A stretch of DNA of 64,000 nucleotides from Glycomyces sambucus (GTDB taxonomy: Bacteria; Actinomycetota; Actinomycetes; Mycobacteriales; Micromonosporaceae): positions 62,001 to 126,000 of the forward strand of contig NZ_FNGF01000007.1 in the NCBI RefSeq assembly GCF_900102815.1. Direction: 5' to 3'. Below are positions 1-64,000 of the stretch, in pieces. Positions within the stretch are counted from its first letter, which is position 1. Each line of letters begins with the position of its first letter. Made by a program: the position numbers and the translations under genes. Under the pieces are notes generated by a model. That model did no database searches and was not told where the DNA came from. It saw nothing but the letters and a program-made list of their open reading frames with translations.

Positions 1-3061
<3,061 letters not shown>

Positions 3062-3079
3062 CGCGGGAAGAAGCGAATC

Positions 3080-3112
3080 GGGGCCCCGCTACACGGGATG
3101 TAGCGGGGCCCC
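3080..3112 (+). terminator. Intrinsic terminator after ctpE
   Basis: Perfect 14-bp stem (GGGGCCCCGCTACA and its complement) around a 5-base loop, 18 bases after the ctpE stop. It has no U-tract, as is common in actinomycetes. Confidence 0.75.
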
Positions 3113-3143
3113 GGCGCCTCTGGCGGGGCGTGTAGCGCCTCTG

Positions 3144-3165
3144 GAGTGAAGGCAGTAATTCACTC
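3144..3165 (+). promoter_or_regulatory. Inverted repeat, candidate operator of drrAB
   Basis: GAGTGAA and TTCACTC are perfect inverted arms separated by 8 bases. They end just before the AGGAGG ribosome site of the drrA-like gene. The size fits a dimeric repressor site, for example of a TetR or PadR protein, but no such regulator gene is adjacent. Confidence 0.45.
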
Positions 3166-3176
3166 AGGAGGCCGAC

Positions 3177-4133
3177 ATGGCAAGCGAGACCGCGATCCGG
3201 GCCGAAGGGCTCGTCAAGCACTTCAAGGAGATCAAGGCCGTCGACGGCGTGGACCTGGAGGTCCCGGCGGGGACGGTGTACGGGGTGCTCGGGCCGAACG
3301 GCGCGGGCAAGACCACGACCGTGCGGATGCTGGCCACCCTGCTGCGTCCGGACGCGGGCACCGCCACGGTGTTCGGGAACGACATCGTCGCCGACCCCTC
3401 GGCGGTGCGCACCCAGGTGAGCCTGACGGGCCAGTACGCGTCGCTGGACGAGGACCTGACGGGCGCGGAGAACCTGGTCCTGCTGTCGCGGCTGTACGGG
3501 TTCGGGAAGCCCGCGGCGCGCTCGCGCGCCGAGAACTTGCTGGAGGCGTTCGGGCTCACGTACGCGGCCGGGAAGCAGGTGAAGAGCTACTCGGGCGGGA
3601 TGCGCCGCCGCCTCGACATCGCCGCGTCGATCATCATCACGCCGAAGCTGCTGTTCCTGGACGAGCCGACGACGGGCCTGGACCCGCGCAGCCGCAACCA
3701 GGTGTGGGAGGTCATCCGGACGATCGTCGGCGAGGGCACCACGGTGCTGCTGACGACCCAGTACCTGGAGGAGGCCGACCAGCTCGCGAGCCGCATCGCG
3801 GTCATCGACACCGGGAAGGTCATCGCCGAGGGCACGCCGGGGCAGCTGAAGTCCTCGGTGGGCGCGGGCTCGATCAAGCTGCGGCTGCACCACACCGACC
3901 AGCGCGACCACGCGCGGACCGTCCTCAGCGGGGCGCTGAACGCCGAGGTCGAGCTCGACGACGACCCCGTGGCGCTCACCGCGCGGCTGCTGCCCGGGCA
4001 GGACAACGCCGTGCAGGGCGCGCACGCGCTGAGCGAGCTGGCGAAGGCCGGCATCCTCGTCGACGACTTCTCGCTCGGCCAGCCGAGCCTGGACGAGGTC
4101 TTCCTCGCCCTCACCGAGCGCGTCGACGCCTAG
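3177..4133 (+). CDS. drrA: ABC exporter ATP-binding protein, DrrA family
   Basis: Nucleotide-binding subunit of a two-gene exporter of the daunorubicin-resistance type. At 318 residues it has the usual length. Walker [10 protein letters not shown] is near residues 40-48, the signature SGGMRRR near 139 and Walker [13 protein letters not shown] near 158. The switch position reads [11 protein letters not shown], with Gln instead of the usual His, which is typical of DrrA proteins. A C-terminal DrrA-type regulatory region follows. The ATG start has a strong AGGAGG site. The permease gene follows after 36 bases. The substrate is unknown: drug, lipid or siderophore-like molecules are all possible. 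Confidence 0.9.
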
Positions 4134-4169
4134 TCAGTGGACTGAGAGAGATAAGAGGAAGAACCCATC

Positions 4170-5027
4170 ATGGCTTTCACCGAGACCAAGACGAGTACCG
4201 ATCAGGACGCGCCGGCGCCCGTTGAGAAGGAACGGCTCCGCAAGCTGCTGAACCAGGGCGAGCGCCCGGCGCCGCCGAGCGCGTTCGCGTCGGCGCGGGC
4301 CTTCGCGTGGCGCTCGATGCTGAAGATCAAGCACGTGCCCGAGCAGCTGGGCGACATCCTGGTCTTCCCGATCATCATGCTGCTCATGTTCACCTACCTG
4401 TTCGGCGGCGCCATCGCCGGCGGCACGGGCGACTACCTGCAGTTCCTGCTGCCGGGCATCATGGTCATGAGCATCGTGATGACGACGATCTACACCGGCA
4501 TGTCGGTGAACATCGACATCAACAAGGGCGTGTCGGACCGGTTCCGGACGCTGCCGATCTGGCGGGCCGCGCCGATGGTCGGGTACCTGCTGGCCGACAT
4601 GTTCCGGTACGCGGCGGCCGGGGCGATCATGTTCGGGACCGGCATGGTCATGGGCTACCGGCCCGAGGGCGGCGCGGTCGGCGTGCTGCTGGGCGTGGGG
4701 CTTCTGCTGGTGTTCTGCTTCGCGTTCTCGTGGGTGTGGACCTGGCTGGGGCTCATCACGCGGTCGGAGAAGACCGTCATGTCGATCTCGATGTCGATCA
4801 TGTTCCCGCTGACGTTCCTGTCGAACATCATGGTCGACCCCTCGACGATGCCGGGCTGGCTCCAGCCGGTCGTGGAGAACACGCCGATCAGCCAGCTGGT
4901 CGACGGCGTGCGGGGCCTGTTCGACGGGACGTCCCCGTCGGAGGGGATCCTGACGACCCTCATCTGGTCGGCCGGCTTCATCGCGGTGTTCGGGTTCCTG
5001 ACGCTCAGGGCCTACAACCGCAAGTGA
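4170..5027 (+). CDS. drrB: ABC-2 type exporter permease, DrrB family
   Basis: Membrane partner of the preceding ATPase. It has 285 residues with a cytoplasmic N-terminal tail of about 60 residues, then about six hydrophobic segments beginning at LVFPIIMLLMFTYLFGG. The conserved ABC-2 feature VDPSTMPGWLQPVVENTPIS before the last helix is present. The ribosome site is AAGAGGAAG before the ATG. A bidirectional terminator follows, so the exporter is a two-gene operon. No resistance substrate can be named from sequence. Confidence 0.88.
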   Translation: MAFTETKTSTDQDAPAPVEKERLRKLLNQGERPAPPSAFASARAFAWRSMLKIKHVPEQLGDILVFPIIMLLMFTYLFGGAIAGGTGDYLQFLLPGIMVMSIVMTTIYTGMSVNIDINKGVSDRFRTLPIWRAAPMVGYLLADMFRYAAAGAIMFGTGMVMGYRPEGGAVGVLLGVGLLLVFCFAFSWVWTWLGLITRSEKTVMSISMSIMFPLTFLSNIMVDPSTMPGWLQPVVENTPISQLVDGVRGLFDGTSPSEGILTTLIWSAGFIAVFGFLTLRAYNRK

Positions 5028-5049
5028 GACTCGATTCAACACCCGGCGG

Positions 5050-5079
5050 GGCCGGGCGGACCACCTGGTCCGCCCGGCC
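5050..5079. terminator. Bidirectional terminator hairpin
   Basis: Perfect 14-bp stem (GGCCGGGCGGACCA and its complement) with a 2-base centre. It sits between the convergent drrB and STAND ATPase genes and can serve both. Confidence 0.75.
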
Positions 5080-5087
5080 TCTTCGCG

Positions 5088-8000
5088 TCACAGGTCCCAT
5101 TTCGGGGCGCCGGGTCCGGGCCGGTAGGCGCAGGAGGAGCCGGTGGCGACGGCCTCCCGCAGGTGCGCGCCGAGCGCGGGGTGGCCGTCCTCGATCTTCT
5201 TGAGGGTGTTGCGGATGCGGTTGGTGACGGACTTGCGGGCCCGCTCGTGGTTGTCGCCGAGGCGCCGGGCCCGGCCGCCGAGCCCGGTGGCGGCCTTCAG
5301 GTGCTCGATGAGGGCCTGGCGCTCGGTGTCGAGGGCGGCGGCGCGGGCGTCGTCGCCGACCGCGGCGGCGGTGTCGATCTGCTCGTCGAGGGCTTCCAGG
5401 TGCTCGCGGAAGCGGGCGCGGGCGGCGGCGTCGAGGACGTCGTCGCCGCCGAGCCGCGCGTCGGCGGCCACGGACTCCGCGGGGTCGAGGAGGTCGGCGG
5501 CGGCGATGTCCTCGCCCGGGTGCGAGAGCAGTTCGTGCAGGTCGGCGAGGCCCTTCGCGTGCGGCAGGTGCAGGACGTCGCCCTCGAACGCGAGGGTCCA
5601 GGTCGCGCCGTCGCGGCGGAACACGTCGCCGGAGGCGGGCGGGTCCTTCGGGGCGGCGAGGGCGGCGAGCCCGGCGCGGGCGGCGTCGGCCCAGGGCCGC
5701 GCTTCGAGCCGGTCGGCCTGCTCGACGGCGGCCGTGAAGTGCGCGGCGGCGCGGTCGTCCTCGCCGAGGGCCGCCGCGAGGGTGCCGAGCCAGTGGCTGA
5801 TCGGCCCGCTGATGCTGTTGCCCCACATGGCGACCAGCCATTCGCCTTCGTGCGGGGCGAGCCGGTCGTAGAGGTCGCGGGCGAGGTCGGTGTCGCCGTC
5901 GGCGACGGCCAGTTCCGCCTCGAAGCGGAGCATGAGGGACTCCCAGGAGCCGAAGAGGTCGTCGGCGGCGAGGAGCCGTTCGCGGATGCGGCGGGCCCGG
6001 CCGGTCTCGCCGCGGCGCAGCGCGACGAGGCCGGTGAGCAGTTCGGCGTGGTTGGCGCCGTAGGAGCCGTGCGGCAGGGACTCGTCGGTGGACGGGAGCT
6101 CGCCTCGGGCGATCGTGAGCTCCCAGCGCAGGTGCCCGACGAGGTCGAGGTGCGCCCGCTCGCCGTCCATGAGCCGGGCGGCCTCGTCGATGCGCGCCTC
6201 GGCGCTGTCGTAGCGGCCCTGGACGATGTCGACGATGGCGCGGTCGACGTTCGAGCCGCCGACCCAGTGGCCGGCGTCGGCGACGTCGGCGAGCGCGCAG
6301 AACTCGGCGAGCTGCGCGAGGAACGCGGGGTCGCCCTGTTCGAGGAGCACGACCCAGCGCAGGGAGGAGGCGAGGAGGCGCATCTCCTCGTCGCCGGTGC
6401 GCCGCGTGATGTCGGCGAGCTCCTCGACGACCCGCTGGCGGTGCGCGGCGGTGCCGGGGCCCCAGCTGGAGGCGTGGGTGGCCCACAGGCCGAAGGAGAT
6501 CTCCTCGTCGTCGCCGGATTCGCGGGCGGCGATCATGAAGCGGTACAGCAGCTGGCGGCTCAGCGCCTCGTGCTCCAGGCCCGGGTCGGGGGCCTCGCCG
6601 GCGAGCCCTTCGTAGGCGAGGGCCTTGAGCCGCATGAGTTCGGGGACGTTCTCGGTCTGCGGGGCGTCCATCGCGGCGCGCGCCAGCAGCATCGGGTCGC
6701 CGTGGTCCTCGGCCTCGTGGAGGGCGAGCGCGAAGATCCCGCGGGCCTCGTCCTCGCGTTTGAGCCAGCGCACGGCGTCGGCGAGCTGGATCCGCAGCAG
6801 GACCCGCTTGCGGACCATCGCGGGGGTGCAGCGCTCGACGGCGCGGCGGTAGTACCGCTCGGAGCCGGCGATGCTCATGCACGCGGTGGACTTGGCGCCG
6901 GCGCGGGCGATGAGGTCGACGGCGGTCTCGGGGTCGAGGTCGTCCCCGGCGACCCACGCGTGGTGGGCGATCTCGGTGATGAGCATGTGCTTCTTGAGGG
7001 ACTCGTCGGCCTGGAGGGCGCGCACGACGCAGCCGTGGTGGTGGGCGGCCTCGGCGGGGTCCATCGAGTTGTAGAGGGTCTCGCGGACGAGGTCGTGGAC
7101 GAAGACGTACCGGTCGCGCTCGCGGCGGATGAGCCGGGTCTGGCAGGCGGTGTCGAGGGCGGACTCGATGCGGAACAGTTCGAGGCCGGACGCCTGGGCC
7201 ATGACGCCGGCGTGGAACTCGCGGCCGCCGACCGAGGCGAGGGTGAGCATGCGCAGGATGGGTGCGGGGAGCTGGTCGAGGCGGCGGCGCAGGGCGTCGC
7301 GCATGCCGGCGCTGGTGGCGTCGACGGGCTGGCCGGAGGCCCACAGGAGCGCGGACTGCTCGACGAAGAACGGGTTCCCGCCGGTGCGGCGGGTGATCTC
7401 GGCCACCGTGTCGGGGTCGGGGGCGGCGCCCGCGGTGGCCGCGACGAGCGCGGCGACGCCGTCCTCGGTGAGGCCGTCGAGCCCGACCATGGCGGCCTTG
7501 GAGACGAGCTGGAGCATGCGGCCGCGGAGGCGGTGCCCGGGGTCGATCTCGGAGTCGCGGTAGGTGCCGACGAACAGGACGCGTTCGAAGAAGGTGTGCT
7601 GGCAGGCGAACTTGAGCAGTTCGATGCTCGCGGTGTCGGAGAAGTGGAGGTCGTCGAGGACGACGAGGAGGGGCCGGACCCGGGAGGCGGCGATGAGGAG
7701 CTGGGTGACGGCGTCGTGGAGTTCGAAGTCGACGGGCCGGGAGCCGTCGCCCTCGCCGAGGAACACGTCGATGGCGGGGGCGGGGCGCAGCGCGCGCCAC
7801 GCCTCGTCGCCGAGGCGCCCGCGCAGGGAGCGCAGGACCTGGATCCAGAGCCAGTTGTCGGGGACGGCCTCGGACTCCCAGGAGGTGGCGAAGGCGACGA
7901 GCAGGTCGTCGCGGCGTCCGGCCGCGGCCTCGGTGACGAGGGCGGTCTTGCCGATGCCGGCCTCGCCCACGACGAGGACCAGGCCGCCGTGGCTGGCCGC

Positions 8001-8105
8001 GGTGCGGTCGACGGCCGCGCGCAGCGCGGAGGCGGGGTGGTCGCGTCCGATGAGCAGCGTGTCAGTCACCCGCCAAGTGTGAACGAAGGGTCCGACGCCC
8101 GCCAC
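5088..8105 (-). CDS. Large STAND/AAA_16 ATPase regulator
   Basis: Signal-transduction ATPase of 1005 residues, cytoplasmic. Walker A VGEAGIGKT lies near residue 46 and Walker B LLVVLDDLHF near 150; the AAA_16-type core is followed by a long helical repeat region. The C-terminal part contains a winged-helix-like segment (ATWTLAFEGDVLHLPHAKGL) and the tail RKSVTNRIRNTLKKIEDGHP seen in many actinobacterial multidomain ATPases. No LuxR HTH is evident. The first GTG (8105) has no ribosome site. The GTG at 8069 (993 residues, VTDTLLIGRD) sits right before the domain and is equally plausible. Ligand and targets are unknown. Confidence 0.75.
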   Translation of the reverse strand: MAGVGPFVHTWRVTDTLLIGRDHPASALRAAVDRTAASHGGLVLVVGEAGIGKTALVTEAAAGRRDDLLVAFATSWESEAVPDNWLWIQVLRSLRGRLGDEAWRALRPAPAIDVFLGEGDGSRPVDFELHDAVTQLLIAASRVRPLLVVLDDLHFSDTASIELLKFACQHTFFERVLFVGTYRDSEIDPGHRLRGRMLQLVSKAAMVGLDGLTEDGVAALVAATAGAAPDPDTVAEITRRTGGNPFFVEQSALLWASGQPVDATSAGMRDALRRRLDQLPAPILRMLTLASVGGREFHAGVMAQASGLELFRIESALDTACQTRLIRRERDRYVFVHDLVRETLYNSMDPAEAAHHHGCVVRALQADESLKKHMLITEIAHHAWVAGDDLDPETAVDLIARAGAKSTACMSIAGSERYYRRAVERCTPAMVRKRVLLRIQLADAVRWLKREDEARGIFALALHEAEDHGDPMLLARAAMDAPQTENVPELMRLKALAYEGLAGEAPDPGLEHEALSRQLLYRFMIAARESGDDEEISFGLWATHASSWGPGTAAHRQRVVEELADITRRTGDEEMRLLASSLRWVVLLEQGDPAFLAQLAEFCALADVADAGHWVGGSNVDRAIVDIVQGRYDSAEARIDEAARLMDGERAHLDLVGHLRWELTIARGELPSTDESLPHGSYGANHAELLTGLVALRRGETGRARRIRERLLAADDLFGSWESLMLRFEAELAVADGDTDLARDLYDRLAPHEGEWLVAMWGNSISGPISHWLGTLAAALGEDDRAAAHFTAAVEQADRLEARPWADAARAGLAALAAPKDPPASGDVFRRDGATWTLAFEGDVLHLPHAKGLADLHELLSHPGEDIAAADLLDPAESVAADARLGGDDVLDAAARARFREHLEALDEQIDTAAAVGDDARAAALDTERQALIEHLKAATGLGGRARRLGDNHERARKSVTNRIRNTLKKIEDGHPALGAHLREAVATGSSCAYRPGPGAPKWDL

Positions 8106-8369
8106 CGGGTTCGGCCGGGACTGTCGGGTTTCGGACGATGGGGTTTACCGGCGATCGTGCTGCTCAGGGCGGTCCCATCGGCGAGGATGTCGGTATTTGC
8201 CCGGTGGATTCCGCCGAACCGGCGCGGTGCTTACCTTCAGTACATAAAGTCCTACGGAAAGTTAGGCATCCCGGTGCCGATGGACGGTCGGGGTCGTCCC
8301 CGCTGACGGCCTTTGAAGGCAGGACCGCTCCTGAGCCGGGGTCGCCGACAATCCACGGGAGTAATCCTC
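8106..8369. other. Intergenic region between divergent genes
   Basis: About 264 bases upstream of both the STAND ATPase gene and the secreted protein gene. It holds a locally AT-richer stretch around 8240-8270 (ACATAAAG and TTAGGCA are -10-like words), but I cannot assign a promoter with confidence. Confidence 0.4.
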
Positions 8370-8843
8370 ATGGCAGAGTCCATGTTCGAAACAGCACGAG
8401 ACCGGAGCCCGAAGACCAAGACCTGGCGGGCCGTGTTCATCGGCCTCGCCGTCCCGGTGGCGATGCTCGCCGCCGCGCCGGCCGTCGGCGCCGCCGAGAC
8501 CACCGACCGGGTGGAGACCGTCGCCGCGGAGCAGCTGCCGCCGCTCCCGGTCGACCCGCCGCCGCTTCCGGGCGGGCTGCCCGACCCGACCGCGCTCACC
8601 GACCTGGCCACGTGCCTGACGGACCTGCAGGCCGCGCTCGACGCGGGGGCGCCGCTCCCGGCCGAGCTGGAGGAGGAGTTCGAGCAGCTCCCGCCGCTGC
8701 CGGTGCCGGTACCGGGCGGTGACCCGGCGCTGCCGGACATCGGGGCCCTGGCCCAGACCTGCCAGGACATCCTGGCGACGGTGACCGGCGCGGTGCCGCC
8801 GGTCGACCCGCCGGTCGACGTCCCCGCGGTCCCCAAGGACTAA
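8370..8843 (+). CDS. Secreted proline-rich hypothetical protein
   Basis: 157-residue protein of unknown function. After a basic N-terminus (ETARDRSPKTKTWR) comes one hydrophobic segment, AVFIGLAVPVAMLAAAPAVG, ending in an Ala-rich signal-peptidase-like site near residue 46. The mature part is rich in Pro, Leu and acidic residues (LPPLPVDPPPLPGGLPDP), with two cysteines (TCLTD and TCQDI, one Cys each) that could form a disulfide outside the cell. The ATG at 8370 is preceded by CGGGAG at good spacing, better than the upstream in-frame start. It stands alone before a strong terminator. Export is inferred, not proven. Confidence 0.65.
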   Translation: MAESMFETARDRSPKTKTWRAVFIGLAVPVAMLAAAPAVGAAETTDRVETVAAEQLPPLPVDPPPLPGGLPDPTALTDLATCLTDLQAALDAGAPLPAELEEEFEQLPPLPVPVPGGDPALPDIGALAQTCQDILATVTGAVPPVDPPVDVPAVPKD

Positions 8844-8860
8844 GGGCGCGCCATGAGCGA

Positions 8861-8893
8861 GGGGCCCGCGGCATCCGGCCGCGGGCCCCTTTT
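8861..8893 (+). terminator. Intrinsic terminator with T-run
   Basis: GGGGCCCGCGG pairs perfectly with CCGCGGGCCCC across a 7-base loop and is followed by TTTT. It ends the secreted-protein gene. Confidence 0.85.
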
Positions 8894-8907
8894 CCGTGCG
8901 CTGGTGC

Positions 8908-8948
8908 GGGCGCCTCGGCGCCCGTCCGCTCGGGCCGCTGCGCGGCCC
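8908..8948 (-). terminator. Paired hairpins downstream of dapC
   Basis: Two perfect 7-bp hairpins (8908-8923 and 8932-8948) lie directly after the dapC stop on the minus strand. Probable termination region of fdxA-dapC. Confidence 0.5.
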
Positions 8949-8952
8949 GCGT

Positions 8953-10068
8953 CTACTTCAGCCGCCCGGCGGCGTCCGCGATGGCGTCGTCGGTGGCGGT
9001 CAGGGACAGCCGCACATGGCGGTTCCCCTTGGCGCCGTAGAACTCCCCCGCCGCGGCGAGGATGCCGCGGTCGGCGAGGGCCGCGACGGTGTCCCAGCAG
9101 TCCTCGTCGCGCGTGGCCCACAGGTACAGGCCCGCGGCGGAGTGGTCGATGCGGAACCCGGCGGCCTCGACGGCGGCGCGCAGGACCTCGCGGCGGCGCC
9201 GGTAGCGCTCGCGCTGCTCGATCGCGTGCTCCTCGTCGTGGAGCGCGGCGATCGTGGCCCGCTGGACCGCCCACGGCACCATGAAGCCCGCGTGGCGGCG
9301 GATCTCCAGGAGGTCGGCGACGACCGCGGGGTCCCCGGCGAGGAACGCCGAGCGGTACCCGGCGAGGTTCGAGCGCTTCGACAGCGAGTGCGCGGCCAGC
9401 AGACCGGTGAGGTCGCCGTCGTTGACGCGCGGGTCGAGGACCGACACGGGCGGGCCCGCCTCGTCCCAGCCGAGCGTCAGGTAGCACTCGTCGGAGGCGA
9501 GGACCACGCCGGACTCGCGGGCCCAGCGGACCAGGTCGCGCAGGTGCTCGACGGTGGCGGTCTCGCCGGTCGGGTTCGCCGGGTAGTTGATCCACGCCAG
9601 GCGCAGGCGCGAGCCGAAGGCGTCGCGCGGGTCGGCCACCGGGACCGGGTCGGCCTTCGCGAGGATCGCGCCGATCTCGTACGTGGGGTAGGCGATCTCG
9701 GGGTAGGCCACGGACTCGCCGGGGCCGATGCCGAGCTGGAACGGCAGGTTCGCGACCAGTTCCTTGGAGCCCACCGTGGGCAGGACCGCGACGTCCTCGG
9801 CGACCCCGGTGTGGCGGTGCAGCCACGAGCGCATCGCGGCGGCGAGCTCGGGCGGGCCGGCCACGGTCGGGTAGCCGGGGAAGCCGGCGCCCTCGTCGAG
9901 GGCGGCGCGGATCGACTCGGGGACCGGGTCGACGGGCGCCCCGACGGTGAGGTCGACCAGCCCGTCGGGGTGCGCGGCGGCGCGCTCCTTGAACGGGGCC
10001 ATGCGGTCCCAGGGGAAGCGCGGCAGCCGCCGGGCCGGTGAGGCGCTGTGGAGGCGGCGCAGCGCCAT
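8953..10068 (-). CDS. dapC: Succinyldiaminopimelate transaminase, DapC type
   Basis: PLP-dependent class I/II aminotransferase of lysine and meso-diaminopimelate biosynthesis (N-succinyl-2-amino-6-ketopimelate plus glutamate). It has 371 residues. The motif SLSKRSNLAGYR near residue 230 carries the PLP-binding lysine, and NYPANPTGE is the usual fold-I loop. The start MALRRLHSASPARRLPRFPW, four bases after the fdxA stop, fits actinobacterial DapC and implies co-transcription with fdxA. The fdxA-dapC pairing is common in actinomycetes and supports this function over a generic aminotransferase. Confidence 0.88.
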   Translation of the reverse strand: MALRRLHSASPARRLPRFPWDRMAPFKERAAAHPDGLVDLTVGAPVDPVPESIRAALDEGAGFPGYPTVAGPPELAAAMRSWLHRHTGVAEDVAVLPTVGSKELVANLPFQLGIGPGESVAYPEIAYPTYEIGAILAKADPVPVADPRDAFGSRLRLAWINYPANPTGETATVEHLRDLVRWARESGVVLASDECYLTLGWDEAGPPVSVLDPRVNDGDLTGLLAAHSLSKRSNLAGYRSAFLAGDPAVVADLLEIRRHAGFMVPWAVQRATIAALHDEEHAIEQRERYRRRREVLRAAVEAAGFRIDHSAAGLYLWATRDEDCWDTVAALADRGILAAAGEFYGAKGNRHVRLSLTATDDAIADAAGRLK

Positions 10069-10072
10069 CGGG

Positions 10073-10393
10073 CTACTCCTCTTTCGCGGGCAGCGCGGCC
10101 ACGAACGGCACGTCGCTGTCGATCTTGCCGACCTTGGAGGCCCCGCCGGGGCTGCCGAGGTCGTCGAAGAAGTCCACGTCGGCCTTGGTGTAGGCGGCCC
10201 ACTCCTCGGGGACGTCGTCCTCGTAGAAGATCGCCTCGACCGGGCACACCGGCTCGCACGCACCGCAGTCGACGCACTCGTCGGGGTGGATGTAGAGCTT
10301 GCGGTTGCCTTCGTAGATGCAGTCGACGGGGCATTCTTCAATGCAGGCCCTGTCGAGCAGGTCCACGCACGGCTCGGCGATTACGTAAGTCAC
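10073..10393 (-). CDS. fdxA: 7Fe ferredoxin FdxA
   Basis: Small cytoplasmic electron carrier of 106 residues. The first cluster region has Cys in [19 protein letters not shown], and the second has the classic [15 protein letters not shown] 4Fe-4S motif; together these match the 3Fe-4S/4Fe-4S (7Fe) type. An acidic C-terminal extension is typical of mycobacterial and Streptomyces FdxA. The GTG start is preceded by AGGAAGGA. It is first gene of an operon with dapC and is divergent from a GNAT gene, an arrangement seen in other actinomycetes. Confidence 0.95.
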
Positions 10394-10481
10394 GAGTCGT
10401 CCTTCCTACGGCGCGCGGCCGGGCGGGCTGCGCTGAGATGAGCCTAAAGCTTATTTCCTCTATGAGACCCGAAGGCTTGGG

Positions 10482-11411
10482 GTGCGCCAGATGCTGGGAC
10501 CGGAACACGTCGGCCGCCGCGTGGCGGTTCGGATCAGGTTGCGGGACGCCCGGCCCGGTCTGCGGTTCACGGACGTCACGGGCGAGCTTATCGAGTTCGG
10601 CGCGGAGCGCTGGCTCGTGCGGTCGGCCGCAGGGGCGGTCGTCACCGTCGACGCCGCGGCCGTGGTCGCCGCGCGCCCGGTCCCGCCGCAGCCGGTGAAG
10701 TTCTCGGAGATCATCGGGCTGGAGCGGCTGCTCGCCGAGACCTGGCCCGCGGTCGAGACCGCGGCGCTCGGCGGCTGGGTGCTGCGCGCCGCGGGCGGGT
10801 TCACCAACCGCGCGAACTCGGTCCTGGCGCTCACCGCGCCCGAGGGCGGGATCGACGCGGCCGTGGCCGCCGTCGAGGCGTGGTACGCGGCGCGCGGGCT
10901 GCCGGCGAAGTTCTCCCTGGCCGGGCCGGTCACGCGGCGGCTGGAGGAGGAGCTGGACGCCCGCGGCTGGGAGGCGCGCATGGAGACCGTGGTGATGGTC
11001 AAGGCGCTCGATGAGACCGCGTACGCGGGCGAGGCGGTCGTGTCGGACGCGCCGAGCGCGGCGTTCCTGGAGCAGACCGGGCGCGGCGACCCCGCGGTGG
11101 CCGCGCGGGTGTTCGGGTCCGGTCCCGGCCGGGCCTACGCGGAGATCCGCCGCGGCGGCGCGCTCGCCGCGCGCGGGAGGGGCGCGGTGGCCGGGGACCT
11201 CCTGGCCGTCACCAACGTCGGGACCCTCCCCGACCTGCGCAGGCAGGGCCTGGGGACCGAAGTCCTGGCGGCGCTGGAGGCGTGGGGCGCGGGCGGCGGA
11301 GCGGCGCGCGCCGCCCTCCAGGTGGAGGCCGACAACGCGCCGGCGATCGGCATGTACCGGAGGCTCGGCTACGCCGAGCGCTACCGGTACCACTACCGGG
11401 TCAGGCCTTAG
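10482..11411 (+). CDS. GNAT family N-acetyltransferase with N-terminal barrel-like domain
   Basis: Predicted acyl-CoA-dependent N-acetyltransferase of 309 residues with unknown substrate. The first 70 residues look like a small beta-barrel (GRRVAVRIRLRD to VTVDAAAVVAARPV). The C-terminal half carries the GNAT signature: the acetyl-CoA loop LRRQGLGTEVL and the following ALQVEADNAPAIGMYRRLGY. It starts at GTG 10482 or ATG 10491, and neither has a strong ribosome site. Its end overlaps the convergent membrane-protein gene by 11 bases. Conserved neighbourhood with fdxA-dapC is the only functional hint. Confidence 0.8.
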   Translation: MRQMLGPEHVGRRVAVRIRLRDARPGLRFTDVTGELIEFGAERWLVRSAAGAVVTVDAAAVVAARPVPPQPVKFSEIIGLERLLAETWPAVETAALGGWVLRAAGGFTNRANSVLALTAPEGGIDAAVAAVEAWYAARGLPAKFSLAGPVTRRLEEELDARGWEARMETVVMVKALDETAYAGEAVVSDAPSAAFLEQTGRGDPAVAARVFGSGPGRAYAEIRRGGALAARGRGAVAGDLLAVTNVGTLPDLRRQGLGTEVLAALEAWGAGGGAARAALQVEADNAPAIGMYRRLGYAERYRYHYRVRP

Positions 11412-11892
11412 CGGCGGCGGCCTTGCGCGACGGGCTCGCCTTGCGCTCGAACGCGATCCGCGTGGCCTTGAGCTCGCGGCCGTAGCGGTCGACGCCGAGG
11501 GCCATCACGATGAGGAAGCCCACCCAGCCCGAGACCGCCAGCAGCGCGAAGTAGATCGGGATCTGCGAGAACACGCCCTGGAGGTCCGGGTAGTCCACGC
11601 GCGCGATCAGCGGGTTGACGAGCACCGCGAACAGGGTCGCGATCAGGAAGATCACCAGCAGCTCGCCGGTGATCTCCTGGCGGCGGCGCCGCACGCCCCA
11701 CCAGATCCCGGCCGCGACCGCGACCGCGGCCATGGCGCCGAAGGTGTACACGCCCACGAGGTCGCCGACCGCGGTGCCCTCGCCCCACACGTTCGAGGCG
11801 ATCCGGCCGCCGAGGTTCGCGGCGATGAGGCCCAGCGCGAAGCCGTAGATCGACGGCCAGTGCGGCATCAGGAGGCGGCTGAGGAGGGTCAC
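11401..11892 (-). CDS. Hypothetical membrane protein, four predicted helices
   Basis: 163-residue integral membrane protein that I cannot assign to a family. Hydrophobic stretches begin at IYGFALGLIAANLGG, YTFGAMAAVAVAAGIWW, LLVIFLIATLFAVLV and FALLAVSGWVGFLIVMALG. It ends with a basic Ala/Lys tail. The GTG start overlaps the TGA of the upstream gene by two bases (frame GTGA), implying translational coupling. A longer in-frame ORF upstream is only the shadow of that neighbour. Confidence 0.65.
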   Translation of the reverse strand: MTLLSRLLMPHWPSIYGFALGLIAANLGGRIASNVWGEGTAVGDLVGVYTFGAMAAVAVAAGIWWGVRRRRQEITGELLVIFLIATLFAVLVNPLIARVDYPDLQGVFSQIPIYFALLAVSGWVGFLIVMALGVDRYGRELKATRIAFERKASPSRKAAAAKA

Positions 11893-12299
11893 TGTCGGGA
11901 CTCCTTCGGGGCAGAGGGGGCCTTGCTCGGTCTGGGACGAAAATACCGCCACAGCGCGACGCCGATCCCGGCGGTACCGGCCAGGAGCAGCGCGTAGCCG
12001 TTGAAGCCGCTCGCGACGACCAGCGACCCGGCGGACGAGGGCATCGAGGCGGCCAGGACCACCGCGAACCAGGCGAGGGAGGTGAGCAGCGCGCCCCACC
12101 GACTGCCGGTCCACCACACCGCCAGCGCGGCGAGCGACCAGTTCCCGGCGAACGCGAGGGCCCCGGCGAGGGGGATCGCGATCCCGTCCCAGTAGGTCGG
12201 GACCAGGAACGCTTCGATCAGGGCGGCGAGGACCGCCGCGGCCGCCGCGACGACCGCGCCGCCGACCCGGACCGCCGTCTCCAGACCTCTCGCACGCAC
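11889..12299 (-). CDS. Hypothetical membrane protein, four predicted helices
   Basis: 136-residue polytopic protein with hydrophobic segments at VGGAVVAAAAAVLAALIEAF, IAIPLAGALAFAGNWSLAAL, LTSLAWFAVVLAASM and YALLLAGTAGIGVALW. It ends in a basic cytoplasmic tail (RPRPSKAPSAPKESRQ). The GTG start lies close to the divergent SulP gene. It is coupled to the next membrane protein gene by an overlap, so the two products may work together. No family function is recognised. Confidence 0.65.
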   Translation of the reverse strand: MRARGLETAVRVGGAVVAAAAAVLAALIEAFLVPTYWDGIAIPLAGALAFAGNWSLAALAVWWTGSRWGALLTSLAWFAVVLAASMPSSAGSLVVASGFNGYALLLAGTAGIGVALWRYFRPRPSKAPSAPKESRQ

Positions 12300-12388
12300 G
12301 GTGGCGATCCTACGGCAGCAAGCGCATCGGCCGCCGCCCCGGCGCGTTGGAGGCGTGCTCCCGTACCACCGGACGGGACAATACGCTC

Positions 12389-14125
12389 ATGACCACGATG
12401 CGAGAGACGACTGCCACGAAACGACGACGATTCCGACAGCTGTTTCCCGAACGGTCCGACTTCGCGCACGTCCGCCGCCACTGGCACACCGACCTCCTCG
12501 CCGGGCTCACCGTCGCGGTCGTCGCGCTGCCGCTGGCGCTGGGCTTCGGGATCGCCTCGGGCCTGGGGGCCTTCGCGGGCCTCATCACCTCGATCATCGC
12601 CGGGGTGCTCGCGGCGCTCCTGGGCGGCTCGAACCTCCAGGTGACGGGCCCGACCGGGACGATGGCGGTGGTGCTGGTGCCGCTGGCGGCCACCCACTCG
12701 CACACGGGCGTGATGCTCGTGGGGGTGATGGCCGGGATCATGCTGGTCGCGCTCGCGCTGTGCGGGGCGGGCCGGTACGCGCGGTACGTGCCGGTCCCGG
12801 TGGTCGAGGGCTTCACGGCGGGGGTCGGGATCGTCATCGCGGTGCAGCAGCTCCCGCCCGCGCTCGGGCTCCCTTCGCAGAACGCGCACCTCATCACGGG
12901 CGCGTGGGAGTCGCTGCGGACGTTCGCGGCGGCCCCGGACTGGGCGCCGGTCGCGGTCACGTTCGGCGTGGTCGCCGCGATCCTGCTGGGCTCGCGCCTG
13001 CACTCGCAGATCCCGACGCCGCTGCTCGCGGTGATCGCGGCGACGGTCGTGGTGTGGTTCGCCGAGCCCGGGGTCGCGGTCATCGGGTCGCTGCCGCGGA
13101 CCGTCCCGGCCCCGGAGGCGGGGTTCCTCGACTTCGCGTCGGAGGCGCCGCAGCTCGTTGCGGCGGCGGTCGCGATCTGCGCGCTGTGCGCGCTGGAGTC
13201 GCTGCTGTCGGCCACGGTGGCGGACAACATGACCGTGGGGCGCCACCACAACCCGGACCGCGAGCTCCTGGGGCAGGGCGTGGCGAACCTGGTGACGCCG
13301 TTCTTCGGCGGGATGCCGTCCTCGGGGGCGCTCGCGCGCACGGCGGTGAACGTCCGGTCGGGGGCGGCGGGGCGGCTGGCGTCGCTGACGCACGCGGTGG
13401 TGCTGGCGCTCATGATGCTCGCGCTCGCGCCGCTGGTCGCGCACGTGCCGCTGGCGGCGCTCGCGGGCGTGCTCATCGCGACGTCGATCCGGATGATCGA
13501 GGTCGGCTCGATGCTGGCGCTGGCGCGGTCGACGCGCGCCGATGCGGCGGTCATGTGGCTGACGCTGGCGGCGACGGTGCTGTTCAACCTGGTGTGGGCG
13601 GTCGCGGTGGGGATCGCCCTGGCGGGGCTGCTGGCGCTGGGGCGGATCTCGCGGTCGGTGTCGGTGGAGGAGGAGCCGATCGACCACGACGACCACCACG
13701 ACGAGGAGGCGGCGCTGCTGCACGAGCACATCGTGGCGTACCGGCTGGAGGGGCCGCTGTTCTTCGCGGCGGCGCACCGGTTCCTCTTGCAGCTGTTGGA
13801 CGTGGCGGACGTGCGCGTGGTGGTCCTGCGCATGAGCCGGGTGTCCACGATGGACGCGTCGGGGGCGACGGTCCTGGCCGACGCGATCCGGCGCCTGGAG
13901 CACCGCGGCATCGCCGTGTACCTCTCGGGCCTCGAACCGGTGCACGCCAAACCCCTTGAGGCCCTTGGCATCCTGGAACCGCTATGGCAGCAGGGGCGCC
14001 TGTTCGAGCACACCAGCGAGGCCATCGCGGCGGCCCGCCGCCGCCTCAAGGCCGACGGGCTCCTAGAGCAGCTCGAAGCGGAGGCGGGCGCTCTCCGCGG
14101 GGAGTCCGAAGCGGAGCGCCCATAG
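12389..14125 (+). CDS. SulP family anion transporter with C-terminal STAS domain
   Basis: Inner-membrane anion transporter of 578 residues. About ten to twelve hydrophobic helices follow the cytoplasmic N-terminus. The SulP signature region GLTVAVVALPLALGFGIASG is near residue 45 and LQVTGPTGTMAVVLVPLA near 90. A His/Asp-rich linker (DHDDHHDEE) precedes a STAS domain near residues 450-550 with VVVLRMSRVSTMDASG. Substrate may be sulfate, bicarbonate or a dicarboxylate; sequence does not decide. ATG 12389 is preferred over an upstream in-frame TTG. The last 63 bases overlap the convergent heparinase-like gene. Confidence 0.9.
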   Translation: MTTMRETTATKRRRFRQLFPERSDFAHVRRHWHTDLLAGLTVAVVALPLALGFGIASGLGAFAGLITSIIAGVLAALLGGSNLQVTGPTGTMAVVLVPLAATHSHTGVMLVGVMAGIMLVALALCGAGRYARYVPVPVVEGFTAGVGIVIAVQQLPPALGLPSQNAHLITGAWESLRTFAAAPDWAPVAVTFGVVAAILLGSRLHSQIPTPLLAVIAATVVVWFAEPGVAVIGSLPRTVPAPEAGFLDFASEAPQLVAAAVAICALCALESLLSATVADNMTVGRHHNPDRELLGQGVANLVTPFFGGMPSSGALARTAVNVRSGAAGRLASLTHAVVLALMMLALAPLVAHVPLAALAGVLIATSIRMIEVGSMLALARSTRADAAVMWLTLAATVLFNLVWAVAVGIALAGLLALGRISRSVSVEEEPIDHDDHHDEEAALLHEHIVAYRLEGPLFFAAAHRFLLQLLDVADVRVVVLRMSRVSTMDASGATVLADAIRRLEHRGIAVYLSGLEPVHAKPLEALGILEPLWQQGRLFEHTSEAIAAARRRLKADGLLEQLEAEAGALRGESEAERP

Positions 14126-15613
14126 GCGGTCGTGGAAGCCCCGGTGGTCGGCGGTGTCGACCGAGTCGACCAGGGCGTCCTCGGGGTTGATCCCGTGGAG
14201 GATGAGGGTGCCGCGCTCGCCGGTCCACACCGCGCGGTCGCCCTCGAGTTCGGGGCGGATGCGGCTGACGAACGTCTCGGTGAGCTCGGGTCCGAAGTCC
14301 CGCAGGATGATCCGCTCGTCCTTCCACGCGAACTTGCGGATGAGGGCGCCGTCGCCGTAGGCGTCGACGTAGACCTCGACGCCGTCGGGGCCGTCGACGA
14401 GCTCGGCGCGGGAGTCCTCGCCGGGCTGCTGGGCGGCGCCCTCGACGGTGGGCACCGAGTGCCAGGCGGCGGAGGGGTGGACCTGCTCGTAGCGCTCCTC
14501 GCCGAAGTACGCGGCGGTGTACTCCCCGGCCCCGGCGTCGCACAGGAGCTGCTCGCCGTCGACGGCGATGATGAAGGCGCCCAGGTCGAGGTGGTTGTGG
14601 GGCTCCTCGTTGTAGCCGCCCTTGACGGCGAGGGCCCACATGCGCCGGCCGATGCGGCGGCGCTCGACGAACCAGCCGACCTCGGGCAGGAGGGTCCGGG
14701 CGGGCTCGACCGACTCCGGGAGCGGCCGGCCCCACTCGAGGGTGCGGGTGAGCGGGGCCCAGCGCGCGCACTCGTCCTCGGCGAAGGTCTGGGGGCGGGA
14801 GGCCGCGGGGGGCTCGGCGCCGAGCCGGTCGTGGAGGCGGGTGAGGAGCCCGGCGGGCAGGAGCGGGTCGCCGTCGGTGTCGCCGAACGTGGCGAAGGAG
14901 CCGGGGTAGAGCTGGGCGCGGGCCGGGAACGCGGCGATGGCCTCGTTGCCTTCGAGCAGGTCCTCGCCGGTGGCCTCGCGCCACGCCTCGGCGAAGTAGG
15001 TGAAGTACCCGAACCCGTAGATCCAGTAGTAGACGCCCTCGACGCAGCCGCCGTCGGGTCCGAAGGAGAACAGGTAGCTCTGGAGCGCGGGCAGGACCCG
15101 GGCGCGGACGACGTCGGTGTCGTAGCCGAGGGCGAGCGCGGCGAGCCCGGCGGCGCCGGCGCACACGGCGGTCCAGTTGGAGATGCGCAGCTCCCACCAG
15201 AACGGGAACTCCGACTCGAAGAACGGGTCGAGGACGCGTTCGCGGATCTCGGCCTCGACCTGCTCGCGACCTTCGACGTCCTCGCGCAGGCGCAGGATCT
15301 CGGCGAGGGTCTGCGCGGTCTCGCACGCGAACAGGTCGACGCAGGTGCGCGGGTCGAAGTCCTCGCCCCAGTGGGCGGGCAGGGCCCAGGACCGCTCCTG
15401 GCAGACGTCCTTGAGGAGCGAGGAGAGCGGGGCGGCCTCGCCGGTGATCGCGAGCGCGGCGAGGTGGCGGCGGCGCGCGAAGTACTGGGCCTCGTAGGGC
15501 AGGCGGCGCCCGGTGGCGGCGAAGTCGTCGGCCAGCGCCGGGTCGAAGTCCGGGACCGGCCGCGCGGCGATCTCGCGGAGCTCTTCGAGGAGGGCGGTTC
15601 GGAGGTCATGCAT
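14063..15613 (-). CDS. Heparinase II/III-like protein, apparently cytoplasmic
   Basis: 516-residue protein with an alpha/alpha-toroid N-terminal half and a beta-sandwich C-terminal half, as in heparinase II/III polysaccharide lyases. The segment NEEPHNHLDLGAFIIAVDGEQLLCDAGAGEY matches the conserved HNHxDxGxF core with the expected His and Tyr region. There is no signal peptide after the ATG at 15613, so it probably acts on imported oligosaccharides; in secreted lyases a leader would be expected. It is divergent from a leaderless MerR gene that may regulate it. The 3' end overlaps sulP. Substrate unknown. Confidence 0.75.
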   Translation of the reverse strand: MHDLRTALLEELREIAARPVPDFDPALADDFAATGRRLPYEAQYFARRRHLAALAITGEAAPLSSLLKDVCQERSWALPAHWGEDFDPRTCVDLFACETAQTLAEILRLREDVEGREQVEAEIRERVLDPFFESEFPFWWELRISNWTAVCAGAAGLAALALGYDTDVVRARVLPALQSYLFSFGPDGGCVEGVYYWIYGFGYFTYFAEAWREATGEDLLEGNEAIAAFPARAQLYPGSFATFGDTDGDPLLPAGLLTRLHDRLGAEPPAASRPQTFAEDECARWAPLTRTLEWGRPLPESVEPARTLLPEVGWFVERRRIGRRMWALAVKGGYNEEPHNHLDLGAFIIAVDGEQLLCDAGAGEYTAAYFGEERYEQVHPSAAWHSVPTVEGAAQQPGEDSRAELVDGPDGVEVYVDAYGDGALIRKFAWKDERIILRDFGPELTETFVSRIRPELEGDRAVWTGERGTLILHGINPEDALVDSVDTADHRGFHDRLWALRFGLPAESARLRFELL

Positions 15614-15752
15614 GGCGCAGCCGTTCGGGTTCGGGGCGGTCGGGAGGGGGCGGCGGGTGCGGGTCCATCGGCCTCCGCCTTTCCGGGTGGGGACGTGTCG
15701 GGGCGGGGGTTCCGGCCGTGGCTCAACGGTAACGCGGGCGCGCATTCCGGCA

Positions 15753-15758
15753 TAGACT
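15753..15758 (+). promoter_or_regulatory. Candidate -10 (TAGACT) of a leaderless MerR transcript
   Basis: TAGACT ends seven bases before the ATG of the MerR gene, the spacing expected when transcription starts at the initiation codon. No ribosome site is present. Confidence 0.5.
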
Positions 15759-15765
15759 GCCTCGT

Positions 15766-16416
15766 ATGCGCATAGGCGAGCTGTCGGAGCGGACCGGCGT
15801 TCCGGCCGCCACCATCAAGTACTACCTGCGGGAGCAGCTGCTCCAGCCGGGCGAGCACGGCGAGGGGAACACCGTCGAGTACGGGTCCCCTCACGTGCAC
15901 CGCCTGACGCTCATCAGGGCGCTGTCGGAGACCGCGGGGCTGTCGGTGGCGCAGATCGGGGAAGTGCTCACCGTGCTTGCGCGCCATCAGGACTCGGCGT
16001 TCCAGGCGATGGGGGCGGCGCTCGCGGCGACGCACCGGGAGCCGGCGTTCTCGCTCGCGAGCGAGGGCACGCGGGAGGCCGCGGAGCGCACCGTGGACCA
16101 GCTGCTGGGCGAGTACGGGTGGGCCGAGGTGGCGCCGCCGATGTACCGCGACGCGATGGTCACGGCCCTGACCGCGTTCTACCGCTTGGGGAATCCCGAT
16201 CCGCAGGAGGTGCTGGGCCACTACGCGGACGCGGCGGCGGCGCTGGCGTCGGCGGACATGGAGGCCATCGCGGAGGCGACCCGGGTGGAGGGCGTCGACG
16301 TCGAGCAGGCGGTGACGGCGACGGTCCTGGGCGAGACGGTGTTCGCGGCGCTGCGGCGCATCGCGCACATCGCGGCCTCGGCCCGGACGCAGGCGTCCCA
16401 GGGCCCCGGGTCCTAG
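15766..16416 (+). CDS. MerR family transcriptional regulator
   Basis: 216-residue DNA-binding regulator. The N-terminal winged helix-turn-helix MRIGELSERTGVPAATIKYY is canonical MerR, followed by the wing region and a dimerisation helix. The C-terminal domain of about 140 residues is alanine-rich and helical, with no cysteine metal site, so it likely senses an organic ligand or another signal. ATG 15766 fits a leaderless message. The divergent heparinase-like gene is the likely target, and the following methyltransferase-fold gene may be co-transcribed. Confidence 0.87.
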   Translation: MRIGELSERTGVPAATIKYYLREQLLQPGEHGEGNTVEYGSPHVHRLTLIRALSETAGLSVAQIGEVLTVLARHQDSAFQAMGAALAATHREPAFSLASEGTREAAERTVDQLLGEYGWAEVAPPMYRDAMVTALTAFYRLGNPDPQEVLGHYADAAAALASADMEAIAEATRVEGVDVEQAVTATVLGETVFAALRRIAHIAASARTQASQGPGS

Positions 16417-16453
16417 GCTGGACCCTAGACTCGCGGGGTCCGCCTCCCCGACC

Positions 16454-17278
16454 GTGAACGGCACCGCCATGAAGGACGCGCTCCGCTTCGACCGCGACCC
16501 CGACCGCCCGAACCTGCTGCACCTGGTCTACGACGAGGTCGTGCAGGCGACGATCGACCTCGACGACCCGTCCTACCTGGACGCGGAGTACATGCAGCGC
16601 ATCGCGTACCTGGTGGACGCCGCGGCCGGGCCGCGGCGGCCCCTGCGGGTGCTGCACCTGGGCGCGGGCGGACTGGCGATGGCCCGGTACGTGGCCGCGA
16701 CCCGGCCGGGCTCGTACCAGCAGGCCGTGGAGACGAACGAGGCGCTCATCGAGCTGGTGCGGGCCGAGGCCCCGCTGCCGCGCGGCGTCAAGGTGAAGAT
16801 CCGGCGCACCGACGCGCGGGAGGCGGTCGAGTCGGCGCCCGAGGACAGCTACGAGCTGGTGATCACCGACGTGTACGACGGCGCGCGGGTCCCGGCACAC
16901 GTCACCGGGACGGAGTTCCTGCGGGCCGCGGACCAGGTGCTGCGCCCGGGCGGGCACTACGCGGTGAACCTGTGCGACGGCGGGCACATGCGGTTCCTCA
17001 AGCCGGCCCTGGCCGCGATGCGGGAGGTGTGGCCGCACGTGGCGGTCATGGCCGAGCCCGCGGTGCTGCGCGGGCGCCGGTTCGGGAACGTCGTGGCCGT
17101 GGCCTCCGGAGTTGAGCTGCCGGTCGCGGAGCTGCGCCGCCGCTGCGCGGGCGCGGCCTTCCCGTGCCGGGTCCTGGAGGGCACCGAGCTGCGCGAGTAC
17201 ATCGGCGGCGCCGCCCCGGCCACCGACGCCACCGCGATCCAGTCCCCGCCCCCGCCCAGGTCGCTGCGGAGTTTCTGA
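16454..17278 (+). CDS. Spermidine synthase-like (polyamine aminopropyltransferase fold) protein
   Basis: 274-residue soluble protein with a Rossmann nucleotide-binding core: LRVLHLGAGGLAMARYVAAT (motif I) near residue 60, an acidic residue after strand 2 (QAVETNEALIELV), DVYDGARVP and the strand LRPGGHYAVNLCDGG. This is the spermidine-synthase superfamily, whose actinobacterial members often have no proven polyamine role. Start is GTG 16454 or ATG 16469; neither has a clear ribosome site. TAGGCT and TAGACT words just upstream could be -10 elements. The product is unknown. Confidence 0.75.
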   Translation: MNGTAMKDALRFDRDPDRPNLLHLVYDEVVQATIDLDDPSYLDAEYMQRIAYLVDAAAGPRRPLRVLHLGAGGLAMARYVAATRPGSYQQAVETNEALIELVRAEAPLPRGVKVKIRRTDAREAVESAPEDSYELVITDVYDGARVPAHVTGTEFLRAADQVLRPGGHYAVNLCDGGHMRFLKPALAAMREVWPHVAVMAEPAVLRGRRFGNVVAVASGVELPVAELRRRCAGAAFPCRVLEGTELREYIGGAAPATDATAIQSPPPPRSLRSF

Positions 17279-17622
17279 GCGACGCCCATGGGCGGTTCGG
17301 GTCGAGGCGGTGCGAGGCCGTTCGACGGAGGCGGTCGAGACCGGCCGGGCGGACCGTCGGACCCCTCGGGCACGCTTGCAAGCGGGGGCGGGTGCCGACG
17401 CGAGCGCCCCTCGCGAACCGTCCCGGCGGACGGTCCACCCGCAGGTCGGCCGTTCGGACAATAAACCCGCAGGATAGTGGCCCTGTCTCCCGCCCCGTCA
17501 CCACTGTCCGATCCGGATCGGTGACCACCCTCACAGCGGACTTGGCGATCCGGGTCACCCCCGACTAGCGTCGGCGGCTGTTCCGGTCGGGTCCTCAGGG
17601 CTCCCCCAGAGACCCACCCGTC
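17279..17622. other. Non-coding region upstream of the riboswitch
   Basis: 344 bases with no credible gene; frames here have low coding quality. It contains the promoter at 17542-17571 that feeds the riboswitch leader. Confidence 0.6.
17542..17571 (+). promoter_or_regulatory. Promoter of the c-di-AMP riboswitch transcript
   Basis: TTGGCG and TAGCGT with an 18-base spacer give a good vegetative actinobacterial promoter. The start would fall near 17578, about 45 bases before the riboswitch core. Confidence 0.6.
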
Positions 17623-17833
17623 CGGACCGCCGAGCCGCGCAGCGCATGGCGCCCGTTCCTCCCGGTACGGGGCGCGCCACCGCCGCGCGGGCCGGGGACC
17701 CAGCCGCGCCGCTCCCCCCAATGCAGGCGGCGCACGGGGTGAATCCCGCACAGGCGCCCTCGCCTGCGCGGGTAGGGCGATCTTCCCTGCCCGAACCCGA
17801 CAGCTAACCCGGTAGGCGGCCGAGGAAGAAAGG
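17623..17833 (+). ncRNA. ydaO-yuaA: Cyclic di-AMP riboswitch (ydaO/yuaA type)
   Basis: The leader before the NlpC/P60 gene carries the conserved blocks of this class in order: CGCCGAGCCGCGCAGCGC, CCGGGGACCCAGCCG, GGGGTGAATCCCGC, then GGGTAGGGCGATCTTCCCTG, CCCGAACCCGACAGCTAACC and CGGTAGGCGG followed by AGGAAGAAAGG. Actinomycetes commonly place it upstream of cell-wall hydrolase genes, where c-di-AMP binding turns expression off. Here the element ends about eight bases before the start codon, so the ribosome site is close to its 3' strand. Confidence 0.92.
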
Positions 17834-17840
17834 CCACCTG

Positions 17841-18860
17841 GTGGCTCAAGCCTGCACTGATACTCAAGCCTGCACTGACATCGACCACCGATCGCGCGCC
17901 GCCGCGATCCTCCGCCGCATCGCCGCCTACACCGGCGTCACCGTCGCCACCGTCGGGCTGGTGACGGCCTTCGCCGGCAGCCGGGCCCACGCGGCCGACG
18001 ACATCGACTACGACGCGGCGTCCGCCTCCGAGATCGAGGACCACCTCGGCGACCTGGAGACCGAGCGCGACGCCGCCGCCACCTCCCTCACCGGACTCCA
18101 GACGCAGCTCGCCGCCGCGAACGCCGTCATCACCGCCACCGCCGCCGACTACGGCACCACCGGTGCGCAGCTCCTGGACGTGACCGCCGCGGTCGAGTCC
18201 GCCGACGACGAGCTCGGGGCCAAGGTCTCCACGCTCGTCGAGTACGCGCAGGAGCAGTCCGACAAGTACGCCGAGGCCGAGACCGCCGCCGAGACCGTCG
18301 ACCGGCTGGAGCCGCGGATCGCGGACCTCCAGACCCAGGTCGGCAAGCTCGACGCCCAGATCGAGGACGCCCAGGCCGCCTACGACGAGGCCGCCGAAGC
18401 GGAAGCGGCCGCTGAGGCCGCCGCTGCCGCCGAAGCCGCGGCCGAGGCCGAGGCGTCGGCCGAGGAGTCCTCCTCGTCCTCGTCCTCCTCCGGCTCCACC
18501 GCCGAGTACAGCTCGGACGCGGCCACCGCCGCCGTCCAGTTCGCGAAGGACCAGCTCGGCGAGTCCTACGTGTTCGGCGCCGCCGGCCCCGACACCTGGG
18601 ACTGCTCCGGCCTCATCGCCGGCGCCTACGACGTCTCGGGCGTCTCCCTCACCCACTCCACGTGGGCCATGTGGGACGAGACCAGCGGCATCGGCCGCGA
18701 CGAGCTCAAGCCCGGCGACCTGGTCTTCTACAACGGCCAGAACCACGTCGCCATGTACATCGGCGACGGCCAGGTCATCCACGCGCCCAAGCCGGGCGAC
18801 GTCGTGAAGATCTCGGACCTCGACATGGGCATGTCGATCGACGGCTACCGCCGGATCTGA
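17841..18860 (+). CDS. NlpC/P60 peptidoglycan endopeptidase with coiled-coil stalk
   Basis: Secreted D,L-endopeptidase-type hydrolase of 339 residues. A signal segment VTVATVGLVTAFAGSRAHA ends near residue 52. A coiled-coil region of about 130 residues (two heptad-rich helices) follows, then an Ala/Glu/Ser-rich linker. The NlpC/P60 domain has the catalytic Cys in TWDCSGLI (residue 255) and His in NHVAMYIGD (residue 302). Organisation resembles RipA/CwlO-like enzymes used in growth and division. GTG start. Control by the upstream c-di-AMP riboswitch ties wall hydrolysis to osmotic signalling. Confidence 0.93.
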   Translation: MAQACTDTQACTDIDHRSRAAAILRRIAAYTGVTVATVGLVTAFAGSRAHAADDIDYDAASASEIEDHLGDLETERDAAATSLTGLQTQLAAANAVITATAADYGTTGAQLLDVTAAVESADDELGAKVSTLVEYAQEQSDKYAEAETAAETVDRLEPRIADLQTQVGKLDAQIEDAQAAYDEAAEAEAAAEAAAAAEAAAEAEASAEESSSSSSSSGSTAEYSSDAATAAVQFAKDQLGESYVFGAAGPDTWDCSGLIAGAYDVSGVSLTHSTWAMWDETSGIGRDELKPGDLVFYNGQNHVAMYIGDGQVIHAPKPGDVVKISDLDMGMSIDGYRRI

Positions 18861-18878
18861 CCGCGCGCGAGTGCGAGG

Positions 18879-18904
18879 GCGTCCCGGCCGCGACACCGGG
18901 ACGC
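18879..18904 (+). terminator. Hairpin after NlpC/P60 gene
   Basis: GCGTCCCGG and CCGGGACGC are perfect 9-bp arms around an 8-base loop. It is the first of two hairpins in the convergent gap. Confidence 0.6.
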
Positions 18905-18905
18905 C

Positions 18906-18935
18906 GAAGGGCCGGGGCTCTCGCCCCGGCCCTTC
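18906..18935. terminator. Bidirectional terminator between nlpC and sigma gene
   Basis: Perfect 13-bp stem GAAGGGCCGGGGC with complement and a TCTC loop. It lies between the convergent NlpC/P60 and sigma-factor genes. Confidence 0.8.
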
Positions 18936-18971
18936 GCCTCGCGTGCTGTTTCCTTATCGCCTATCGCGCCT

Positions 18972-19922
18972 TCAAGCCGCCTCGGCCATCACCTGGTCGT
19001 TGGCGAGCTCCTTGAGGCGCGCCAGCGCCTGGATCTCCAGCTGCCGGATGCGCTCGCGCGACAGGTGGAACCGGTGCGCGACCTCGGTGAGGGAGTGCTC
19101 CCGGCCGTCTTCGAGCCCGTAGCGGGCCTTCACGATGCCGGCGGAGCGCTCGTCGAGGTGGTTGAGCATCATCTCGATGCGCTGCCGTTCCATCCCCGCG
19201 AGGACGACGTCCTCGGGGCTGGGCTCGTCGGAGTCGGCGACCAGGTCGCCGAGGTTGGTGTCGCCGTCGTCGCCGATCGGCGTGTCCAGCGAGACGGTGT
19301 CCTGGCTCCAGCGGATGAGCTCGTTGACCCGCTCGACCGTGACGCCGAGCGCGGCGGCCACCTGGTCGGGTTCGGGGTCGCCGCCGAGCTCACGGGTGAG
19401 CTGGCGGGTGACGTTGCGCATCCGGTTGACGTCCTCGACCAGATGCACCGGCAGGCGCACGGTGCGCTCCTGCTGGGCGATCGCCCGGCTGATGGCCTGA
19501 CGGATCCACCAGGTGGCGTAGGTCGAGAACTTGAAGCCGCGCGCGTAGTCGAACTTCTCGACGGCGCGGACCAGGCCGGTGTTGCCCTCCTGGATCAGGT
19601 CGAGCATCGGCATTCCGGAGCGGACGTACCGGCGGGCGATCGACACGACCAGCCGCAGGTTCGCCTTGATGAACTGCTCCTTCGCGCGCGCGCCGTCCTC
19701 GATCAGGCGCTTGAGCTCCTTCTCGGAGGCCGCGCCGAAGGTCTCACCTTCACCGAGCAGGTGCTTCGCGAACAGACCCGCCTCGACCGCCTTCGCCAAG
19801 TCGACCTCGGCGGCCGCGTCGAGCAGCGGCGTCTTCGAGATCTCGTGCAGGTAGACGCCTACAAGGTCTCGTTCCTCAGCGACCTCTTGGGTGGTGAGGG
19901 TGGGTGTTTCAGTAGTATCCAC
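18972..19922 (-). CDS. RNA polymerase sigma-70 family factor, group 2 (SigB/HrdB-like)
   Basis: 316-residue sigma factor with regions in order: 1.2 (DLVGVYLHEISKTPLL), 2.1-2.4 (LDLIQEGNTGLVRAVEKFD, FKFSTYATWWIRQAISRAI), region 3, and 4.2 (LTEVAHRFHLSRERIRQLE). It lacks the long N-terminal region 1.1 of the main sigma factor, hence group 2, as in Streptomyces HrdA/C/D or mycobacterial SigB. GTG 19922 has GGAGGAG nine bases upstream; longer in-frame starts have none. A role in stationary phase or stress is inferred from class only. Confidence 0.9.
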   Translation of the reverse strand: MDTTETPTLTTQEVAEERDLVGVYLHEISKTPLLDAAAEVDLAKAVEAGLFAKHLLGEGETFGAASEKELKRLIEDGARAKEQFIKANLRLVVSIARRYVRSGMPMLDLIQEGNTGLVRAVEKFDYARGFKFSTYATWWIRQAISRAIAQQERTVRLPVHLVEDVNRMRNVTRQLTRELGGDPEPDQVAAALGVTVERVNELIRWSQDTVSLDTPIGDDGDTNLGDLVADSDEPSPEDVVLAGMERQRIEMMLNHLDERSAGIVKARYGLEDGREHSLTEVAHRFHLSRERIRQLEIQALARLKELANDQVMAEAA

Positions 19923-20531
19923 GCTCAAGGTCTCCTCCAGCTTCCTCGTCCCCCGACACCGCGTGAACGGTGTACCAGTTACAACGACCGCTTCGTTGCG
20001 TGGAATTCCGTGCCCCGGTGTTCGATGCGCCACGGTTACGGAATCGTTGCCGACGGGTGCCCTTCCGGGTCGTCGCACAATCCCGCAAACCGGTCTCTCG
20101 GGCTATGCTCGGTTCACGGCTCCTGTCTCTGGGACGGGGGCGGGCAACCTTCATGATGCCTCTGAGACGGGGATCACCTCACCGGTGGTTCAGTGGGGAG
20201 ATCCGAGTCCTGGTCACGGTATCGTCTCCGGCCTGCTTCATCGCAAACCTTCAATCTCTAGGGGTACACGCGCCTTACCTTGAAAAAGTTGAGAGATCAT
20301 CTCTTTGCGGCCCGAATCACGTGTTTTCCGGCCGGGAAGGCGGCGACGCTCTGATACCCGCACCATAGCGGACGGTAGCGGTGACAAGCAACACCATTCT
20401 CAGCTGTTGATGTCGGATTCCGAGCACCCCTCGTTCTCTCCAGTCTGCGCCTCCCGGCCCTCCCGCGGGGGACTTCCGGGCGCGTGACACGAAGATCACG
20501 CCCGTGACCGCCTGCGCGTAGAGTTGGCCGG
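19923..20531. other. 609-bp intergenic region between sigma gene and orn
   Basis: No credible gene. It should hold the promoters of the divergent sigma-factor and orn genes. Visible structure: inverted repeat CAACGA-N5-TCGTTG at 19982-19998 and AGAGAT-C-ATCTCT at 20292-20304. Base composition is less GC-rich around 20240-20310 than in the flanking genes. Confidence 0.6.
20519..20524 (+). promoter_or_regulatory. Candidate -10 (TAGAGT), leaderless orn
   Basis: TAGAGT ends seven bases before the GTG of orn and no Shine-Dalgarno is present, fitting a leaderless transcript. Confidence 0.45.
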
Positions 20532-21164
20532 GTGACAGAAGAACGCCTTGTGTGGGTCGACTGCGAAATGACCGGCCTCGACCCGGACACCGAAGCCCTC
20601 ATCGAAATCGCCGTGCTCGTCACCGAACCGGACCTGACCCCCCTGGACGACGGCATCGACATCGTCATCGCGTGCGACCCGGACGTGCTCGAGAACATGG
20701 GCGCCTTCGTGGCCGACATGCACGCGAAGTCCGGTCTCACCGACGAGGTGAAGGCGTCCCGCACCTCCCTCGCCGAGGCCGAGGACGAGGTCCTGCGGTA
20801 CATCCGGCAGCACGTGCCCGAGGCGCGCACCGCCCCCCTGTGCGGCAACTCGATCGCCACCGACCGCACCTTCATCACCAAATACATGCCCCGCCTGGAC
20901 GACCACCTGCACTACCGCATGATCGACGTGTCGTCCATCAAGGAGCTCACGCGGCGCTGGTACCCGCGCGTGTACTACAACCAGCCGCCCAAGGGCCTCG
21001 CCCACCGCGCGCTCGCCGACATCAAGGAGAGCGTGAACGAGCTGGAGTACTACCGGCGCACCGTCTTCGTGGGCCTGCCCGGGCCCTCGAGCGAGGAGGC
21101 GAAAGCCGCCGCCGCGGCGCTGGCCGGGACGTCCGGTGAGACCCCGAACACCCAACCCCGTTGA
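20532..21164 (+). CDS. orn: Oligoribonuclease
   Basis: DEDDh 3'-5' exoribonuclease that degrades 2-5 nt RNAs and the c-di-GMP product pGpG. It has 210 residues. The exonuclease motifs are clear: [10 protein letters not shown] (Exo I), then [10 protein letters not shown] (Exo II), and [11 protein letters not shown] with the catalytic His and Asp (Exo III). The C-terminal tail of about 25 residues is Ala/Ser-rich and variable. GTG start, probably leaderless. The following tRNA-His promoter overlaps its stop codon. Confidence 0.95.
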
Positions 21165-21191
21165 CACCGCACGGGGCCCAGTGGCTATTAT
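21161..21191 (+). promoter_or_regulatory. Promoter of tRNA-His overlapping the orn stop codon
   Basis: A consensus -35 TTGACA at 21161-21166 includes the TGA stop of orn. A -10-like TATTAT lies at 21186-21191 with a 19-base spacer (CTATTA would give 18). The tRNA begins 30 bases later. Confidence 0.6.
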
Positions 21192-21220
21192 TGTCCCCGG
21201 CTTCCTTGTTGAAGCCCGAT

Positions 21221-21297
21221 GGTGGTCGTAGTTCAGCTGGTAGAACGCTTGGTTGTGGTCCAGGAGGTCGCGGGTTCAAGTCCCGTCGATCACCCCA
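21221..21297 (+). tRNA. tRNA-His (GTG anticodon)
   Basis: Cloverleaf folds with acceptor GTGGTCG/CGATCAC, D-arm GTTCAGCTGGTAGAAC, anticodon loop TTGTGGT with GTG at 21255-21257, and T-arm GCGGGTTCAAGTCCCGT. The extra G at position -1 (21221) and discriminator C73 are the histidine identity elements. CCA is encoded at 21295-21297. Confidence 0.97.
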
Positions 21298-21302
21298 TCA
21301 GC

Positions 21303-21335
21303 AAAGGCCCTGTGGCATCGCGCCGCAGGGCCTTT
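21303..21335 (+). terminator. Terminator of tRNA-His
   Basis: AAAGGCCCTG pairs with CAGGGCCTTT, starting six bases after the CCA end, and finishes in a short T-run. Confidence 0.8.
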
Positions 21336-21409
21336 CACATGTCTGCGCCTTTCGCGTGTCCGCGACTTTCACATGTCCAGCGGGCGCCCCGGCGCCCGCC
21401 GTCCCGCGC

Positions 21410-21886
21410 CTACCGCTGGTTCCGCTTGCGGCGCAGGCGCTCCTTGCGCTTGCGCTCCTCGGCGGGGCGCATGATGCCGCGCTCGGCGCCGGTCAGGGCG
21501 ATGCCGACGACCAGCAGCGGGACCATGACCCAGATGGGCCAGAAGTAGATCGAGCCCTCGGTGAGCGCCTCGACGACCAGCCACACGCCCAGGTTGATGC
21601 CGATCGGGATCGAGAACCCGAACCACATCCACTTGATCCAGTCGGGAGTGCCGAGCTTCTCGGGCTCCGCGGGCTCGATGAGGCGCTGGTAGGCCGGCAG
21701 GTCCGCGAGGACGACCTCGGCGTCGCCGACGGTCTGGGCCGCGAGGAGCACGTCGACGCGCTTCTCGTACTCGTCGAGGTCGATGTACCCCTGGTCGACC
21801 GCCGCGCGGAGGATCTCGGTCAGGGCGCCGCGCTCGGGGTTGCCGATCCGCATGGTGCGGTCGCCGTACCGTTCGAGGGAGGACAA
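21410..21886 (-). CDS. DUF1707 and two-helix membrane protein
   Basis: 158-residue protein of unknown function. The N-terminal SHOCT-like DUF1707 domain (MRIGNPERGALTEILRAAVDQGYIDLDEYEKRV, split here by its own residues) is followed by two hydrophobic helices at FSIPIGINLGVWLVVEAL and FWPIWVMVPLLVVGIALTG. A very basic tail (RKRKERLRRKRNQR) follows. TTG 21886 is chosen because AAGGAG sits seven bases upstream; ATG 21853 is the alternative. It is a paralogue of the next gene upstream, and the pair forms a small operon downstream of map. Confidence 0.8.
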   Translation of the reverse strand: MSSLERYGDRTMRIGNPERGALTEILRAAVDQGYIDLDEYEKRVDVLLAAQTVGDAEVVLADLPAYQRLIEPAEPEKLGTPDWIKWMWFGFSIPIGINLGVWLVVEALTEGSIYFWPIWVMVPLLVVGIALTGAERGIMRPAEERKRKERLRRKRNQR

Positions 21887-21922
21887 TTCGGGCTCCTTGG
21901 TGGGGTCGGGTGCTTCGGGGGG

Positions 21923-22477
21923 TCAGTGGGCGGTGCCGCCGTGGTGGCCGCCGGGGTGGCCGTGGCGGTGCCCCCGGTCGCGGTCGCGGCGCTCGCGCCG
22001 GTCGCGGCGGTCCTCGTCGTCGTCGCCGTCCTCGTCGCCGCCGCCGAAGCCCATGTTGACGACCTGGAGGACGGTGGCGATGCCCAGGCCGAGGATGGGC
22101 CAGATCGGCCAGAAGTACGGCATGTCGCCGCTGCCGATCCAGGTCGCGAACCAGACGCCGGTGGTGATGAGGCCGACGGTGACGAGGCCCTGGAGGGCGG
22201 GGAGGCGCCGCAGCAGGCTCCGCTTCGGAGCGGGCGGGGCCGCGGGGGCGGCGGCCGGCTCGGCGGGGACGACCTCGCCGACCTTCGGGCGCCCGCCCGG
22301 GAGGTCCTCGAAGATGAGGTCGAGCTCGGCGTTGGTCTTGGCGCTGTAAGCGGCCATCGAGCGCTCGTCGAACTCGCCCAGGTCGATGCGGCCCTGGTCG
22401 AGGGCCGCGCGGAGCTGCGCGATCGCCTCGTCGCGGTCGTCGTTGGAGATGCGCAGCTTCCCGTGGTCTTCGGTCAC
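21923..22477 (-). CDS. DUF1707 and two-helix membrane protein with His-rich tail
   Basis: 184-residue paralogue of the neighbouring DUF1707 gene. It has DUF1707 at the N-terminus (LRISNDDRDEAIAQLRAAL), an Ala/Pro linker, and two hydrophobic helices (LVTVGLITTGVWFATWIG and FWPIWPILGLGIATVLQVV). The C-terminal tail alternates acidic and basic residues and ends in a histidine-rich stretch (HRHGHPGGHHGGTAH) that could bind metal. GTG start. Function is unknown; membrane signalling is only a guess from the domain. Confidence 0.8.
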   Translation of the reverse strand: MTEDHGKLRISNDDRDEAIAQLRAALDQGRIDLGEFDERSMAAYSAKTNAELDLIFEDLPGGRPKVGEVVPAEPAAAPAAPPAPKRSLLRRLPALQGLVTVGLITTGVWFATWIGSGDMPYFWPIWPILGLGIATVLQVVNMGFGGGDEDGDDDEDRRDRRERRDRDRGHRHGHPGGHHGGTAH

Positions 22478-22500
22478 GAGGCCATTATGGCACCGGAGTC

Positions 22501-23337
22501 CTATTCACCGCGAGCCGCGCTCGCGGCCAGTTCGCCCAGTTGTTCGACCCCGCCGTCCGGGGCCGTCAGCACCCACACGCCGTCCTCGCAGAGGGCGATG
22601 GTGTGCTCGGTGTGGGCGGCGACCGAGCCGTCGTCGGTGACGATGGTCCAGCCGTCCTCGAGTTCGGCGGTGTCCGGCGAGCCGAGCGTGATCATCGGCT
22701 CGATCGCCAGGGCCATGCCGGGGCGGAGCCTGGGGCCCTCGCTCGGGCGGCCGTAGTTGAGGATGTGCGGGTCCTGGTGCATCTCGGTGCCGATGCCGTG
22801 CCCGCCGAAGCCGGTGACGATCCCGTAGTCCCCCGAGTGCTCCACGGAGTGCTCGACGGCGTGCGAGATCCCGCCGAGGCGCTTGGCGGTCGCGGCGGCG
22901 CGGATGCCGGCCCACATGGACGCCTCGCAGGCGGCCCGCAGGGCGGACAGCTCCGGGGCGACCTCGCCGATCTCGATGGTGATCGCGGCGTCCCCGTGCC
23001 AGCCGTCGACGATCGCGCCGACGTCGACCGACAGGAGGTCCCCGGCCTCCAGGACGGCGTCCGCGGCGGGGATGGCGTGGACGACCTGCTCGTTCACCGA
23101 GGAGCAGATCGAGGCGGGGTAGGGCCCGAAGCCGATGTCGTAGCCCTTGAAGGAGGGCACCGCGCCGGAGGAGCGGATGACCTCCTCGGCGATGCGGTCG
23201 AGTTCCGCCGTCGAGACGCCCGGTCCGGCGGACTCGCGCATGGCCTGGTGGACCTCGGCCACCACGAGGCCCGCGGCCCGCATCTTGCGGATCTGCTCCG
23301 GGGTCTTGTACTGGATCCGGTCGCGACGGCGGAACAC
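22501..23337 (-). CDS. map: Methionine aminopeptidase type I
   Basis: Removes the initiator methionine from nascent proteins, using two divalent metals. It has 278 residues. Metal ligands are seen in DVGAIVDGWHGDAAIT (two Asp), GHGIGTEMHQDP (His), AIEPMITLG (Glu) and HTEHTIAL (Glu); substrate-side His is in FKGYDIGFGPYPASIC. GTG start, six bases from the adk stop, so secY-adk-map is the usual actinobacterial operon tail. infA and rpmJ, normally next, are absent here. Confidence 0.95.
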   Translation of the reverse strand: MFRRRDRIQYKTPEQIRKMRAAGLVVAEVHQAMRESAGPGVSTAELDRIAEEVIRSSGAVPSFKGYDIGFGPYPASICSSVNEQVVHAIPAADAVLEAGDLLSVDVGAIVDGWHGDAAITIEIGEVAPELSALRAACEASMWAGIRAAATAKRLGGISHAVEHSVEHSGDYGIVTGFGGHGIGTEMHQDPHILNYGRPSEGPRLRPGMALAIEPMITLGSPDTAELEDGWTIVTDDGSVAAHTEHTIALCEDGVWVLTAPDGGVEQLGELAASAARGE

Positions 23338-23342
23338 CTCGC

Positions 23343-23978
23343 CTACTCCGCCGCGCCGATGCCGGTCAGCGCGCGCTCGGTGACCTCGGCGACCTCGCCG
23401 ATGGCGTCGATCTCGACGAGCTTGCCCTGCGCCTGGTAGTAGCCGACCAGGGGGGCGGTCTGCTCGGCGTAGACCTCCAGGCGGTGCTTCACGGTCTCGG
23501 GCTTGTCGTCGCTGCGCTGGTACAGGTCGTCCGAGTCGGGGTCGGCCGGCGGGTCGAACTCGAGGTGGTAGACCTTGCCGGTGGACTTGGAGACGCGGCG
23601 GCCCGAGAGCCGGCGCACGACCTCGTCGTCGCTGGCGACCAGTTCGAGGGCGGTGTCGAGGGTGACGCCGGCCTCCTTGAGGATGCCGTCGAGGACCTTG
23701 GCCTGCTCGGTGTTGCGGGGGTAGCCGTCGAGCAGGAAGCCGTCCTTCGCGTCGTCCTGCGCGAGGCGGTCGGCCACCATCTCGTTGGTGACCTCGTCGG
23801 GGACGAGCTCGCCGGCGTCCATGTACTCCTTAGCCTTGAGGCCCAGCGGGGTGCCGCCGGAGACGTTGGCGCGGAAGATGTCGCCGGTGGAGATCTTGGG
23901 GATGCCGAGCCGCTCGGCGATGATCTCCGCCTGGGTGCCCTTGCCGGCCCCGGGCGGGCCTACGAGTACCAGTCGCAA
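23343..23978 (-). CDS. adk: Adenylate kinase
   Basis: Converts AMP plus ATP to two ADP in the cytoplasm. It has 211 residues. The P-loop [14 protein letters not shown] is at the very start, the AMP-binding FLLDGYPRN lies near residue 82, and the LID region ([20 protein letters not shown]) has Ser/Thr rather than zinc cysteines. The true start is TTG 23978, ten bases after GGAGG; the longer in-frame ATG start adds unrelated residues. Two hairpins separate it from secY. Confidence 0.95.
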
Positions 23979-24009
23979 AGAATTTCCTCCCGTGTCATAC
24001 GTGCCGATC

Positions 24010-24061
24010 TTCGGCGGACGTCCGCCGAACGTGCCGATAGCGCGGCCTGGGCGGCCGCGCT
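24010..24061 (-). terminator. Two hairpins between secY and adk
   Basis: A perfect 20-bp palindrome (TTCGGCGGACGTCCGCCGAA, 24010-24029) and a 9-bp stem with 5-base loop (24039-24061) sit in the 106-base gap. They may attenuate read-through from secY or mark an RNA processing site. Confidence 0.5.
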
Positions 24062-24084
24062 GTGGCACTGAGGTCAAGCCTGCG

Positions 24085-25422
24085 TCAGCGCAGGAAGCCC
24101 TCGTAGTGGCGCTGCATCAGCTGGGACTCGATCTGCTTGACCGACTCCAGGCCGACGCCCACCATGATCAGCACCGAGGTGCCGCCGAACGCGAACTGAG
24201 CGAACAGCTGCTGGTTACCGAACGCGATGATGGCCAGATTGGGAAGGATAGCGATCGCGGCGAGGTACAGCGAGCCCGGGAAGGTCAGGCGTGACAGGAC
24301 TCGCTGCAAGTAGGTCGCGGTGGGGTTGCCCGGGCGCACGCCCGGGATGAACCCGCCGGCCTTCTTCATGTTCTCGGCGACGTCGTCGACCTTGAAGGTG
24401 ATGGACACGTAGAAGTACGTGAAGAAGATGATGAGGAACGCGTAGAGCGTGATGTACACCCACGAGCCCTGGTTGAGCAGGTACCGGTCGATGAACTGGA
24501 CCCACTGGGCGTCGCTGTTCTGGTTGAGCTGGCGGAACAGCGTCGGGATGTACAGCAGCGAGGAGCCGAAGATGACGGGCACGACGCCGGCCTGGTTGAC
24601 CTTGAGCGGGATGTAGGTCGAGGTGCCGCCGTACATCCGGCGGCCGACCATCTTCTTGGCGTACTGCACCGGGATGCGGCGCTGCGACTGCTCGATGAAG
24701 ATGACCGCGACCATGATCGCGATGCAGAGGCCGACGATGACGGCGAACATGAACCAGCCCTCGGACTCCTGGAGGGACCAGAACTGGCCGGGCATCTGGG
24801 CGGCGATCGACGCGAAGATCAGCAGGCTCATGCCGTTGCCGACGCCGCGCTCGGTGATCTGCTCGCCGAACCACATGATGATCGCCGAGCCGGCAACCAT
24901 GACCGCCACGACGGTGACCACGGACATCCAGTAGGGGATGTTCGCCTCGGTGGTCGACAGGTCGGGGAGGATCGGGCTCGGGCACTCGGTCTGGAACAGG
25001 ATCCCCGACCGGGCGAGCGCGATGTAGCCGGACGCCTGGAGCAGGGCGAGGCCCAGCGTCAGGTACCGGGTGTACTGGGTGATCTTGACCTGGCCGGGCT
25101 GGCCCTCCTTGCGGAGCTGCTCCAGCCTGGGGATGACCACGGTCAGCAGCTGCATGATGATCGACGCGGTGATGTACGGCATGACGCCGAGCGCGAAGAC
25201 CGAGAGCTGGAGGAGCGCTCCACCGGTGAACAGGTTCAGGAGGCCGAAGACGCCCGCTTCATCGGTGGGCTGGATGTTCAGGCAGGACTGCACCGCGGCA
25301 TAGTCGATGCCGGGACTCGGCATCTGCGCACCCAGACGATACAGACCGATGATCATCAGGGTGAACAGGATCTTCTTGCGCAGATCCGGGGTCCGAAACG
25401 CGCTGATGAAGGCGGAGAGCAA
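24085..25422 (-). CDS. secY: Preprotein translocase subunit SecY
   Basis: Central channel of the Sec translocon in the cytoplasmic membrane. It has 445 residues and ten predicted helices. Recognisable parts include the plug/TM2 region [20 protein letters not shown] and cytoplasmic loop 4-5 motifs, [12 protein letters not shown], and a C-terminus ending [14 protein letters not shown]. The TTG start at 25422 ([17 protein letters not shown]) follows AGGAGG at ideal spacing; the upstream in-frame ATG belongs to the leader. Separated from rplO by a terminator, so it should have its own promoter. Confidence 0.96.
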
Positions 25423-25461
25423 TGCGGTTCCTCCTGAACAAGACCCCCTGGCGGGGCCCAT

Positions 25462-25480
25462 GGTGTTGCGGTGCAACACC
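25462..25480 (-). repeat. Perfect inverted repeat in the secY leader
   Basis: GGTGTTGC-GGT-GCAACACC, 8-bp arms, 40 bases upstream of the secY start. It could be an operator or an RNA hairpin in the leader. Confidence 0.5.
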
Positions 25481-25606
25481 TTTCGTTACCAGTGGGCGTG
25501 TGAAGTTCGTAGCGAGGGGGTCACGCGCCCGAGGAAGACGGTGATCCTCGCCAAGGGAGCCTAGCAGGCGCATTCGGACGCACCGTATTCGGCACTGAGC
25601 ATGACG

Positions 25607-25636
25607 AAACGGGCCGGAGTTCCCTCCGGCCCGTTT
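25607..25636 (-). terminator. Terminator between rplO and secY
   Basis: Perfect 13-bp stem AAACGGGCCGGAG with complement and 4-base loop, 36 bases after the rplO stop; on the minus strand it ends in a short T-run. It separates the ribosomal genes from secY-adk-map. Confidence 0.8.
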
Positions 25637-25671
25637 GCGCAGATCAGGTGTTCGTCCGCATGGACGTCCGC

Positions 25672-26145
25672 CTATTCGGCGAGCGCCTCACCGGTCTTCT
25701 TGTCCACCACGGTGGTCGAACCGCCGGCGGCGGCGACCTTGGTGGTGGCCGAGGCCGAGAAGGCGTGCGCCTTCAGGTCGAACTTGACGCCTTCGAGCTC
25801 GCCCGAGCCGAGGACCTTGATGAGCTCCTTCTTGTTGAGGACGCCCACCTCGATCAGCTGCTCCGGGCCGACCTGGCCGCCGTCGGGGAAGAGTTCCACG
25901 AGGCGGTCGAGGTTGACCACTTGGTAGACGAGCTTGTTGTGCGGCTTGAAGCCCTTGAGCTTCGGCACGCGCAGCTGGAGCGGCATCTGCCCGCCCTCGA
26001 AGGCGGCCGGCACGGTCTTGCGGGCCTTGGTGCCCTTGGTGCCGCGGCCGGCGGTCTTGCCCTTGGAGCCCTCACCGCGACCGACGCGGGTCTTGGCCTT
26101 CTTGGCGCCGGGGGCCGGCTGCAGGTCGTGAATACGGATACTCAT
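25672..26145 (-). CDS. rplO: 50S ribosomal protein L15
   Basis: Large-subunit protein of 157 residues that stabilises 23S rRNA late in assembly. The Gly/Lys-rich N-terminus ([21 protein letters not shown]) and [18 protein letters not shown] are diagnostic. The start ATG lies two bases after the rpmD stop. A terminator follows the gene, so here L15 ends the S5-L30-L15 transcript rather than running into secY. Confidence 0.97.
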
Positions 26146-26147
26146 GA

Positions 26148-26330
26148 CTACTCGACCTCCTCGACGTCGACCAGGTGACGGACGCGGTGGACCATGCCGC
26201 GGTACTGCGGGAGGTCCTCCTTGTAGACGGTCTGGCCGATCTTGCGGAGGCCGAGCGTCTCGATGGTCGCCCGGGCCTTCGGCTTCTCGCCGATGACCGA
26301 CTTGTGCTGGGTGATCTTCAAACGTGCCAT
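26148..26330 (-). CDS. rpmD: 50S ribosomal protein L30
   Basis: 60-residue large-subunit protein. The sequence [16 protein letters not shown] and [25 protein letters not shown] is typical of L30 (ferredoxin-like fold). It sits in a longer in-frame ORF whose upstream part is only a shadow of rpsE. The ATG at 26330 lies ten bases after the rpsE stop. Confidence 0.96.
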
Positions 26331-26340
26331 GTCAGATCCC

Positions 26341-26979
26341 CTACGCCTGCGCAGCCTGGGCGGCTTCGGCGCGGGCGCGCAGCAGGCCCTGGGGAGCGAT
26401 GTCCTCCAGCGGCATGCCGCGGCGGGCCGCGACGGCCTCCGGCGACTCGAGCTGCTTGAGCGCGCGCACCGTCGCGTGGACGATGTTGATCGCGTTCGAG
26501 GAGCCCAGGGACTTCGACAGGACGTCGTGGACGCCGGCGCACTCGAGGACGGCGCGCACGGGGCCGCCCGCGATGACACCGGTACCGGCCGAGGCGGGCT
26601 TGAGGAGGACCTTGCCGGCCGCGTCCTCGCCGAACGTCTCGTGCGGGATGGTGCCGCCGATGCGGGGGACCGTGAAGAAGTTCTTCTTGGCCTCTTCGAC
26701 GCCCTTGGCGATCGCCGCCGGGACTTCCTTGGCCTTGCCGTAGCCGACGCCGACGTTGCCCGCGCCGTCGCCGACCACCACGAGGGCGGTGAAGGCGAAG
26801 CGCCGGCCGCCCTTGACGACCTTGGCGACGCGGTTGATGGTGACGACGCGCTCGATGTGCGGGGACTTCTCGGCGCGGTCGCGTCCGCGACCGCCTTCAC
26901 GGCCCCCGCGGCCGCCGCGACCGCCGCGGCCTCCGCCGCCGCCGTCCCGGCCGCCGGCCGATTGCTGTTGATCAGTCAC
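26341..26979 (-). CDS. rpsE: 30S ribosomal protein S5 with RGG-rich N-terminus
   Basis: Small-subunit protein at the mRNA entry site, involved in decoding fidelity. It has 212 residues, longer than Escherichia coli S5 (about 167). The first 38 residues form a Gly/Arg repeat tail ([15 protein letters not shown]), then the S5 core ([36 protein letters not shown]). GTG start with AAAGGAAT upstream. It is the first gene of its transcript because the normal upstream neighbour rplR lies 21.4 kb away. Confidence 0.96.
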
Positions 26980-27212
26980 GAGACTGATTCCTTTCGTTCG
27001 CTAAGCGCCGCGCCCGGCAGTGCTCTCGAAGCACCGTGTGCTCGAAGGCGTCGCCGGGAGCGACTCGCATACTGTGCCCTTTTGCGGGCCTTCGGCCCCG
27101 GGCGTCCGGTCTCGGAGGACCGGGAGATGCCGCGCCGAAGCGCAACCTCTCGATTATGCCTGGTCAAGGGACCTGCGGCGAACGGCGGGGTGGGGATGAG
27201 GCAGGCGACACA
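26980..27212 (-). promoter_or_regulatory. rpsE leader and promoter region
   Basis: About 230 bases without a gene between rpsE and the GH43 terminator. It contains the rpsJ-like promoter element at 27136-27165, with CATAAT (27153-27158, complement) as probable -10, a leader of about 165 bases, and a small GGGCC-TTC-GGCCC hairpin. Position implies it drives rpsE-rpmD-rplO. Confidence 0.6.
27136..27165 (-). promoter_or_regulatory. Promoter element shared with the S10 operon
   Basis: On the minus strand GACCAGGCATAAT, then AGGTTGCG after four bases, nearly identical to the element upstream of rpsJ at 56838-56866. CATAAT is the likely -10. The -35 position (TTCGCC at 18 bases) is weak. Confidence 0.6.
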
Positions 27213-27245
27213 GGCCGCCGCGGGACGGCGGGTCCCGCGGCGGCC
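27213..27245 (-). terminator. Terminator of the GH43 gene, island boundary
   Basis: Perfect 14-bp stem GGCCGCCGCGGGAC with complement and 5-base loop, 16 bases after the GH43 stop. It insulates the rpsE promoter from the island. Confidence 0.8.
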
Positions 27246-27260
27246 TCCTTCGCTTCCGCG

Positions 27261-28718
27261 CTACCGGACGGTGACGGTCCAGCGCTGGTTCGCGGCGCCG
27301 GTGCAGGCGCTCTGGACGATCGCGGCGCCGTCGGCGGTGGAGGCGCCGCTGACCGAGAGGCACAGCCCGGAGTGCTGGGCCACGATCAGGTGGCCGCCGC
27401 CGGCGGCGGCGCGGAGGGCGAAGCGCTGGTTGCCCCCGGCCCAGCAGCCCCACTGGCCGACGGGGGCGCCGACGGCGGTGGACTGGTCGAGCACGTCCCA
27501 GCACTTGCCGGTGGCGGTGTTGGCGATGGAACCGACCTTGGAGCCGGGGTAGACGGGGTCGAAGGTGAACGCCTGGGGCGCGCCGTTCCAGCAGCCGTAC
27601 TGGATGAGCGCGGTCCCGTCCGCGCCGGAGCCGGAGGGCACGTCGACGCACTTGCCCGAGCCGGCGTTGACGAACTTGGTCGAGTACGGGCTGCCGTCGT
27701 CGTTGCCGACGACGCCCTGGACGGTGCCCGCGGCGGCGTCGATGTTCAGGGTCGAGTACCAGGTCAGGCTCATGCTCGTGCTGCTGGGGAAGCTGATCGG
27801 GAGCCACACGTACTCGGAGTCCATGGGCTTGCCGCCCCACTGGGGTCCCCAGCGGTCGCCCATGTAGAGGTAGCTGGTGCCGGCGGTGCCCTGGACGGTG
27901 GTGACGTAGGTCGGCTGGGAGCCGAAGGTGGTGGAGTTCCCGGCGTTGGACCAGCCGGACCAGGCGCCCTCGGGGAAGTTGGTGGTGGTGGCGTACTGGG
28001 TCTGGTTGGCGTTCCAGCCGGTGGCGCCGGAGGTCACCAGGAAGTAGACCCCGTTGCGCACGAATACGGCCGGGGCCTCGCGGTGGTAGCCGTCGAAGAC
28101 GTGCACGAGCTCGTCGATGGCGAGGAAGTCGTCGGTGAGGCGGTAGACGTTGAGGTCGTAGTTCACGTCGGCGGCGGAGATGAGGTAGCCGGTGCCGTCG
28201 GTGTCCACGAAGAGGGTCATGTCGCGGGAGTCGTAGCCCGCGGGGCGGAACGAGCCCCGGTAGTCGTAGTCGCCGGTGACGGTGTCGGAGACGGCCACGG
28301 CCACTTCGGCGTCGCCGTAGTCGACGCCGTTCTCCTTGTGCGCCCACAGGACGTACTTGCCGGTGTTCGGGTTGTAGACGACCTTGGGCCGCTCGATGTT
28401 GGCGGGCGAGAGGTCGGGGTCGGACTCGGCGCTGAGGATGTCGTTGCGGAACGTCCAGTTGACCAGGTCGGTGCTCGAGTACATCGAGACCTGGTCGAAG
28501 AGGTAGTCGTTGCGCTGCTCGCCGACGAGGTAGTAGGTGCTCCCGACCTTGAGCATGCCGCCGCCGTGGGCGTGCATGAGGTTGCCGGAGGTGTCGGTGA
28601 TGGCGCGGCCGTTGTCGAACGCCACGGGGGCGGCCTCGGCCGGCGCGGGGGCGCCGAGGCCGAGGACCGCGGTGGCGAGCGCGGTCGCCGCCGCGAGCGC
28701 GGCCATCCTTGAGGACAT
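27261..28718 (-). CDS. Secreted GH43-like galactanase/arabinanase with ricin-type lectin domain
   Basis: 485-residue secreted glycoside hydrolase. The signal peptide AALAAATALATAVLGLGAPA ends near residue 29. The five-bladed propeller domain (residues 30-330) begins HAHGGGMLKVGSTYYLVGEQ, the form seen in GH43 exo-beta-1,3-galactanases. A C-terminal CBM13/ricin-B domain carries three repeats with conserved Gln-x-Trp-like ends (QRWTV) and paired cysteines (GKCVDV, YGCW; GKCWDV, WGCW; GLCLSV, SACT). ATG 28718 has GAAGGAG upstream. Likely substrate is arabinogalactan side chains, by family only. Confidence 0.82.
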   Translation of the reverse strand: MSSRMAALAAATALATAVLGLGAPAPAEAAPVAFDNGRAITDTSGNLMHAHGGGMLKVGSTYYLVGEQRNDYLFDQVSMYSSTDLVNWTFRNDILSAESDPDLSPANIERPKVVYNPNTGKYVLWAHKENGVDYGDAEVAVAVSDTVTGDYDYRGSFRPAGYDSRDMTLFVDTDGTGYLISAADVNYDLNVYRLTDDFLAIDELVHVFDGYHREAPAVFVRNGVYFLVTSGATGWNANQTQYATTTNFPEGAWSGWSNAGNSTTFGSQPTYVTTVQGTAGTSYLYMGDRWGPQWGGKPMDSEYVWLPISFPSSTSMSLTWYSTLNIDAAAGTVQGVVGNDDGSPYSTKFVNAGSGKCVDVPSGSGADGTALIQYGCWNGAPQAFTFDPVYPGSKVGSIANTATGKCWDVLDQSTAVGAPVGQWGCWAGGNQRFALRAAAGGGHLIVAQHSGLCLSVSGASTADGAAIVQSACTGAANQRWTVTVR

Positions 28719-29173
28719 CGTCGTCTCCTTCGCTTGGGCCCCACAGCGAGGGCCAGATTGATCGATTTCGATATTTGCACAGATCCCCCTTCTTGTAAAG
28801 ACCCTTCGTCTAACGGGTTTAGTAACATATTCCTTCACATTCACCGGGAACCCGATAAAGCTACTTCCCAGTCATCCCCCGTTCGGGCAATTCTGCGAAG
28901 TCAACTACCCGACACTCGTCGCCGGAATTGTAATCGCGACTTGTCCGAATCGATCGGATACGCGCGAGACGTGCGCAATCCCGTACTCGCCCAAACTGGA
29001 CATTTACCGGACCCCAAGTGACGCACCGTGATCCCGAGCCGTGTTCGGCGGGACACATGACCTGCTCAGTCCTCGCTAAGGTGGTCCGTACAACCCCGAA
29101 CAGCCGAACGCACGACGCTCCATTGAAGAAGAGTCGATGCGCTTATCCGTCGTGCCTTCAGGAGGCTTATCGA
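28719..29173. other. AT-richer intergenic region between divergent genes
   Basis: 455 bases, visibly less GC-rich than the rest of the window, with no credible gene. It holds the GH43 promoter and palindrome (28761-28799, minus) and presumably the promoter of the gtrA operon. The composition could reflect dense regulatory sequence. Confidence 0.55.
28761..28799 (-). promoter_or_regulatory. GH43 promoter with overlapping palindromic operator
   Basis: On the minus strand TTTACA (28794-28799), 17-base spacer, AAATAT (28771-28776). The -10 is overlapped by the palindrome ATCGA-TT-TCGAT (28761-28772), a plausible LacI- or GntR-type site for sugar-induced control. Confidence 0.5.
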
Positions 29174-29668
29174 ATGCGTCGGCTCCGGCCGCAAGCGATG
29201 CGGCTCGCCCGATTCTCAGGCGTCGGCCTGACCTGTTTCGCAATTCAAGCCGGGATACTCCTGGCCCTGGGGCGCGCCGGCGTGCCCGGCCCGATCGCCA
29301 ATGCGACCGGGTTCCTCGCCTCGGCCCAGGTCAACTTCCTCTTGTCCACCTACGTCACCTGGTCCGACCGGCGCCTGCCGCGGGCCGAGCCCTGGGCCAG
29401 GCGCTGGCTCTCCTTCCAGGCCACCGTCGCGGTCAGCCTGGCCTGCAACACGGGCGTGTACGCCCTCGCCTCCGGGTTCCTGCCGCCGGTCGCCGCCGCC
29501 GCGGCGGGGGTGTGCGCCGGGGCCCTCCTCACCTACCTCGCGAGCGACCACCTCGTCTTCCGCCGCCGGAGGGCGGCCCAGACCGACCACTTTGGAGCTT
29601 CACTTGACGATCATCGCCGACCAGCCGCAGCACTCCCCGGTCCGAACGGCGGCCCCGCCGCCGACTGA
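29174..29668 (+). CDS. GtrA-like membrane protein
   Basis: 164-residue protein with four hydrophobic helices (FSGVGLTCFAIQAGILLALG, IANATGFLASAQVNFLLSTY, ATVAVSLACNTGVYALASGF, AAAAGVCAGALLTYLASDHL). The Asn/Ser/Phe-rich second helix and final DHLVFRRRR are typical of the GtrA family, proposed to help move polyprenyl-linked sugars across the membrane. ATG 29174 has AGGAGG upstream. It is first in a four-gene overlapping operon with two glycosyltransferases, which supports a role in glycan export. Confidence 0.85.
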   Translation: MRRLRPQAMRLARFSGVGLTCFAIQAGILLALGRAGVPGPIANATGFLASAQVNFLLSTYVTWSDRRLPRAEPWARRWLSFQATVAVSLACNTGVYALASGFLPPVAAAAAGVCAGALLTYLASDHLVFRRRRAAQTDHFGASLDDHRRPAAALPGPNGGPAAD

Positions 29669-31940
29669 CGGCGTCGCCGTGGTCATGCCCGCCTACCGCG
29701 AGGAGGCGAACGTCGCCGCCACGGTCCAGGACTTCCTGTCGACGCTCGTGCGCGAGGGGATCCCCCACGCGGTCGTCGTCGTCGACGACGGCTCGGACGA
29801 CCGCACCGGCGCGATCATCGACCGCCTCGCCGCGGCCCACCCCGGACGGGTGATCGCGGTCCACCACGAGCGCAACCAGGGCTACGGCGCCGCCGTGCGC
29901 TCGGGCCTGGAGGCCGCGCTGCGGCGCACCGGGTTCCGCGAGATCCTGCTGACCGACGCCGACTGCCAGTTCCGCGCCGAGGACCTGGTGCGCCTGCGGG
30001 AGAAGAAGAAGGAGGAGCGCGCCGACGCCGTCATCGGCTACCGCAGGCGCCGCGCCGACCCGTGGCGCCGCCGTCTCAACGCCAAGGTGTGGACGATCCT
30101 GTGCAAGACGCTGCTGCGCGTCCCCGGCCGCGACGTCGACTGCGCGTACAAGCTCATCGACCGCTCGCTGCTCCAGGACCTGCGCCTGTCCGGCGAGGCC
30201 GCCGCGATCTCCCCCGAGCTGCTGTGCCGCATCTCGGGCGACGGCGCCCGCATCGTCGAGCACCCCGTCGAGCACTACCCCAGAGAGCACGGCGAGCAGA
30301 CCGGCGCGCGCCTCTCGGTGGTCGTCAAGTCGCTCGTCAGCCTCGCGGTCGTCTACGGCCACATGGTCCGCGACGCCCGCCGCCTCGGCTGGGTCCGGCG
30401 CCTCGCGGCTCCCAAGGACCCCGGCGCGGCCCTCGTGGCGCTCGCCGCCTGCGTCGCCGCCGTCGTCGCGTACCTGTACTTCGCCGACCACGGGTACCTG
30501 CTCGCGTACAAGGACGCGAACTCGCACCTGCTCATCGCCAGGCGCGTGGTGGAGAGTCCGACGGCCGGGCTCGCCCAGCTCGGCGGCGTCTGGCTGCCGC
30601 TGCCGCACCTGCTCGCCGCGCCGCTGTCGCTGTGGGAGGGCCTGTACCTCAACGGGTTCGCCGGGGCGTTCGTATCGATGGCCTCGTACGTGGTGGCCGT
30701 GCGGTTCCTGTTCGCCCACGCCCGCTCGCTCTCGGGCCACTGGGCCGGCGGCCTCACCGCCGCGGGTCTGTTCGCCCTCAACCCGAACGTGCTGTACCTC
30801 CAGGCCACGGCCATGACCGAGCTGCTGCTGTTCGCGTGCGCGGTCGTGGCGGTCCACTACCTCCACGAGTGGTGCACCGAGGGGCGCATCAGGGACCTGT
30901 CGCTCGCCTCCGGCGCGGTCCTCGCCGCGACCCTGACCCGCTACGAGGGCTGGATCCTGTGCGCCGTCGCCGCCGCGATCGTCGCGTTCACCGCACTGCG
31001 CCGGCACCGCAGGTACGCCCACACCGAGGGGTCCCTCGTCGTGTTCGGCTTCGTCGCCGGCGCGGGCGTCCTCGGCTGGATGGCCTGGAACCTCGCGATC
31101 TTCGGCGACCCCATGAACTGGCGGTCCGGCGAGTACGCCGACTCCTCCCTGTGGGTCGCCGAGGGCGAGGCCAACGTCGGGTCGCTGCCGACCGCGATGG
31201 AGACCTACGGGCTCGCCTCGCTCCACAACCTCGGCATCGCCACGGCCGCACTAGGACTGGCCGGACTCGTCCTGTACGCGGTCCAGCGCCGGCTGCGCTC
31301 GCGGGCGCTCGTGCCCTACGCGATGCTCGTGTTCGCGCCGTTCTTCGTGTGGGCCCTGTACAGCGGGGAGCGCCCCCTCCACGTCAAGGAGGTCATGGGC
31401 GCCCTCTACAACGTGCGGTTCGGGCTCATCATGCTCATCCCCGCCGCGGTCTTCGCCGGGTACCTCGTCGGGAGGCTCGTCCCCCGCCTCCCCGGCAGGC
31501 GCATCGCGGCCGGGGCCCTCGCAGGAGCCGCCGTCGTCGGCGCCACCCTCGCCGTCGACGGCGCGGTCACCCTCGACGAGGCCGTCGAGTACCGCGCCAG
31601 CGGATGGGAGGCCGACAACGCCGCCGTCTCGCAGTGGCTGCGCGAGCACCACGACGGCGGGACCACCCTCATGATGTCCTTCGAGAACGAGTCGGTGACC
31701 TTCGAGTCCCAGGTGCCCACCGGGTCGCTGGTGTACGAGGGCTCCTACCGGATCTGGGAGGAGGCGCTCGCGGACCCGCACGCCGCGGGGGTCGAGTGGA
31801 TCTACATGCGGGCCACGCCCGGGGCCGAGGACGACGTCTGGGAGGCCCTGTGGGGCACCGAGGTCCTCGACGAGCACTACGACCTGGTCTACGACGAGGG
31901 CGACCGGCTCGTCTTCCGTGCCGAAGGCGGTGCCGCGTGA
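29604..31940 (+). CDS. Two-domain glycosyltransferase: GT2 head fused to GT-C-like membrane domain
   Basis: Membrane enzyme of 778 residues. The N-terminal GT2 domain resembles dolichol/polyprenyl-phosphate mannose synthases: VVMPAYREE, VVVDDGSDD near residue 62 and LTDADCQF near 117. From about residue 260 there are roughly a dozen hydrophobic helices. The loop YKDANSHLLIARRVVES near 300 and LGGVWLPLPHLLAAPL match a GT-C family of membrane mannosyltransferase-like proteins. It may therefore both make and use a lipid-linked sugar. The TTG at 29604 follows GGAG and overlaps gtrA by 65 bases. The N-terminal start is less certain than the domains. Confidence 0.8.
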   Translation: MTIIADQPQHSPVRTAAPPPTDGVAVVMPAYREEANVAATVQDFLSTLVREGIPHAVVVVDDGSDDRTGAIIDRLAAAHPGRVIAVHHERNQGYGAAVRSGLEAALRRTGFREILLTDADCQFRAEDLVRLREKKKEERADAVIGYRRRRADPWRRRLNAKVWTILCKTLLRVPGRDVDCAYKLIDRSLLQDLRLSGEAAAISPELLCRISGDGARIVEHPVEHYPREHGEQTGARLSVVVKSLVSLAVVYGHMVRDARRLGWVRRLAAPKDPGAALVALAACVAAVVAYLYFADHGYLLAYKDANSHLLIARRVVESPTAGLAQLGGVWLPLPHLLAAPLSLWEGLYLNGFAGAFVSMASYVVAVRFLFAHARSLSGHWAGGLTAAGLFALNPNVLYLQATAMTELLLFACAVVAVHYLHEWCTEGRIRDLSLASGAVLAATLTRYEGWILCAVAAAIVAFTALRRHRRYAHTEGSLVVFGFVAGAGVLGWMAWNLAIFGDPMNWRSGEYADSSLWVAEGEANVGSLPTAMETYGLASLHNLGIATAALGLAGLVLYAVQRRLRSRALVPYAMLVFAPFFVWALYSGERPLHVKEVMGALYNVRFGLIMLIPAAVFAGYLVGRLVPRLPGRRIAAGALAGAAVVGATLAVDGAVTLDEAVEYRASGWEADNAAVSQWLREHHDGGTTLMMSFENESVTFESQVPTGSLVYEGSYRIWEEALADPHAAGVEWIYMRATPGAEDDVWEALWGTEVLDEHYDLVYDEGDRLVFRAEGGAA

Positions 31941-33382
31941 ACCCCGACGCCCCGCCCGCGGGCCTGAGCGCCCAGCGGCTCCTCTCCCCCGGCCAGAGCG
32001 CGCTCGCGCTCTCGGTCGTCGGCTTCGTCGCCGGCGCGATCGCCGTCGACCTGCTCACCGGGTTCGGACCGAGCCCCCTGCAATGGGCGCAGGGCGGCAT
32101 GTTCGCCCTCATCGTCCTCTACCTGGCCGTCATCGGCTTCAAACTCGCGATGGTCCTGGGCTCGGGCCGGTCCACCGCGATGCGCTTCGAACCCGGTGCG
32201 CTGGAGACGTTCCCGGACTCCGAGCTGCCCCGGTACACGGTCCTGGTGCCGCTGTACCGCGAGGCCGCGGTCGTCCCCGGGCTCGTCCGGCGGCTCTCGG
32301 CCCTCGACTACCCGCAGGAGAAGCTGGAGATCCTCCTGCTCGTGGAGGCCGACGACGGCGAGACCCGGACCGCGCTCGCCGCGCAGGGCCTCGGCCCGGC
32401 GTTCCGCACGGTGGTCGTGCCCGACACGCAGCCGAAGACGAAGCCCAAGGCGTGCAACGTCGGACTCGCCCGCGCCACCGGCGAGCTGTGCGTCATCTTC
32501 GACGCCGAGGACCGGCCCGACCCCGACCAGCTCCGCAAGGCCGCGCTGGCGTTCCGGGTGCTCCCGGACCGGGTGGTGTGCGTCCAGGCCGAGCTCCAGT
32601 ACTGGAACCCGTGGACGAACTGGCTCACCCGGTGCTTCTCGGCCGAGTACGCCACGAACTTCAGCCTGACGCTGCACGGCATGGACCGGCACCGGCTCGC
32701 GATCCCCCTGGGCGGCACGTCGAACCACTTCCGGATCGACGCGCTGCGCGACCTCGGCGGGTGGGACCCGTTCAACGTCACCGAGGACGCCGACCTCGGC
32801 ATCCGCATCGCCCGGCGTGGCTGGGACGTGCGCATGATCGTCTCGGTCACCGAGGAGGAGGCCAACTCGGCGCTGGGCAACTGGATCCGCCAGCGCAGCC
32901 GGTGGATCAAGGGCTACCTCCAGACGTGGCTGGTGCACTCGCGGCAGCCGCTGAAACTGTGGCGGGAGCTGGGGACGAAGAAGACCCTGGCGATCCACCT
33001 GACGCTCGGCTTCTCGACGGTGACGACCCTCATCAACCCGCTCATGTGGGCGCTCACGCTGTCGTACTTCGTGTTCGGGCCGCAGTGGATGGAGCCGCTG
33101 TTCCCGCCGGTCGTGCTCTACGGGGGCATGTTCGCGATGATCGCCGGCAACGCGCTCATGTGCTACGCGCTCATGCTCGGCTGCCTCAAGCGCGGCCTGT
33201 ACGCGGCGGTGCGCGCGATGCTCACGGTGCCCTTGTACTGGGGGCTCATGAGCGTGGCGGCGTACAAGGCGTTCGGGCAGCTCCTGCGGCCCAGCAAGCG
33301 CCACTACTGGGAGCTGACGGTCCACGGGCTGGACACGTCGGACGAGATCGACGTCGACGAGGAGGTCGTGCGTGCGCGGTGA
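31937..33382 (+). CDS. Processive GT2 glycosyltransferase (cellulose synthase-like)
   Basis: 481-residue membrane glycosyltransferase. Two N-terminal helices precede a cytoplasmic catalytic domain with PLYREAAVVPGLV, VEADD near residue 141, FDAEDRPDP near 190, TEDADLGIR near 284 and QRSRWIKGY near 320, that is the D,D,D,QxxRW set of processive synthases. Three to four C-terminal helices follow. This implies a repeating polysaccharide extruded as it is made. The GTG start overlaps the previous stop (GTGA), so translation is coupled. Sugar specificity unknown. Confidence 0.87.
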   Translation: MNPDAPPAGLSAQRLLSPGQSALALSVVGFVAGAIAVDLLTGFGPSPLQWAQGGMFALIVLYLAVIGFKLAMVLGSGRSTAMRFEPGALETFPDSELPRYTVLVPLYREAAVVPGLVRRLSALDYPQEKLEILLLVEADDGETRTALAAQGLGPAFRTVVVPDTQPKTKPKACNVGLARATGELCVIFDAEDRPDPDQLRKAALAFRVLPDRVVCVQAELQYWNPWTNWLTRCFSAEYATNFSLTLHGMDRHRLAIPLGGTSNHFRIDALRDLGGWDPFNVTEDADLGIRIARRGWDVRMIVSVTEEEANSALGNWIRQRSRWIKGYLQTWLVHSRQPLKLWRELGTKKTLAIHLTLGFSTVTTLINPLMWALTLSYFVFGPQWMEPLFPPVVLYGGMFAMIAGNALMCYALMLGCLKRGLYAAVRAMLTVPLYWGLMSVAAYKAFGQLLRPSKRHYWELTVHGLDTSDEIDVDEEVVRAR

Positions 33383-36300
33383 ACGATGGGGCCGCCTGGC
33401 GGCCGGGATGGTCGTGGGGGCGGCGCTGCTGACGGCGCCGGGCGCAGCGGCGGAGGCCGCGCCCCCGGCGGAGTTCGAGCGGCTGCTGGTGGTCGGCGGC
33501 CTGGAGGAGCCGACGGCGTTCCGGTTCACGCCGGACGGCGACGTCCTGATCGCGGAGAAGAACGGCGCGATCCAGCTCCTGCACGACGGGGAGCTGCACG
33601 ACCACCCGCTCATCGAGCTGGCCACGGCCGGATCGGACGAGCGGGGGCTGCTGGGGATGGCGCTCGACCCGGACTTCGCGGCGAACGGGTACGTGTACGT
33701 GTACGTGGGATACACGGCCGCGGACAACCTGGACCGGTTGAGCCGCTTCACGATGACCGGGCACGAGATCGACCCGGACTCGGAACTGGTGCTGGTGCAG
33801 TCGCAGCAGGACGCGAACGTGTTCCACCACTCCGGGACCGTCGGGTTCGGCCCGGACGGGAAGCTGTACTGGACGCTCGGGATGAACACGAACAACCAGA
33901 ACCCGCCGAACCTGGGGAACGTGCACGGCAAGATGCACCGCATCAACGCGGACGGCACGGTCCCGGCGGACAACCCGTTCGTGGACACGCCGGGGGCGGA
34001 GCCCTCGGTGTGGGCGTACGGGCTGCGGAACTCGTTCCGGTGGGACTTCGTCCCCAGTGGACCCCATGCCGGGGACATCCTCGCCGGGGACGTGGGCGGC
34101 TCGGAGTTCGAGGAGCTCAACCTCATCGAGCGCGGCGCGAACTACGGGTGGCCGCACGTGGAGGGGGTGTGCGAGGACTGCCCGTACGCGCAGCCGGTGT
34201 ACACGTACCCGCACACGGCGCCGCCCGCGAGCGCGGGCTCGATCTCCGCGGTGGAGGTGTACGAGGGCGGGTTGCTCGGGGAGGCGTACGAGGACGCGGT
34301 GTTCATCGCGGACTACACGCTCGGTTTCGTGAAGTACCTGGAGATGGACGAGGCGTTCGAGTCGGTGGTGTCGGTGCACGACTTCGACACCGAGGCGGGC
34401 ACGCCCGTGGACCTCCAGACCGGCCCGGACGGGGCGCTGTACCAGTTGAACATCTACCCCGGTGAGCTGTACCGGATCGCGCCCTCCGGCGGGAACCGGA
34501 CGCCGGTCGCCGAGGCGAGCGCGACGCCGGACAACGGTTATGCGCCTCTGGAAGTGGCGTTCTCCTCCGGCGGTTCCTCGGACCCGGACGGGGACGCGTT
34601 GAGCTACGCGTGGGACTTCGGCGACGGGGACGGCTCGACCGAGGCGGACCCGGTGCACACGTACACCGAGGACGGCGTGTACCAGGCGGTGCTCACGGTC
34701 TCCGACGGCGACAAGTCGGCGCAGGCGCAGGTCGAGGTGCAGGTGGGGAACACCAGGCCCGAGGCGGTGATCCTGGCGCCGGAGGAGGGCCTGACGTACG
34801 ACGGCGGCGACGTGGTCGCGTTCTCGGGCGAGGCGGCCGACCCCGAGGACGGGGCGCTGGCCGCGGCGGCGCTGTCGTGGACGGTGCAGTTCCACCACGC
34901 CGACCACGTGCACCCGTTCTACGGCCCGGCCGAGGGCGCGTCGGGCGAGATCACGATCCCGCGGGCGCCGCACGGCGGCGACAACACGTTCTACCGGATC
35001 GCGCTGACGGCCACGGACTCCGGCGGACTGACGGACACGACCTATGTGGACGTGCACCCGAACACGGTGGAGGTGTCGATCGCGACCGATCCGGCGGGCC
35101 TGGAGTTCACGCTCGACGGCCGGCCGCTGGAGTCGACGACCAAGCGGATGGTGGTGGGCACCGAGTACGTGCTTGGCGCGGAGTCGCCGCAGTACGCCGA
35201 CGGGTCGCGGTTCGCGTTCGCGGGCTGGTCGACCGGGGCGGAGCGGCAGCACGTGTTCACCGTCCCCGGCGAGGACGCGTCGGTGACGGCCGAGTTCACG
35301 GAGCTGCCGTACCCGCCGGAGCCGTGGGAGGCCGCGGACATCGGGGAGCGGACCCAGTTGGGTCTCAGCAGCTTCGACCCGGAGGGCCCCGGCGGCGGCG
35401 CGTTCGCGGTGACCGGCGCGGGCTGGGACGTCTGGGACGCGACCGACGAGTTCCACTTCGTGCACCGGCCGCTGATCGGGGACGGGTCGATCACGGCGCG
35501 GCTGACCGCGCAGGAGGCGACGAACCCGTGGGCGAAGGCCGGGGTCATGGTGAAGGAGTCCGCGGAGGAGGGCGCGACGTACGCCGCCATCGCGGTGACC
35601 CCTGAGCACGGGGCGCACTTCCAGGCGGACTTCGGCACCGACGGGGGCGGCTTCGCGTACACCGAGGGCGCGGCGTGGCTGCGGCTGACGCGGACCGGGG
35701 ACCTGTTCACGGCCGAACTGTCGGCCGACGGCGAGACCTGGGAGGCCATCGGCTCGGCCGAGGTCCCGATGTCGGCGAGCGCGCGGGTGGGGCTGTTCGC
35801 CACCGCGCACGACAACACGCAGTTCTCCACGGCGGTCTTCGACTCGGTCGCGGTCGCCGCGGCGGACCCGGAGCTGACGTGCGAGGACGTGGGCGATCCG
35901 GCGGTCGCCGGCTCGGCGTCGTTCGAGGGCGGCACGGCGGCGCTCACCGGCGGCGGCGACGACATCTGGGGCGACGCGGACCAGTTCCACTTCTGCCACA
36001 GGGCCCTTGAGGGCGACGGCGAGATCATCGCGCGGGTCGTGTCGCTGGAGGACACGAACGACTGGGCCAAGGCCGGGGTCATGGTCAAGGCCGCGCCCGA
36101 GGAGGGCGCGGACTACGTCGCGGCCATGGCGACCTCGGCCGAGGGCGTGCACTTCCAGACCGGGTTCGACACTGATGCGGACGGACCGGACACGGCTGCG
36201 CCCGTGTGGCTCCGGCTGGTCAGGGAGGGGTCCCAGGTGACCGGGTACCACTCCCCCGACGGGCTCGCGTGGGAGCCGTTCGCCAGCGCGGTCCTGGAGG

Positions 36301-36953
36301 GCCCGGCCGTGGTCGGCCTGTTCGTGACCTCCCACGACGGGAGCGAGGCGAACACCGCGGTGTTCGACTCGGTCGCGATCGCCGACACCGCGCCGGCGGT
36401 CCCGGCGCCGTGGACGTGCGGGGACGTCGGCGCGCCGCGGATCCCGGGCGACGCGGCGTTCTTCGGCGACCCGGCCGCGGGCGGGACGGTGTCGATGACG
36501 GGCGCCGGGGACGACGTCTGGGGCGACGCGGACCAGTTCCACTTCTGCCACCAGCCGTTGGAGGGCGAGGGGCAGATCACCGCGCGGGTGGTCTCGCAGG
36601 AGGACACCGACGACTGGGCGAAGGCCGGGGTGATGGTCAAGGCCGCGCCCGAGGCGGGCGCGGAGTACGCGCTGCTGGCGGTGACGCCCGCGAACGGCGT
36701 CCACCTCCAGTCCGGGTTCGACACGGACGTGGCCGGGGCCGAGGAGGGCGCGCCGATGTGGCTGCGCCTCAGCCGGACCGGCGACACGGTGACGGCGTCG
36801 TGGTCGGCCGACGGGGAGGTCTGGTCGGCGTTCGGCACGGTGGAGCTGGCGGGCGGGGCGGTGATCGGGCTGTTCGCGACCTCGCACGACGGCTCCGATC
36901 CGAGCGCCGTCGTGTTCGACTCCATCTCCTACGACACCGTCACGGCCAGATAG
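33372..36953 (+). CDS. Secreted PQQ-type sugar dehydrogenase with PKD and three DUF1349-like repeats
   Basis: 1193-residue secreted multidomain protein. Signal peptide near residues 8-30 (LAAGMVVGAALLTAPGAAAE). Residues 40-375 form a soluble glucose dehydrogenase-like six-bladed propeller (GLEEPTAFRFTPDGDVLIAE, HHSGTVGFGPDGKLYWTLG, NSFRWDF). A PKD domain follows (YAWDFGDGDGS) near 410, then an Ig-like and a small beta domain, and finally three tandem repeats of about 170 residues from 655 to the end (each with WAKAGVMVK and VGLFATSHD or close variants; lectin-like jelly-roll). The GTG start overlaps the glycosyltransferase gene by 11 bases. Activity and PQQ use unproven. Confidence 0.85.
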   Translation: MRGERWGRLAAGMVVGAALLTAPGAAAEAAPPAEFERLLVVGGLEEPTAFRFTPDGDVLIAEKNGAIQLLHDGELHDHPLIELATAGSDERGLLGMALDPDFAANGYVYVYVGYTAADNLDRLSRFTMTGHEIDPDSELVLVQSQQDANVFHHSGTVGFGPDGKLYWTLGMNTNNQNPPNLGNVHGKMHRINADGTVPADNPFVDTPGAEPSVWAYGLRNSFRWDFVPSGPHAGDILAGDVGGSEFEELNLIERGANYGWPHVEGVCEDCPYAQPVYTYPHTAPPASAGSISAVEVYEGGLLGEAYEDAVFIADYTLGFVKYLEMDEAFESVVSVHDFDTEAGTPVDLQTGPDGALYQLNIYPGELYRIAPSGGNRTPVAEASATPDNGYAPLEVAFSSGGSSDPDGDALSYAWDFGDGDGSTEADPVHTYTEDGVYQAVLTVSDGDKSAQAQVEVQVGNTRPEAVILAPEEGLTYDGGDVVAFSGEAADPEDGALAAAALSWTVQFHHADHVHPFYGPAEGASGEITIPRAPHGGDNTFYRIALTATDSGGLTDTTYVDVHPNTVEVSIATDPAGLEFTLDGRPLESTTKRMVVGTEYVLGAESPQYADGSRFAFAGWSTGAERQHVFTVPGEDASVTAEFTELPYPPEPWEAADIGERTQLGLSSFDPEGPGGGAFAVTGAGWDVWDATDEFHFVHRPLIGDGSITARLTAQEATNPWAKAGVMVKESAEEGATYAAIAVTPEHGAHFQADFGTDGGGFAYTEGAAWLRLTRTGDLFTAELSADGETWEAIGSAEVPMSASARVGLFATAHDNTQFSTAVFDSVAVAAADPELTCEDVGDPAVAGSASFEGGTAALTGGGDDIWGDADQFHFCHRALEGDGEIIARVVSLEDTNDWAKAGVMVKAAPEEGADYVAAMATSAEGVHFQTGFDTDADGPDTAAPVWLRLVREGSQVTGYHSPDGLAWEPFASAVLEGPAVVGLFVTSHDGSEANTAVFDSVAIADTAPAVPAPWTCGDVGAPRIPGDAAFFGDPAAGGTVSMTGAGDDVWGDADQFHFCHQPLEGEGQITARVVSQEDTDDWAKAGVMVKAAPEAGAEYALLAVTPANGVHLQSGFDTDVAGAEEGAPMWLRLSRTGDTVTASWSADGEVWSAFGTVELAGGAVIGLFATSHDGSDPSAVVFDSISYDTVTAR

Positions 36954-36958
36954 ACGGG

Positions 36959-37025
36959 CGCCGGGGTTCGCGGAAGCCCCGGCGTCTGCCGCCGCTCGGG
37001 ACGCGAAGGGGGCGTCCCGGGCGGC
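36959..37025. terminator. Tandem terminator hairpins between convergent operons
   Basis: CGCCGGGG pairs with CCCCGGCG (36959-36984). A second stem of 14 bp with one mismatch (36991-37025) follows. Both strands end operons here. Confidence 0.75.
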
Positions 37026-37049
37026 GGCCCTGCTGTGCGGGCCCGGCGG

Positions 37050-37931
37050 CTACTTGATGGCGCCGGCGGTCAGGCCCTCCTGGATCTGGCGCTGGAACAG
37101 CACGTACGCGACGAAGATCGGGATCATCGCGAGCACCGTGCCCGCGAACAGCGCGCCCGAGTCGCCCTCGTAGCCCTGGCGCATGGCGAGGTTCGCCAGG
37201 CCCTGGGAGATGACGGCGTCGTCGGGGTTGCGGCCCATGAGGACCAGCGGGAGCAGGAACTGGTTCCACTGGCCGATGATGTTGAAGATCGTGATCGCGA
37301 CGAGGCCCGGCTTCGCCATCGGCAGCATCACTTGGAAGAACAGGCGGTAGTGCCCGGCGCCGTCCACGACCGCGGCCTCGGCCACGCCCGTGGGCAGCGT
37401 GCGGAAGAACGCGGTCAGGAAGAACACCGTGAACGGCAGCGAGTACGCGATGTACACGATGACGAGCCCGGTGTAGGTGTTCAGCAGGCCCACGTTCCCG
37501 AGGGTCTTGAACAGCGGGAACAGCGCCAGGAACACCGGGAACATCATGCCGGCGGCGAAGCCGAAGTAGATGATCCGGTTGCCCCAGAACTGGTACCGCG
37601 CCAGCACGTACGCGGCCATGGCGCCCAGGAGCATCGTCCCGGAGACGCTGAAGACCATGACCTGCAGGGTGTTGAGGAAGAACGAGCCGATGTGGCCGTT
37701 CGTCCACGCGTTCGCGTAGTTCTGCCAGTGCAGCGACTCGGGCAGGCCCAGCGGGACCGAGGCGATCTCGCGGCTGGTCTTGAACGAGGACAGCACGATC
37801 CACGCCACCGGGATGATGATCATGAGCGACCACAGCCACAGGAAGCCCTGGGAGAAGAAGTTGAGGACGACGCCTTCGCGCGGGGCGCCGGAGGCGCGCG
37901 TCGTCGGTTTCGCGGGGGTCTCGGTTGCCAT
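37050..37931 (-). CDS. ngcG: Carbohydrate ABC transporter permease, NgcG-like
   Basis: Inner-membrane permease of the CUT1/MalG type, 293 residues, six predicted helices. The EAA loop reads EAAVVDGAGHYRLFFQVMLP. The order binding protein, permease F-like, permease G-like matches the NgcEFG importer for N-acetylglucosamine and chitobiose of Streptomyces. Eight bases after the upstream permease stop. No ATPase gene accompanies it; such systems usually share MsiK encoded elsewhere. Substrate assignment rests on the binding protein and cluster context. Confidence 0.85.
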   Translation of the reverse strand: MATETPAKPTTRASGAPREGVVLNFFSQGFLWLWSLMIIIPVAWIVLSSFKTSREIASVPLGLPESLHWQNYANAWTNGHIGSFFLNTLQVMVFSVSGTMLLGAMAAYVLARYQFWGNRIIYFGFAAGMMFPVFLALFPLFKTLGNVGLLNTYTGLVIVYIAYSLPFTVFFLTAFFRTLPTGVAEAAVVDGAGHYRLFFQVMLPMAKPGLVAITIFNIIGQWNQFLLPLVLMGRNPDDAVISQGLANLAMRQGYEGDSGALFAGTVLAMIPIFVAYVLFQRQIQEGLTAGAIK

Positions 37932-37939
37932 GTCGATCC

Positions 37940-38863
37940 TCAGAACTCGATCTGCTCGCGGCGGCCGAACCGCAGCGACACCACGGCCAGGGTCAGGGCG
38001 GCGAAGAACAGCACCACGCCGATCGCGGACGCGAACGCCTGCTCGGCGTTCTTGAACGCGTACTTCCAGATGACGCCGCCGACCACTTCGCTGGCGGCGT
38101 CGGGGCCGCCCTGCTCGGGTGTCATCAGGTACACCAGCACGAACACGTCCAGCGCCACGATCGACAGGTAGATCCACGCGGTCTGCACGGAGTCCCACAG
38201 CAGCGGCAGCGTGATCTTGAAGAACGTCTGGAACCGGCCCGCGCCGTCGATGATCGCCGCCTCGTAGAGGTCGCGCGGGATCGACGCCATCGCCGAGGAG
38301 AAGAACACCAGGTAGAACCCGACCGCGCTCCACACCAGGACCCCGATGACGGCCGCGAGCACGAACCGCTTGTCGGCGAGGAACCCGTTGACGGGGGCCG
38401 GGAGCCCGACCGCCCCGAGTGCCCCGGTGATGAGCCCGCCGAAGCCCTCGGGCGCGTACACCTGCTTCCACAGGATGCCCACGATCGCGACCGACAGCAC
38501 CTGCGGGAAGAAGTAGACGACCTTGTGGAACTTCGAGCCGCGCACGCCCTCGATGCGCCCCTGGCGGCTGCGCCCGCCGAGGTTGAGCATGAACGCGAAG
38601 AACAGGCCCAGCACGATCGTGATCACCGGCATCACCAGGAGGATGATCCCGGTGTGCCGCAGGGCCGGCAGTACGAACCGCTCGTCCTTGAAGAGGTTGA
38701 GGTAGTTGTCGAACCCGATGTAGTCGAAGTTGTTGCTCGACCCCGACCAGTCGGTCAGGGAGATCTGGAAGGCCTGGGCGAACGGCAGGATCACCAGCCA
38801 GGCGTACAGCCCCACCGGCAGTGCCAGGAAGCTCAGGATGAACGGGTACCTGCCGTGTCTCAC
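37940..38863 (-). CDS. ngcF: Carbohydrate ABC transporter permease, NgcF-like
   Basis: 307-residue MalF/UgpA-type permease with six predicted helices. The first periplasmic region has SLTDWSGSSNNFDYIGFDNY, and the EAA loop is EAAIIDGAGRFQTFFKITLP. It forms a heterodimer with the next gene product and receives sugar from the lipoprotein encoded just upstream. ATG 38863 with GGAGGGCC upstream. Likely part of a murR-ngcE-ngcF-ngcG operon. Confidence 0.86.
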   Translation of the reverse strand: MRHGRYPFILSFLALPVGLYAWLVILPFAQAFQISLTDWSGSSNNFDYIGFDNYLNLFKDERFVLPALRHTGIILLVMPVITIVLGLFFAFMLNLGGRSRQGRIEGVRGSKFHKVVYFFPQVLSVAIVGILWKQVYAPEGFGGLITGALGAVGLPAPVNGFLADKRFVLAAVIGVLVWSAVGFYLVFFSSAMASIPRDLYEAAIIDGAGRFQTFFKITLPLLWDSVQTAWIYLSIVALDVFVLVYLMTPEQGGPDAASEVVGGVIWKYAFKNAEQAFASAIGVVLFFAALTLAVVSLRFGRREQIEF

Positions 38864-38890
38864 GACCCAGGCCCTCCTCTCGTACCGGAC

Positions 38891-40288
38891 CTAGTCCTCG
38901 TGGGTGAACTTCTCGACGGTGTCGTCGGCGGCGGTCTCGTCGGCGACGGCCTGCATCCGGTCGATGAACTCGGCCGCGGTCGACTCGCCCGACAGCAGCG
39001 CGCCCAGCGCGGGCTTGACCTCGTCGCTCATCTTCGTGTACCAGAAGCGGAACCGCGGCTGGAACAGGTCCTCCGGGTTCGACACCAGCGCGTCGGTCGC
39101 CTGCGCGGCCGGGTTGTCGAGCGGGACGTCCTTGACGACCGTGGCCGCCTGCACCGTGTCGCCGAAGATCTGCGCGCCCTCCTTGGAGAGCATGATGCGC
39201 AGGTACTCGTAGGCGCCCGCGAGGTTCGTCGCGTTCTTGGGGACCACGAACGGCTCCTCGCCGCCGGCGCTGATGAGGCCCGGCTGCGCCGAGCCCTCGA
39301 ACGCCGGGACGCCCATCGGCATGTACTCGAAGTCGGCCGGCGCGATCGCCGCCTGCTCGTTGGGCAGCCACGACCCGCACGGCAGGAACGCGGCCTTGCG
39401 CTCGTTGAACGCCGTCTGCGACTGGATGTGGTCGATGCCCGGCGTGCCCTCGAGGATGTAGCCCTCGGTGTAGAGCGCGGCCAGCGCCTCGGCGGCCTTG
39501 ACGACCGACGGGTTGCGCCACGCGTCGGGCTCCAGGTGGTCGATGGCCTTGACGACCTCGACGCCGCCGTGCTTGCCGGCGAGGATGAGCAGCAGGTCGT
39601 ACAGGTACACCGGGTGCTGCCCGGCGTACGTCCACGGCGCGATCCCGGCCTCCTGGATGGTCGGGCAGAGCGCGAGCATCTCCTCCCACGTGGTCGGCGG
39701 GGTCCAGCCCTGGTCGCGGAACAGCTTGGCGTCGTACCAGACCGTCCACGCCGAGAACACGTAGTTCAGGGCGTACACCTCGCCGTTGAAGGTGCCCATC
39801 GAGAGCACGCCGTCGCGCAGGGTCTCGCGGACGGTGACCTCGGGGTCGTCGTAGGACGGGGCGTCCAGCAGCGGGGTGAGCTCGGCGAGCTCGCCGTCGC
39901 TGACGAGCGAGTCCATCGGGATCTGCTGCGCGCCGGAGTTGTCGAGCACGTCCGTGGGCTTGCCCTCGGCGAAGCGCGGCTGCTGGGTCTCGGCGATCGC
40001 CTGGGTCGCCAGGTGCGTGATCGCCGCGTCCGGGAACGCGCGGTTGTAGATCTCCTGGTGCGCCTTGGCGTACTCCTCGCCGAAGCCGCCGTCGAAGATG
40101 ACGACGTCGAGCGGCGCGGACCCGTCGACCCCGAACGGGTTCTCCGCGTCGTCGCCGACGGTCACCTCCTCGGCGTCGTCGTCCCCGCCGCTGGTGGCGC
40201 AGGCCGCCAGGGACGAGGCCGCGAGTCCGGCGGCGGTGGCCCCGAAGAGGTTGCGGCGGTTGAACAGGGGTTGGTTCGAGTTCCTCAT
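38891..40288 (-). CDS. ngcE: Sugar-binding lipoprotein, NgcE-like (GlcNAc/chitobiose)
   Basis: Extracellular solute-binding protein of 465 residues. A twin-arginine-like leader (NRRNLFGATAAGLAASSLAAC) ends in the lipobox LAAC, giving lipid anchoring at the cysteine near residue 29; Tat export is typical of NgcE proteins. The mature domain has the CUT1 two-lobe pattern, with conserved WTVWYDAKLFRDQGWTPPTTW. The start ATG has AGGAG. With a GlcNAc kinase and MurQ nearby, cargo could be GlcNAc, chitobiose or muropeptide sugars (MurNAc, GlcNAc-MurNAc). Confidence 0.84.
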   Translation of the reverse strand: MRNSNQPLFNRRNLFGATAAGLAASSLAACATSGGDDDAEEVTVGDDAENPFGVDGSAPLDVVIFDGGFGEEYAKAHQEIYNRAFPDAAITHLATQAIAETQQPRFAEGKPTDVLDNSGAQQIPMDSLVSDGELAELTPLLDAPSYDDPEVTVRETLRDGVLSMGTFNGEVYALNYVFSAWTVWYDAKLFRDQGWTPPTTWEEMLALCPTIQEAGIAPWTYAGQHPVYLYDLLLILAGKHGGVEVVKAIDHLEPDAWRNPSVVKAAEALAALYTEGYILEGTPGIDHIQSQTAFNERKAAFLPCGSWLPNEQAAIAPADFEYMPMGVPAFEGSAQPGLISAGGEEPFVVPKNATNLAGAYEYLRIMLSKEGAQIFGDTVQAATVVKDVPLDNPAAQATDALVSNPEDLFQPRFRFWYTKMSDEVKPALGALLSGESTAAEFIDRMQAVADETAADDTVEKFTHED

Positions 40289-40338
40289 GGGTTTCGCTCC
40301 TGAGTTGGGGGTAGAGATGAGAACGTTCGGTCGGGCGG

Positions 40339-41271
40339 TCAGCCGGCGCCGTTCCTGGGCCGCGGCGTCGGGCGGTGGCCGACCACCGCCCGCGCCCGGG
40401 ATTCGAGGGCCTCCGAGGCCGCGGGGAACCGCCGCTGCGCGACGGCTATGTGGATGAGGTCGGCGACCAGCAGCGCCGAGTGCCGGGACGCGAGGAGGTC
40501 GGCGCGGTGGCTGGTGCGGCGGGCGGCCGAGGCCAGGCACACGTCGGCGACCTCGGCCAGTTCGGCCTCGGGGCAGGCGGTGACGGCCACGGTGAACGCG
40601 CCGCGGGTGCCGGCCTCGCTGAGCATCTCGATGGTCTCGGCGGTGGTGCCCGAGTGCGAGATGGCCAGGGCCACGTCGCGCTCGCCGAGGAGCGCGGCGC
40701 TGGCGAGGGCGTCGTGGACCTCGGTCCAGGCCCAGGCGGCGACGCCGGTGCGGTAGAAGCCCATCTGGAGTTCGCGGGCGACGGTGGCGCTGGAGCCGAC
40801 CCCGTAGACGTCGACGCGGCCGGCCGCGGAGACGCGGGTCGCGACGCGCTCGACGGCGGCGAGGTCGAGGGTGTCGATCGTGTCGCGGAGCATCGCGGCA
40901 TCGATCGTGATGAGCTGCTTGAGAACTCGGTCGAGCGGGTCGTCCGGTCCGATCTCGCGGCCGATGTTGACGTCCCAGCCGGTCTCGTGCCTGGCCGAGG
41001 CCCTGCCGGTCTCGGTGGCGATGGCGACCCGGAGGGCCGCGTAACCGTCGTATCCGAGGTGACGGCAGAATCGGGTGATGGTTCCTGGGGAGGTGCCCGA
41101 GAGCTCGGCGAGATCCATGATCGTCGCCCGGGCCGCGGCTTCGGGGTCGGCCAGTACCTGGCCGGCCACTTTGGACATCGCTTCGGAGAGATCGCTGGCG
41201 CCCGTGCGGATGCGTTCGAGCACGCCGGTCTCGACGGGGGCGGTGGGCGCATCTGTCCGGGTTCGGTCCAT
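40339..41271 (-). CDS. MurR/RpiR family regulator with SIS domain
   Basis: 310-residue repressor-type regulator. The N-terminal HTH_6 domain (MDLAELSGTSPGTITRFCR) lies near residues 50-70. The C-terminal SIS domain (VYGVGSSATVARELQM, ALAISHSGTTAETIEMLSEA) binds phosphosugars such as MurNAc-6P or GlcNAc-6P. It heads the ngcEFG genes and is divergent from the sugar kinase, so both are likely targets. One of two paralogues in the cluster. Confidence 0.9.
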   Translation of the reverse strand: MDRTRTDAPTAPVETGVLERIRTGASDLSEAMSKVAGQVLADPEAAARATIMDLAELSGTSPGTITRFCRHLGYDGYAALRVAIATETGRASARHETGWDVNIGREIGPDDPLDRVLKQLITIDAAMLRDTIDTLDLAAVERVATRVSAAGRVDVYGVGSSATVARELQMGFYRTGVAAWAWTEVHDALASAALLGERDVALAISHSGTTAETIEMLSEAGTRGAFTVAVTACPEAELAEVADVCLASAARRTSHRADLLASRHSALLVADLIHIAVAQRRFPAASEALESRARAVVGHRPTPRPRNGAG

Positions 41272-41412
41272 GGGCGACCCTTTCGGGAGGTGGATTCAAG
41301 AAAAACTATTACCTATGCCACACTCGTGTCAAGTTGATGAGAATTATTATTTTTACTGGTTTGCACCTAGAGCGGATACTGCTGGTAGCGCGAGAAGCGA
41401 GGACCCTCAAAC
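41272..41412. promoter_or_regulatory. AT-rich divergent promoter region murR2 / nagK
   Basis: 141 bases, unusually AT-rich for this DNA. On the minus strand TTGACA (41327-41332) faces TAGTTT (41303-41308, spacer 18) or TAATAG (spacer 15). AAAAACTATTA and TTATTATTTTT flank the -35 as imperfect inverted elements and could be regulator half sites. Confidence 0.45.
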
Positions 41413-42366
41413 ATGCATGCAAGACTCGCCGTCGGCCTTGACGCCGGCGGAACCAGCAGCCGCGCCGTCCTCATCGATGAGAGCGGAGCGGTGCTCGGCA
41501 CCGGCGCGTCCGGTCCGGCCAACCCGGTGGGCGGCGACCGGGAGATCGCGCTGTCCAACATGGCCCTGGCGTTCCAGCGCGCGCTCGGCGGCATCGACCC
41601 GCGGGAGGTCGGCTCGGTGTGCGTCGGGACCGCGGGCGCGCTGTCGCTGACCGAGGAGGTGCGCGAGGTCTCGGCGGACCTCAAGCGGCGCTTCGGCACC
41701 GACTGCGAGGTGGAAGTGGTCTCGGACGCGGTGATCGCGTTCGCGGCCGGCTCCTCGGCCCCGGACGGGACCGTCATCGTCTCGGGCACCGGCGCGGTGG
41801 CGTTCGCGATCCGCGACCGCACGCCCGCGCTGCGCTCGGACGGGTACGGCTGGCTGTTCGGCGACGCCGGCTCCGGGTTCTGGCTCGGCCGCGAGGCGGT
41901 CCGGGCGGCGCTGCGGCACATCGACGGGAACGGCCCCGGGGGCCGGCTCGTCGAGGCGATCATCGCGGCCATCGCACCCGACAAGCGGCGCTCGGGCGCC
42001 CTGGTCGCCAAGTGCATGGCCGATCCCCCGGTGCGGTTGTCGCGCTTCGCGGCCCTGGTGTGCGAGGCCGCCGACGGCGGCGACGCCGTGGCCGAGTCCA
42101 TCGTGGCGCGGGCCGTCGGCCACCTGGCCGAGTCGGTCTCGTACGTCGTCGACCGCGAGCTGCCGATCGTCATGGCCGGCAGCCTCCTCACCCGACCCAC
42201 CCCCATCGCCGCGCTCCTCCAGGAGCGCTTCCGGCTGGTCTACCCCAAGGCCGGCATCAGCAAGGCCACCGATCCCGCCATCGGCGCGGCCTGGATGGCC
42301 GCCAGCGCGTTCGTCACCGACCCCGCCGAGCGCGTCCGGCTCCACCGCCAGCTCGCCTGGCGCTGA
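41413..42366 (+). CDS. nagK: N-acetylglucosamine / N-acetylmuramic acid kinase, BadF/NagK family
   Basis: Cytoplasmic ASKHA-fold sugar kinase of 317 residues. The phosphate-1 motif is GLDAGGTSSRAVLID, phosphate-2 region VIVSGTGAVAFAI, with GYGWLFGDAGSGFWLGREAV between; the adenosine motif is near IVMAGSLL. The family phosphorylates GlcNAc and in some members MurNAc at C6 (NagK/MurK). With MurQ nearby, its product would feed the etherase if it acts on MurNAc. Divergent from a MurR regulator. Substrate range needs assay; the symbol is by family. Confidence 0.85.
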   Translation: MHARLAVGLDAGGTSSRAVLIDESGAVLGTGASGPANPVGGDREIALSNMALAFQRALGGIDPREVGSVCVGTAGALSLTEEVREVSADLKRRFGTDCEVEVVSDAVIAFAAGSSAPDGTVIVSGTGAVAFAIRDRTPALRSDGYGWLFGDAGSGFWLGREAVRAALRHIDGNGPGGRLVEAIIAAIAPDKRRSGALVAKCMADPPVRLSRFAALVCEAADGGDAVAESIVARAVGHLAESVSYVVDRELPIVMAGSLLTRPTPIAALLQERFRLVYPKAGISKATDPAIGAAWMAASAFVTDPAERVRLHRQLAWR

Positions 42367-42565
42367 ATCGAATCACCGCCCCCACCGAGCCCACCCGCCC
42401 CCGCACGCACGCCGCCCCCATCACCGGCGCCCGAGCGGGGGCGGCCCCGTTCCACCGCACGTGCCGCGCTTCCACGAGCCGCGGGCGCCGACTTCGCTCC
42501 GCATCCCCGGCCGACCCCGGCTCTCGCGCTCCCGGCGGCCTGGTGACAGCTGGCCCACCGCAGCC

Positions 42566-42621
42566 GGGGCTGCGGGGCTGCGGGGCTGCGGGGCTGCGGG
42601 GCTGCGGGGCTGCGGGGCTGC
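42566..42621. repeat. Octamer tandem array, 7 x GGGGCTGC
   Basis: Seven perfect, uninterrupted copies of GGGGCTGC (56 bases), followed directly by the first 36-base direct repeat. A likely length-variable locus. Confidence 0.95.
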
Positions 42622-42623
42622 GA

Positions 42624-42659
42624 CATGTCATACCCCTCGGGCACTGTTGATCCGGGGGC
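42624..42659. repeat. 36-base direct repeat, copy 1
   Basis: Starts CATGTCATACC and ends GTTGATCCGGGGGC. It matches copy 2 at 33 of 36 positions (differences at bases 7, 12 and 15). Confidence 0.9.
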
Positions 42660-42764
42660 CGCACCGCTGCCGCCGGCTTCGGCGTGCCCGCGGAACCACA
42701 TTCCGGAAACCGCGCCCCCGAAATCGCACCCCTGAAAACCGCCCACGCCAGCGCAACGGACGCC

Positions 42765-42800
42765 CATGTCGTACCTCTAGGGCACTGTTGATCCGGGGGC
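42765..42800. repeat. 36-base direct repeat, copy 2
   Basis: Starts CATGTCGTACC and ends GTTGATCCGGGGGC, 105 bases after copy 1. Two copies at irregular spacing do not make a CRISPR; a dispersed REP-like element is more likely. Confidence 0.9.
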
Positions 42801-42831
42801 GGCCGGCGGCCGTCCCCGAACTGGGGTGCCC

Positions 42832-43758
42832 TCAGCCCGCCAGCGCCCCCGAGAGCCGTCCGTCCGCCAGCGCGAGGCGCGCTTCGGCCGCCGCCGCGTC
42901 GATGCCGAGTTCGAGCATCACCACGGCGGTCTTCACGCGGTCGCCCGACGCCGCCAGCGCGGCCTCGGCCTCCTCCTGCCCGGCCCCGGTGATCTCGCGG
43001 ATCATCCGCACCGCCCGCGCGGCGAGCTTCTGGTTCGCGACCTTCATGTCCACCATGTAGTTCCGGTAGACCTTCCCGAGCCGCACCATGCTGATCGTCG
43101 ACACCATGTTGAGCACGAACTTCTGCGCCGTCCCCGACTTCAGCCGCGTCGACCCGGCCACCACCTCGGGCCCGACCTCCACCTCGATCCGGTGCTCGGC
43201 CGCGTCCGAGAGCACCGTGCCGGTGTTGCACGACAGCCCCACCGTCAGCGCCCCCCGCCGCCGCGCCTCGCGCACGGCCGCCACCACGAACGGGGTCCGC
43301 CCGCTCGCGGCCAGGCCCACGACGGCGTCGGCCGGGCCGATCCCGTCCGCCGCGATGGCGGCCTCGCCCGCGGCCTCGTCGTCCTCGGTCCCCTCGACCG
43401 CGCCGCCCTCGGCGGCCTTGCCCCCGGCGATGATCGCCTTGATGAACTCGGGTTCGGTCGAGAACGTCGGCGGGCACTCGGCGGCGTCCATCACCGCCAT
43501 CCGCCCGGCGGTCCCCGCGCCCACGTACCGCAGGCGCCCGCCCTTCGCGAGCCGGTCGGCGACGGCGTCGATCGCGGCGGCCACCTCGGGGAGCACGGCC
43601 GCGACGGCGGCGGATACGCTCGCATCGGCCTCGTTCATGGTCCTCGCCAGGTCGAGGGTCGACAGCTCCTCGATCCCCGCGTAGCGCGGGTCGGCCCGCT
43701 CGGTCGCCAGCATGGCCAACAGGGTGCGCGCTTCAAGGCGCTCGGTCGGTTCACTCAC
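42832..43758 (-). CDS. murQ: N-acetylmuramic acid 6-phosphate etherase
   Basis: Cleaves the lactyl ether of MurNAc-6-phosphate, giving GlcNAc-6-phosphate and D-lactate in cell-wall recycling. It has 308 residues. SIS-fold signatures are clear: YVGAGTAGRMAVMDAAECPP with the catalytic Glu, AIIAGGKAAEGGAVEGTEDD with the second acidic site, LAASGRTPFV and LKSGTAQKFVLNMVST. The GTG at 43758 begins the conserved region; a far longer upstream frame is a shadow. Divergent from murR with a palindrome between them. Confidence 0.96.
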   Translation of the reverse strand: MSEPTERLEARTLLAMLATERADPRYAGIEELSTLDLARTMNEADASVSAAVAAVLPEVAAAIDAVADRLAKGGRLRYVGAGTAGRMAVMDAAECPPTFSTEPEFIKAIIAGGKAAEGGAVEGTEDDEAAGEAAIAADGIGPADAVVGLAASGRTPFVVAAVREARRRGALTVGLSCNTGTVLSDAAEHRIEVEVGPEVVAGSTRLKSGTAQKFVLNMVSTISMVRLGKVYRNYMVDMKVANQKLAARAVRMIREITGAGQEEAEAALAASGDRVKTAVVMLELGIDAAAAEARLALADGRLSGALAG

Positions 43759-43777
43759 AGTTGCGAGCGTAGCGCAA

Positions 43778-43792
43778 TGAAGTAAAATTTCA
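43778..43792. promoter_or_regulatory. Candidate MurR operator (murQ/murR)
   Basis: TGAAGTAAAATTTCA, an imperfect 15-bp palindrome 20 bases upstream of the murQ start and 69 before murR. The TGAA-N7-TTCA architecture is that of RpiR-family sites. Confidence 0.6.
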
Positions 43793-43860
43793 CTCACCCA
43801 GGATCGCCTGAAGAATCGCGCCGACCCGTGGTGCCGCCGCGGCGGGTGTACCGTGACGTC

Positions 43861-44742
43861 ATGCCAGCAAGCCGCACCGACACGCCCAACCTCCTGGTGC
43901 TCATCAAGTCGGTCCTGCCCTCGTTGTCGAAGGCCGAGACCAAGGTCGCCCAAGAGATCATCCGCGAGCCCGAGGCCGCCTCGACGCGGACCATCACCGA
44001 ACTCGCCCGCGCCGCGGGCACCTCCGAGGCCACCGTCGTGCGCTTCTGCCGCTCCCTCGGCCTCGCCGGCCACCGCGAGCTGCGCATGCGCGCCGCCCAG
44101 GCCGTCATCGGCACCGGCGACGGGCCCGACCGCGAGATCGCCGGCGGCGACATCCCCACCGGGGCCGACATGTCCCGCATCATCGCCACGGTCTCGTACG
44201 CCGACATGGGCGCGATCACCGACACCGCGAACGCCCTCGACACCGCGGCGTGCGAGGCGGCCGTCGCCGCCCTGGCCGCGGCCGGGCGCATCGACGTGTT
44301 CGGGGTCGAGGCGTCGGGCATCGTCGCCGCCGACCTCGTCAAGAAGCTGCACCGCATCGGCTCGGTCGCGTTCTCGTGGCCCGACGTCCACGCCGCCCTC
44401 GTCGCGAGCGCCCTCGCCGGCCCCAAGGACGTCGCCGTCGCGATCTCCCACTCCGGCGCGACCACCGAGACCGTGGAGTTCCTGGAGGCCGCCCGCGACC
44501 GGGAGGCCGTCACCATCGCGATCACCAACCACGCCCGGTCCCCGCTGGCGCAGGCCGCGGACCTGGTCCTCACCACCGCCGCGCGGGAGACGACGTTCCG
44601 GTCCGGGGCCACCGTCAGCCGCATCGCGCAGCTCATGGTCGTCGACTGCCTGTTCGTGGGGGTCGCGGCCAAGCAGCGCAAGCGCACCGCGAAGGCGCTC
44701 GCGGCGACCGCGGCCGCGGTCTCGCACCGGCAGCGGACGTGA
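43861..44742 (+). CDS. murR: MurR/RpiR family regulator of MurNAc-6P etherase
   Basis: 293-residue regulator with HTH_6 (ELARAAGTSEATVVRFCRSL) near residue 45 and a SIS domain (VFGVEASGIVAADLV, VAISHSGATTETVEFLEAA) near 130-230. It is divergent from murQ, the arrangement of MurR elsewhere, and likely senses MurNAc-6-phosphate or GlcNAc-6-phosphate. ATG 43861 is preferred to an upstream in-frame GTG at 43828. Paralogue of the regulator near ngcE, roughly alignable throughout. Confidence 0.91.
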   Translation: MPASRTDTPNLLVLIKSVLPSLSKAETKVAQEIIREPEAASTRTITELARAAGTSEATVVRFCRSLGLAGHRELRMRAAQAVIGTGDGPDREIAGGDIPTGADMSRIIATVSYADMGAITDTANALDTAACEAAVAALAAAGRIDVFGVEASGIVAADLVKKLHRIGSVAFSWPDVHAALVASALAGPKDVAVAISHSGATTETVEFLEAARDREAVTIAITNHARSPLAQAADLVLTTAARETTFRSGATVSRIAQLMVVDCLFVGVAAKQRKRTAKALAATAAAVSHRQRT

Positions 44743-44743
44743 C

Positions 44744-44779
44744 GATCGCGCGCGGCGGTCACCGTCGCCGCGCGCGATC
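44744..44779. terminator. Bidirectional terminator murR / amidase
   Basis: Perfect 14-bp stem GATCGCGCGCGGCG with complement and 8-base loop between the convergent murR and amidase genes. Confidence 0.78.
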
Positions 44780-44801
44780 AGCTTGCGCGCCTTCACCGGT
44801 C

Positions 44802-45503
44802 TTACCGGTCGCGGGCCGCCTCGACCTCGTCCCGCAGCCGCGGGAGCCGGTCGTGGAAGATCCCGGGGCACTGGGTCGAGTTGAAGTCCATGTGCCCGTA
44901 GATCTCGCTCGACGGGACGCCGTACTGCTCGCAGGCGAACGCGCACAGCGTCACCAGCGACTCCCACTGGGCCGCGGGCGGGACCGCCCCCGCATGGTAC
45001 GAGCCCTCGTTGGAGATCCCGATCGCGGAGCCGTTCTGGCCCGAGGTGTGGATGCCCATGATGAAGCGCTGCCCGGACATGAGCGCGGCGAGGCTCCCGG
45101 TGGTGCCCTCGGTGATCCAGCCGCCGCGGCTGACGACGAAGTTGTAGCCGGAGTCGCGCCAGCCGTTGCCGTCCATGTGTAGGTCCTGCACCCACTTCGC
45201 GTGGGCGTGGGCCTGCGCGCGGGAGAAGTCCGCGGTGTTCGGCGAGACCGTGTGGTGCACGATGAGCTTCGCCGGGCTCCCCTGGATGACGGGGTTGGTG
45301 CCGTTGGGGCGCCGCGCGCCCCACTCGGTGGTCGAGTCGACGTCGGGTTCTACTGCGGCCGTGCCGAACTCGGCCGGTTCGTACGCTTCGCCGTTCACGC
45401 CGGTCGCGGCGTGCGCGGGCGCGGCGGCGAGGCCGGTGGCCCCGGCGGCGAGGAGGGCGCCGGTCCCGAACAGGACCCGGCGCCGGATGCGGTGGTCGTC
45501 CAT
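44802..45503 (-). CDS. Secreted N-acetylmuramoyl-L-alanine amidase (PGRP/Amidase_2)
   Basis: Zinc amidase of 233 residues that separates stem peptides from MurNAc. A signal peptide with twin arginines (RIRRRVLFGTGALLAAGATG, Tat-like) precedes the Amidase_2 domain. Zinc ligands fit LIVHHTVSP (His), GHMDFNSTQCPG (His and Cys) near residues 204 and 212. ATG 45503 has GGGAGG upstream. It lies between the lysozyme gene and murR; joint action with the lysozyme and NagZ would release sugars for the NgcEFG importer. Confidence 0.9.
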   Translation of the reverse strand: MDDHRIRRRVLFGTGALLAAGATGLAAAPAHAATGVNGEAYEPAEFGTAAVEPDVDSTTEWGARRPNGTNPVIQGSPAKLIVHHTVSPNTADFSRAQAHAHAKWVQDLHMDGNGWRDSGYNFVVSRGGWITEGTTGSLAALMSGQRFIMGIHTSGQNGSAIGISNEGSYHAGAVPPAAQWESLVTLCAFACEQYGVPSSEIYGHMDFNSTQCPGIFHDRLPRLRDEVEAARDR

Positions 45504-45559
45504 GGTCTGCCTCCCGGGACGCCGCGGGCCGGGCCCGGCGGCCCGGCCCGCGCGTCGCA

Positions 45560-46333
45560 CTAGGTGTTGTTCGCCAGCGCGAGGAGTCGCGAGGCCGAGC
45601 CGTTGAAGTAGTTCCGGTCCACGTTCCCGGAGATGCCCGAGACCGATCCGGTGGACGTGTACTGCCAGAACGTCCAGGTCGTGTTGTTCCACCCGGCGGG
45701 CAGCGAGGGGGCCGAGACGCCCCAGTGCGCGATCCACAGCGGGCTCTTGGAGGCCATGCCGGTCCACGAGCCGGTGCAGGTGTTCCACCACGAGGCGGTC
45801 GTGTAGATGACGACGTCGCGGCCGGTGCGGGACTTGTACGTGTTGTAGAAGTCGGTGATCCAGTTGCGCATCGAGGTGGTGCTCAGCCCGTAGCAGGCCG
45901 CGCCCGAGGGCGGGGCCTCCAGGTCGAGCGCGCCCGGGAGGGTGAGCCCGTCGGCCGACCAGGCGCCGCCGTTGCTGGCGAAGAAGTTCGCCTGCGCGGC
46001 GCCGGTGGAGGAGTTGGGGCGCGCGAAGTGGTAGGCGCCGCGGATGACGCCCGCGGCGTGCGCGGCCGGGTAGTTGGTGTTGAAGCGGGCGTCCCTGAAG
46101 GTGGTGCCCTCGGTGGCCTTGATGTAGGCGAACTGGATCCCGGAGTTCTTGACGGAGGTCCAGTTGATGGAGCCCTGGTAGTTCGAGACGTCGATGCCCG
46201 CCAGGCCCTGGGCCTGGGCGGGGCTCGCGACGGCGAGTCCGGTCGCGGTCATGACCGCGGAGAGGAGGACCACGACCGCGGCGCGCAGCCCGTGGCGTCT
46301 TCTGAGGTTGCGGAGGGTGGCGAAGAGGTTCAC
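45560..46333 (-). CDS. Secreted GH25 lysozyme
   Basis: 257-residue muramidase (Chalaropsis/cellosyl type) cutting MurNAc-GlcNAc bonds. Signal peptide AAVVVLLSAVMTATGLAVAS. The GH25 fold starts GIDVSNYQGSINW with the conserved Asp; the catalytic acid region is LPGALDLEAPP near residue 138, and WIAHWG and TWTFWQYTSTGSVSGI complete the signature. No separate binding domain. GTG start with CAGGGAGC. Upstream lie two palindromes, one MurR-like. Confidence 0.93.
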   Translation of the reverse strand: MNLFATLRNLRRRHGLRAAVVVLLSAVMTATGLAVASPAQAQGLAGIDVSNYQGSINWTSVKNSGIQFAYIKATEGTTFRDARFNTNYPAAHAAGVIRGAYHFARPNSSTGAAQANFFASNGGAWSADGLTLPGALDLEAPPSGAACYGLSTTSMRNWITDFYNTYKSRTGRDVVIYTTASWWNTCTGSWTGMASKSPLWIAHWGVSAPSLPAGWNNTTWTFWQYTSTGSVSGISGNVDRNYFNGSASRLLALANNT

Positions 46334-46403
46334 ACGATGCTCCCTGCTTGTCAGGAGATCTCACAATTGGGTGGAGTGCCGGGTTTGGCACCTGGCCCCA
46401 GTA

Positions 46404-46418
46404 TGGAGACAATCTCCA
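46404..46418. promoter_or_regulatory. Palindrome upstream of the lysozyme gene
   Basis: TGGAGA-CAA-TCTCCA, 6-bp perfect arms, 71 bases before the lysozyme start. Possible repressor site for an unidentified regulator. Confidence 0.5.
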
Positions 46419-46434
46419 CAATCAGTCAAGCCTG

Positions 46435-46449
46435 TGAAAATAACTTTCT
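46435..46449. promoter_or_regulatory. Second candidate MurR operator (lysozyme)
   Basis: TGAAAATAACTTTCT matches the murQ site TGAAGTAAAATTTCA at ten of 15 positions, including the outer GAA and TTC. About 100 bases before the lysozyme start. Confidence 0.45.
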
Positions 46450-46469
46450 GTCCTGTGGTCGCGGGCGTG

Positions 46470-48275
46470 CTAGGGGTAGCCGATGCCGTGGCCCAGGGGG
46501 TACAGGACGTCGCCTGCGGCGCTGGGGACGTCGACCGGGAGCGTCCCGCTCGGCGCGAGGTTCCCGGCGATGGCCTTCGCGAGGGCTTCGAGCGAGGGCG
46601 CGGCGTAGGAGTACGCGGCGAGGCTCGCGTTGACGGCGCCGAGGTGCGCGGCGTCGTAGGGGGTCCCGACCGCGGCGGTGACGACGGGCGCGGGCCCGTC
46701 GAGGAGGGCCGCGACGAGGTCGGCCTGCGGGGAGCCGGCGCGCACGTTCCGGGTGGCGACCACGACGAGGTCGCGTCCGGCGGCGGCGGCCGCGGCGGCC
46801 CCGATCGCGGCGGCGCCCGGGTCGTCCCCGGTGACGTGGGCTTCGGCGTCGAACCCTTGGGCGGCAAGCGCTTCGGCGAGGAGCCGGGTGGTGTTCTCGC
46901 CCCAGCCGGTCACCAGGACCGAGCCGCCCGCGAACGGCAGCGTGCCGTCGTTGGCCAGGAGCGTGACCGAGCGGTCGGCGATGTCCGCGGCGGCGGCGCG
47001 GTGCGCTTCGGACCCGACCGCCTCAGCGGCGGCGCCCTCGTCGGTCTCGGGAGCGTCCACAATGCCGTGGCGGGTCTTCAATTCGAGGATGCGGCGCACC
47101 GATGCGTCGATGCGCGCCTCGGTGAGTTCACCGGAGGCGACGGCGTCGAGCACGGCCTGGTGCGCGAGCGGGAGGTCCGGGGGCATCAGGAGCAGGTCGG
47201 CGCCGGCGAGGAGCGCGAGGACCGGGACGCGGTCGTCGCCGTACTCGGTGCGCACCCCCTGCATGTCGAGCGCGTCGGTGACCACCACGCCGGTGAACCC
47301 GAGCCGCTCGCGCAGCAGCCCGGTGAGGATCGGGTGCGAGAGCGTCGCGGGCTTGAGCGAGTCGTCCAGGGCCGGGAACTGCAGGTGGGCCGACATGACC
47401 ATGTCGGTGCCGGCGGCGATCGCGGCCGTGAACGGCGGGGCGTCGATCCGCTCCCACTCCTCGGCGGTGTGCGTGATGACCGGCAGGCCCACGTGGCTGT
47501 CGGTCCCGGTGTCGCCGTGCCCGGGGAAGTGCTTGGCGGAGACGGCCACGCCCCCGGCCTGGTACCCGCGCACCTGCGCGGCGGCGAACTCGGCCACGAG
47601 CGCCGGGTCGGAGCCGAACGACCGGACCCCGATCACGGGGTTCGCGGGGTCCACATTGACATCGGCGTCGGGCGCGAAATTGTGGTTCAGGCCCATCGCT
47701 CGCAATTCCGAACCGGCGATCTCGGCGGCCCGCTCGGCCGCGTCGAGGTCCCGGGTGGCCCCCAGCGGCATCGCCCCGGGGAACTGCGTGGCGGGCTCGC
47801 CGATGCGCACGACCGAGCCGTACTCCTGGTCGGTGGCGATGAGCAGCGGCACGGTCGAGGCGGCCTGGAGGCCGTTCGAGAGCGCCGCGACCTGCTCGGG
47901 CCCGGTGAGGCCGTTGGCCCAGTCGAAGTAGATGATCCCGCCGGGCCGGTACGCCTCGACGAACGCGGCCCCGGTGTCGGCCCCGAGCCGCTCCCGGTTC
48001 GCGGCGATCGCGTCCGCGTCGCCGGTGTCGGCGCTCTCGCCGTGCACGTACACCATGAAGAGCTGGCCGACCTTGTCCTCCAGGGACATCGACGCCATCA
48101 GGTCCCCCACGGGGTCCCCGGTCGGCTCCTCCACCGGATCCTCACCCCCGGGCTCGTCGTCGCGGTCGGCGGTCGCCTCGGCGACCACCACCCCGCCCCC
48201 GACGACCGCGAAGGCCGCCGTGACGCTGGAGAGCAGCACGGTCTTGCGGGAGACTTTCGCCGAACGCACCCGCAC
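46470..48275 (-). CDS. nagZ: Secreted or anchored GH3 beta-N-acetylhexosaminidase, NagZ-like
   Basis: 601-residue GH3 enzyme that releases terminal GlcNAc from muropeptides. An N-terminal hydrophobic segment (TVLLSSVTAAFAVVGGGVVVA) gives export or anchoring, followed by an acidic linker. The catalytic loop KHFPGHGDTGTDSH near residue 247 holds the His-Asp acid pair unique to NagZ, and the nucleophile is in VVTDALDMQG near 333. A C-terminal GH3 domain of about 190 residues follows (absent from short Gram-negative NagZ). GTG start. First of the NagZ-lysozyme-amidase series. Confidence 0.93.
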   Translation of the reverse strand: MRVRSAKVSRKTVLLSSVTAAFAVVGGGVVVAEATADRDDEPGGEDPVEEPTGDPVGDLMASMSLEDKVGQLFMVYVHGESADTGDADAIAANRERLGADTGAAFVEAYRPGGIIYFDWANGLTGPEQVAALSNGLQAASTVPLLIATDQEYGSVVRIGEPATQFPGAMPLGATRDLDAAERAAEIAGSELRAMGLNHNFAPDADVNVDPANPVIGVRSFGSDPALVAEFAAAQVRGYQAGGVAVSAKHFPGHGDTGTDSHVGLPVITHTAEEWERIDAPPFTAAIAAGTDMVMSAHLQFPALDDSLKPATLSHPILTGLLRERLGFTGVVVTDALDMQGVRTEYGDDRVPVLALLAGADLLLMPPDLPLAHQAVLDAVASGELTEARIDASVRRILELKTRHGIVDAPETDEGAAAEAVGSEAHRAAAADIADRSVTLLANDGTLPFAGGSVLVTGWGENTTRLLAEALAAQGFDAEAHVTGDDPGAAAIGAAAAAAAGRDLVVVATRNVRAGSPQADLVAALLDGPAPVVTAAVGTPYDAAHLGAVNASLAAYSYAAPSLEALAKAIAGNLAPSGTLPVDVPSAAGDVLYPLGHGIGYP

Positions 48276-48349
48276 ATCCTCGCGCAGACCCCCGGCGCCG
48301 CCGCATCCGGCCCCCGCCGGAAACGGCGCAAATCACCGTGAACACCACG

Positions 48350-48383
48350 AAGCCGGGCCGGAGCATTCGCTCCGGCCCGGCTT
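48350..48383 (-). terminator. Terminator after rplR, island boundary
   Basis: Perfect 14-bp stem AAGCCGGGCCGGAG with complement and 6-base loop, 18 bases after the rplR stop. It ends the S10/spc transcript where rpsE would normally follow. Confidence 0.8.
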
Positions 48384-48401
48384 GCGAGTCGTCCTAGCGG
48401 A

Positions 48402-48797
48402 CTAGAACTTCAGGCCCGAGTCGCGGGCGGCGTCGGCCAGGGCCGCGACGCGGCCGTGGTACTTGACACCGCCGCGGTCGAAGACCACGGCCTCGACGCC
48501 GGCGGCCTTGGCGCGCTCGGCGATGAGCCGGCCGACTTCCTTGGCCTTGGCGGTCTTGTCGCCCTCGAAGGCGCGCAGACCGGGCTCCACCGTCGACGCG
48601 GCGGCCAGCGTGTGGCCCTGCACGTCGTCGATGACCTGGGCCACGATGTGCTTCGAGGACCGGAAGACCGCGAGGCGCGGCTGGGCGGCCGTCCCGTTGA
48701 CCTTCTTGCGGCCGCGGAAGTGCCGGCGGTTCTTGCCGATCCGGCGGCGCTCGGACACCGACCCGGACGGGCGGCGGTTTTCGAGTTTGCTCGCCAT
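48402..48797 (-). CDS. rplR: 50S ribosomal protein L18
   Basis: 131-residue 5S rRNA-binding protein. The basic N-terminus and [18 protein letters not shown] and [23 protein letters not shown] are diagnostic. The first base of its start codon overlaps the rplF stop region by one base (TAATG). It is the last ribosomal gene before the 21.4-kb interruption. Confidence 0.97.
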
Positions 48798-49336
48798 TAC
48801 TTGCCTGCCTTCCCGGCCTTGCGGCGGATGCGCTCGTCGACGTACTTGACGCCCTTGCCCTTGTAGGGCTCCGGCGGACGCAGACGGCGGATGTTCGCGG
48901 CGACCTGGCCGACCAGCTGCTTGTCGATGCCCTCGACGTGCAGCAGGGTCGGCTTCTCGACGGTGAACGAGATGCCTTCCGGAGCGTCGACCTGGATGGT
49001 GTGGGAGAAGCCGAGGCTCATCTCCACGCCCTTGCCCTTGGCCTGCGCCCGGTAACCGGTGCCGTTGATCTCGAGGGACTTCTTGTAGCCCTCCGAGACG
49101 CCGACGACCATGTTGTTGACGAGGCTGCGCGACAGGCCGTGCAGGGCCCGCGACTTGCGCTCGTCGTTGGGGCGGGTGACCTCGAGGGACCCGTCGTCGT
49201 TCTTCTCGATGCCGATCGGCTCGGGCAGCTCGCTGACGAGCTGGCCCTTGGGGCCCTTCACGGTCACCGTCGCGCCATCGATCTTGACGTCGACGCCGGA
49301 GGGCACCAGAATCGGCTGCTTCCCAATGCGGGACAT
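48797..49336 (-). CDS. rplF: 50S ribosomal protein L6
   Basis: 179-residue protein with two similar domains, near the factor-binding site. [19 protein letters not shown] at the start and [19 protein letters not shown] are typical; the C-terminal [16 protein letters not shown] is the L6 signature. ATG preceded by GGAGGG. Confidence 0.97.
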
Positions 49337-49352
49337 GCTTAATACCCTCCTG

Positions 49353-49760
49353 CTACCAGACGTAGGCGATGACTTCGCCGCCCACGCCGCGCTTGCGAGC
49401 CTGGCGGTCGGTCAGCAGGCCCTGGGACGTGGACACGATGGCCACACCCAGGCCGCCGAGGACGCGCGGCAGCTCAGTGGACTTGGCGTAGACCCGCAGG
49501 CCCGGCTTGGAGACGCGGCGCAGGCCCGCCAGGGACCGCTCGCGGCGCTCGCCGAACTTCAGGTCGATGACCAGGGTCTTGCCGACTTTGCCCTCTTCAG
49601 GCTCCTCGGCGCGCCAGTCGGCGATGTAGCCCTCCTGCTTGAGGACTTCGGCGATCGAAGCCTTCATCTTGGAGTGCGGCATCGCCAGCGTGTCGTGGTA
49701 CGCCTGGTTGGCGTTCCGCAGACGGGTCAGCATGTCTGCGATCGGGTCGGTCATTGTCAT
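49353..49760 (-). CDS. rpsH: 30S ribosomal protein S8
   Basis: 135-residue 16S rRNA-binding protein and, in many bacteria, translational repressor of the spc operon. [19 protein letters not shown] at the start and [20 protein letters not shown] at the end are diagnostic. Start ATG 49760; a second in-frame Met follows at codon 3. Confidence 0.97.
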
Positions 49761-49845
49761 GTGCGTTGTATACCTTTCTCACCCCGGTTCCCCGCCTTGT
49801 GAAGCACGGCAGGGCCTGTGGCGATCGGAGCTATTGCGCCTGGAG

Positions 49846-50031
49846 TTACCAGGAAGCCTTGTGGACGCCCGGGAGTTCACCCGCGTGGGCCATGTCGCGC
49901 ACGCAGACGCGGCACAGGCCGAACTTGCGGTAGACGGCCTTCGGCCGGCCGCACTTCTGGCAGCGGGAGTAGGCGCGCACGGCGAACTTCGGCTTCCGCT
50001 TGGCCTTCGCGATGAGGGCTTTCTTCGCCAT
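49846..50031 (-). CDS. rpsN: 30S ribosomal protein S14, zinc-binding (type Z)
   Basis: 61-residue short S14. The four-cysteine zinc site [20 protein letters not shown] marks the C+ form, used when zinc is available; a zinc-free paralogue may exist elsewhere. The start codon overlaps the rplE stop by one base. Confidence 0.97.
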
Positions 50032-50606
50032 TAGTCGTTCTCCTTGAACGGGAAGCCGAGCAGCTTCAGGAACGCCCGGCCTTCGTCGTCGGTCTTCGCG
50101 GTGGTCACCAGCGTGATGTCCATACCGCGAACCCGGTCGATCTTGTCCTGGTCGATCTCGGGGAACACCGACTGCTCGGTCAGACCGAACGTGTAGTTCC
50201 CGTTGCCGTCGAACTGCTGGTCCGAGAGCCCGCGGAAGTCGCGGATGCGCGGCAGCGCGATCGCCAGCAGGCGGTCGAGGAACTCCCACATGCGGTCGCC
50301 GCGGAGGGTCACCTTCGCGCCGATCGCCTGGCCCTCGCGCAGCTTGAACTGCGCGATCGACTTCTTGGCCCGGCGGACCAGGGGCTTCTGCCCCGTGATC
50401 GTCGCCAGGTCCTCGAGCGCACCGTTGATGAGCTTCGAGTCGCGGGCGGCCTCGCCGACACCCATGTTCACCACGATCTTGGTCAGACCGGGGATCTGGT
50501 GGATGTTCGCGTAACCGAACTGGTCCTTGAGCGCGTCCCGGATCTCGGAGCGGTACGTCTCCTTGAGGCGGGGCTGCACCTTTTCGACAACCTCAACATC
50601 AGTCAT
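50031..50606 (-). CDS. rplE: 50S ribosomal protein L5
   Basis: 191-residue 5S rRNA- and P-site-contacting protein. [18 protein letters not shown] and [20 protein letters not shown] are typical. Overlaps rplX and rpsN by one base each (TAATG junctions), implying tight coupling. Confidence 0.97.
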
Positions 50607-50920
50607 TACAGGTCCTTACCCGTCCGCTTCGAAACGCGGACCTTGCGGCCGTCGTCGCCGAACCGGTAGCCGACGCGGGTCGGCTGGTTGTCGGCGTCGA
50701 GCACCTGCACGTTGGACACGTGGATCGCCGACTCCTGGGTGACGATGCCACCGGTCTTCGATCCGCGCGCCGTCTGGCCGGCCTTGGTGTGCTTGGTGAT
50801 GCGGTTGACGCCCTCGACGAGCACGCGCTCGCGGTCGGGGTACGACTCCAGCACCAGGCCCTCGGCGCCCTTGTCCTTGCCCGCGATGACGCGGACTCGG
50901 TCGCCCTTCTTGATCTTCAT
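50606..50920 (-). CDS. rplX: 50S ribosomal protein L24
   Basis: 104-residue assembly-initiating protein of the large subunit. [18 protein letters not shown] is the KOW motif at the start, and [13 protein letters not shown] follows. It sits three bases after rplN. Confidence 0.97.
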
Positions 50921-50923
50921 CTC

Positions 50924-51289
50924 TTACAGCACCTCCGGTGCGAGGGAGATGATCTTCATGAACTGCTTGTCGCGCAGTTCGCGGGCGACCGGCCCGAAGA
51001 TGCGGGTCCCTCGCGGTTCGCCGTCCTTGACGAGGACGGCGGCGTTCTCGTCGAACTTGATGTACGTGCCGTCGGGACGGCGCGTCTCCTTGACCGTGCG
51101 GACGATGACGGCCTTGACGACGTCACCCTTCTTCACCCCGGCGCCCGGGGTGGCGTCCTTCACGGAGGCCACGATCGTGTCGCCGATACCGGCGTAGCGT
51201 CGGCCGGAGCCGCCGAGCACCCGGATGCACAGGATCTCCCGCGCCCCGGTGTTGTCGGCGACCTTGAGCCGCGACTCTTGCTGAATCAC
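50924..51289 (-). CDS. rplN: 50S ribosomal protein L14
   Basis: 121-residue protein of the subunit interface. [19 protein letters not shown] and [20 protein letters not shown] are diagnostic. The start codon is GTG. Twelve bases separate it from rpsQ, marking the S10-to-spc operon junction without an obvious terminator. Confidence 0.97.
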
Positions 51290-51301
51290 GTCCCGGTCCC
51301 C

Positions 51302-51571
51302 CTACTTCGCCTTCTCGAGGATCTCGACGATGCGGAACCGCTTGGTCTTCGACAGCGGGCGCGTCTCCATGATGGTGACGCGGTCGCCGATGCCGGCCTC
51401 GTTGTTCTCGTCGTGAGCCTTGTACTTCTTGTTGGACTTGATGACCTTGCCGTACAGCGAGTGCTTCTTGCGGTCCTCGACCTCGACGACAGCGGTCTTG
51501 TCCATCTTGTCGCCGACGACCAGGCCCTCGAGGACCTTGCGCCGACCGCGAGTCTGAGTTTCCTCGCTCAC
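51302..51571 (-). CDS. rpsQ: 30S ribosomal protein S17
   Basis: 89-residue 16S rRNA-binding protein with the OB fold; [20 protein letters not shown] and [11 protein letters not shown]-like end ([17 protein letters not shown]) are typical. It overlaps rpmC by four bases. Confidence 0.97.
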
Positions 51572-51804
51572 TTCTCAACCTCCTCCGGCGCGGCGCTGAG
51601 GCCCAGCCGGCGCTCGTTCATGACGGTGTAGATCCGCGCGATCTCCTTGCGGATCAGTCCGAGCTGGTGATTGTTCTCCAACTGACCGGTCGCGTGGCGC
51701 ACCCGGAGGTTGAACAGCTCTTCCTTCTTCTCCAGGAGCTTCGCCTGGAGTTCCTTCTCGCTGAGCTCGCGCAGCTCACCGGTGTCGATACCAGTAGCCA
51801 TCAC
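51568..51804 (-). CDS. rpmC: 50S ribosomal protein L29
   Basis: 78-residue helical protein near the peptide exit. [20 protein letters not shown] and [20 protein letters not shown] are diagnostic. It overlaps both neighbours (one base with rplP, four with rpsQ). Confidence 0.97.
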
Positions 51805-52229
51805 TACTCACCTGCCCCTTCGCGAGAGACGATGCGGCACTTCATGGGGAGCTTGTGGATCGCCCGCTGGAGCGCCTCGTGGGCGGTCTCCTCGCTGGGG
51901 TACGACAGCTCGAACATGACGCGGCCGGGCTTGACGTTGGCCACCCAGTACTCGGGCGAGCCCTTACCGGAGCCCTGACGGGTCTCGGCCGGCTTCTTGG
52001 TGATCGCGCGGTCCGGGAAGATCGTGATCCACACCTTGCCGCCACGCTTGATGTGGCGGGTCATGGCGATACGAGCGGACTCGATCTGGCGGTTGGTCAC
52101 GTAGCTGTGCTCCAGCGCCTGGATGCCGTACTCGCCGAAGGAGACCTTCGTGCCGCGAGTGGCCTTGCCCTTGCGCTTCGGAGCGTGAGGCTTCCGGTAA
52201 CCGCGCGGCGGTTTCCGTGGCATGAGCAT
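51804..52229 (-). CDS. rplP: 50S ribosomal protein L16
   Basis: 141-residue protein close to the A-site. [20 protein letters not shown] at the start, [20 protein letters not shown] and [19 protein letters not shown] are typical. Starts at ATG 52229 (or the second Met, MPRK). Confidence 0.97.
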
Positions 52230-52234
52230 GTCGC

Positions 52235-53044
52235 TTAGCCCTCCTGCTTCTCAGTGGCGGGCGCGGCGGCGGCGGCCTCGGCAGGCTGCGCGGCGGCTCC
52301 GCGGCCACCACGGCCGCGTCCACCGCGGGCGGCGCCACCGGCACCGCCGCGGCCGCCGCGTCCACCGCGGTCGCCCCCGGCGTCGCGACGACGCTGCACC
52401 TGCTCGGCCTGCTCCTTGAGCGTGGCCTCACCCTTGTAGATCCACACCTTCACGCCGATGCGGCCGAAGGTGGTGGCGGCCTCGAACAGGCCGTAGTCGA
52501 TGTTCGCGCGCAGCGTGTGCAGCGGGACCTGGCCCTCGCGGTACTGCTCCGAACGGCTCATCTCGGCGCCGCCGAGACGGCCCGAGCACTGCACCTTGAT
52601 GCCCTTCACGGTCGGGTTGCGCATGGCCGACTGGATGGCCTTGCGCATCGCGCGACGGAAGTTGACACGGCTGGACAGCTGCTCCGCGACGCCCTGGGCG
52701 ACGAGCTGCGCATCGATGTCGGGGTTCTTGACCTCGATGATGTTCAGCTGGACCTGCTTGCCGGTCAGCTTCTCCAGGTTGCCGCGCAGACGATCGGCCT
52801 CGGCGCCCTTGCGGCCGATGACGATGCCCGGGCGGGCGGTGTGGATGTCGACGCGGACCCGCTCGCGGGTGCGCTCGATGTCGACCTTGCTGATGCCGGC
52901 GCGCTCGAGACCCTTGGTCATGAGCTTGCGGATCTTGACGTCCTCGCCGACGTACTCGGCGTACTCCTTGTCGGCGTACCAACGCGAGGTCCAGTCGGCG
53001 CTGATGCCGAGGCGGTACCCGTGCGGGTGGATCTTCTGACCCAT
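52235..53044 (-). CDS. rpsC: 30S ribosomal protein S3 with RGG-rich C-terminus
   Basis: 269-residue protein at the mRNA entry channel, part of the ribosomal helicase. The KH domain ([20 protein letters not shown]) and [13 protein letters not shown] end of the core are typical. The last 50 residues form a Gly/Arg-rich tail ([15 protein letters not shown]) ending in an Ala-rich acidic stretch. Its start overlaps the rplV stop by one base. Confidence 0.97.
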
Positions 53045-53508
53045 TAGGCGGTCTCCTCCTTCTCAGCGGACTCGGACTTCACGTCGGCCTCGACCGGCTT
53101 GGGCGAGGCGGCCTTGGGGCGGCGCACCGACGGCGCGGCGGAGCCCTTGGCCTGGATCGACTCGACCACCACGGTGATGTGGCTGGTGCGCTTGTTGATC
53201 CGGTAGGCGCGACCGTGGGCGCGCGGACGGTACCGGCGCATGGTCGGGCCCTCGTCGACCTTGATCTCGGACACCAGAAGCGATTCCGGGTCCAGACCGA
53301 GGTTGTTCTCGGCGTTCGCCTGAGCCGACGCGATGACCTTGTAGACGACCTCGGCCGCGCTGAACGGCGCGAACTCCAGGGTCGTCAGGGCCTCGTCCAC
53401 AGGCAGGCCACGCACGAGGTCGACGACGCGGCGCGCCTTGCGAGGTGCTACGCGGACGTACCGCGCCACCGCGCGCGCCTTCGGAGCCTCCTGCTCCACT
53501 GTTGCCAT
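53044..53508 (-). CDS. rplV: 50S ribosomal protein L22
   Basis: 154-residue exit-tunnel protein. [20 protein letters not shown] and the tunnel loop with [15 protein letters not shown] are diagnostic. A C-terminal extension of about 45 residues rich in Lys, Pro and Glu is actinobacterial. ATG 53508 (MATVEQEAP) is chosen over an upstream Met in the same frame. Confidence 0.96.
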
Positions 53509-53544
53509 CGTTCTAATCCTTCGTTCGTTTCTCAAACCCGTGGC

Positions 53545-53826
53545 CTAGCGGCGACGGCTCTTCCGGTCGTCCTTCTCGTGCCCCCGGAACGTGCGGGTGG
53601 GAGCGAACTCGCCGAGCTTGTGCCCGACCATGTTCTCCGTGACGTAGACCGGAACGTGCTTGCGACCGTCGTGGACGCCGAAGGTCAGCCCGATGAAGTC
53701 GGGGGTGATCGTCGAGCGGCGCGACCAGGTCTTGATGACGTTCTTGCTCTTGGTCTCGACGGCGACGTCCACCTTCTTCTGCAGGTGGTCGTCGACGAAC
53801 GGGCCCTTCTTGAGGCTGCGAGCCAT
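53545..53826 (-). CDS. rpsS: 30S ribosomal protein S19
   Basis: 93-residue head protein. [20 protein letters not shown] and [20 protein letters not shown] are diagnostic. It lies three bases after rplB. Confidence 0.97.
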
Positions 53827-53829
53827 GGC

Positions 53830-54672
53830 TTACTTACCCCGCTTCCGGTTGGCGTGGCGACGGCGCACGATGAGCCGGTCGGTCGGGTGGTTCTTCTTCC
53901 GGGTGCGACCCTCGGGCTTGCCCTGCGGGTTCACCGGGTGGCGACCACCGGACGTGCGGCCCTCGCCACCACCGTGCGGGTGGTCGACCGGGTTCATGAC
54001 GACACCGCGGACGGTCGGGCGCCAGCCCTTCCAGCGCATGCGGCCGGCCTTGCCCCAGTTGATGTTGCCCTGCTCGGCGTTGCCGACCTCGCCGATGGAG
54101 GCGCGGCAGGTGACCTGGACCAGGCGGATCTCGCCGGAGGGCATACGCAGGTGCGCGTACTTGCCTTCACGGGCGAGGAGCTGGATCGAGGCGCCGGCCG
54201 AGCGGCCCAGAGCGGCACCGCCGCCGGGCTTGAGCTCCACCGCGTGCACCGTGGTACCGACCGGGATGTGGCGCAGCTCCAGCGAGTTGCCGGGCTTGAT
54301 GTCCGCCTCGGGGCCGTTCTCGATGGTGTCACCCTGCTTGATCCCCTTGGGGGCCAGGATGTAGCGCTTCTCGCCGTCCGCGTAGTGCAGCAGCGCGATG
54401 TTCGCGGTGCGGTTCGGGTCGTACTCGATGTGCGCGACCTTCGCCGGCACGCCGTCCTTGTCGTGGCGGCGGAAGTCGATCACCCGGTAGCGGCGCTTGT
54501 GGCCGCCACCGCGGTGACGCGTCGAGATCTTGCCCGAGTTGTTGCGGCCGCCGGTCTTGGAGATCGGGCGCAGCAGCGACTTCTCGGGGGTCGAACGGGT
54601 GATCTCGGCGAAATCGGAGACGCTGGAGCCACGACGCCCGGGCGTCGTCGGCTTGTACTTGCGAATAGCCAT
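53830..54672 (-). CDS. rplB: 50S ribosomal protein L2
   Basis: 280-residue peptidyl-transferase-centre protein. [20 protein letters not shown] at the start, and [20 protein letters not shown] with the conserved functional histidine near the end. ATG 54672 is preferred; the longer upstream frame is spurious. Confidence 0.97.
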
Positions 54673-54694
54673 ATCGGTTAACTCCCTGCGTCTC

Positions 54695-55009
54695 TTAGGC
54701 GATCTGTCCGCCGAAGATCTCACCGAGGCGACCGGGGTCGCCTTCGACGGTGACGATCGCGTGCTTGACGCTCTTGCGCTGGCCCCAGCCGGTGCGGGTG
54801 CGCTTGCGCTTGCCCGACCGGTTCAGGGTGTTGACGCTCTTGACGTCCACGTCGAAGATCTGCTTGATCGCGATCTTGATGTGGCTCTTGTTGGCGCGCG
54901 GGTCGACCTCGAAGGTGTACTTGCCCTCGCCGAGGAGGGTGTAGGTCTTCTCCGAGATGACCGGCTTGATGATGATGTCGCGCGGGTCGGCGACGGTCAC
55001 TTCGCTCAC
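54695..55009 (-). CDS. rplW: 50S ribosomal protein L23
   Basis: 104-residue exit-site protein that docks SRP and trigger factor. [19 protein letters not shown] and [20 protein letters not shown] are typical. Starts within the end of rplD (four-base overlap). Confidence 0.97.
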
Positions 55010-55656
55010 GCCGCGACCTCCTGGTCCGTCCGGTCCGCGATGAACGCCTCGATGGCGGCCTCGCTGAACACGATGTCCTCGTTGTTGAGCACGTCGTAGG
55101 TGTTGACCTGGCCCCAGTCGAGCAGGTGCACCTCGGGGAGGTTGCGCAGGCTCTGGGCCGCGGTCTCCTCGTCGCGGGACAGGACCACGAGGACCTTCTT
55201 CGCGCCGGTGATCGCCTCGAGGGCGGCCTTGGCGGTCTTGGTCTTCGGGGCCTCGTCCGCGATAAACGCGTCGATGACGTGCACGTTCTCGCCGCGGACC
55301 CGGTCGGTGAGGGCACCCGCGAGCGCGGCGGCCTTCATCTTCTTGGGGGTCCGCTCGGCGTAGGAGCGCGGCTGCGGGCCGTGGACGACGCCGCCGCCCG
55401 CGAACTGCGGGGCGCGGGTCGAGCCCTGGCGCGCGCGGCCGGTGCCCTTCTGCCGGTACGGCTTGCGACCGCCGCCGCGGACCTCGCCGCGGGTCTTGGT
55501 CTTGGCCGAGCCCGAACGGGCGGCGGCCAGCTGGGCCGTCACGACCTGGTGCATGAGCGGGATGTTCGGCTCGACGTCGAAGATCGACGCCGGGAGCTCG
55601 ATGGTCTTCCCGGTCGATTCGCCAGAGGCGTTCTTGACGGTGATTTCAAGGCTCAT
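55006..55656 (-). CDS. rplD: 50S ribosomal protein L4
   Basis: 216-residue protein that lines the exit tunnel; in some bacteria it represses the S10 operon. The tunnel loop [20 protein letters not shown] and [20 protein letters not shown] are diagnostic. ATG 55656; longer upstream frames are shadows of rplC. Confidence 0.97.
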
Positions 55657-55658
55657 GG

Positions 55659-56306
55659 TTATGCCACCTGCTTCACTGCGGAGCGGACGAGCACCAGGCC
55701 GTTCTTGGGTCCGGGAACGGCGCCCACGATGAGCAGGAGCCCGCGCTCGGCGTCGACCGCCTGGACGCGCAGGTTCTGCGTCGTGTGGCGCGAGCCGCCG
55801 TGGCGGCCGGCCATGCGCATGCCCTTGAAGACGCGGCCCGGGGTCGCGCAGCCGCCGATGGAACCGGGGGCGCGGTGGACCTTGTGCGCGCCGTGGCTGG
55901 CGGGGAGACCGCCGAAGCCGTGGCGCTTCATGACACCGGCGAAGCCCTTGCCCTTGGTGGTGCCCGTGACGTCGACGATCTGGCCGGCCGTGAAGGTCGT
56001 GGCCTCGATCGTCTGGCCGAGCTCGTAGTCGGCGGCGTCCGAGGTGCGCAGTTCGACGAGGTGGCGCCGCGGAGCGACACCGGCCTTCTCGAAGTGGCCC
56101 TGGAGCGGCTTGGTGACGTTCTTGAGTTTGATGTCGCCGAAGCCCAGCTGGACGGCCGAGTAGCCGTCGACGTCGGGCTTGCGGACCTGGGTGACCACGT
56201 TCGGGCCGGCCTGCACCACAGTGACGGGAACGGCGCGGCCGTTCTCGTCCCAAACCTGGGTCATGCCGAGCTTGGTGCCCAGGATTCCCTTGATCTGCCT
56301 GTCCAT
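55659..56306 (-). CDS. rplC: 50S ribosomal protein L3
   Basis: 215-residue assembly initiator near the peptidyl-transferase centre. [20 protein letters not shown] and [19 protein letters not shown] with the methylated-Gln-type loop ([15 protein letters not shown]) are typical. ATG 56306 lies seven bases after rpsJ. Confidence 0.97.
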
Positions 56307-56313
56307 TGGTCCC

Positions 56314-56622
56314 CTACAGCTTGATCTCGATGTCGACGCCGGCCGGGAGGTCAAGGCGCATCAACGAGTCGACCGTCTTCGGGGTCGGGTCGAGGATGTC
56401 GATGAGGCGCTTGTGCGTGCGCATCTCGAAGTGCTCGCGCGAGTCCTTGTACTTGTGCGGCGACCGGATAACGCAGAAACGGTTGATCTCGGTCGGCAGC
56501 GGCACCGGCCCGGAGATGGCAGCACCGGTACGGGTGACCGTCTCCACGATCTTGCGGGCCGAGGAGTCCACGACCTCGTGGTCGTAGGCCTTCAGCCTGA
56601 TGCGGATCTTCTGTCCCGCCAT
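56314..56622 (-). CDS. rpsJ: 30S ribosomal protein S10
   Basis: 102-residue head protein, also the NusE antitermination factor. [20 protein letters not shown] and [18 protein letters not shown] are diagnostic. It is first gene of the S10 operon, following a leader of about 230 bases with its own promoter. Confidence 0.98.
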
Positions 56623-56975
56623 GTGTCCTAACCTAACGTAAATTGGCTGTTCAGACCGCTCCACGCGGTCGGGCGTGTCGCGAGTTTGAGACTGGCTCGG
56701 GCACGCGAATGCCCTCTGCCGGCCTTTCTGGCTCGCCCGCCTGCCCGTCGTGAACGGTCCCTCTCAGCACAGCAACAGCGCCTACTCGGGCCCGCGGGCC
56801 GGGCGTGAGCACCGCGCACGTCGAAAGCGCGCTGGTGCGAACGCAACCTGAATATTATGCCTGGTCTCCCGAATGCCCAGCAAGCTGGGGTCGGGGAACA
56901 GTGGGGCAGGTTACGCGGATGCGGGTCTCACCGCGTCCGGGACGTCACAGGGCGACGCGGTCCGGAGGCGAATGA
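56623..56975 (-). promoter_or_regulatory. S10 operon leader and promoter region
   Basis: About 350 bases without a gene between rpsJ and the tuf terminator. It contains the -10/-35 pair at 56854-56883 and a leader of some 225 bases in which regulatory RNA structure is possible but not recognised. Confidence 0.6.
56838..56883 (-). promoter_or_regulatory. S10 operon promoter, element shared with rpsE
   Basis: On the minus strand TTGCTG (56878-56883), spacer 18, CATAAT (56854-56859). The -10 is embedded in GACCAGGCATAAT followed by AGGTTGCG, which recurs upstream of rpsE. Confidence 0.65.
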
Positions 56976-57007
56976 ACCGGGGCGGCCCGTTGCGGGGCCG
57001 CCCCGGT
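56976..57007 (-). terminator. Terminator of tuf
   Basis: Perfect 13-bp stem ACCGGGGCGGCCC with complement and 6-base loop, nine bases after the tuf stop. Confidence 0.8.
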
Positions 57008-57015
57008 GTGCGGTC

Positions 57016-58209
<1,194 letters not shown>

Positions 58210-58308
58210 TTCGTCCTCCTGTGGACTGGGTAAATCTGGTTTGACTTATCTGACCTATTGCGTCGCGTTGGAACTCAGCACCTCTGCTGGCAACAGGTGG
58301 TCAGCGGT

Positions 58309-58328
58309 CCCGCCCAGGCTCGGGCGGG
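58309..58328 (-). terminator. Hairpin in the fusA-tuf gap
   Basis: CCCGCCC-N6-GGGCGGG, 7-bp arms, just after the fusA stop. Probable attenuator or processing site before tuf. Confidence 0.4.
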
Positions 58329-58335
58329 GAGCCGC

Positions 58336-60441
58336 TTACTCGCCTGTCGCCTTGGCGATGATCTCCTTGGCGACGTTCGTCGGGACTTCGGCGTAGGTGT
58401 CGAACTGCATCGAGTAGTTCGCGCGCCCGGCCGTCTTCGACCGCAGGTCGCCGACGTAACCGAACATCTCCGACAGCGGCACGACGGCCTTGACCGTGCG
58501 GTCGTTGCCCCGCTCGCCCATCTCCTGGACCATGCCGCGACGGGAGTTGATGTCGCCGATGACATCGCCCATGTTGTCCTCAGGGCAGATGACCTCGACG
58601 GCCATCATCGGCTCGAGCAGCACCGGACGAGCCCGCTTCGCGGCCTCCTTCAGCGCCATCCGACCCGCGATCTTGAAGGCCATCTCCGAGGAGTCGACCT
58701 CGTGGTACTGACCGTCGATCAGTTCCATCTTCACGCCCACGAGCGGGAAGCCCGCCAGGACGCCGTCCGGCATCGCGGACTCCGCGCCGGCCTTGACCGA
58801 CGGGATGTACTCGCGCGGGATGCGACCCCCGCTGATCTTGTCGTCGAAGGCGAAGACCTGGTCCTCGTTCGACTTCATCTCGAGCGGCTCGAGGTTGATG
58901 AGCACCCGCGCGAACTGACCGGAACCGCCGGTCTGCTTCTTGTGCAGGTACTCGACCTTCTCGACGCGCTGCGTGATGGTCTCGCGGTAGGCCACCTGCG
59001 GCTTGCCGATGTTGGCCTCGACGTTGAACTCCCGCTTCATGCGGTCGACCAGGATGTCGAGGTGCAGCTCGCCCATGCCGGAGATGATCGTCTGACCGGA
59101 GTCCTCGTCGGTCTTGACCCGGAAGGTCGGGTCCTCCTCGGCGAGTCGCTGGATGGCGGTGGCCAGCTTGTCCTGGTCGGCCTTCGACTTGGGCTCGATG
59201 GCCACGTCGATCACCGGCTCGGGGAAGACCATCGACTCCAGGATGACCTGGTCGTTCGAGTCGCTCAGCGTGTCACCGGTGGTGGTGGCCTTGAGGCCCT
59301 GCACCGCGATGATGTCGCCGGCCTGCGCGTCCGAGCGCTCTTCGCGCTTGTTCGCGTGCATCTGGTAGATCTTGCCGACGCGCTCCTTGCGGCCCTTGGT
59401 CGAGTTGATGACCTGGGTGCCGGACTCCACCGTGCCGGAGTAGATCCGGACGTAGGTGAGGCGGCCGAGGTGCTTGTCGGTCTGGATCTTGAAGGCCAGG
59501 CCGGCGAAGGGCTCCTCGACGTCCGCGTGGCGCTCGGCGGGGGTCTCGTTGTCGGTGAGGGTCCCCTGGATAGCCGGGATGTCGAGCGGGCTCGGCAGGT
59601 AGTCCACGACCGCGTCGAGCAGGGGCTGGACGCCCTTGTTCTTGAACGCGGTGCCGCAGAGCACCGGGTTGATCTCGTTCGCGATGGTGGCCTTGCGGAT
59701 CGCGGCCTTGACATCGGCGACGGAGATGTCCTCGCCCTCGAGGAAGCGCTCGGCGAACGCGTCGTCGACGTCGGAGAGGGTCTCCATGAGCTTCTCGCGG
59801 TACTCGGCGGCCTGGTCGGCCAGATCCGCGGGGATCTCCTCGACGGTGTACTCCTCGCCGAGACCGGTCTCGCCGCGCCACACCTTGGCGTGCATCTCGA
59901 CCAGGTCGACGACGCCGATGAAGTCGGCCTCGTTCCCGATCGGGAGCTGGATCACCGCGGTGTTGGAGTTGAGGCGGTCCTGCATCATCTCGACGCAGCG
60001 GAAGAAGTTCGCACCGGTGCGGTCGAGCTTGTTGACGAAGCACATGCGCGGGACGTTGTACTTGTTCGCCTGGCGCCACACGTTCTCGGTCTGCGGCTCC
60101 ACGCCGGCCACGCCGTCGTAGACGGCGATCGCGGAGTCGAGCACGCGCAGCGAACGCTCCACCTCGACGGTGAAGTCGACGTGGCCGGGCGTGTCGATGA
60201 TCTGGATGGTGTGGTCGTCCCACTCGCACTTGGTGGCAGCGGAGGTGATGGTGATGCCACGCTCCTGCTCCTGCTCCATCCAGTCCATCGTGGCGGCGCC
60301 GTCGTGGACCTCACCGATCTTGTGCGACACGCCGGTGTAGTACAGGATGCGCTCAGTGGTGGTGGTCTTACCGGCATCGATGTGGGCCATGATGCCGATG
60401 TTGCGGAGCTTGGCGAGTTCCGCGTTGGCCTTGTTAGCCAC
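58336..60441 (-). CDS. fusA: Translation elongation factor G
   Basis: 701-residue translocase GTPase. G1 [15 protein letters not shown] near residue 18, [18 protein letters not shown] and [10 protein letters not shown] are seen in order, then domains II-V ending with the typical [18 protein letters not shown]. The ATG lies 15 bases after the rpsG stop. Confidence 0.98.
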
Positions 60442-60456
60442 GATGTCTCCTTCTCA

Positions 60457-60927
60457 CTACCAGCGGTAGTGCGCGAACGCCTTGTTGGAATCGGCCATCT
60501 TGTGGGTGTCCTCGCGCTTCTTGACCGCGGCGCCGAGGCCGTTCGAAGCGTCGAGGATCTCGTTCGTCAGGCGCTCGACCATGCTCTTCTCGCGGCGGTC
60601 GCGGGAGTAGCCCACGAGCCAGCGGAGACCGAGGGTGGTGGCGCGCTGCGGACGGACGTCGACCGGGACCTGGTAGGTCGCGCCGCCGACGCGGCGGGAG
60701 CGGACCTCGAGGGTCGGCTTGACGTTGTCGAGGGCGCGCTTGAGGATCACCACGGGGTCCGAGTCGGCCTTCTGGCGGCAGTTCTCGAGCGCCTCGTAGA
60801 CGATGCGCTCGGCGAGGCGGCGCTTGCCGTCCTTGAGCACCTTGTTGATGAGCTGGGTGACGAGCACCGAGTTGTAGACCGGGTCGGCGGTAAGCGGCCG
60901 GCGCGGCGCGGGACCTTTACGCGGCAT
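60457..60927 (-). CDS. rpsG: 30S ribosomal protein S7
   Basis: 156-residue head assembly protein and likely str-operon autoregulator. [20 protein letters not shown] and [19 protein letters not shown] are typical. The ATG is two bases after rpsL. Confidence 0.98.
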
Positions 60928-60929
60928 GC

Positions 60930-61301
60930 CTACTTCTCCTTCTTCGCGCCGTAGCGGCTGCGGGCCTGCTTGCGGTCGCGGACGCCCTGGGTGTCCAGCG
61001 CGCCGCGGATGATCTTGTAGCGCACACCGGGGAGGTCGCGGACACGGCCGCCGCGGACCAGCACGATCGAGTGCTCCTGGAGGTTGTGGCCGACGCCCGG
61101 GATGTAGGCGGTGACCTCGGTGCCGTTCATGAGCCGCACGCGGGCGACCTTGCGCATCGCCGAGTTCGGCTTCTTGGGCGTGGTGGTGTACACGCGCGTG
61201 CACACGCCGCGGGCCTGCGGCGAGCCCTTCAGCGCGGGCGTCTTGTTCTTGCTGGTCTTGGCCTGGCGGCCTTTGCGGACCAGCTGCTGGATAGTCGGCA
61301 C
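60930..61301 (-). CDS. rpsL: 30S ribosomal protein S12
   Basis: 123-residue decoding-centre protein, the streptomycin target. [20 protein letters not shown], the loop [11 protein letters not shown] with Lys at the streptomycin position, and [15 protein letters not shown] are diagnostic. GTG 61301 starts the gene with AGAGGGG upstream; a longer in-frame Met has unrelated sequence. Confidence 0.98.
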
Positions 61302-61912
61302 TAGGCGGACCCCTCTCAACAGTCGACGGTTGCGTATTCCTGTGTCGGCGCCATCTGTCCCCCACGTTCGAGCCGCACGGAAGTGCAGCTCAGGTGCCGT
61401 GGGTTCCCGTCCCCCGCGTTCGGGCGTGTCGCGTCTCTCCGGACCCATACCCGCGGCCCGGCAGACCGAAGTCCGCCAGAGTGCGAGTTCAGACGCGTTC
61501 GTGAAGCGATCTCCTCGGAGACCGGCTAAAGAGCCGTGTTCACGAAGCCCCCAGTGCGAGGGATGCGTGCCGATGGCGCCGGCCTGCGGGACCGAGATCC
61601 CGCTGCCTTGCAGGCACGCAACCTGGCCTGGCTCTCACGGGGACCGAGCTGCCGGAGTTGACAGGGCCACCATGCCGCTCAAAGCGGTGTCCAGGCGCAA
61701 GGGAGAAGCCTACCTACCCTAACGAACAAGGTCAAAGCCGATTTCGTCCCGAGCGGCATCCGTGTTCAGAGTCACGGAGGCCGGGACGAGGGGGCGGTGT
61801 CCCGTTCGATCGGTGCGGTAAGCACACCGCAGCCATCTTATCTCGCGGGACGCGCGCGCCCCGCGCGGGGAGGCCGGTAGGAGTGCTTGTTCACCAGGGC
61901 TTCCCCGGGACG
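61302..61912 (-). promoter_or_regulatory. Long rpsL leader and upstream region
   Basis: 611 bases without a credible gene. The promoter at 61707-61735 gives a leader of about 400 bases before rpsL. The remainder is GC-rich with only short frames. Confidence 0.6.
61707..61735 (-). promoter_or_regulatory. Promoter of the str operon (rpsL)
   Basis: On the minus strand TTGACC (61730-61735), 17-base spacer, TAGGCT (61707-61712): a near-consensus vegetative actinobacterial promoter. Confidence 0.75.
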
Positions 61913-62260
61913 TCAGGCGACGTCGCCGCCGTAGGGCGCCTGGCCCGACGCCCGCGCCATCGCGAGTACCCACAGCAGCAGCGCCGCAACCGCAACGGCG
62001 CCGGCGATCCCGATCGCGGTCCAGGCGGTGCGCCTGATCGCGGGGAGGCGCGAGGCGCCCAGGAGGAAGCCCTCGGAGGCGCGGATGTCGGCCTCGGCCT
62101 GGCGGGCGAGCATGAGCGCGATCACCGCCGGGATCACGCCCCCGACGAAGACCGACAGCGCCGCCCCGACCCCCGCCAGCATCCTGGCCGCCACCACTTT
62201 CGTGGACTCCACCGGCTCCGGATCGTCCGGATGCCTGACCCCCTGCTGCACCTGCGTCAC
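61913..62260 (-). CDS. Small membrane protein, two predicted helices
   Basis: 115-residue protein of unknown function. Two hydrophobic helices (MLAGVGAALSVFVGGVIPAV and TAWTAIGIAGAVAVAALLLW) flank an Arg-rich loop; the Pro/Glu-rich N-terminus resembles actinobacterial DUF4190-type proteins. GTG start 62260. It lies between the str-operon promoter and the divergent toxin-antitoxin genes. Confidence 0.65.
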   Translation of the reverse strand: MTQVQQGVRHPDDPEPVESTKVVAARMLAGVGAALSVFVGGVIPAVIALMLARQAEADIRASEGFLLGASRLPAIRRTAWTAIGIAGAVAVAALLLWVLAMARASGQAPYGGDVA

Positions 62261-62338
62261 CGGGCCATCCTATGGCCCACCGATACACGTGACATGACAC
62301 ACCCTCGACACGCCCTTCAGGATCCTCCTTTGAGGGTT

Positions 62339-62350
62339 TACCTGAAGGTA
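62339..62350 (+). promoter_or_regulatory. Palindromic operator of the MazEF-like pair
   Basis: TACCTGAAGGTA, a perfect 12-bp palindrome 12 bases before the antitoxin start. It is the likely autoregulation site of the antitoxin or complex. Confidence 0.6.
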
Positions 62351-62362
62351 GGAGTTACAGGT

Positions 62363-62599
62363 ATGATGACAAGTATGAAAGTAAGCCTGAGCATCCCCGA
62401 CGAGGACATCCGTTTCCTCGACAACTTCGCGCGCGACCACGGGATCGCCTCCCGCTCCGCCGCGATGCAGCACAGCATCGCGCTGCTGCGTGAAGCGGAG
62501 CTCAAAGAGCAGTTCAAGATCGCGATGCAGGAGTGGCGGGAGTCTCCGGACTCCGAGCTCTGGGAGAGCACGGTGGGAGACGGTCTCACCGATGCGTAG
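62363..62599 (+). CDS. Antitoxin, ribbon-helix-helix, MazE type
   Basis: 78-residue antitoxin. The N-terminus MKVSLSIPDEDIRFLDNFAR is a ribbon-helix-helix DNA-binding domain of the type paired with mycobacterial MazF toxins; the acidic C-terminal tail (EWRESPDSELWE) would wrap the toxin. ATG 62363 follows AGGAG at eight bases; in-frame ATGs at 62366 and 62375 are possible. It overlaps the toxin gene by eight bases. Confidence 0.85.
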   Translation: MMTSMKVSLSIPDEDIRFLDNFARDHGIASRSAAMQHSIALLREAELKEQFKIAMQEWRESPDSELWESTVGDGLTDA

Positions 62600-62939
62600 A
62601 GGCGACATCTACCAAGTCGACTTCGAACCCGTCCGCGGCGCCGAGGCGAACAAGGCGCGACCGGCGATCATCGTCAGTCACAACATGCTCAACGAAGCCG
62701 TGGAGGAGTTGCAGTACGGCGTCATCACCGTCGTGCCGCTCACTACGAACATCAAGCGGGTCCTGCAGTTCCAGACCCTGCTCTACGCGAGCGACACCGG
62801 GCTTGCGTCCGACTCCAAGACGCTCACCGAGCAGATCAGGGCGCTCAGCTACGAACGGCTCCTTCACCCGGTAGGGGGGCTCAACGCCGAGCTGCTCGCC
62901 CGCGTCGACGCCGATCTCCGGCTCTGCCTCAGCCTGTGA
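62592..62939 (+). CDS. Endoribonuclease toxin, MazF/PemK family
   Basis: 115-residue mRNA interferase. MRRGDIYQVDFEPVRGAEAN and KARPAIIVSHN form the conserved start with the catalytic Arg, and ITVVPLTTN with Thr follows; SKTLTEQIRALSYERL contains the late motif. The overlapping start with the antitoxin implies coupled translation. The last 11 bases overlap a convergent orphan antitoxin gene. Confidence 0.92.
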   Translation: MRRGDIYQVDFEPVRGAEANKARPAIIVSHNMLNEAVEELQYGVITVVPLTTNIKRVLQFQTLLYASDTGLASDSKTLTEQIRALSYERLLHPVGGLNAELLARVDADLRLCLSL

Positions 62940-63093
62940 CGGCGACTCCCCCGTAGCCGCCGTCGGCCGCCGCCGTTTCGAGCAGCGCCAGCAGATACTC
63001 CTGCAGCGTCATCCCGCAGAGGGCCGCGCCTGCCGCCAGCAGTTCGTACAGGTCCTCTGGGACATCGCGAATCTCGATCGTCGCCATGCTCAT
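62929..63093 (-). CDS. Orphan ribbon-helix-helix antitoxin, FitA/VapB-like
   Basis: 54-residue protein below the usual ORF-size limit. SMATIEIRDVPEDLYELL and the following helices match FitA/VapB ribbon-helix-helix antitoxins. ATG 63093 or 63087. No PIN-domain toxin follows; instead it converges on and overlaps mazF by 11 bases. It may be a remnant of a VapBC pair or regulate from outside. Translation is inferred from the intact frame and family match. Confidence 0.7.
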   Translation of the reverse strand: MSMATIEIRDVPEDLYELLAAGAALCGMTLQEYLLALLETAAADGGYGGVAVTG

Positions 63094-63132
63094 GTTCTAC
63101 ATGCCCGAGACGATCGTTCCGCCCGTGAAACG

Positions 63133-63174
63133 CCGGTGGGGCCGGCGGCGCTTTCGCGCCGCCGGCCCCACCGG
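63133..63174 (-). terminator. Very strong terminator after rpoC
   Basis: A perfect 19-bp stem (CCGGTGGGGCCGGCGGCGC and complement) around a 4-base loop, 35 bases after the rpoC stop, isolating rpoBC from the toxin-antitoxin region. Confidence 0.9.
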
Positions 63175-63208
63175 TTCTTGCATGCCGTCGGGATTCGGCG
63201 GGTGTTGC

Positions 63209-64000
63209 TTAGAACGTCCCCAGGTCGTACGAGTCCTCGAGGCTCACGGCCGGGCCGCCGCCGTAGGCGAAGGCCGACGCGGTGGACTCCTCGTAGCCGC
63301 CGAGGGAGTAGACCGCGGCCTTGGCCTCCTCGGTGGGCTCGACGGAGACGTTGCGGTACTTGGCGATGCCGGTACCGGCCGGGATCAGCTTGCCGAGGAT
63401 CACGTTCTCCTTCAGGCCGACCAGCGAGTCGGACTTGCCGGAGATCGCGGCCTCGGTGAGCACCCGGGTCGTCTCCTGGAACGAGGCCGCGGACAGCCAC
63501 GACTCCGTCGCCAGCGACGCCTTGGTGATGCCCATGAGCTGCGGGCGGCCGGAGGCCGGCTCGCCGCCGTCGGCGATGATCTTGCGGTTCTGCTCCTCGA
63601 ACTCGAGGCGGTCGACCAGGGAGCCCGGCAGGAACTCCGAGGTGCCCGAGTCGATGATCGTGATCCGCTTGAGCATCTGGCGCACGATGATCTCGATGTG
63701 CTTGTCGTGGATCATCACGCCCTGCGACCGGTACACGTCCTGGACCTGCTCCACCAGGTGGCGCTGGACCTTCCGCGGACCGAGCACGCGCAGCAGCTCG
63801 TGCGGGTCGATCGTGCCCTCGACGAGCTTCTCGCCGACCTCGACGTGCTCGCCCTCGCCCACGCGCAGGCGCAGACGGCGCGGCACCTTGTCGACCACGA
63901 TCTCCTCGGAGCCGTCGTCCGGCGTGATGATGATCTTCCGGCTCTTCTCCGCGTCCTCGATGCGCACGGTACCGCTCGCCTCCGCGATCGGCGCCTTGCC
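63209..64000 (-). CDS. rpoC: RNA polymerase beta-prime subunit, C-terminal part (cut by window edge)
   Basis: The last 263 codons of RpoC, open to the right edge. [16 protein letters not shown] begins the visible part. [57 protein letters not shown] and the end [11 protein letters not shown] are diagnostic of the C-terminal region. The start lies beyond the window. Confidence 0.97.

Follow-up and report, generated by a model that had tools for sequence, protein, structure and literature searches.

The gene string around rplR and rpsE in the spc operon is one of the most conserved in bacteria, and the breaking of such near-unbreakable operons is usually argued from end states. In Glycomyces sambucus this string is interrupted. 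Within the window (the whole 64,000-nucleotide stretch of DNA analysed here), rplR and rpsE both lie on the minus strand, and the 21.4 kb that separate them hold 15 genes (Table 1). The locus raises the question of how the operon was opened, and how unrelated genes came to lie inside it.

The split of the spc operon

The initial annotation described the 21.4 kb separation and the 15 intervening genes, and regarded them as probably an old rearrangement. Pfam matches and open reading frames support this description, and rplR and rpsE are each represented by a single match in the genome. The arrangement of an intact bacterial spc operon, in which rplR is directly followed by rpsE, is found in none of the 22 Glycomyces genomes. 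In 12 of these, both genes are on one contig, 10.9-64.8 kb apart, with the same interruption and the same flanking genes; in the other 10 they lie on two contigs. In the synteny comparison that had been suggested, the gap between the two genes does not exceed 1.4 kb in 108 non-Glycomyces genomes of the family or 0.27 kb in 146 other genomes of the phylum (all having both genes). The split is therefore real and Glycomyces-wide, and it is confined to this genus among the genomes compared, which bears out the reading as an old rearrangement. Most of the assemblies are drafts and the two genes fall on different contigs in 10 of them, but 12 separate species assemblies hold both genes and the cluster on a single contig; misassembly is ruled out, and an assembly error has a negligible probability. 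In the literature searched, no paper names both Glycomyces and either 'ribosomal protein operon' or 'rpsE'.

Nine of the 15 interval genes are oriented as rplR is, and six (those for the kinase, RpiR2, the glucose/sorbosone dehydrogenase or GSDH, GtrA, and two glycosyltransferase ORFs) are on the opposite strand. The inserted genes had been judged native-looking in composition, with no integrase, transposase or attachment repeat visible at either edge, and both judgements hold: the GC content of the interval (0.67-0.74 in 2 kb windows) is within the range of the whole window (0.65-0.75), Pfam identifies no integrase or transposase among the 15 interval proteins, and no direct repeat of at least 24 nt pairs the two edges. 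Two inverted repeat pairs, 72-74% complementary, do extend into rpsE or rplR, with their other arm inside the block.

Table 1. Features of the divided spc operon and of the interval within it, in window coordinates
Feature	Position	Strand	Basis and remarks
secY	24085-25479		ORF after rpsE and rplO, named by eye from translation
rplO	25672-26145		ORF after rpsE, named by eye from translation
rpsE (S5)	26341..26979	-	Pfam S5 N/C domains, E 2e-26 and 2e-29; first gene of downstream half
Structured leader element of rpsE	26994..27074	-	Match to model R1, E 4e-6; window copy not used to build R1
Promoter-like core before rpsE, GCATAAT-N4-AGGTTG	27143..27159	-	Conserved motif
Accessory GH43 with ricin-type lectin domain	27261..28844	-	In at least 13 of 22 genomes
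Accessory GtrA-like, GT2/PMT-like and GT2 glycosyltransferase ORFs	29018..33382	+	In at least 7 of 22 genomes
Accessory glucose/sorbosone dehydrogenase-PKD-DUF1349 protein	33372..36953	+	Pfam; in interval of at least 7 of 22 genomes
ABC transporter permease 1	37050..37904	-	Pfam BPD_transp_1; last core gene; start approximate
ABC transporter permease 2	37940..38863	-	Pfam BPD_transp_1
NgcE-type GlcNAc/diacetylchitobiose substrate-binding protein (SBP)	38891..40300	-	TIGR03851, 531.3 bits (cut-off 399.65); start approximate
RpiR1, second MurR/RpiR-type regulator	40339..41271	-	Pfam HTH_6 and SIS
BadF-family sugar kinase, probable GlcNAc/MurNAc kinase	41413..42366	+	Pfam
murQ, MurNAc-6-phosphate etherase	42832..43740	-	TIGR00274, 340.6 bits (cut-off 302); start codon not settled
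RpiR2, MurR/RpiR-type regulator	43828..44742	+	Pfam HTH_6 and SIS; divergent from murQ
Amidase_2 N-acetylmuramoyl-L-alanine amidase	44802..45500	-	Pfam, E 5e-18; start codon not settled
GH25 muramidase	45560..46333	-	Pfam, E 7e-58
GH3 beta-N-acetylglucosaminidase, NagZ/YbbD-like	46470..48275	-	Pfam GH3, E 5e-84
Strong hairpin, candidate terminator	48351..48382	-	Shortly 3' of rplR; sequence-based
rplR (L18)	48402..48797	-	Pfam L18p, E 4e-47; last gene of upstream half
rplF	48797-49336		ORF abutting rplR, named by eye
Promoter-like core before rpsJ (S10 operon)	56844..56860	-	Only other exact copy in genome

A murein-recycling core within the gap

About 11 kb of the interval is a core shared across the genus, which encodes, from the rplR side onward, a NagZ-like GH3 enzyme, GH25, an amidase, a MurR-like regulator, MurQ, a kinase, a second MurR-like regulator, an NgcE-type SBP and two permeases. 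The order is identical across the 22 Glycomyces genomes as far as their contigs extend, with an apparent break within the SBP gene in G012; MurQ and RpiR2 are present in 22, GH3 and GH25 in 21, the kinase, the SBP and both permeases in 20 (the two misses being contig ends), and the amidase in 15. This core is a coherent murein/GlcNAc-MurNAc recycling cluster. It has the MurQ and adjacent MurR/RpiR regulator of MurNAc recycling, although the NCBIfam MurR/RpiR models score below cut-off for both regulators, whose HTH_6 and SIS domains are above the Pfam cut-offs. For MurNAc release, the NagZ and amidase functions are represented by the YbbD/NagZ-like GH3 and Amidase_2. The best PDB match of the GH3 protein, which has a hydrophobic N-terminal segment (by eye), is B. 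subtilis YbbD/NagZ (E 2e-91), but the NCBIfam hexosaminidase cut-off is missed (PRK05337, 172.8 bits against 207). The SBP points to predicted uptake of GlcNAc or chitobiose, and the predicted kinase is nearest a MurNAc/GlcNAc kinase (PDB 8zo3, E 1e-22; NCBIfam NagK 116.5 bits, under the cut-off of 370).

On the rpsE side of the core, the window has additional genes, for the GSDH, the glycosyltransferases and the GH43 protein. In one other Glycomyces genome, G006, the same interval holds conjugation-type genes and a serine recombinase.

Conserved elements at the edges of the gap

A hairpin follows rplR in all 22 Glycomyces genomes (z -4.7 to -8.9 relative to mononucleotide shuffles). Strong hairpins at this position are also seen in 2 of 18 other genomes of the family (G028 and G114), and folding is weak in the 70 nt after rplR in G033, a genome of a sister genus (z -2.1); three of the 20 family regions entered in this test yielded no rplR end. 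A scan based on T-runs detected no terminator after rplR, and a consensus scan of 48200-48500 detected neither a promoter nor a terminator.

The position of the hairpin bears on whether the placement of the core could be adaptive, with read-through from rplR, or chromosomal position, coupling murein recycling to growth rate. The core does stay beside rplR in 22 of 22 genomes, and the longest GH3 ORF begins 126 nt past rplR on the same strand. However, in every one of these genomes the strong hairpin lies between rplR and the core, the core has two MurR-type regulators of its own, and a second sister genus (G034, below) has the same order at a different site, all of which makes such coupling improbable.

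At the other edge of the gap, rpsE is preceded by a structured leader whose stem covaries, with 14 double-change cells compared to 4.2 in shuffles (none of 500 as high). The alignment used, A1, consists of 19 Glycomyces rows together with G033 and G034, the window copy and a duplicate row having been excluded. A search of 26900-27300 against Rfam gave eight matches up to E 5, none above the gathering score.

Farther upstream is the promoter-like core, which is present before rpsE in 21 of the 22 Glycomyces genomes (an exact match in 18, one or two changes in three); in the remaining one (G007) the contig starts inside rpsE and has no upstream sequence. (Motif-based retrieval from 25 regions gave no result for only one, L044.) The core is exact in G033, has one change in G034 and is absent in G022. 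The 12 kb stretches of G033 and G034 each contain a single copy with at most one mismatch, located before rpsE, where 0.01 would be expected by chance. Genome-wide, the pattern has exactly two matches in each of four Glycomyces genomes tested, at rpsJ and at rpsE; the reversed control pattern has none in 11 genomes. Beyond this motif, the rpsE and rpsJ promoters show only weak similarity (p 0.007 to 0.88 upstream and 0.15 to 0.80 downstream, in seven genomes), and in G001 and G033 it is the rpsJ copy that has an altered core. A duplication of the S10 promoter may be the source of the putative rpsE promoter, but the similarity outside the core is weak.

BLAST comparison of the G033 and G034 gaps with Glycomyces yields matches of 70-90 nt at 81-86% identity (best E 6e-14), similarity being weaker or absent for many genomes and not found between G034 and the window. 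These matches lie downstream of the promoter core, where they span the leader element and the beginning of rpsE, and were rejected as a candidate for the promoter region. Because the BLAST similarity misses the promoter core, the promoter link between the genera is carried by the short core alone.

Sister genera and the cluster at another site

A tree of nine proteins of the ribosomal operons places G033 nearest to Glycomyces, then G034, and then Stackebrandtia (g5), with supports of 96-100. Neither G033 nor G034 has the insertion; in both, rplR and rpsE are separated by a 1.1-1.4 kb gap in which no gene is seen. Decayed cluster genes were considered for these gaps and rejected for lack of a significant match to any cluster protein (best E 0.12). 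In G034 the GH3, amidase, RpiR2, MurQ, kinase, RpiR1, SBP and both permease genes are found in the same order and orientation about 200 kb from rplR, with GH25 missing. G034 also encodes a NamZ protein, a member of the family to which the B. subtilis ybbC product belongs.

Could the gaps be scars of an insertion that had already occurred before Glycomyces, G033 and G034 diverged, together with which the promoter arose, the cluster then being deleted in G033 and moved in G034? Their unusual length with no gene seen in them, the cluster elsewhere in G034, and the lack of a full-length MurQ match in G033 would all fit. Yet this history requires one insertion and two removals, and the gaps retain no significant cluster-protein trace, although old scars decay; it is considered unlikely.

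Somewhat less likely still is a horizontal transfer of the cluster straight into the spc gap of the Glycomyces ancestor, rather than a move within the chromosome. A conjugation-type element does occupy the same interval in G006, and in the nine other-genus MurQ regions besides G034 only parts of the cluster are seen, for instance MurQ with a neighbouring RpiR gene (two of the stretches end at contig ends). The flanks of the G034 cluster were also searched for a donor site: six other genomes searched contain no match at E 1e-60 for the left-flank ATPase, and the right-flank pair (flavodoxin-fold and PfkB) occurs together elsewhere in G004 and G006 with no adjoining permease, which is compatible with a site that was left or one that was empty, and so with either direction of movement. 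Against a transfer, the interval has native composition, and G034, a close outgroup, shares the gene order at 66-80% identity for RpiR2, MurQ, RpiR1, SBP and the permeases, though only at 45-54% for GH3, amidase and kinase, which fits vertical descent.

A proposed two-step opening of the operon

The gene order, its presence throughout Glycomyces, the conserved elements, the gap devoid of genes in G033 and G034 and the separate location of the cluster in G034 are most readily accommodated by a break in two steps, in which the spc operon was probably first split transcriptionally and the recycling cluster was placed into the gap afterwards. Before the emergence of Glycomyces, the rplR-rpsE spacer would have widened, the hairpin would have been positioned after rplR as a candidate terminator, and an rpsE promoter with the core of the S10-operon promoter would have arisen ahead of a leader element that was already there. 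If these elements act as their sequences suggest, the genes up to rplR and those from rpsE on would then have formed two transcription units. In the Glycomyces ancestor, the existing cluster of about 11 kb would have been put downstream of the hairpin and ahead of the rpsE promoter, presumably by some recombination event, at what may by then have been a neutral spacer. Later, in sub-lineages, more genes would have been added in the stretch that runs from the last permease gene to the rpsE promoter. The order of these steps is the one favored by parsimony.

A more specific proposal, whose chances we place just short of even, is that spc, an operon both essential and nearly universal, was opened promoter-first: an S10-class promoter and a terminator arose within the operon, both halves kept one promoter type, and unrelated genes invaded only later, with the intermediate preserved in the sister genera. 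The rpsE leader would then be a structured RNA element that predates the split and may regulate rpsE translation. Since three stages (a wider spacer with the leader, a promoter-bearing 1 kb gap, and an invaded, later enlarged gap) lie on one short stretch of the tree, the order of the steps can be tested by transcript mapping in culturable relatives.

Comparison with known systems

The study reported in PMC8046335 sampled 204 genomes (Proteobacteria, Acidobacteria, Firmicutes and Tenericutes) and attributed 77 of 115 rearrangement events to gene insertions; operons were left intact in 75 of the 115. The Glycomyces locus resembles the cases described there in that genes of other pathways were inserted into a cluster and later rearrangements widened the break. 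It differs in that an operon itself, spc, is broken, in Actinomycetota, with the new order kept in 22 of 22 genomes, and in that an apparent promoter-first intermediate is seen in relatives; the main text of that paper does not contain the word 'promoter'.

The MurNAc recycling cluster of B. subtilis, murQ-murR-murP-amiE-nagZ-ybbC as given in PMC5061867, has MurQ, a MurR-type regulator, an amidase and NagZ in common with the Glycomyces core. In place of the PTS transporter MurP of B. subtilis, however, the Glycomyces core encodes a BadF-family kinase and an ABC transporter whose binding protein is of the NgcE type, and it is further distinguished by its two regulators, its GH25 and its site inside the spc operon. 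In the description of the same paper, the S. coelicolor locus SCO4305-4308 is smaller than the Glycomyces core and has no MurP transporter, but like the core it has a murQ that adjoins a MurR-like regulator.

Interruption of the spc operon throughout Glycomyces

ORF calls and Pfam matches bear out the positions that the initial annotation gave for rplR and rpsE, which share a strand, are separated by 21.4 kb, and have a single match each in the G. sambucus genome. The interval between them carries 15 genes, nine on the rplR/rpsE strand and six on the opposite one.

Positions of the features discussed (window coordinates unless another contig is named)
Feature	Position	Strand	Location
rplR	48402-48797	-	
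rpsE	26341-26979	-	
Leader element	26994-27074	-	between the promoter-like core and rpsE
Tandem 8-nt repeats	42565-42622		between the kinase and murQ genes
Pair of 39-nt repeats	42624-42803		same intergene, near the tandem repeats
Loci L134-L137 (extra stretch of G006)	G006:C59:71000-139500		GH43 to rpsE

When 22 Glycomyces genomes were searched for L18 and S5, both were found on a single contig in 12, where the matches are 10.9 to 64.8 kb apart, and on two separate contigs in 10; in eight of these ten, both contigs end inside the stretch read. The rplR contig of genome G002 extends 25.7 kb past rplR (read up to the final 7 kb). In G012 the gene for the NgcE-type substrate-binding protein (SBP) is divided exactly after residue 113, residue 114 and the rest lying on the other of two loci, L145 (G012:C10) and L146 (G012:C30); each contig continues for more than 80 kb beyond the cut, which could reflect either a rearrangement or a misassembly.

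The family sample comprised 121 genomes, 8 of them Glycomyces. Five of the 113 others have no L18 match (four of these have no S5 match as well), which leaves 108 for comparison. All 108 have the pair on a single contig, the matches being no more than 1392 nt apart, and the gap is at most 316 nt in 105, the three exceptions being G046, G033, and G034. (G046, locus L187, does not belong to the Glycomyces line, and its gap has widened to about 1 kb.) Across the phylum (148 genomes at least 95% complete, one without L18), the spacing is 18 to 274 nt in 146 of 146 non-Glycomyces genomes. Among 80 named loci picked by RpsE similarity, of which G. albidus, G. amatae, and G. buryatensis score highest, rplR is within 218 nt of rpsE in 74, and the other six are all Glycomyces. 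A seventh locus with a Glycomyces title, Glycomyces fuscus TRM 49117 (L067), has adjacent rplR and rpsE and clusters in the tree with the outgroups, not with Glycomyces; the record is probably misnamed.

Gene content of the interval

As far as the contigs extend, the order after rplR in Glycomyces is GH3, GH25, amidase, the regulator RpiR2 (reversed), MurQ, kinase (reversed), the regulator RpiR1, SBP, and two permeases. RpiR2 and MurQ are each present in 22/22 genomes, GH3 in 21 (not found in G021), GH25 in 21 (not found in G018), and the amidase in 15; the kinase, SBP, and permeases are present in 20, the two misses (G007 and G013) being contig ends. RpiR1 also tallies 22/22, but this count includes cross-matches to RpiR2 in G007 and G013. 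The stretch from the last permease to rpsE holds none of the window's other genes in G004, G014, G017, and G019. GH43 is found in at least 13 of the 22 genomes and the GSDH/glycosyltransferase block in at least 7, both lower bounds because contigs are broken. The 21.4 kb interval in the window thus consists of a core of about 11 kb and additions to it.

In G006 about 52 kb extra runs from GH43 to rpsE. Ten of the 45 ORFs called in this stretch were scanned; they include genes for conjugation-type ATPases (type IV secretion coupling and TraG-like), for an ATPase of the T2SSE family, and for a serine recombinase. The stretch also has two HTH/DUF5753 regulators, one of them near rpsE.

MurQ and the NgcE-type binding protein score above curated cut-offs. 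The nearest match of the kinase is a MurNAc/GlcNAc kinase and that of the GH3 protein is B. subtilis YbbD/NagZ, both below NCBIfam cut-offs. The core is predicted to break down murein with secreted enzymes, take up GlcNAc/MurNAc sugars, and convert MurNAc-6-phosphate. The block between rplR and rpsE encodes no transporter ATPase; sugar ABC importers of actinobacteria often share one ATPase.

Candidate expression signals flanking the interval

Of the 22 Glycomyces, 21 have a promoter-like core, GCATAAT-N4-AGGTTG, before rpsE; it is exact in 18 and differs at one or two positions in G005, G018, and G019. The core is also exact before rpsE in G033 and has one change in G034. At up to one mismatch, chance would supply 0.01 copies in the 12 kb examined from each of G033 and G034, and the window has two copies against 0.00 expected. 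Eleven genomes were scanned in full for the exact pattern with a 3-5 nt spacer, with the reversed pattern as control. Each of four Glycomyces yielded two matches, before rpsJ and before rpsE; G066, G025, and G034 yielded one each, at rpsJ; G033 one, at rpsE; G085 two, one at rpsJ and one elsewhere; and G022 and G029 none. The control gave zero matches in all 11. The rpsJ copy reads GCATACT in G001 and G033, and outside the core the rpsE and rpsJ regions resemble each other weakly.

Between this core and rpsE sits a covarying stem element (96.7% of alignment cells paired; 14 double-change cells versus 4.2 in shuffles). Its model, R1, was built without the window copy and matches that copy at E 4e-6. 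R1 also matches between rplR and rpsE in G025 (4e-8), G028 (6e-8), G114 (0.02), G046 (0.03), and G066 (0.06), matches that include three of five Stackebrandtia genomes (not G085 and G101); the remaining family regions searched gave no match between the two genes, and G054 has one partial match outside them. When R1 is run against whole genomes, G046 (E 0.5) and G066 (E 0.9) give weak matches and that of G025 holds at 6e-7. Because the element occurs between rplR and rpsE in relatives that have no split, it is older than the split. Related genera share it, and it has no Rfam match over the gathering score.

At the other end, a strong hairpin follows the rplR stop in 22/22 Glycomyces. Compared with 100 mononucleotide shuffles of the 70 nt concerned, z ranges there from -4.7 to -8.9. 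The value is -9.0 in G034; in G033 it is -2.1, yet an inverted repeat there spans about 110 nt. Two of 18 other family genomes fall below -4.5.

Order of events

In a nine-protein tree, in which many Glycomyces rows cover just part of the nine, the relatives of Glycomyces are successively G033, G034, and Stackebrandtia (supports 96 to 100), with G028 and G046 next. The rplR-rpsE gaps of G033 and G034 contain the promoter-like core, and no genes were seen in them. In the simplest account, promoter and hairpin would have arisen first at the rplR-rpsE junction, the recycling cluster would have been inserted once both existed, and the interval would have grown afterward. The cluster could instead have been inserted early and then removed twice, which is less simple than the promoter-and-hairpin-first order; no cluster remnants were found in the G033 and G034 gaps. 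A 2021 study (PMC8046335), which followed the same cluster of operons through Proteobacteria and Firmicutes, states that a sudden break most likely carries a fitness cost and reports operons left intact by 75 of 115 rearrangements. The Glycomyces case suggests a way for a break within an operon to become cheap in advance.

G034 has the recycling cluster about 200 kb away from its rplR, in the same order as the Glycomyces core save for GH25, and also including a NamZ and a beta-lactamase-fold protein. The two genes to the right of that cluster stand together, without the permease, at another site in the Glycomyces genomes G004 and G006.
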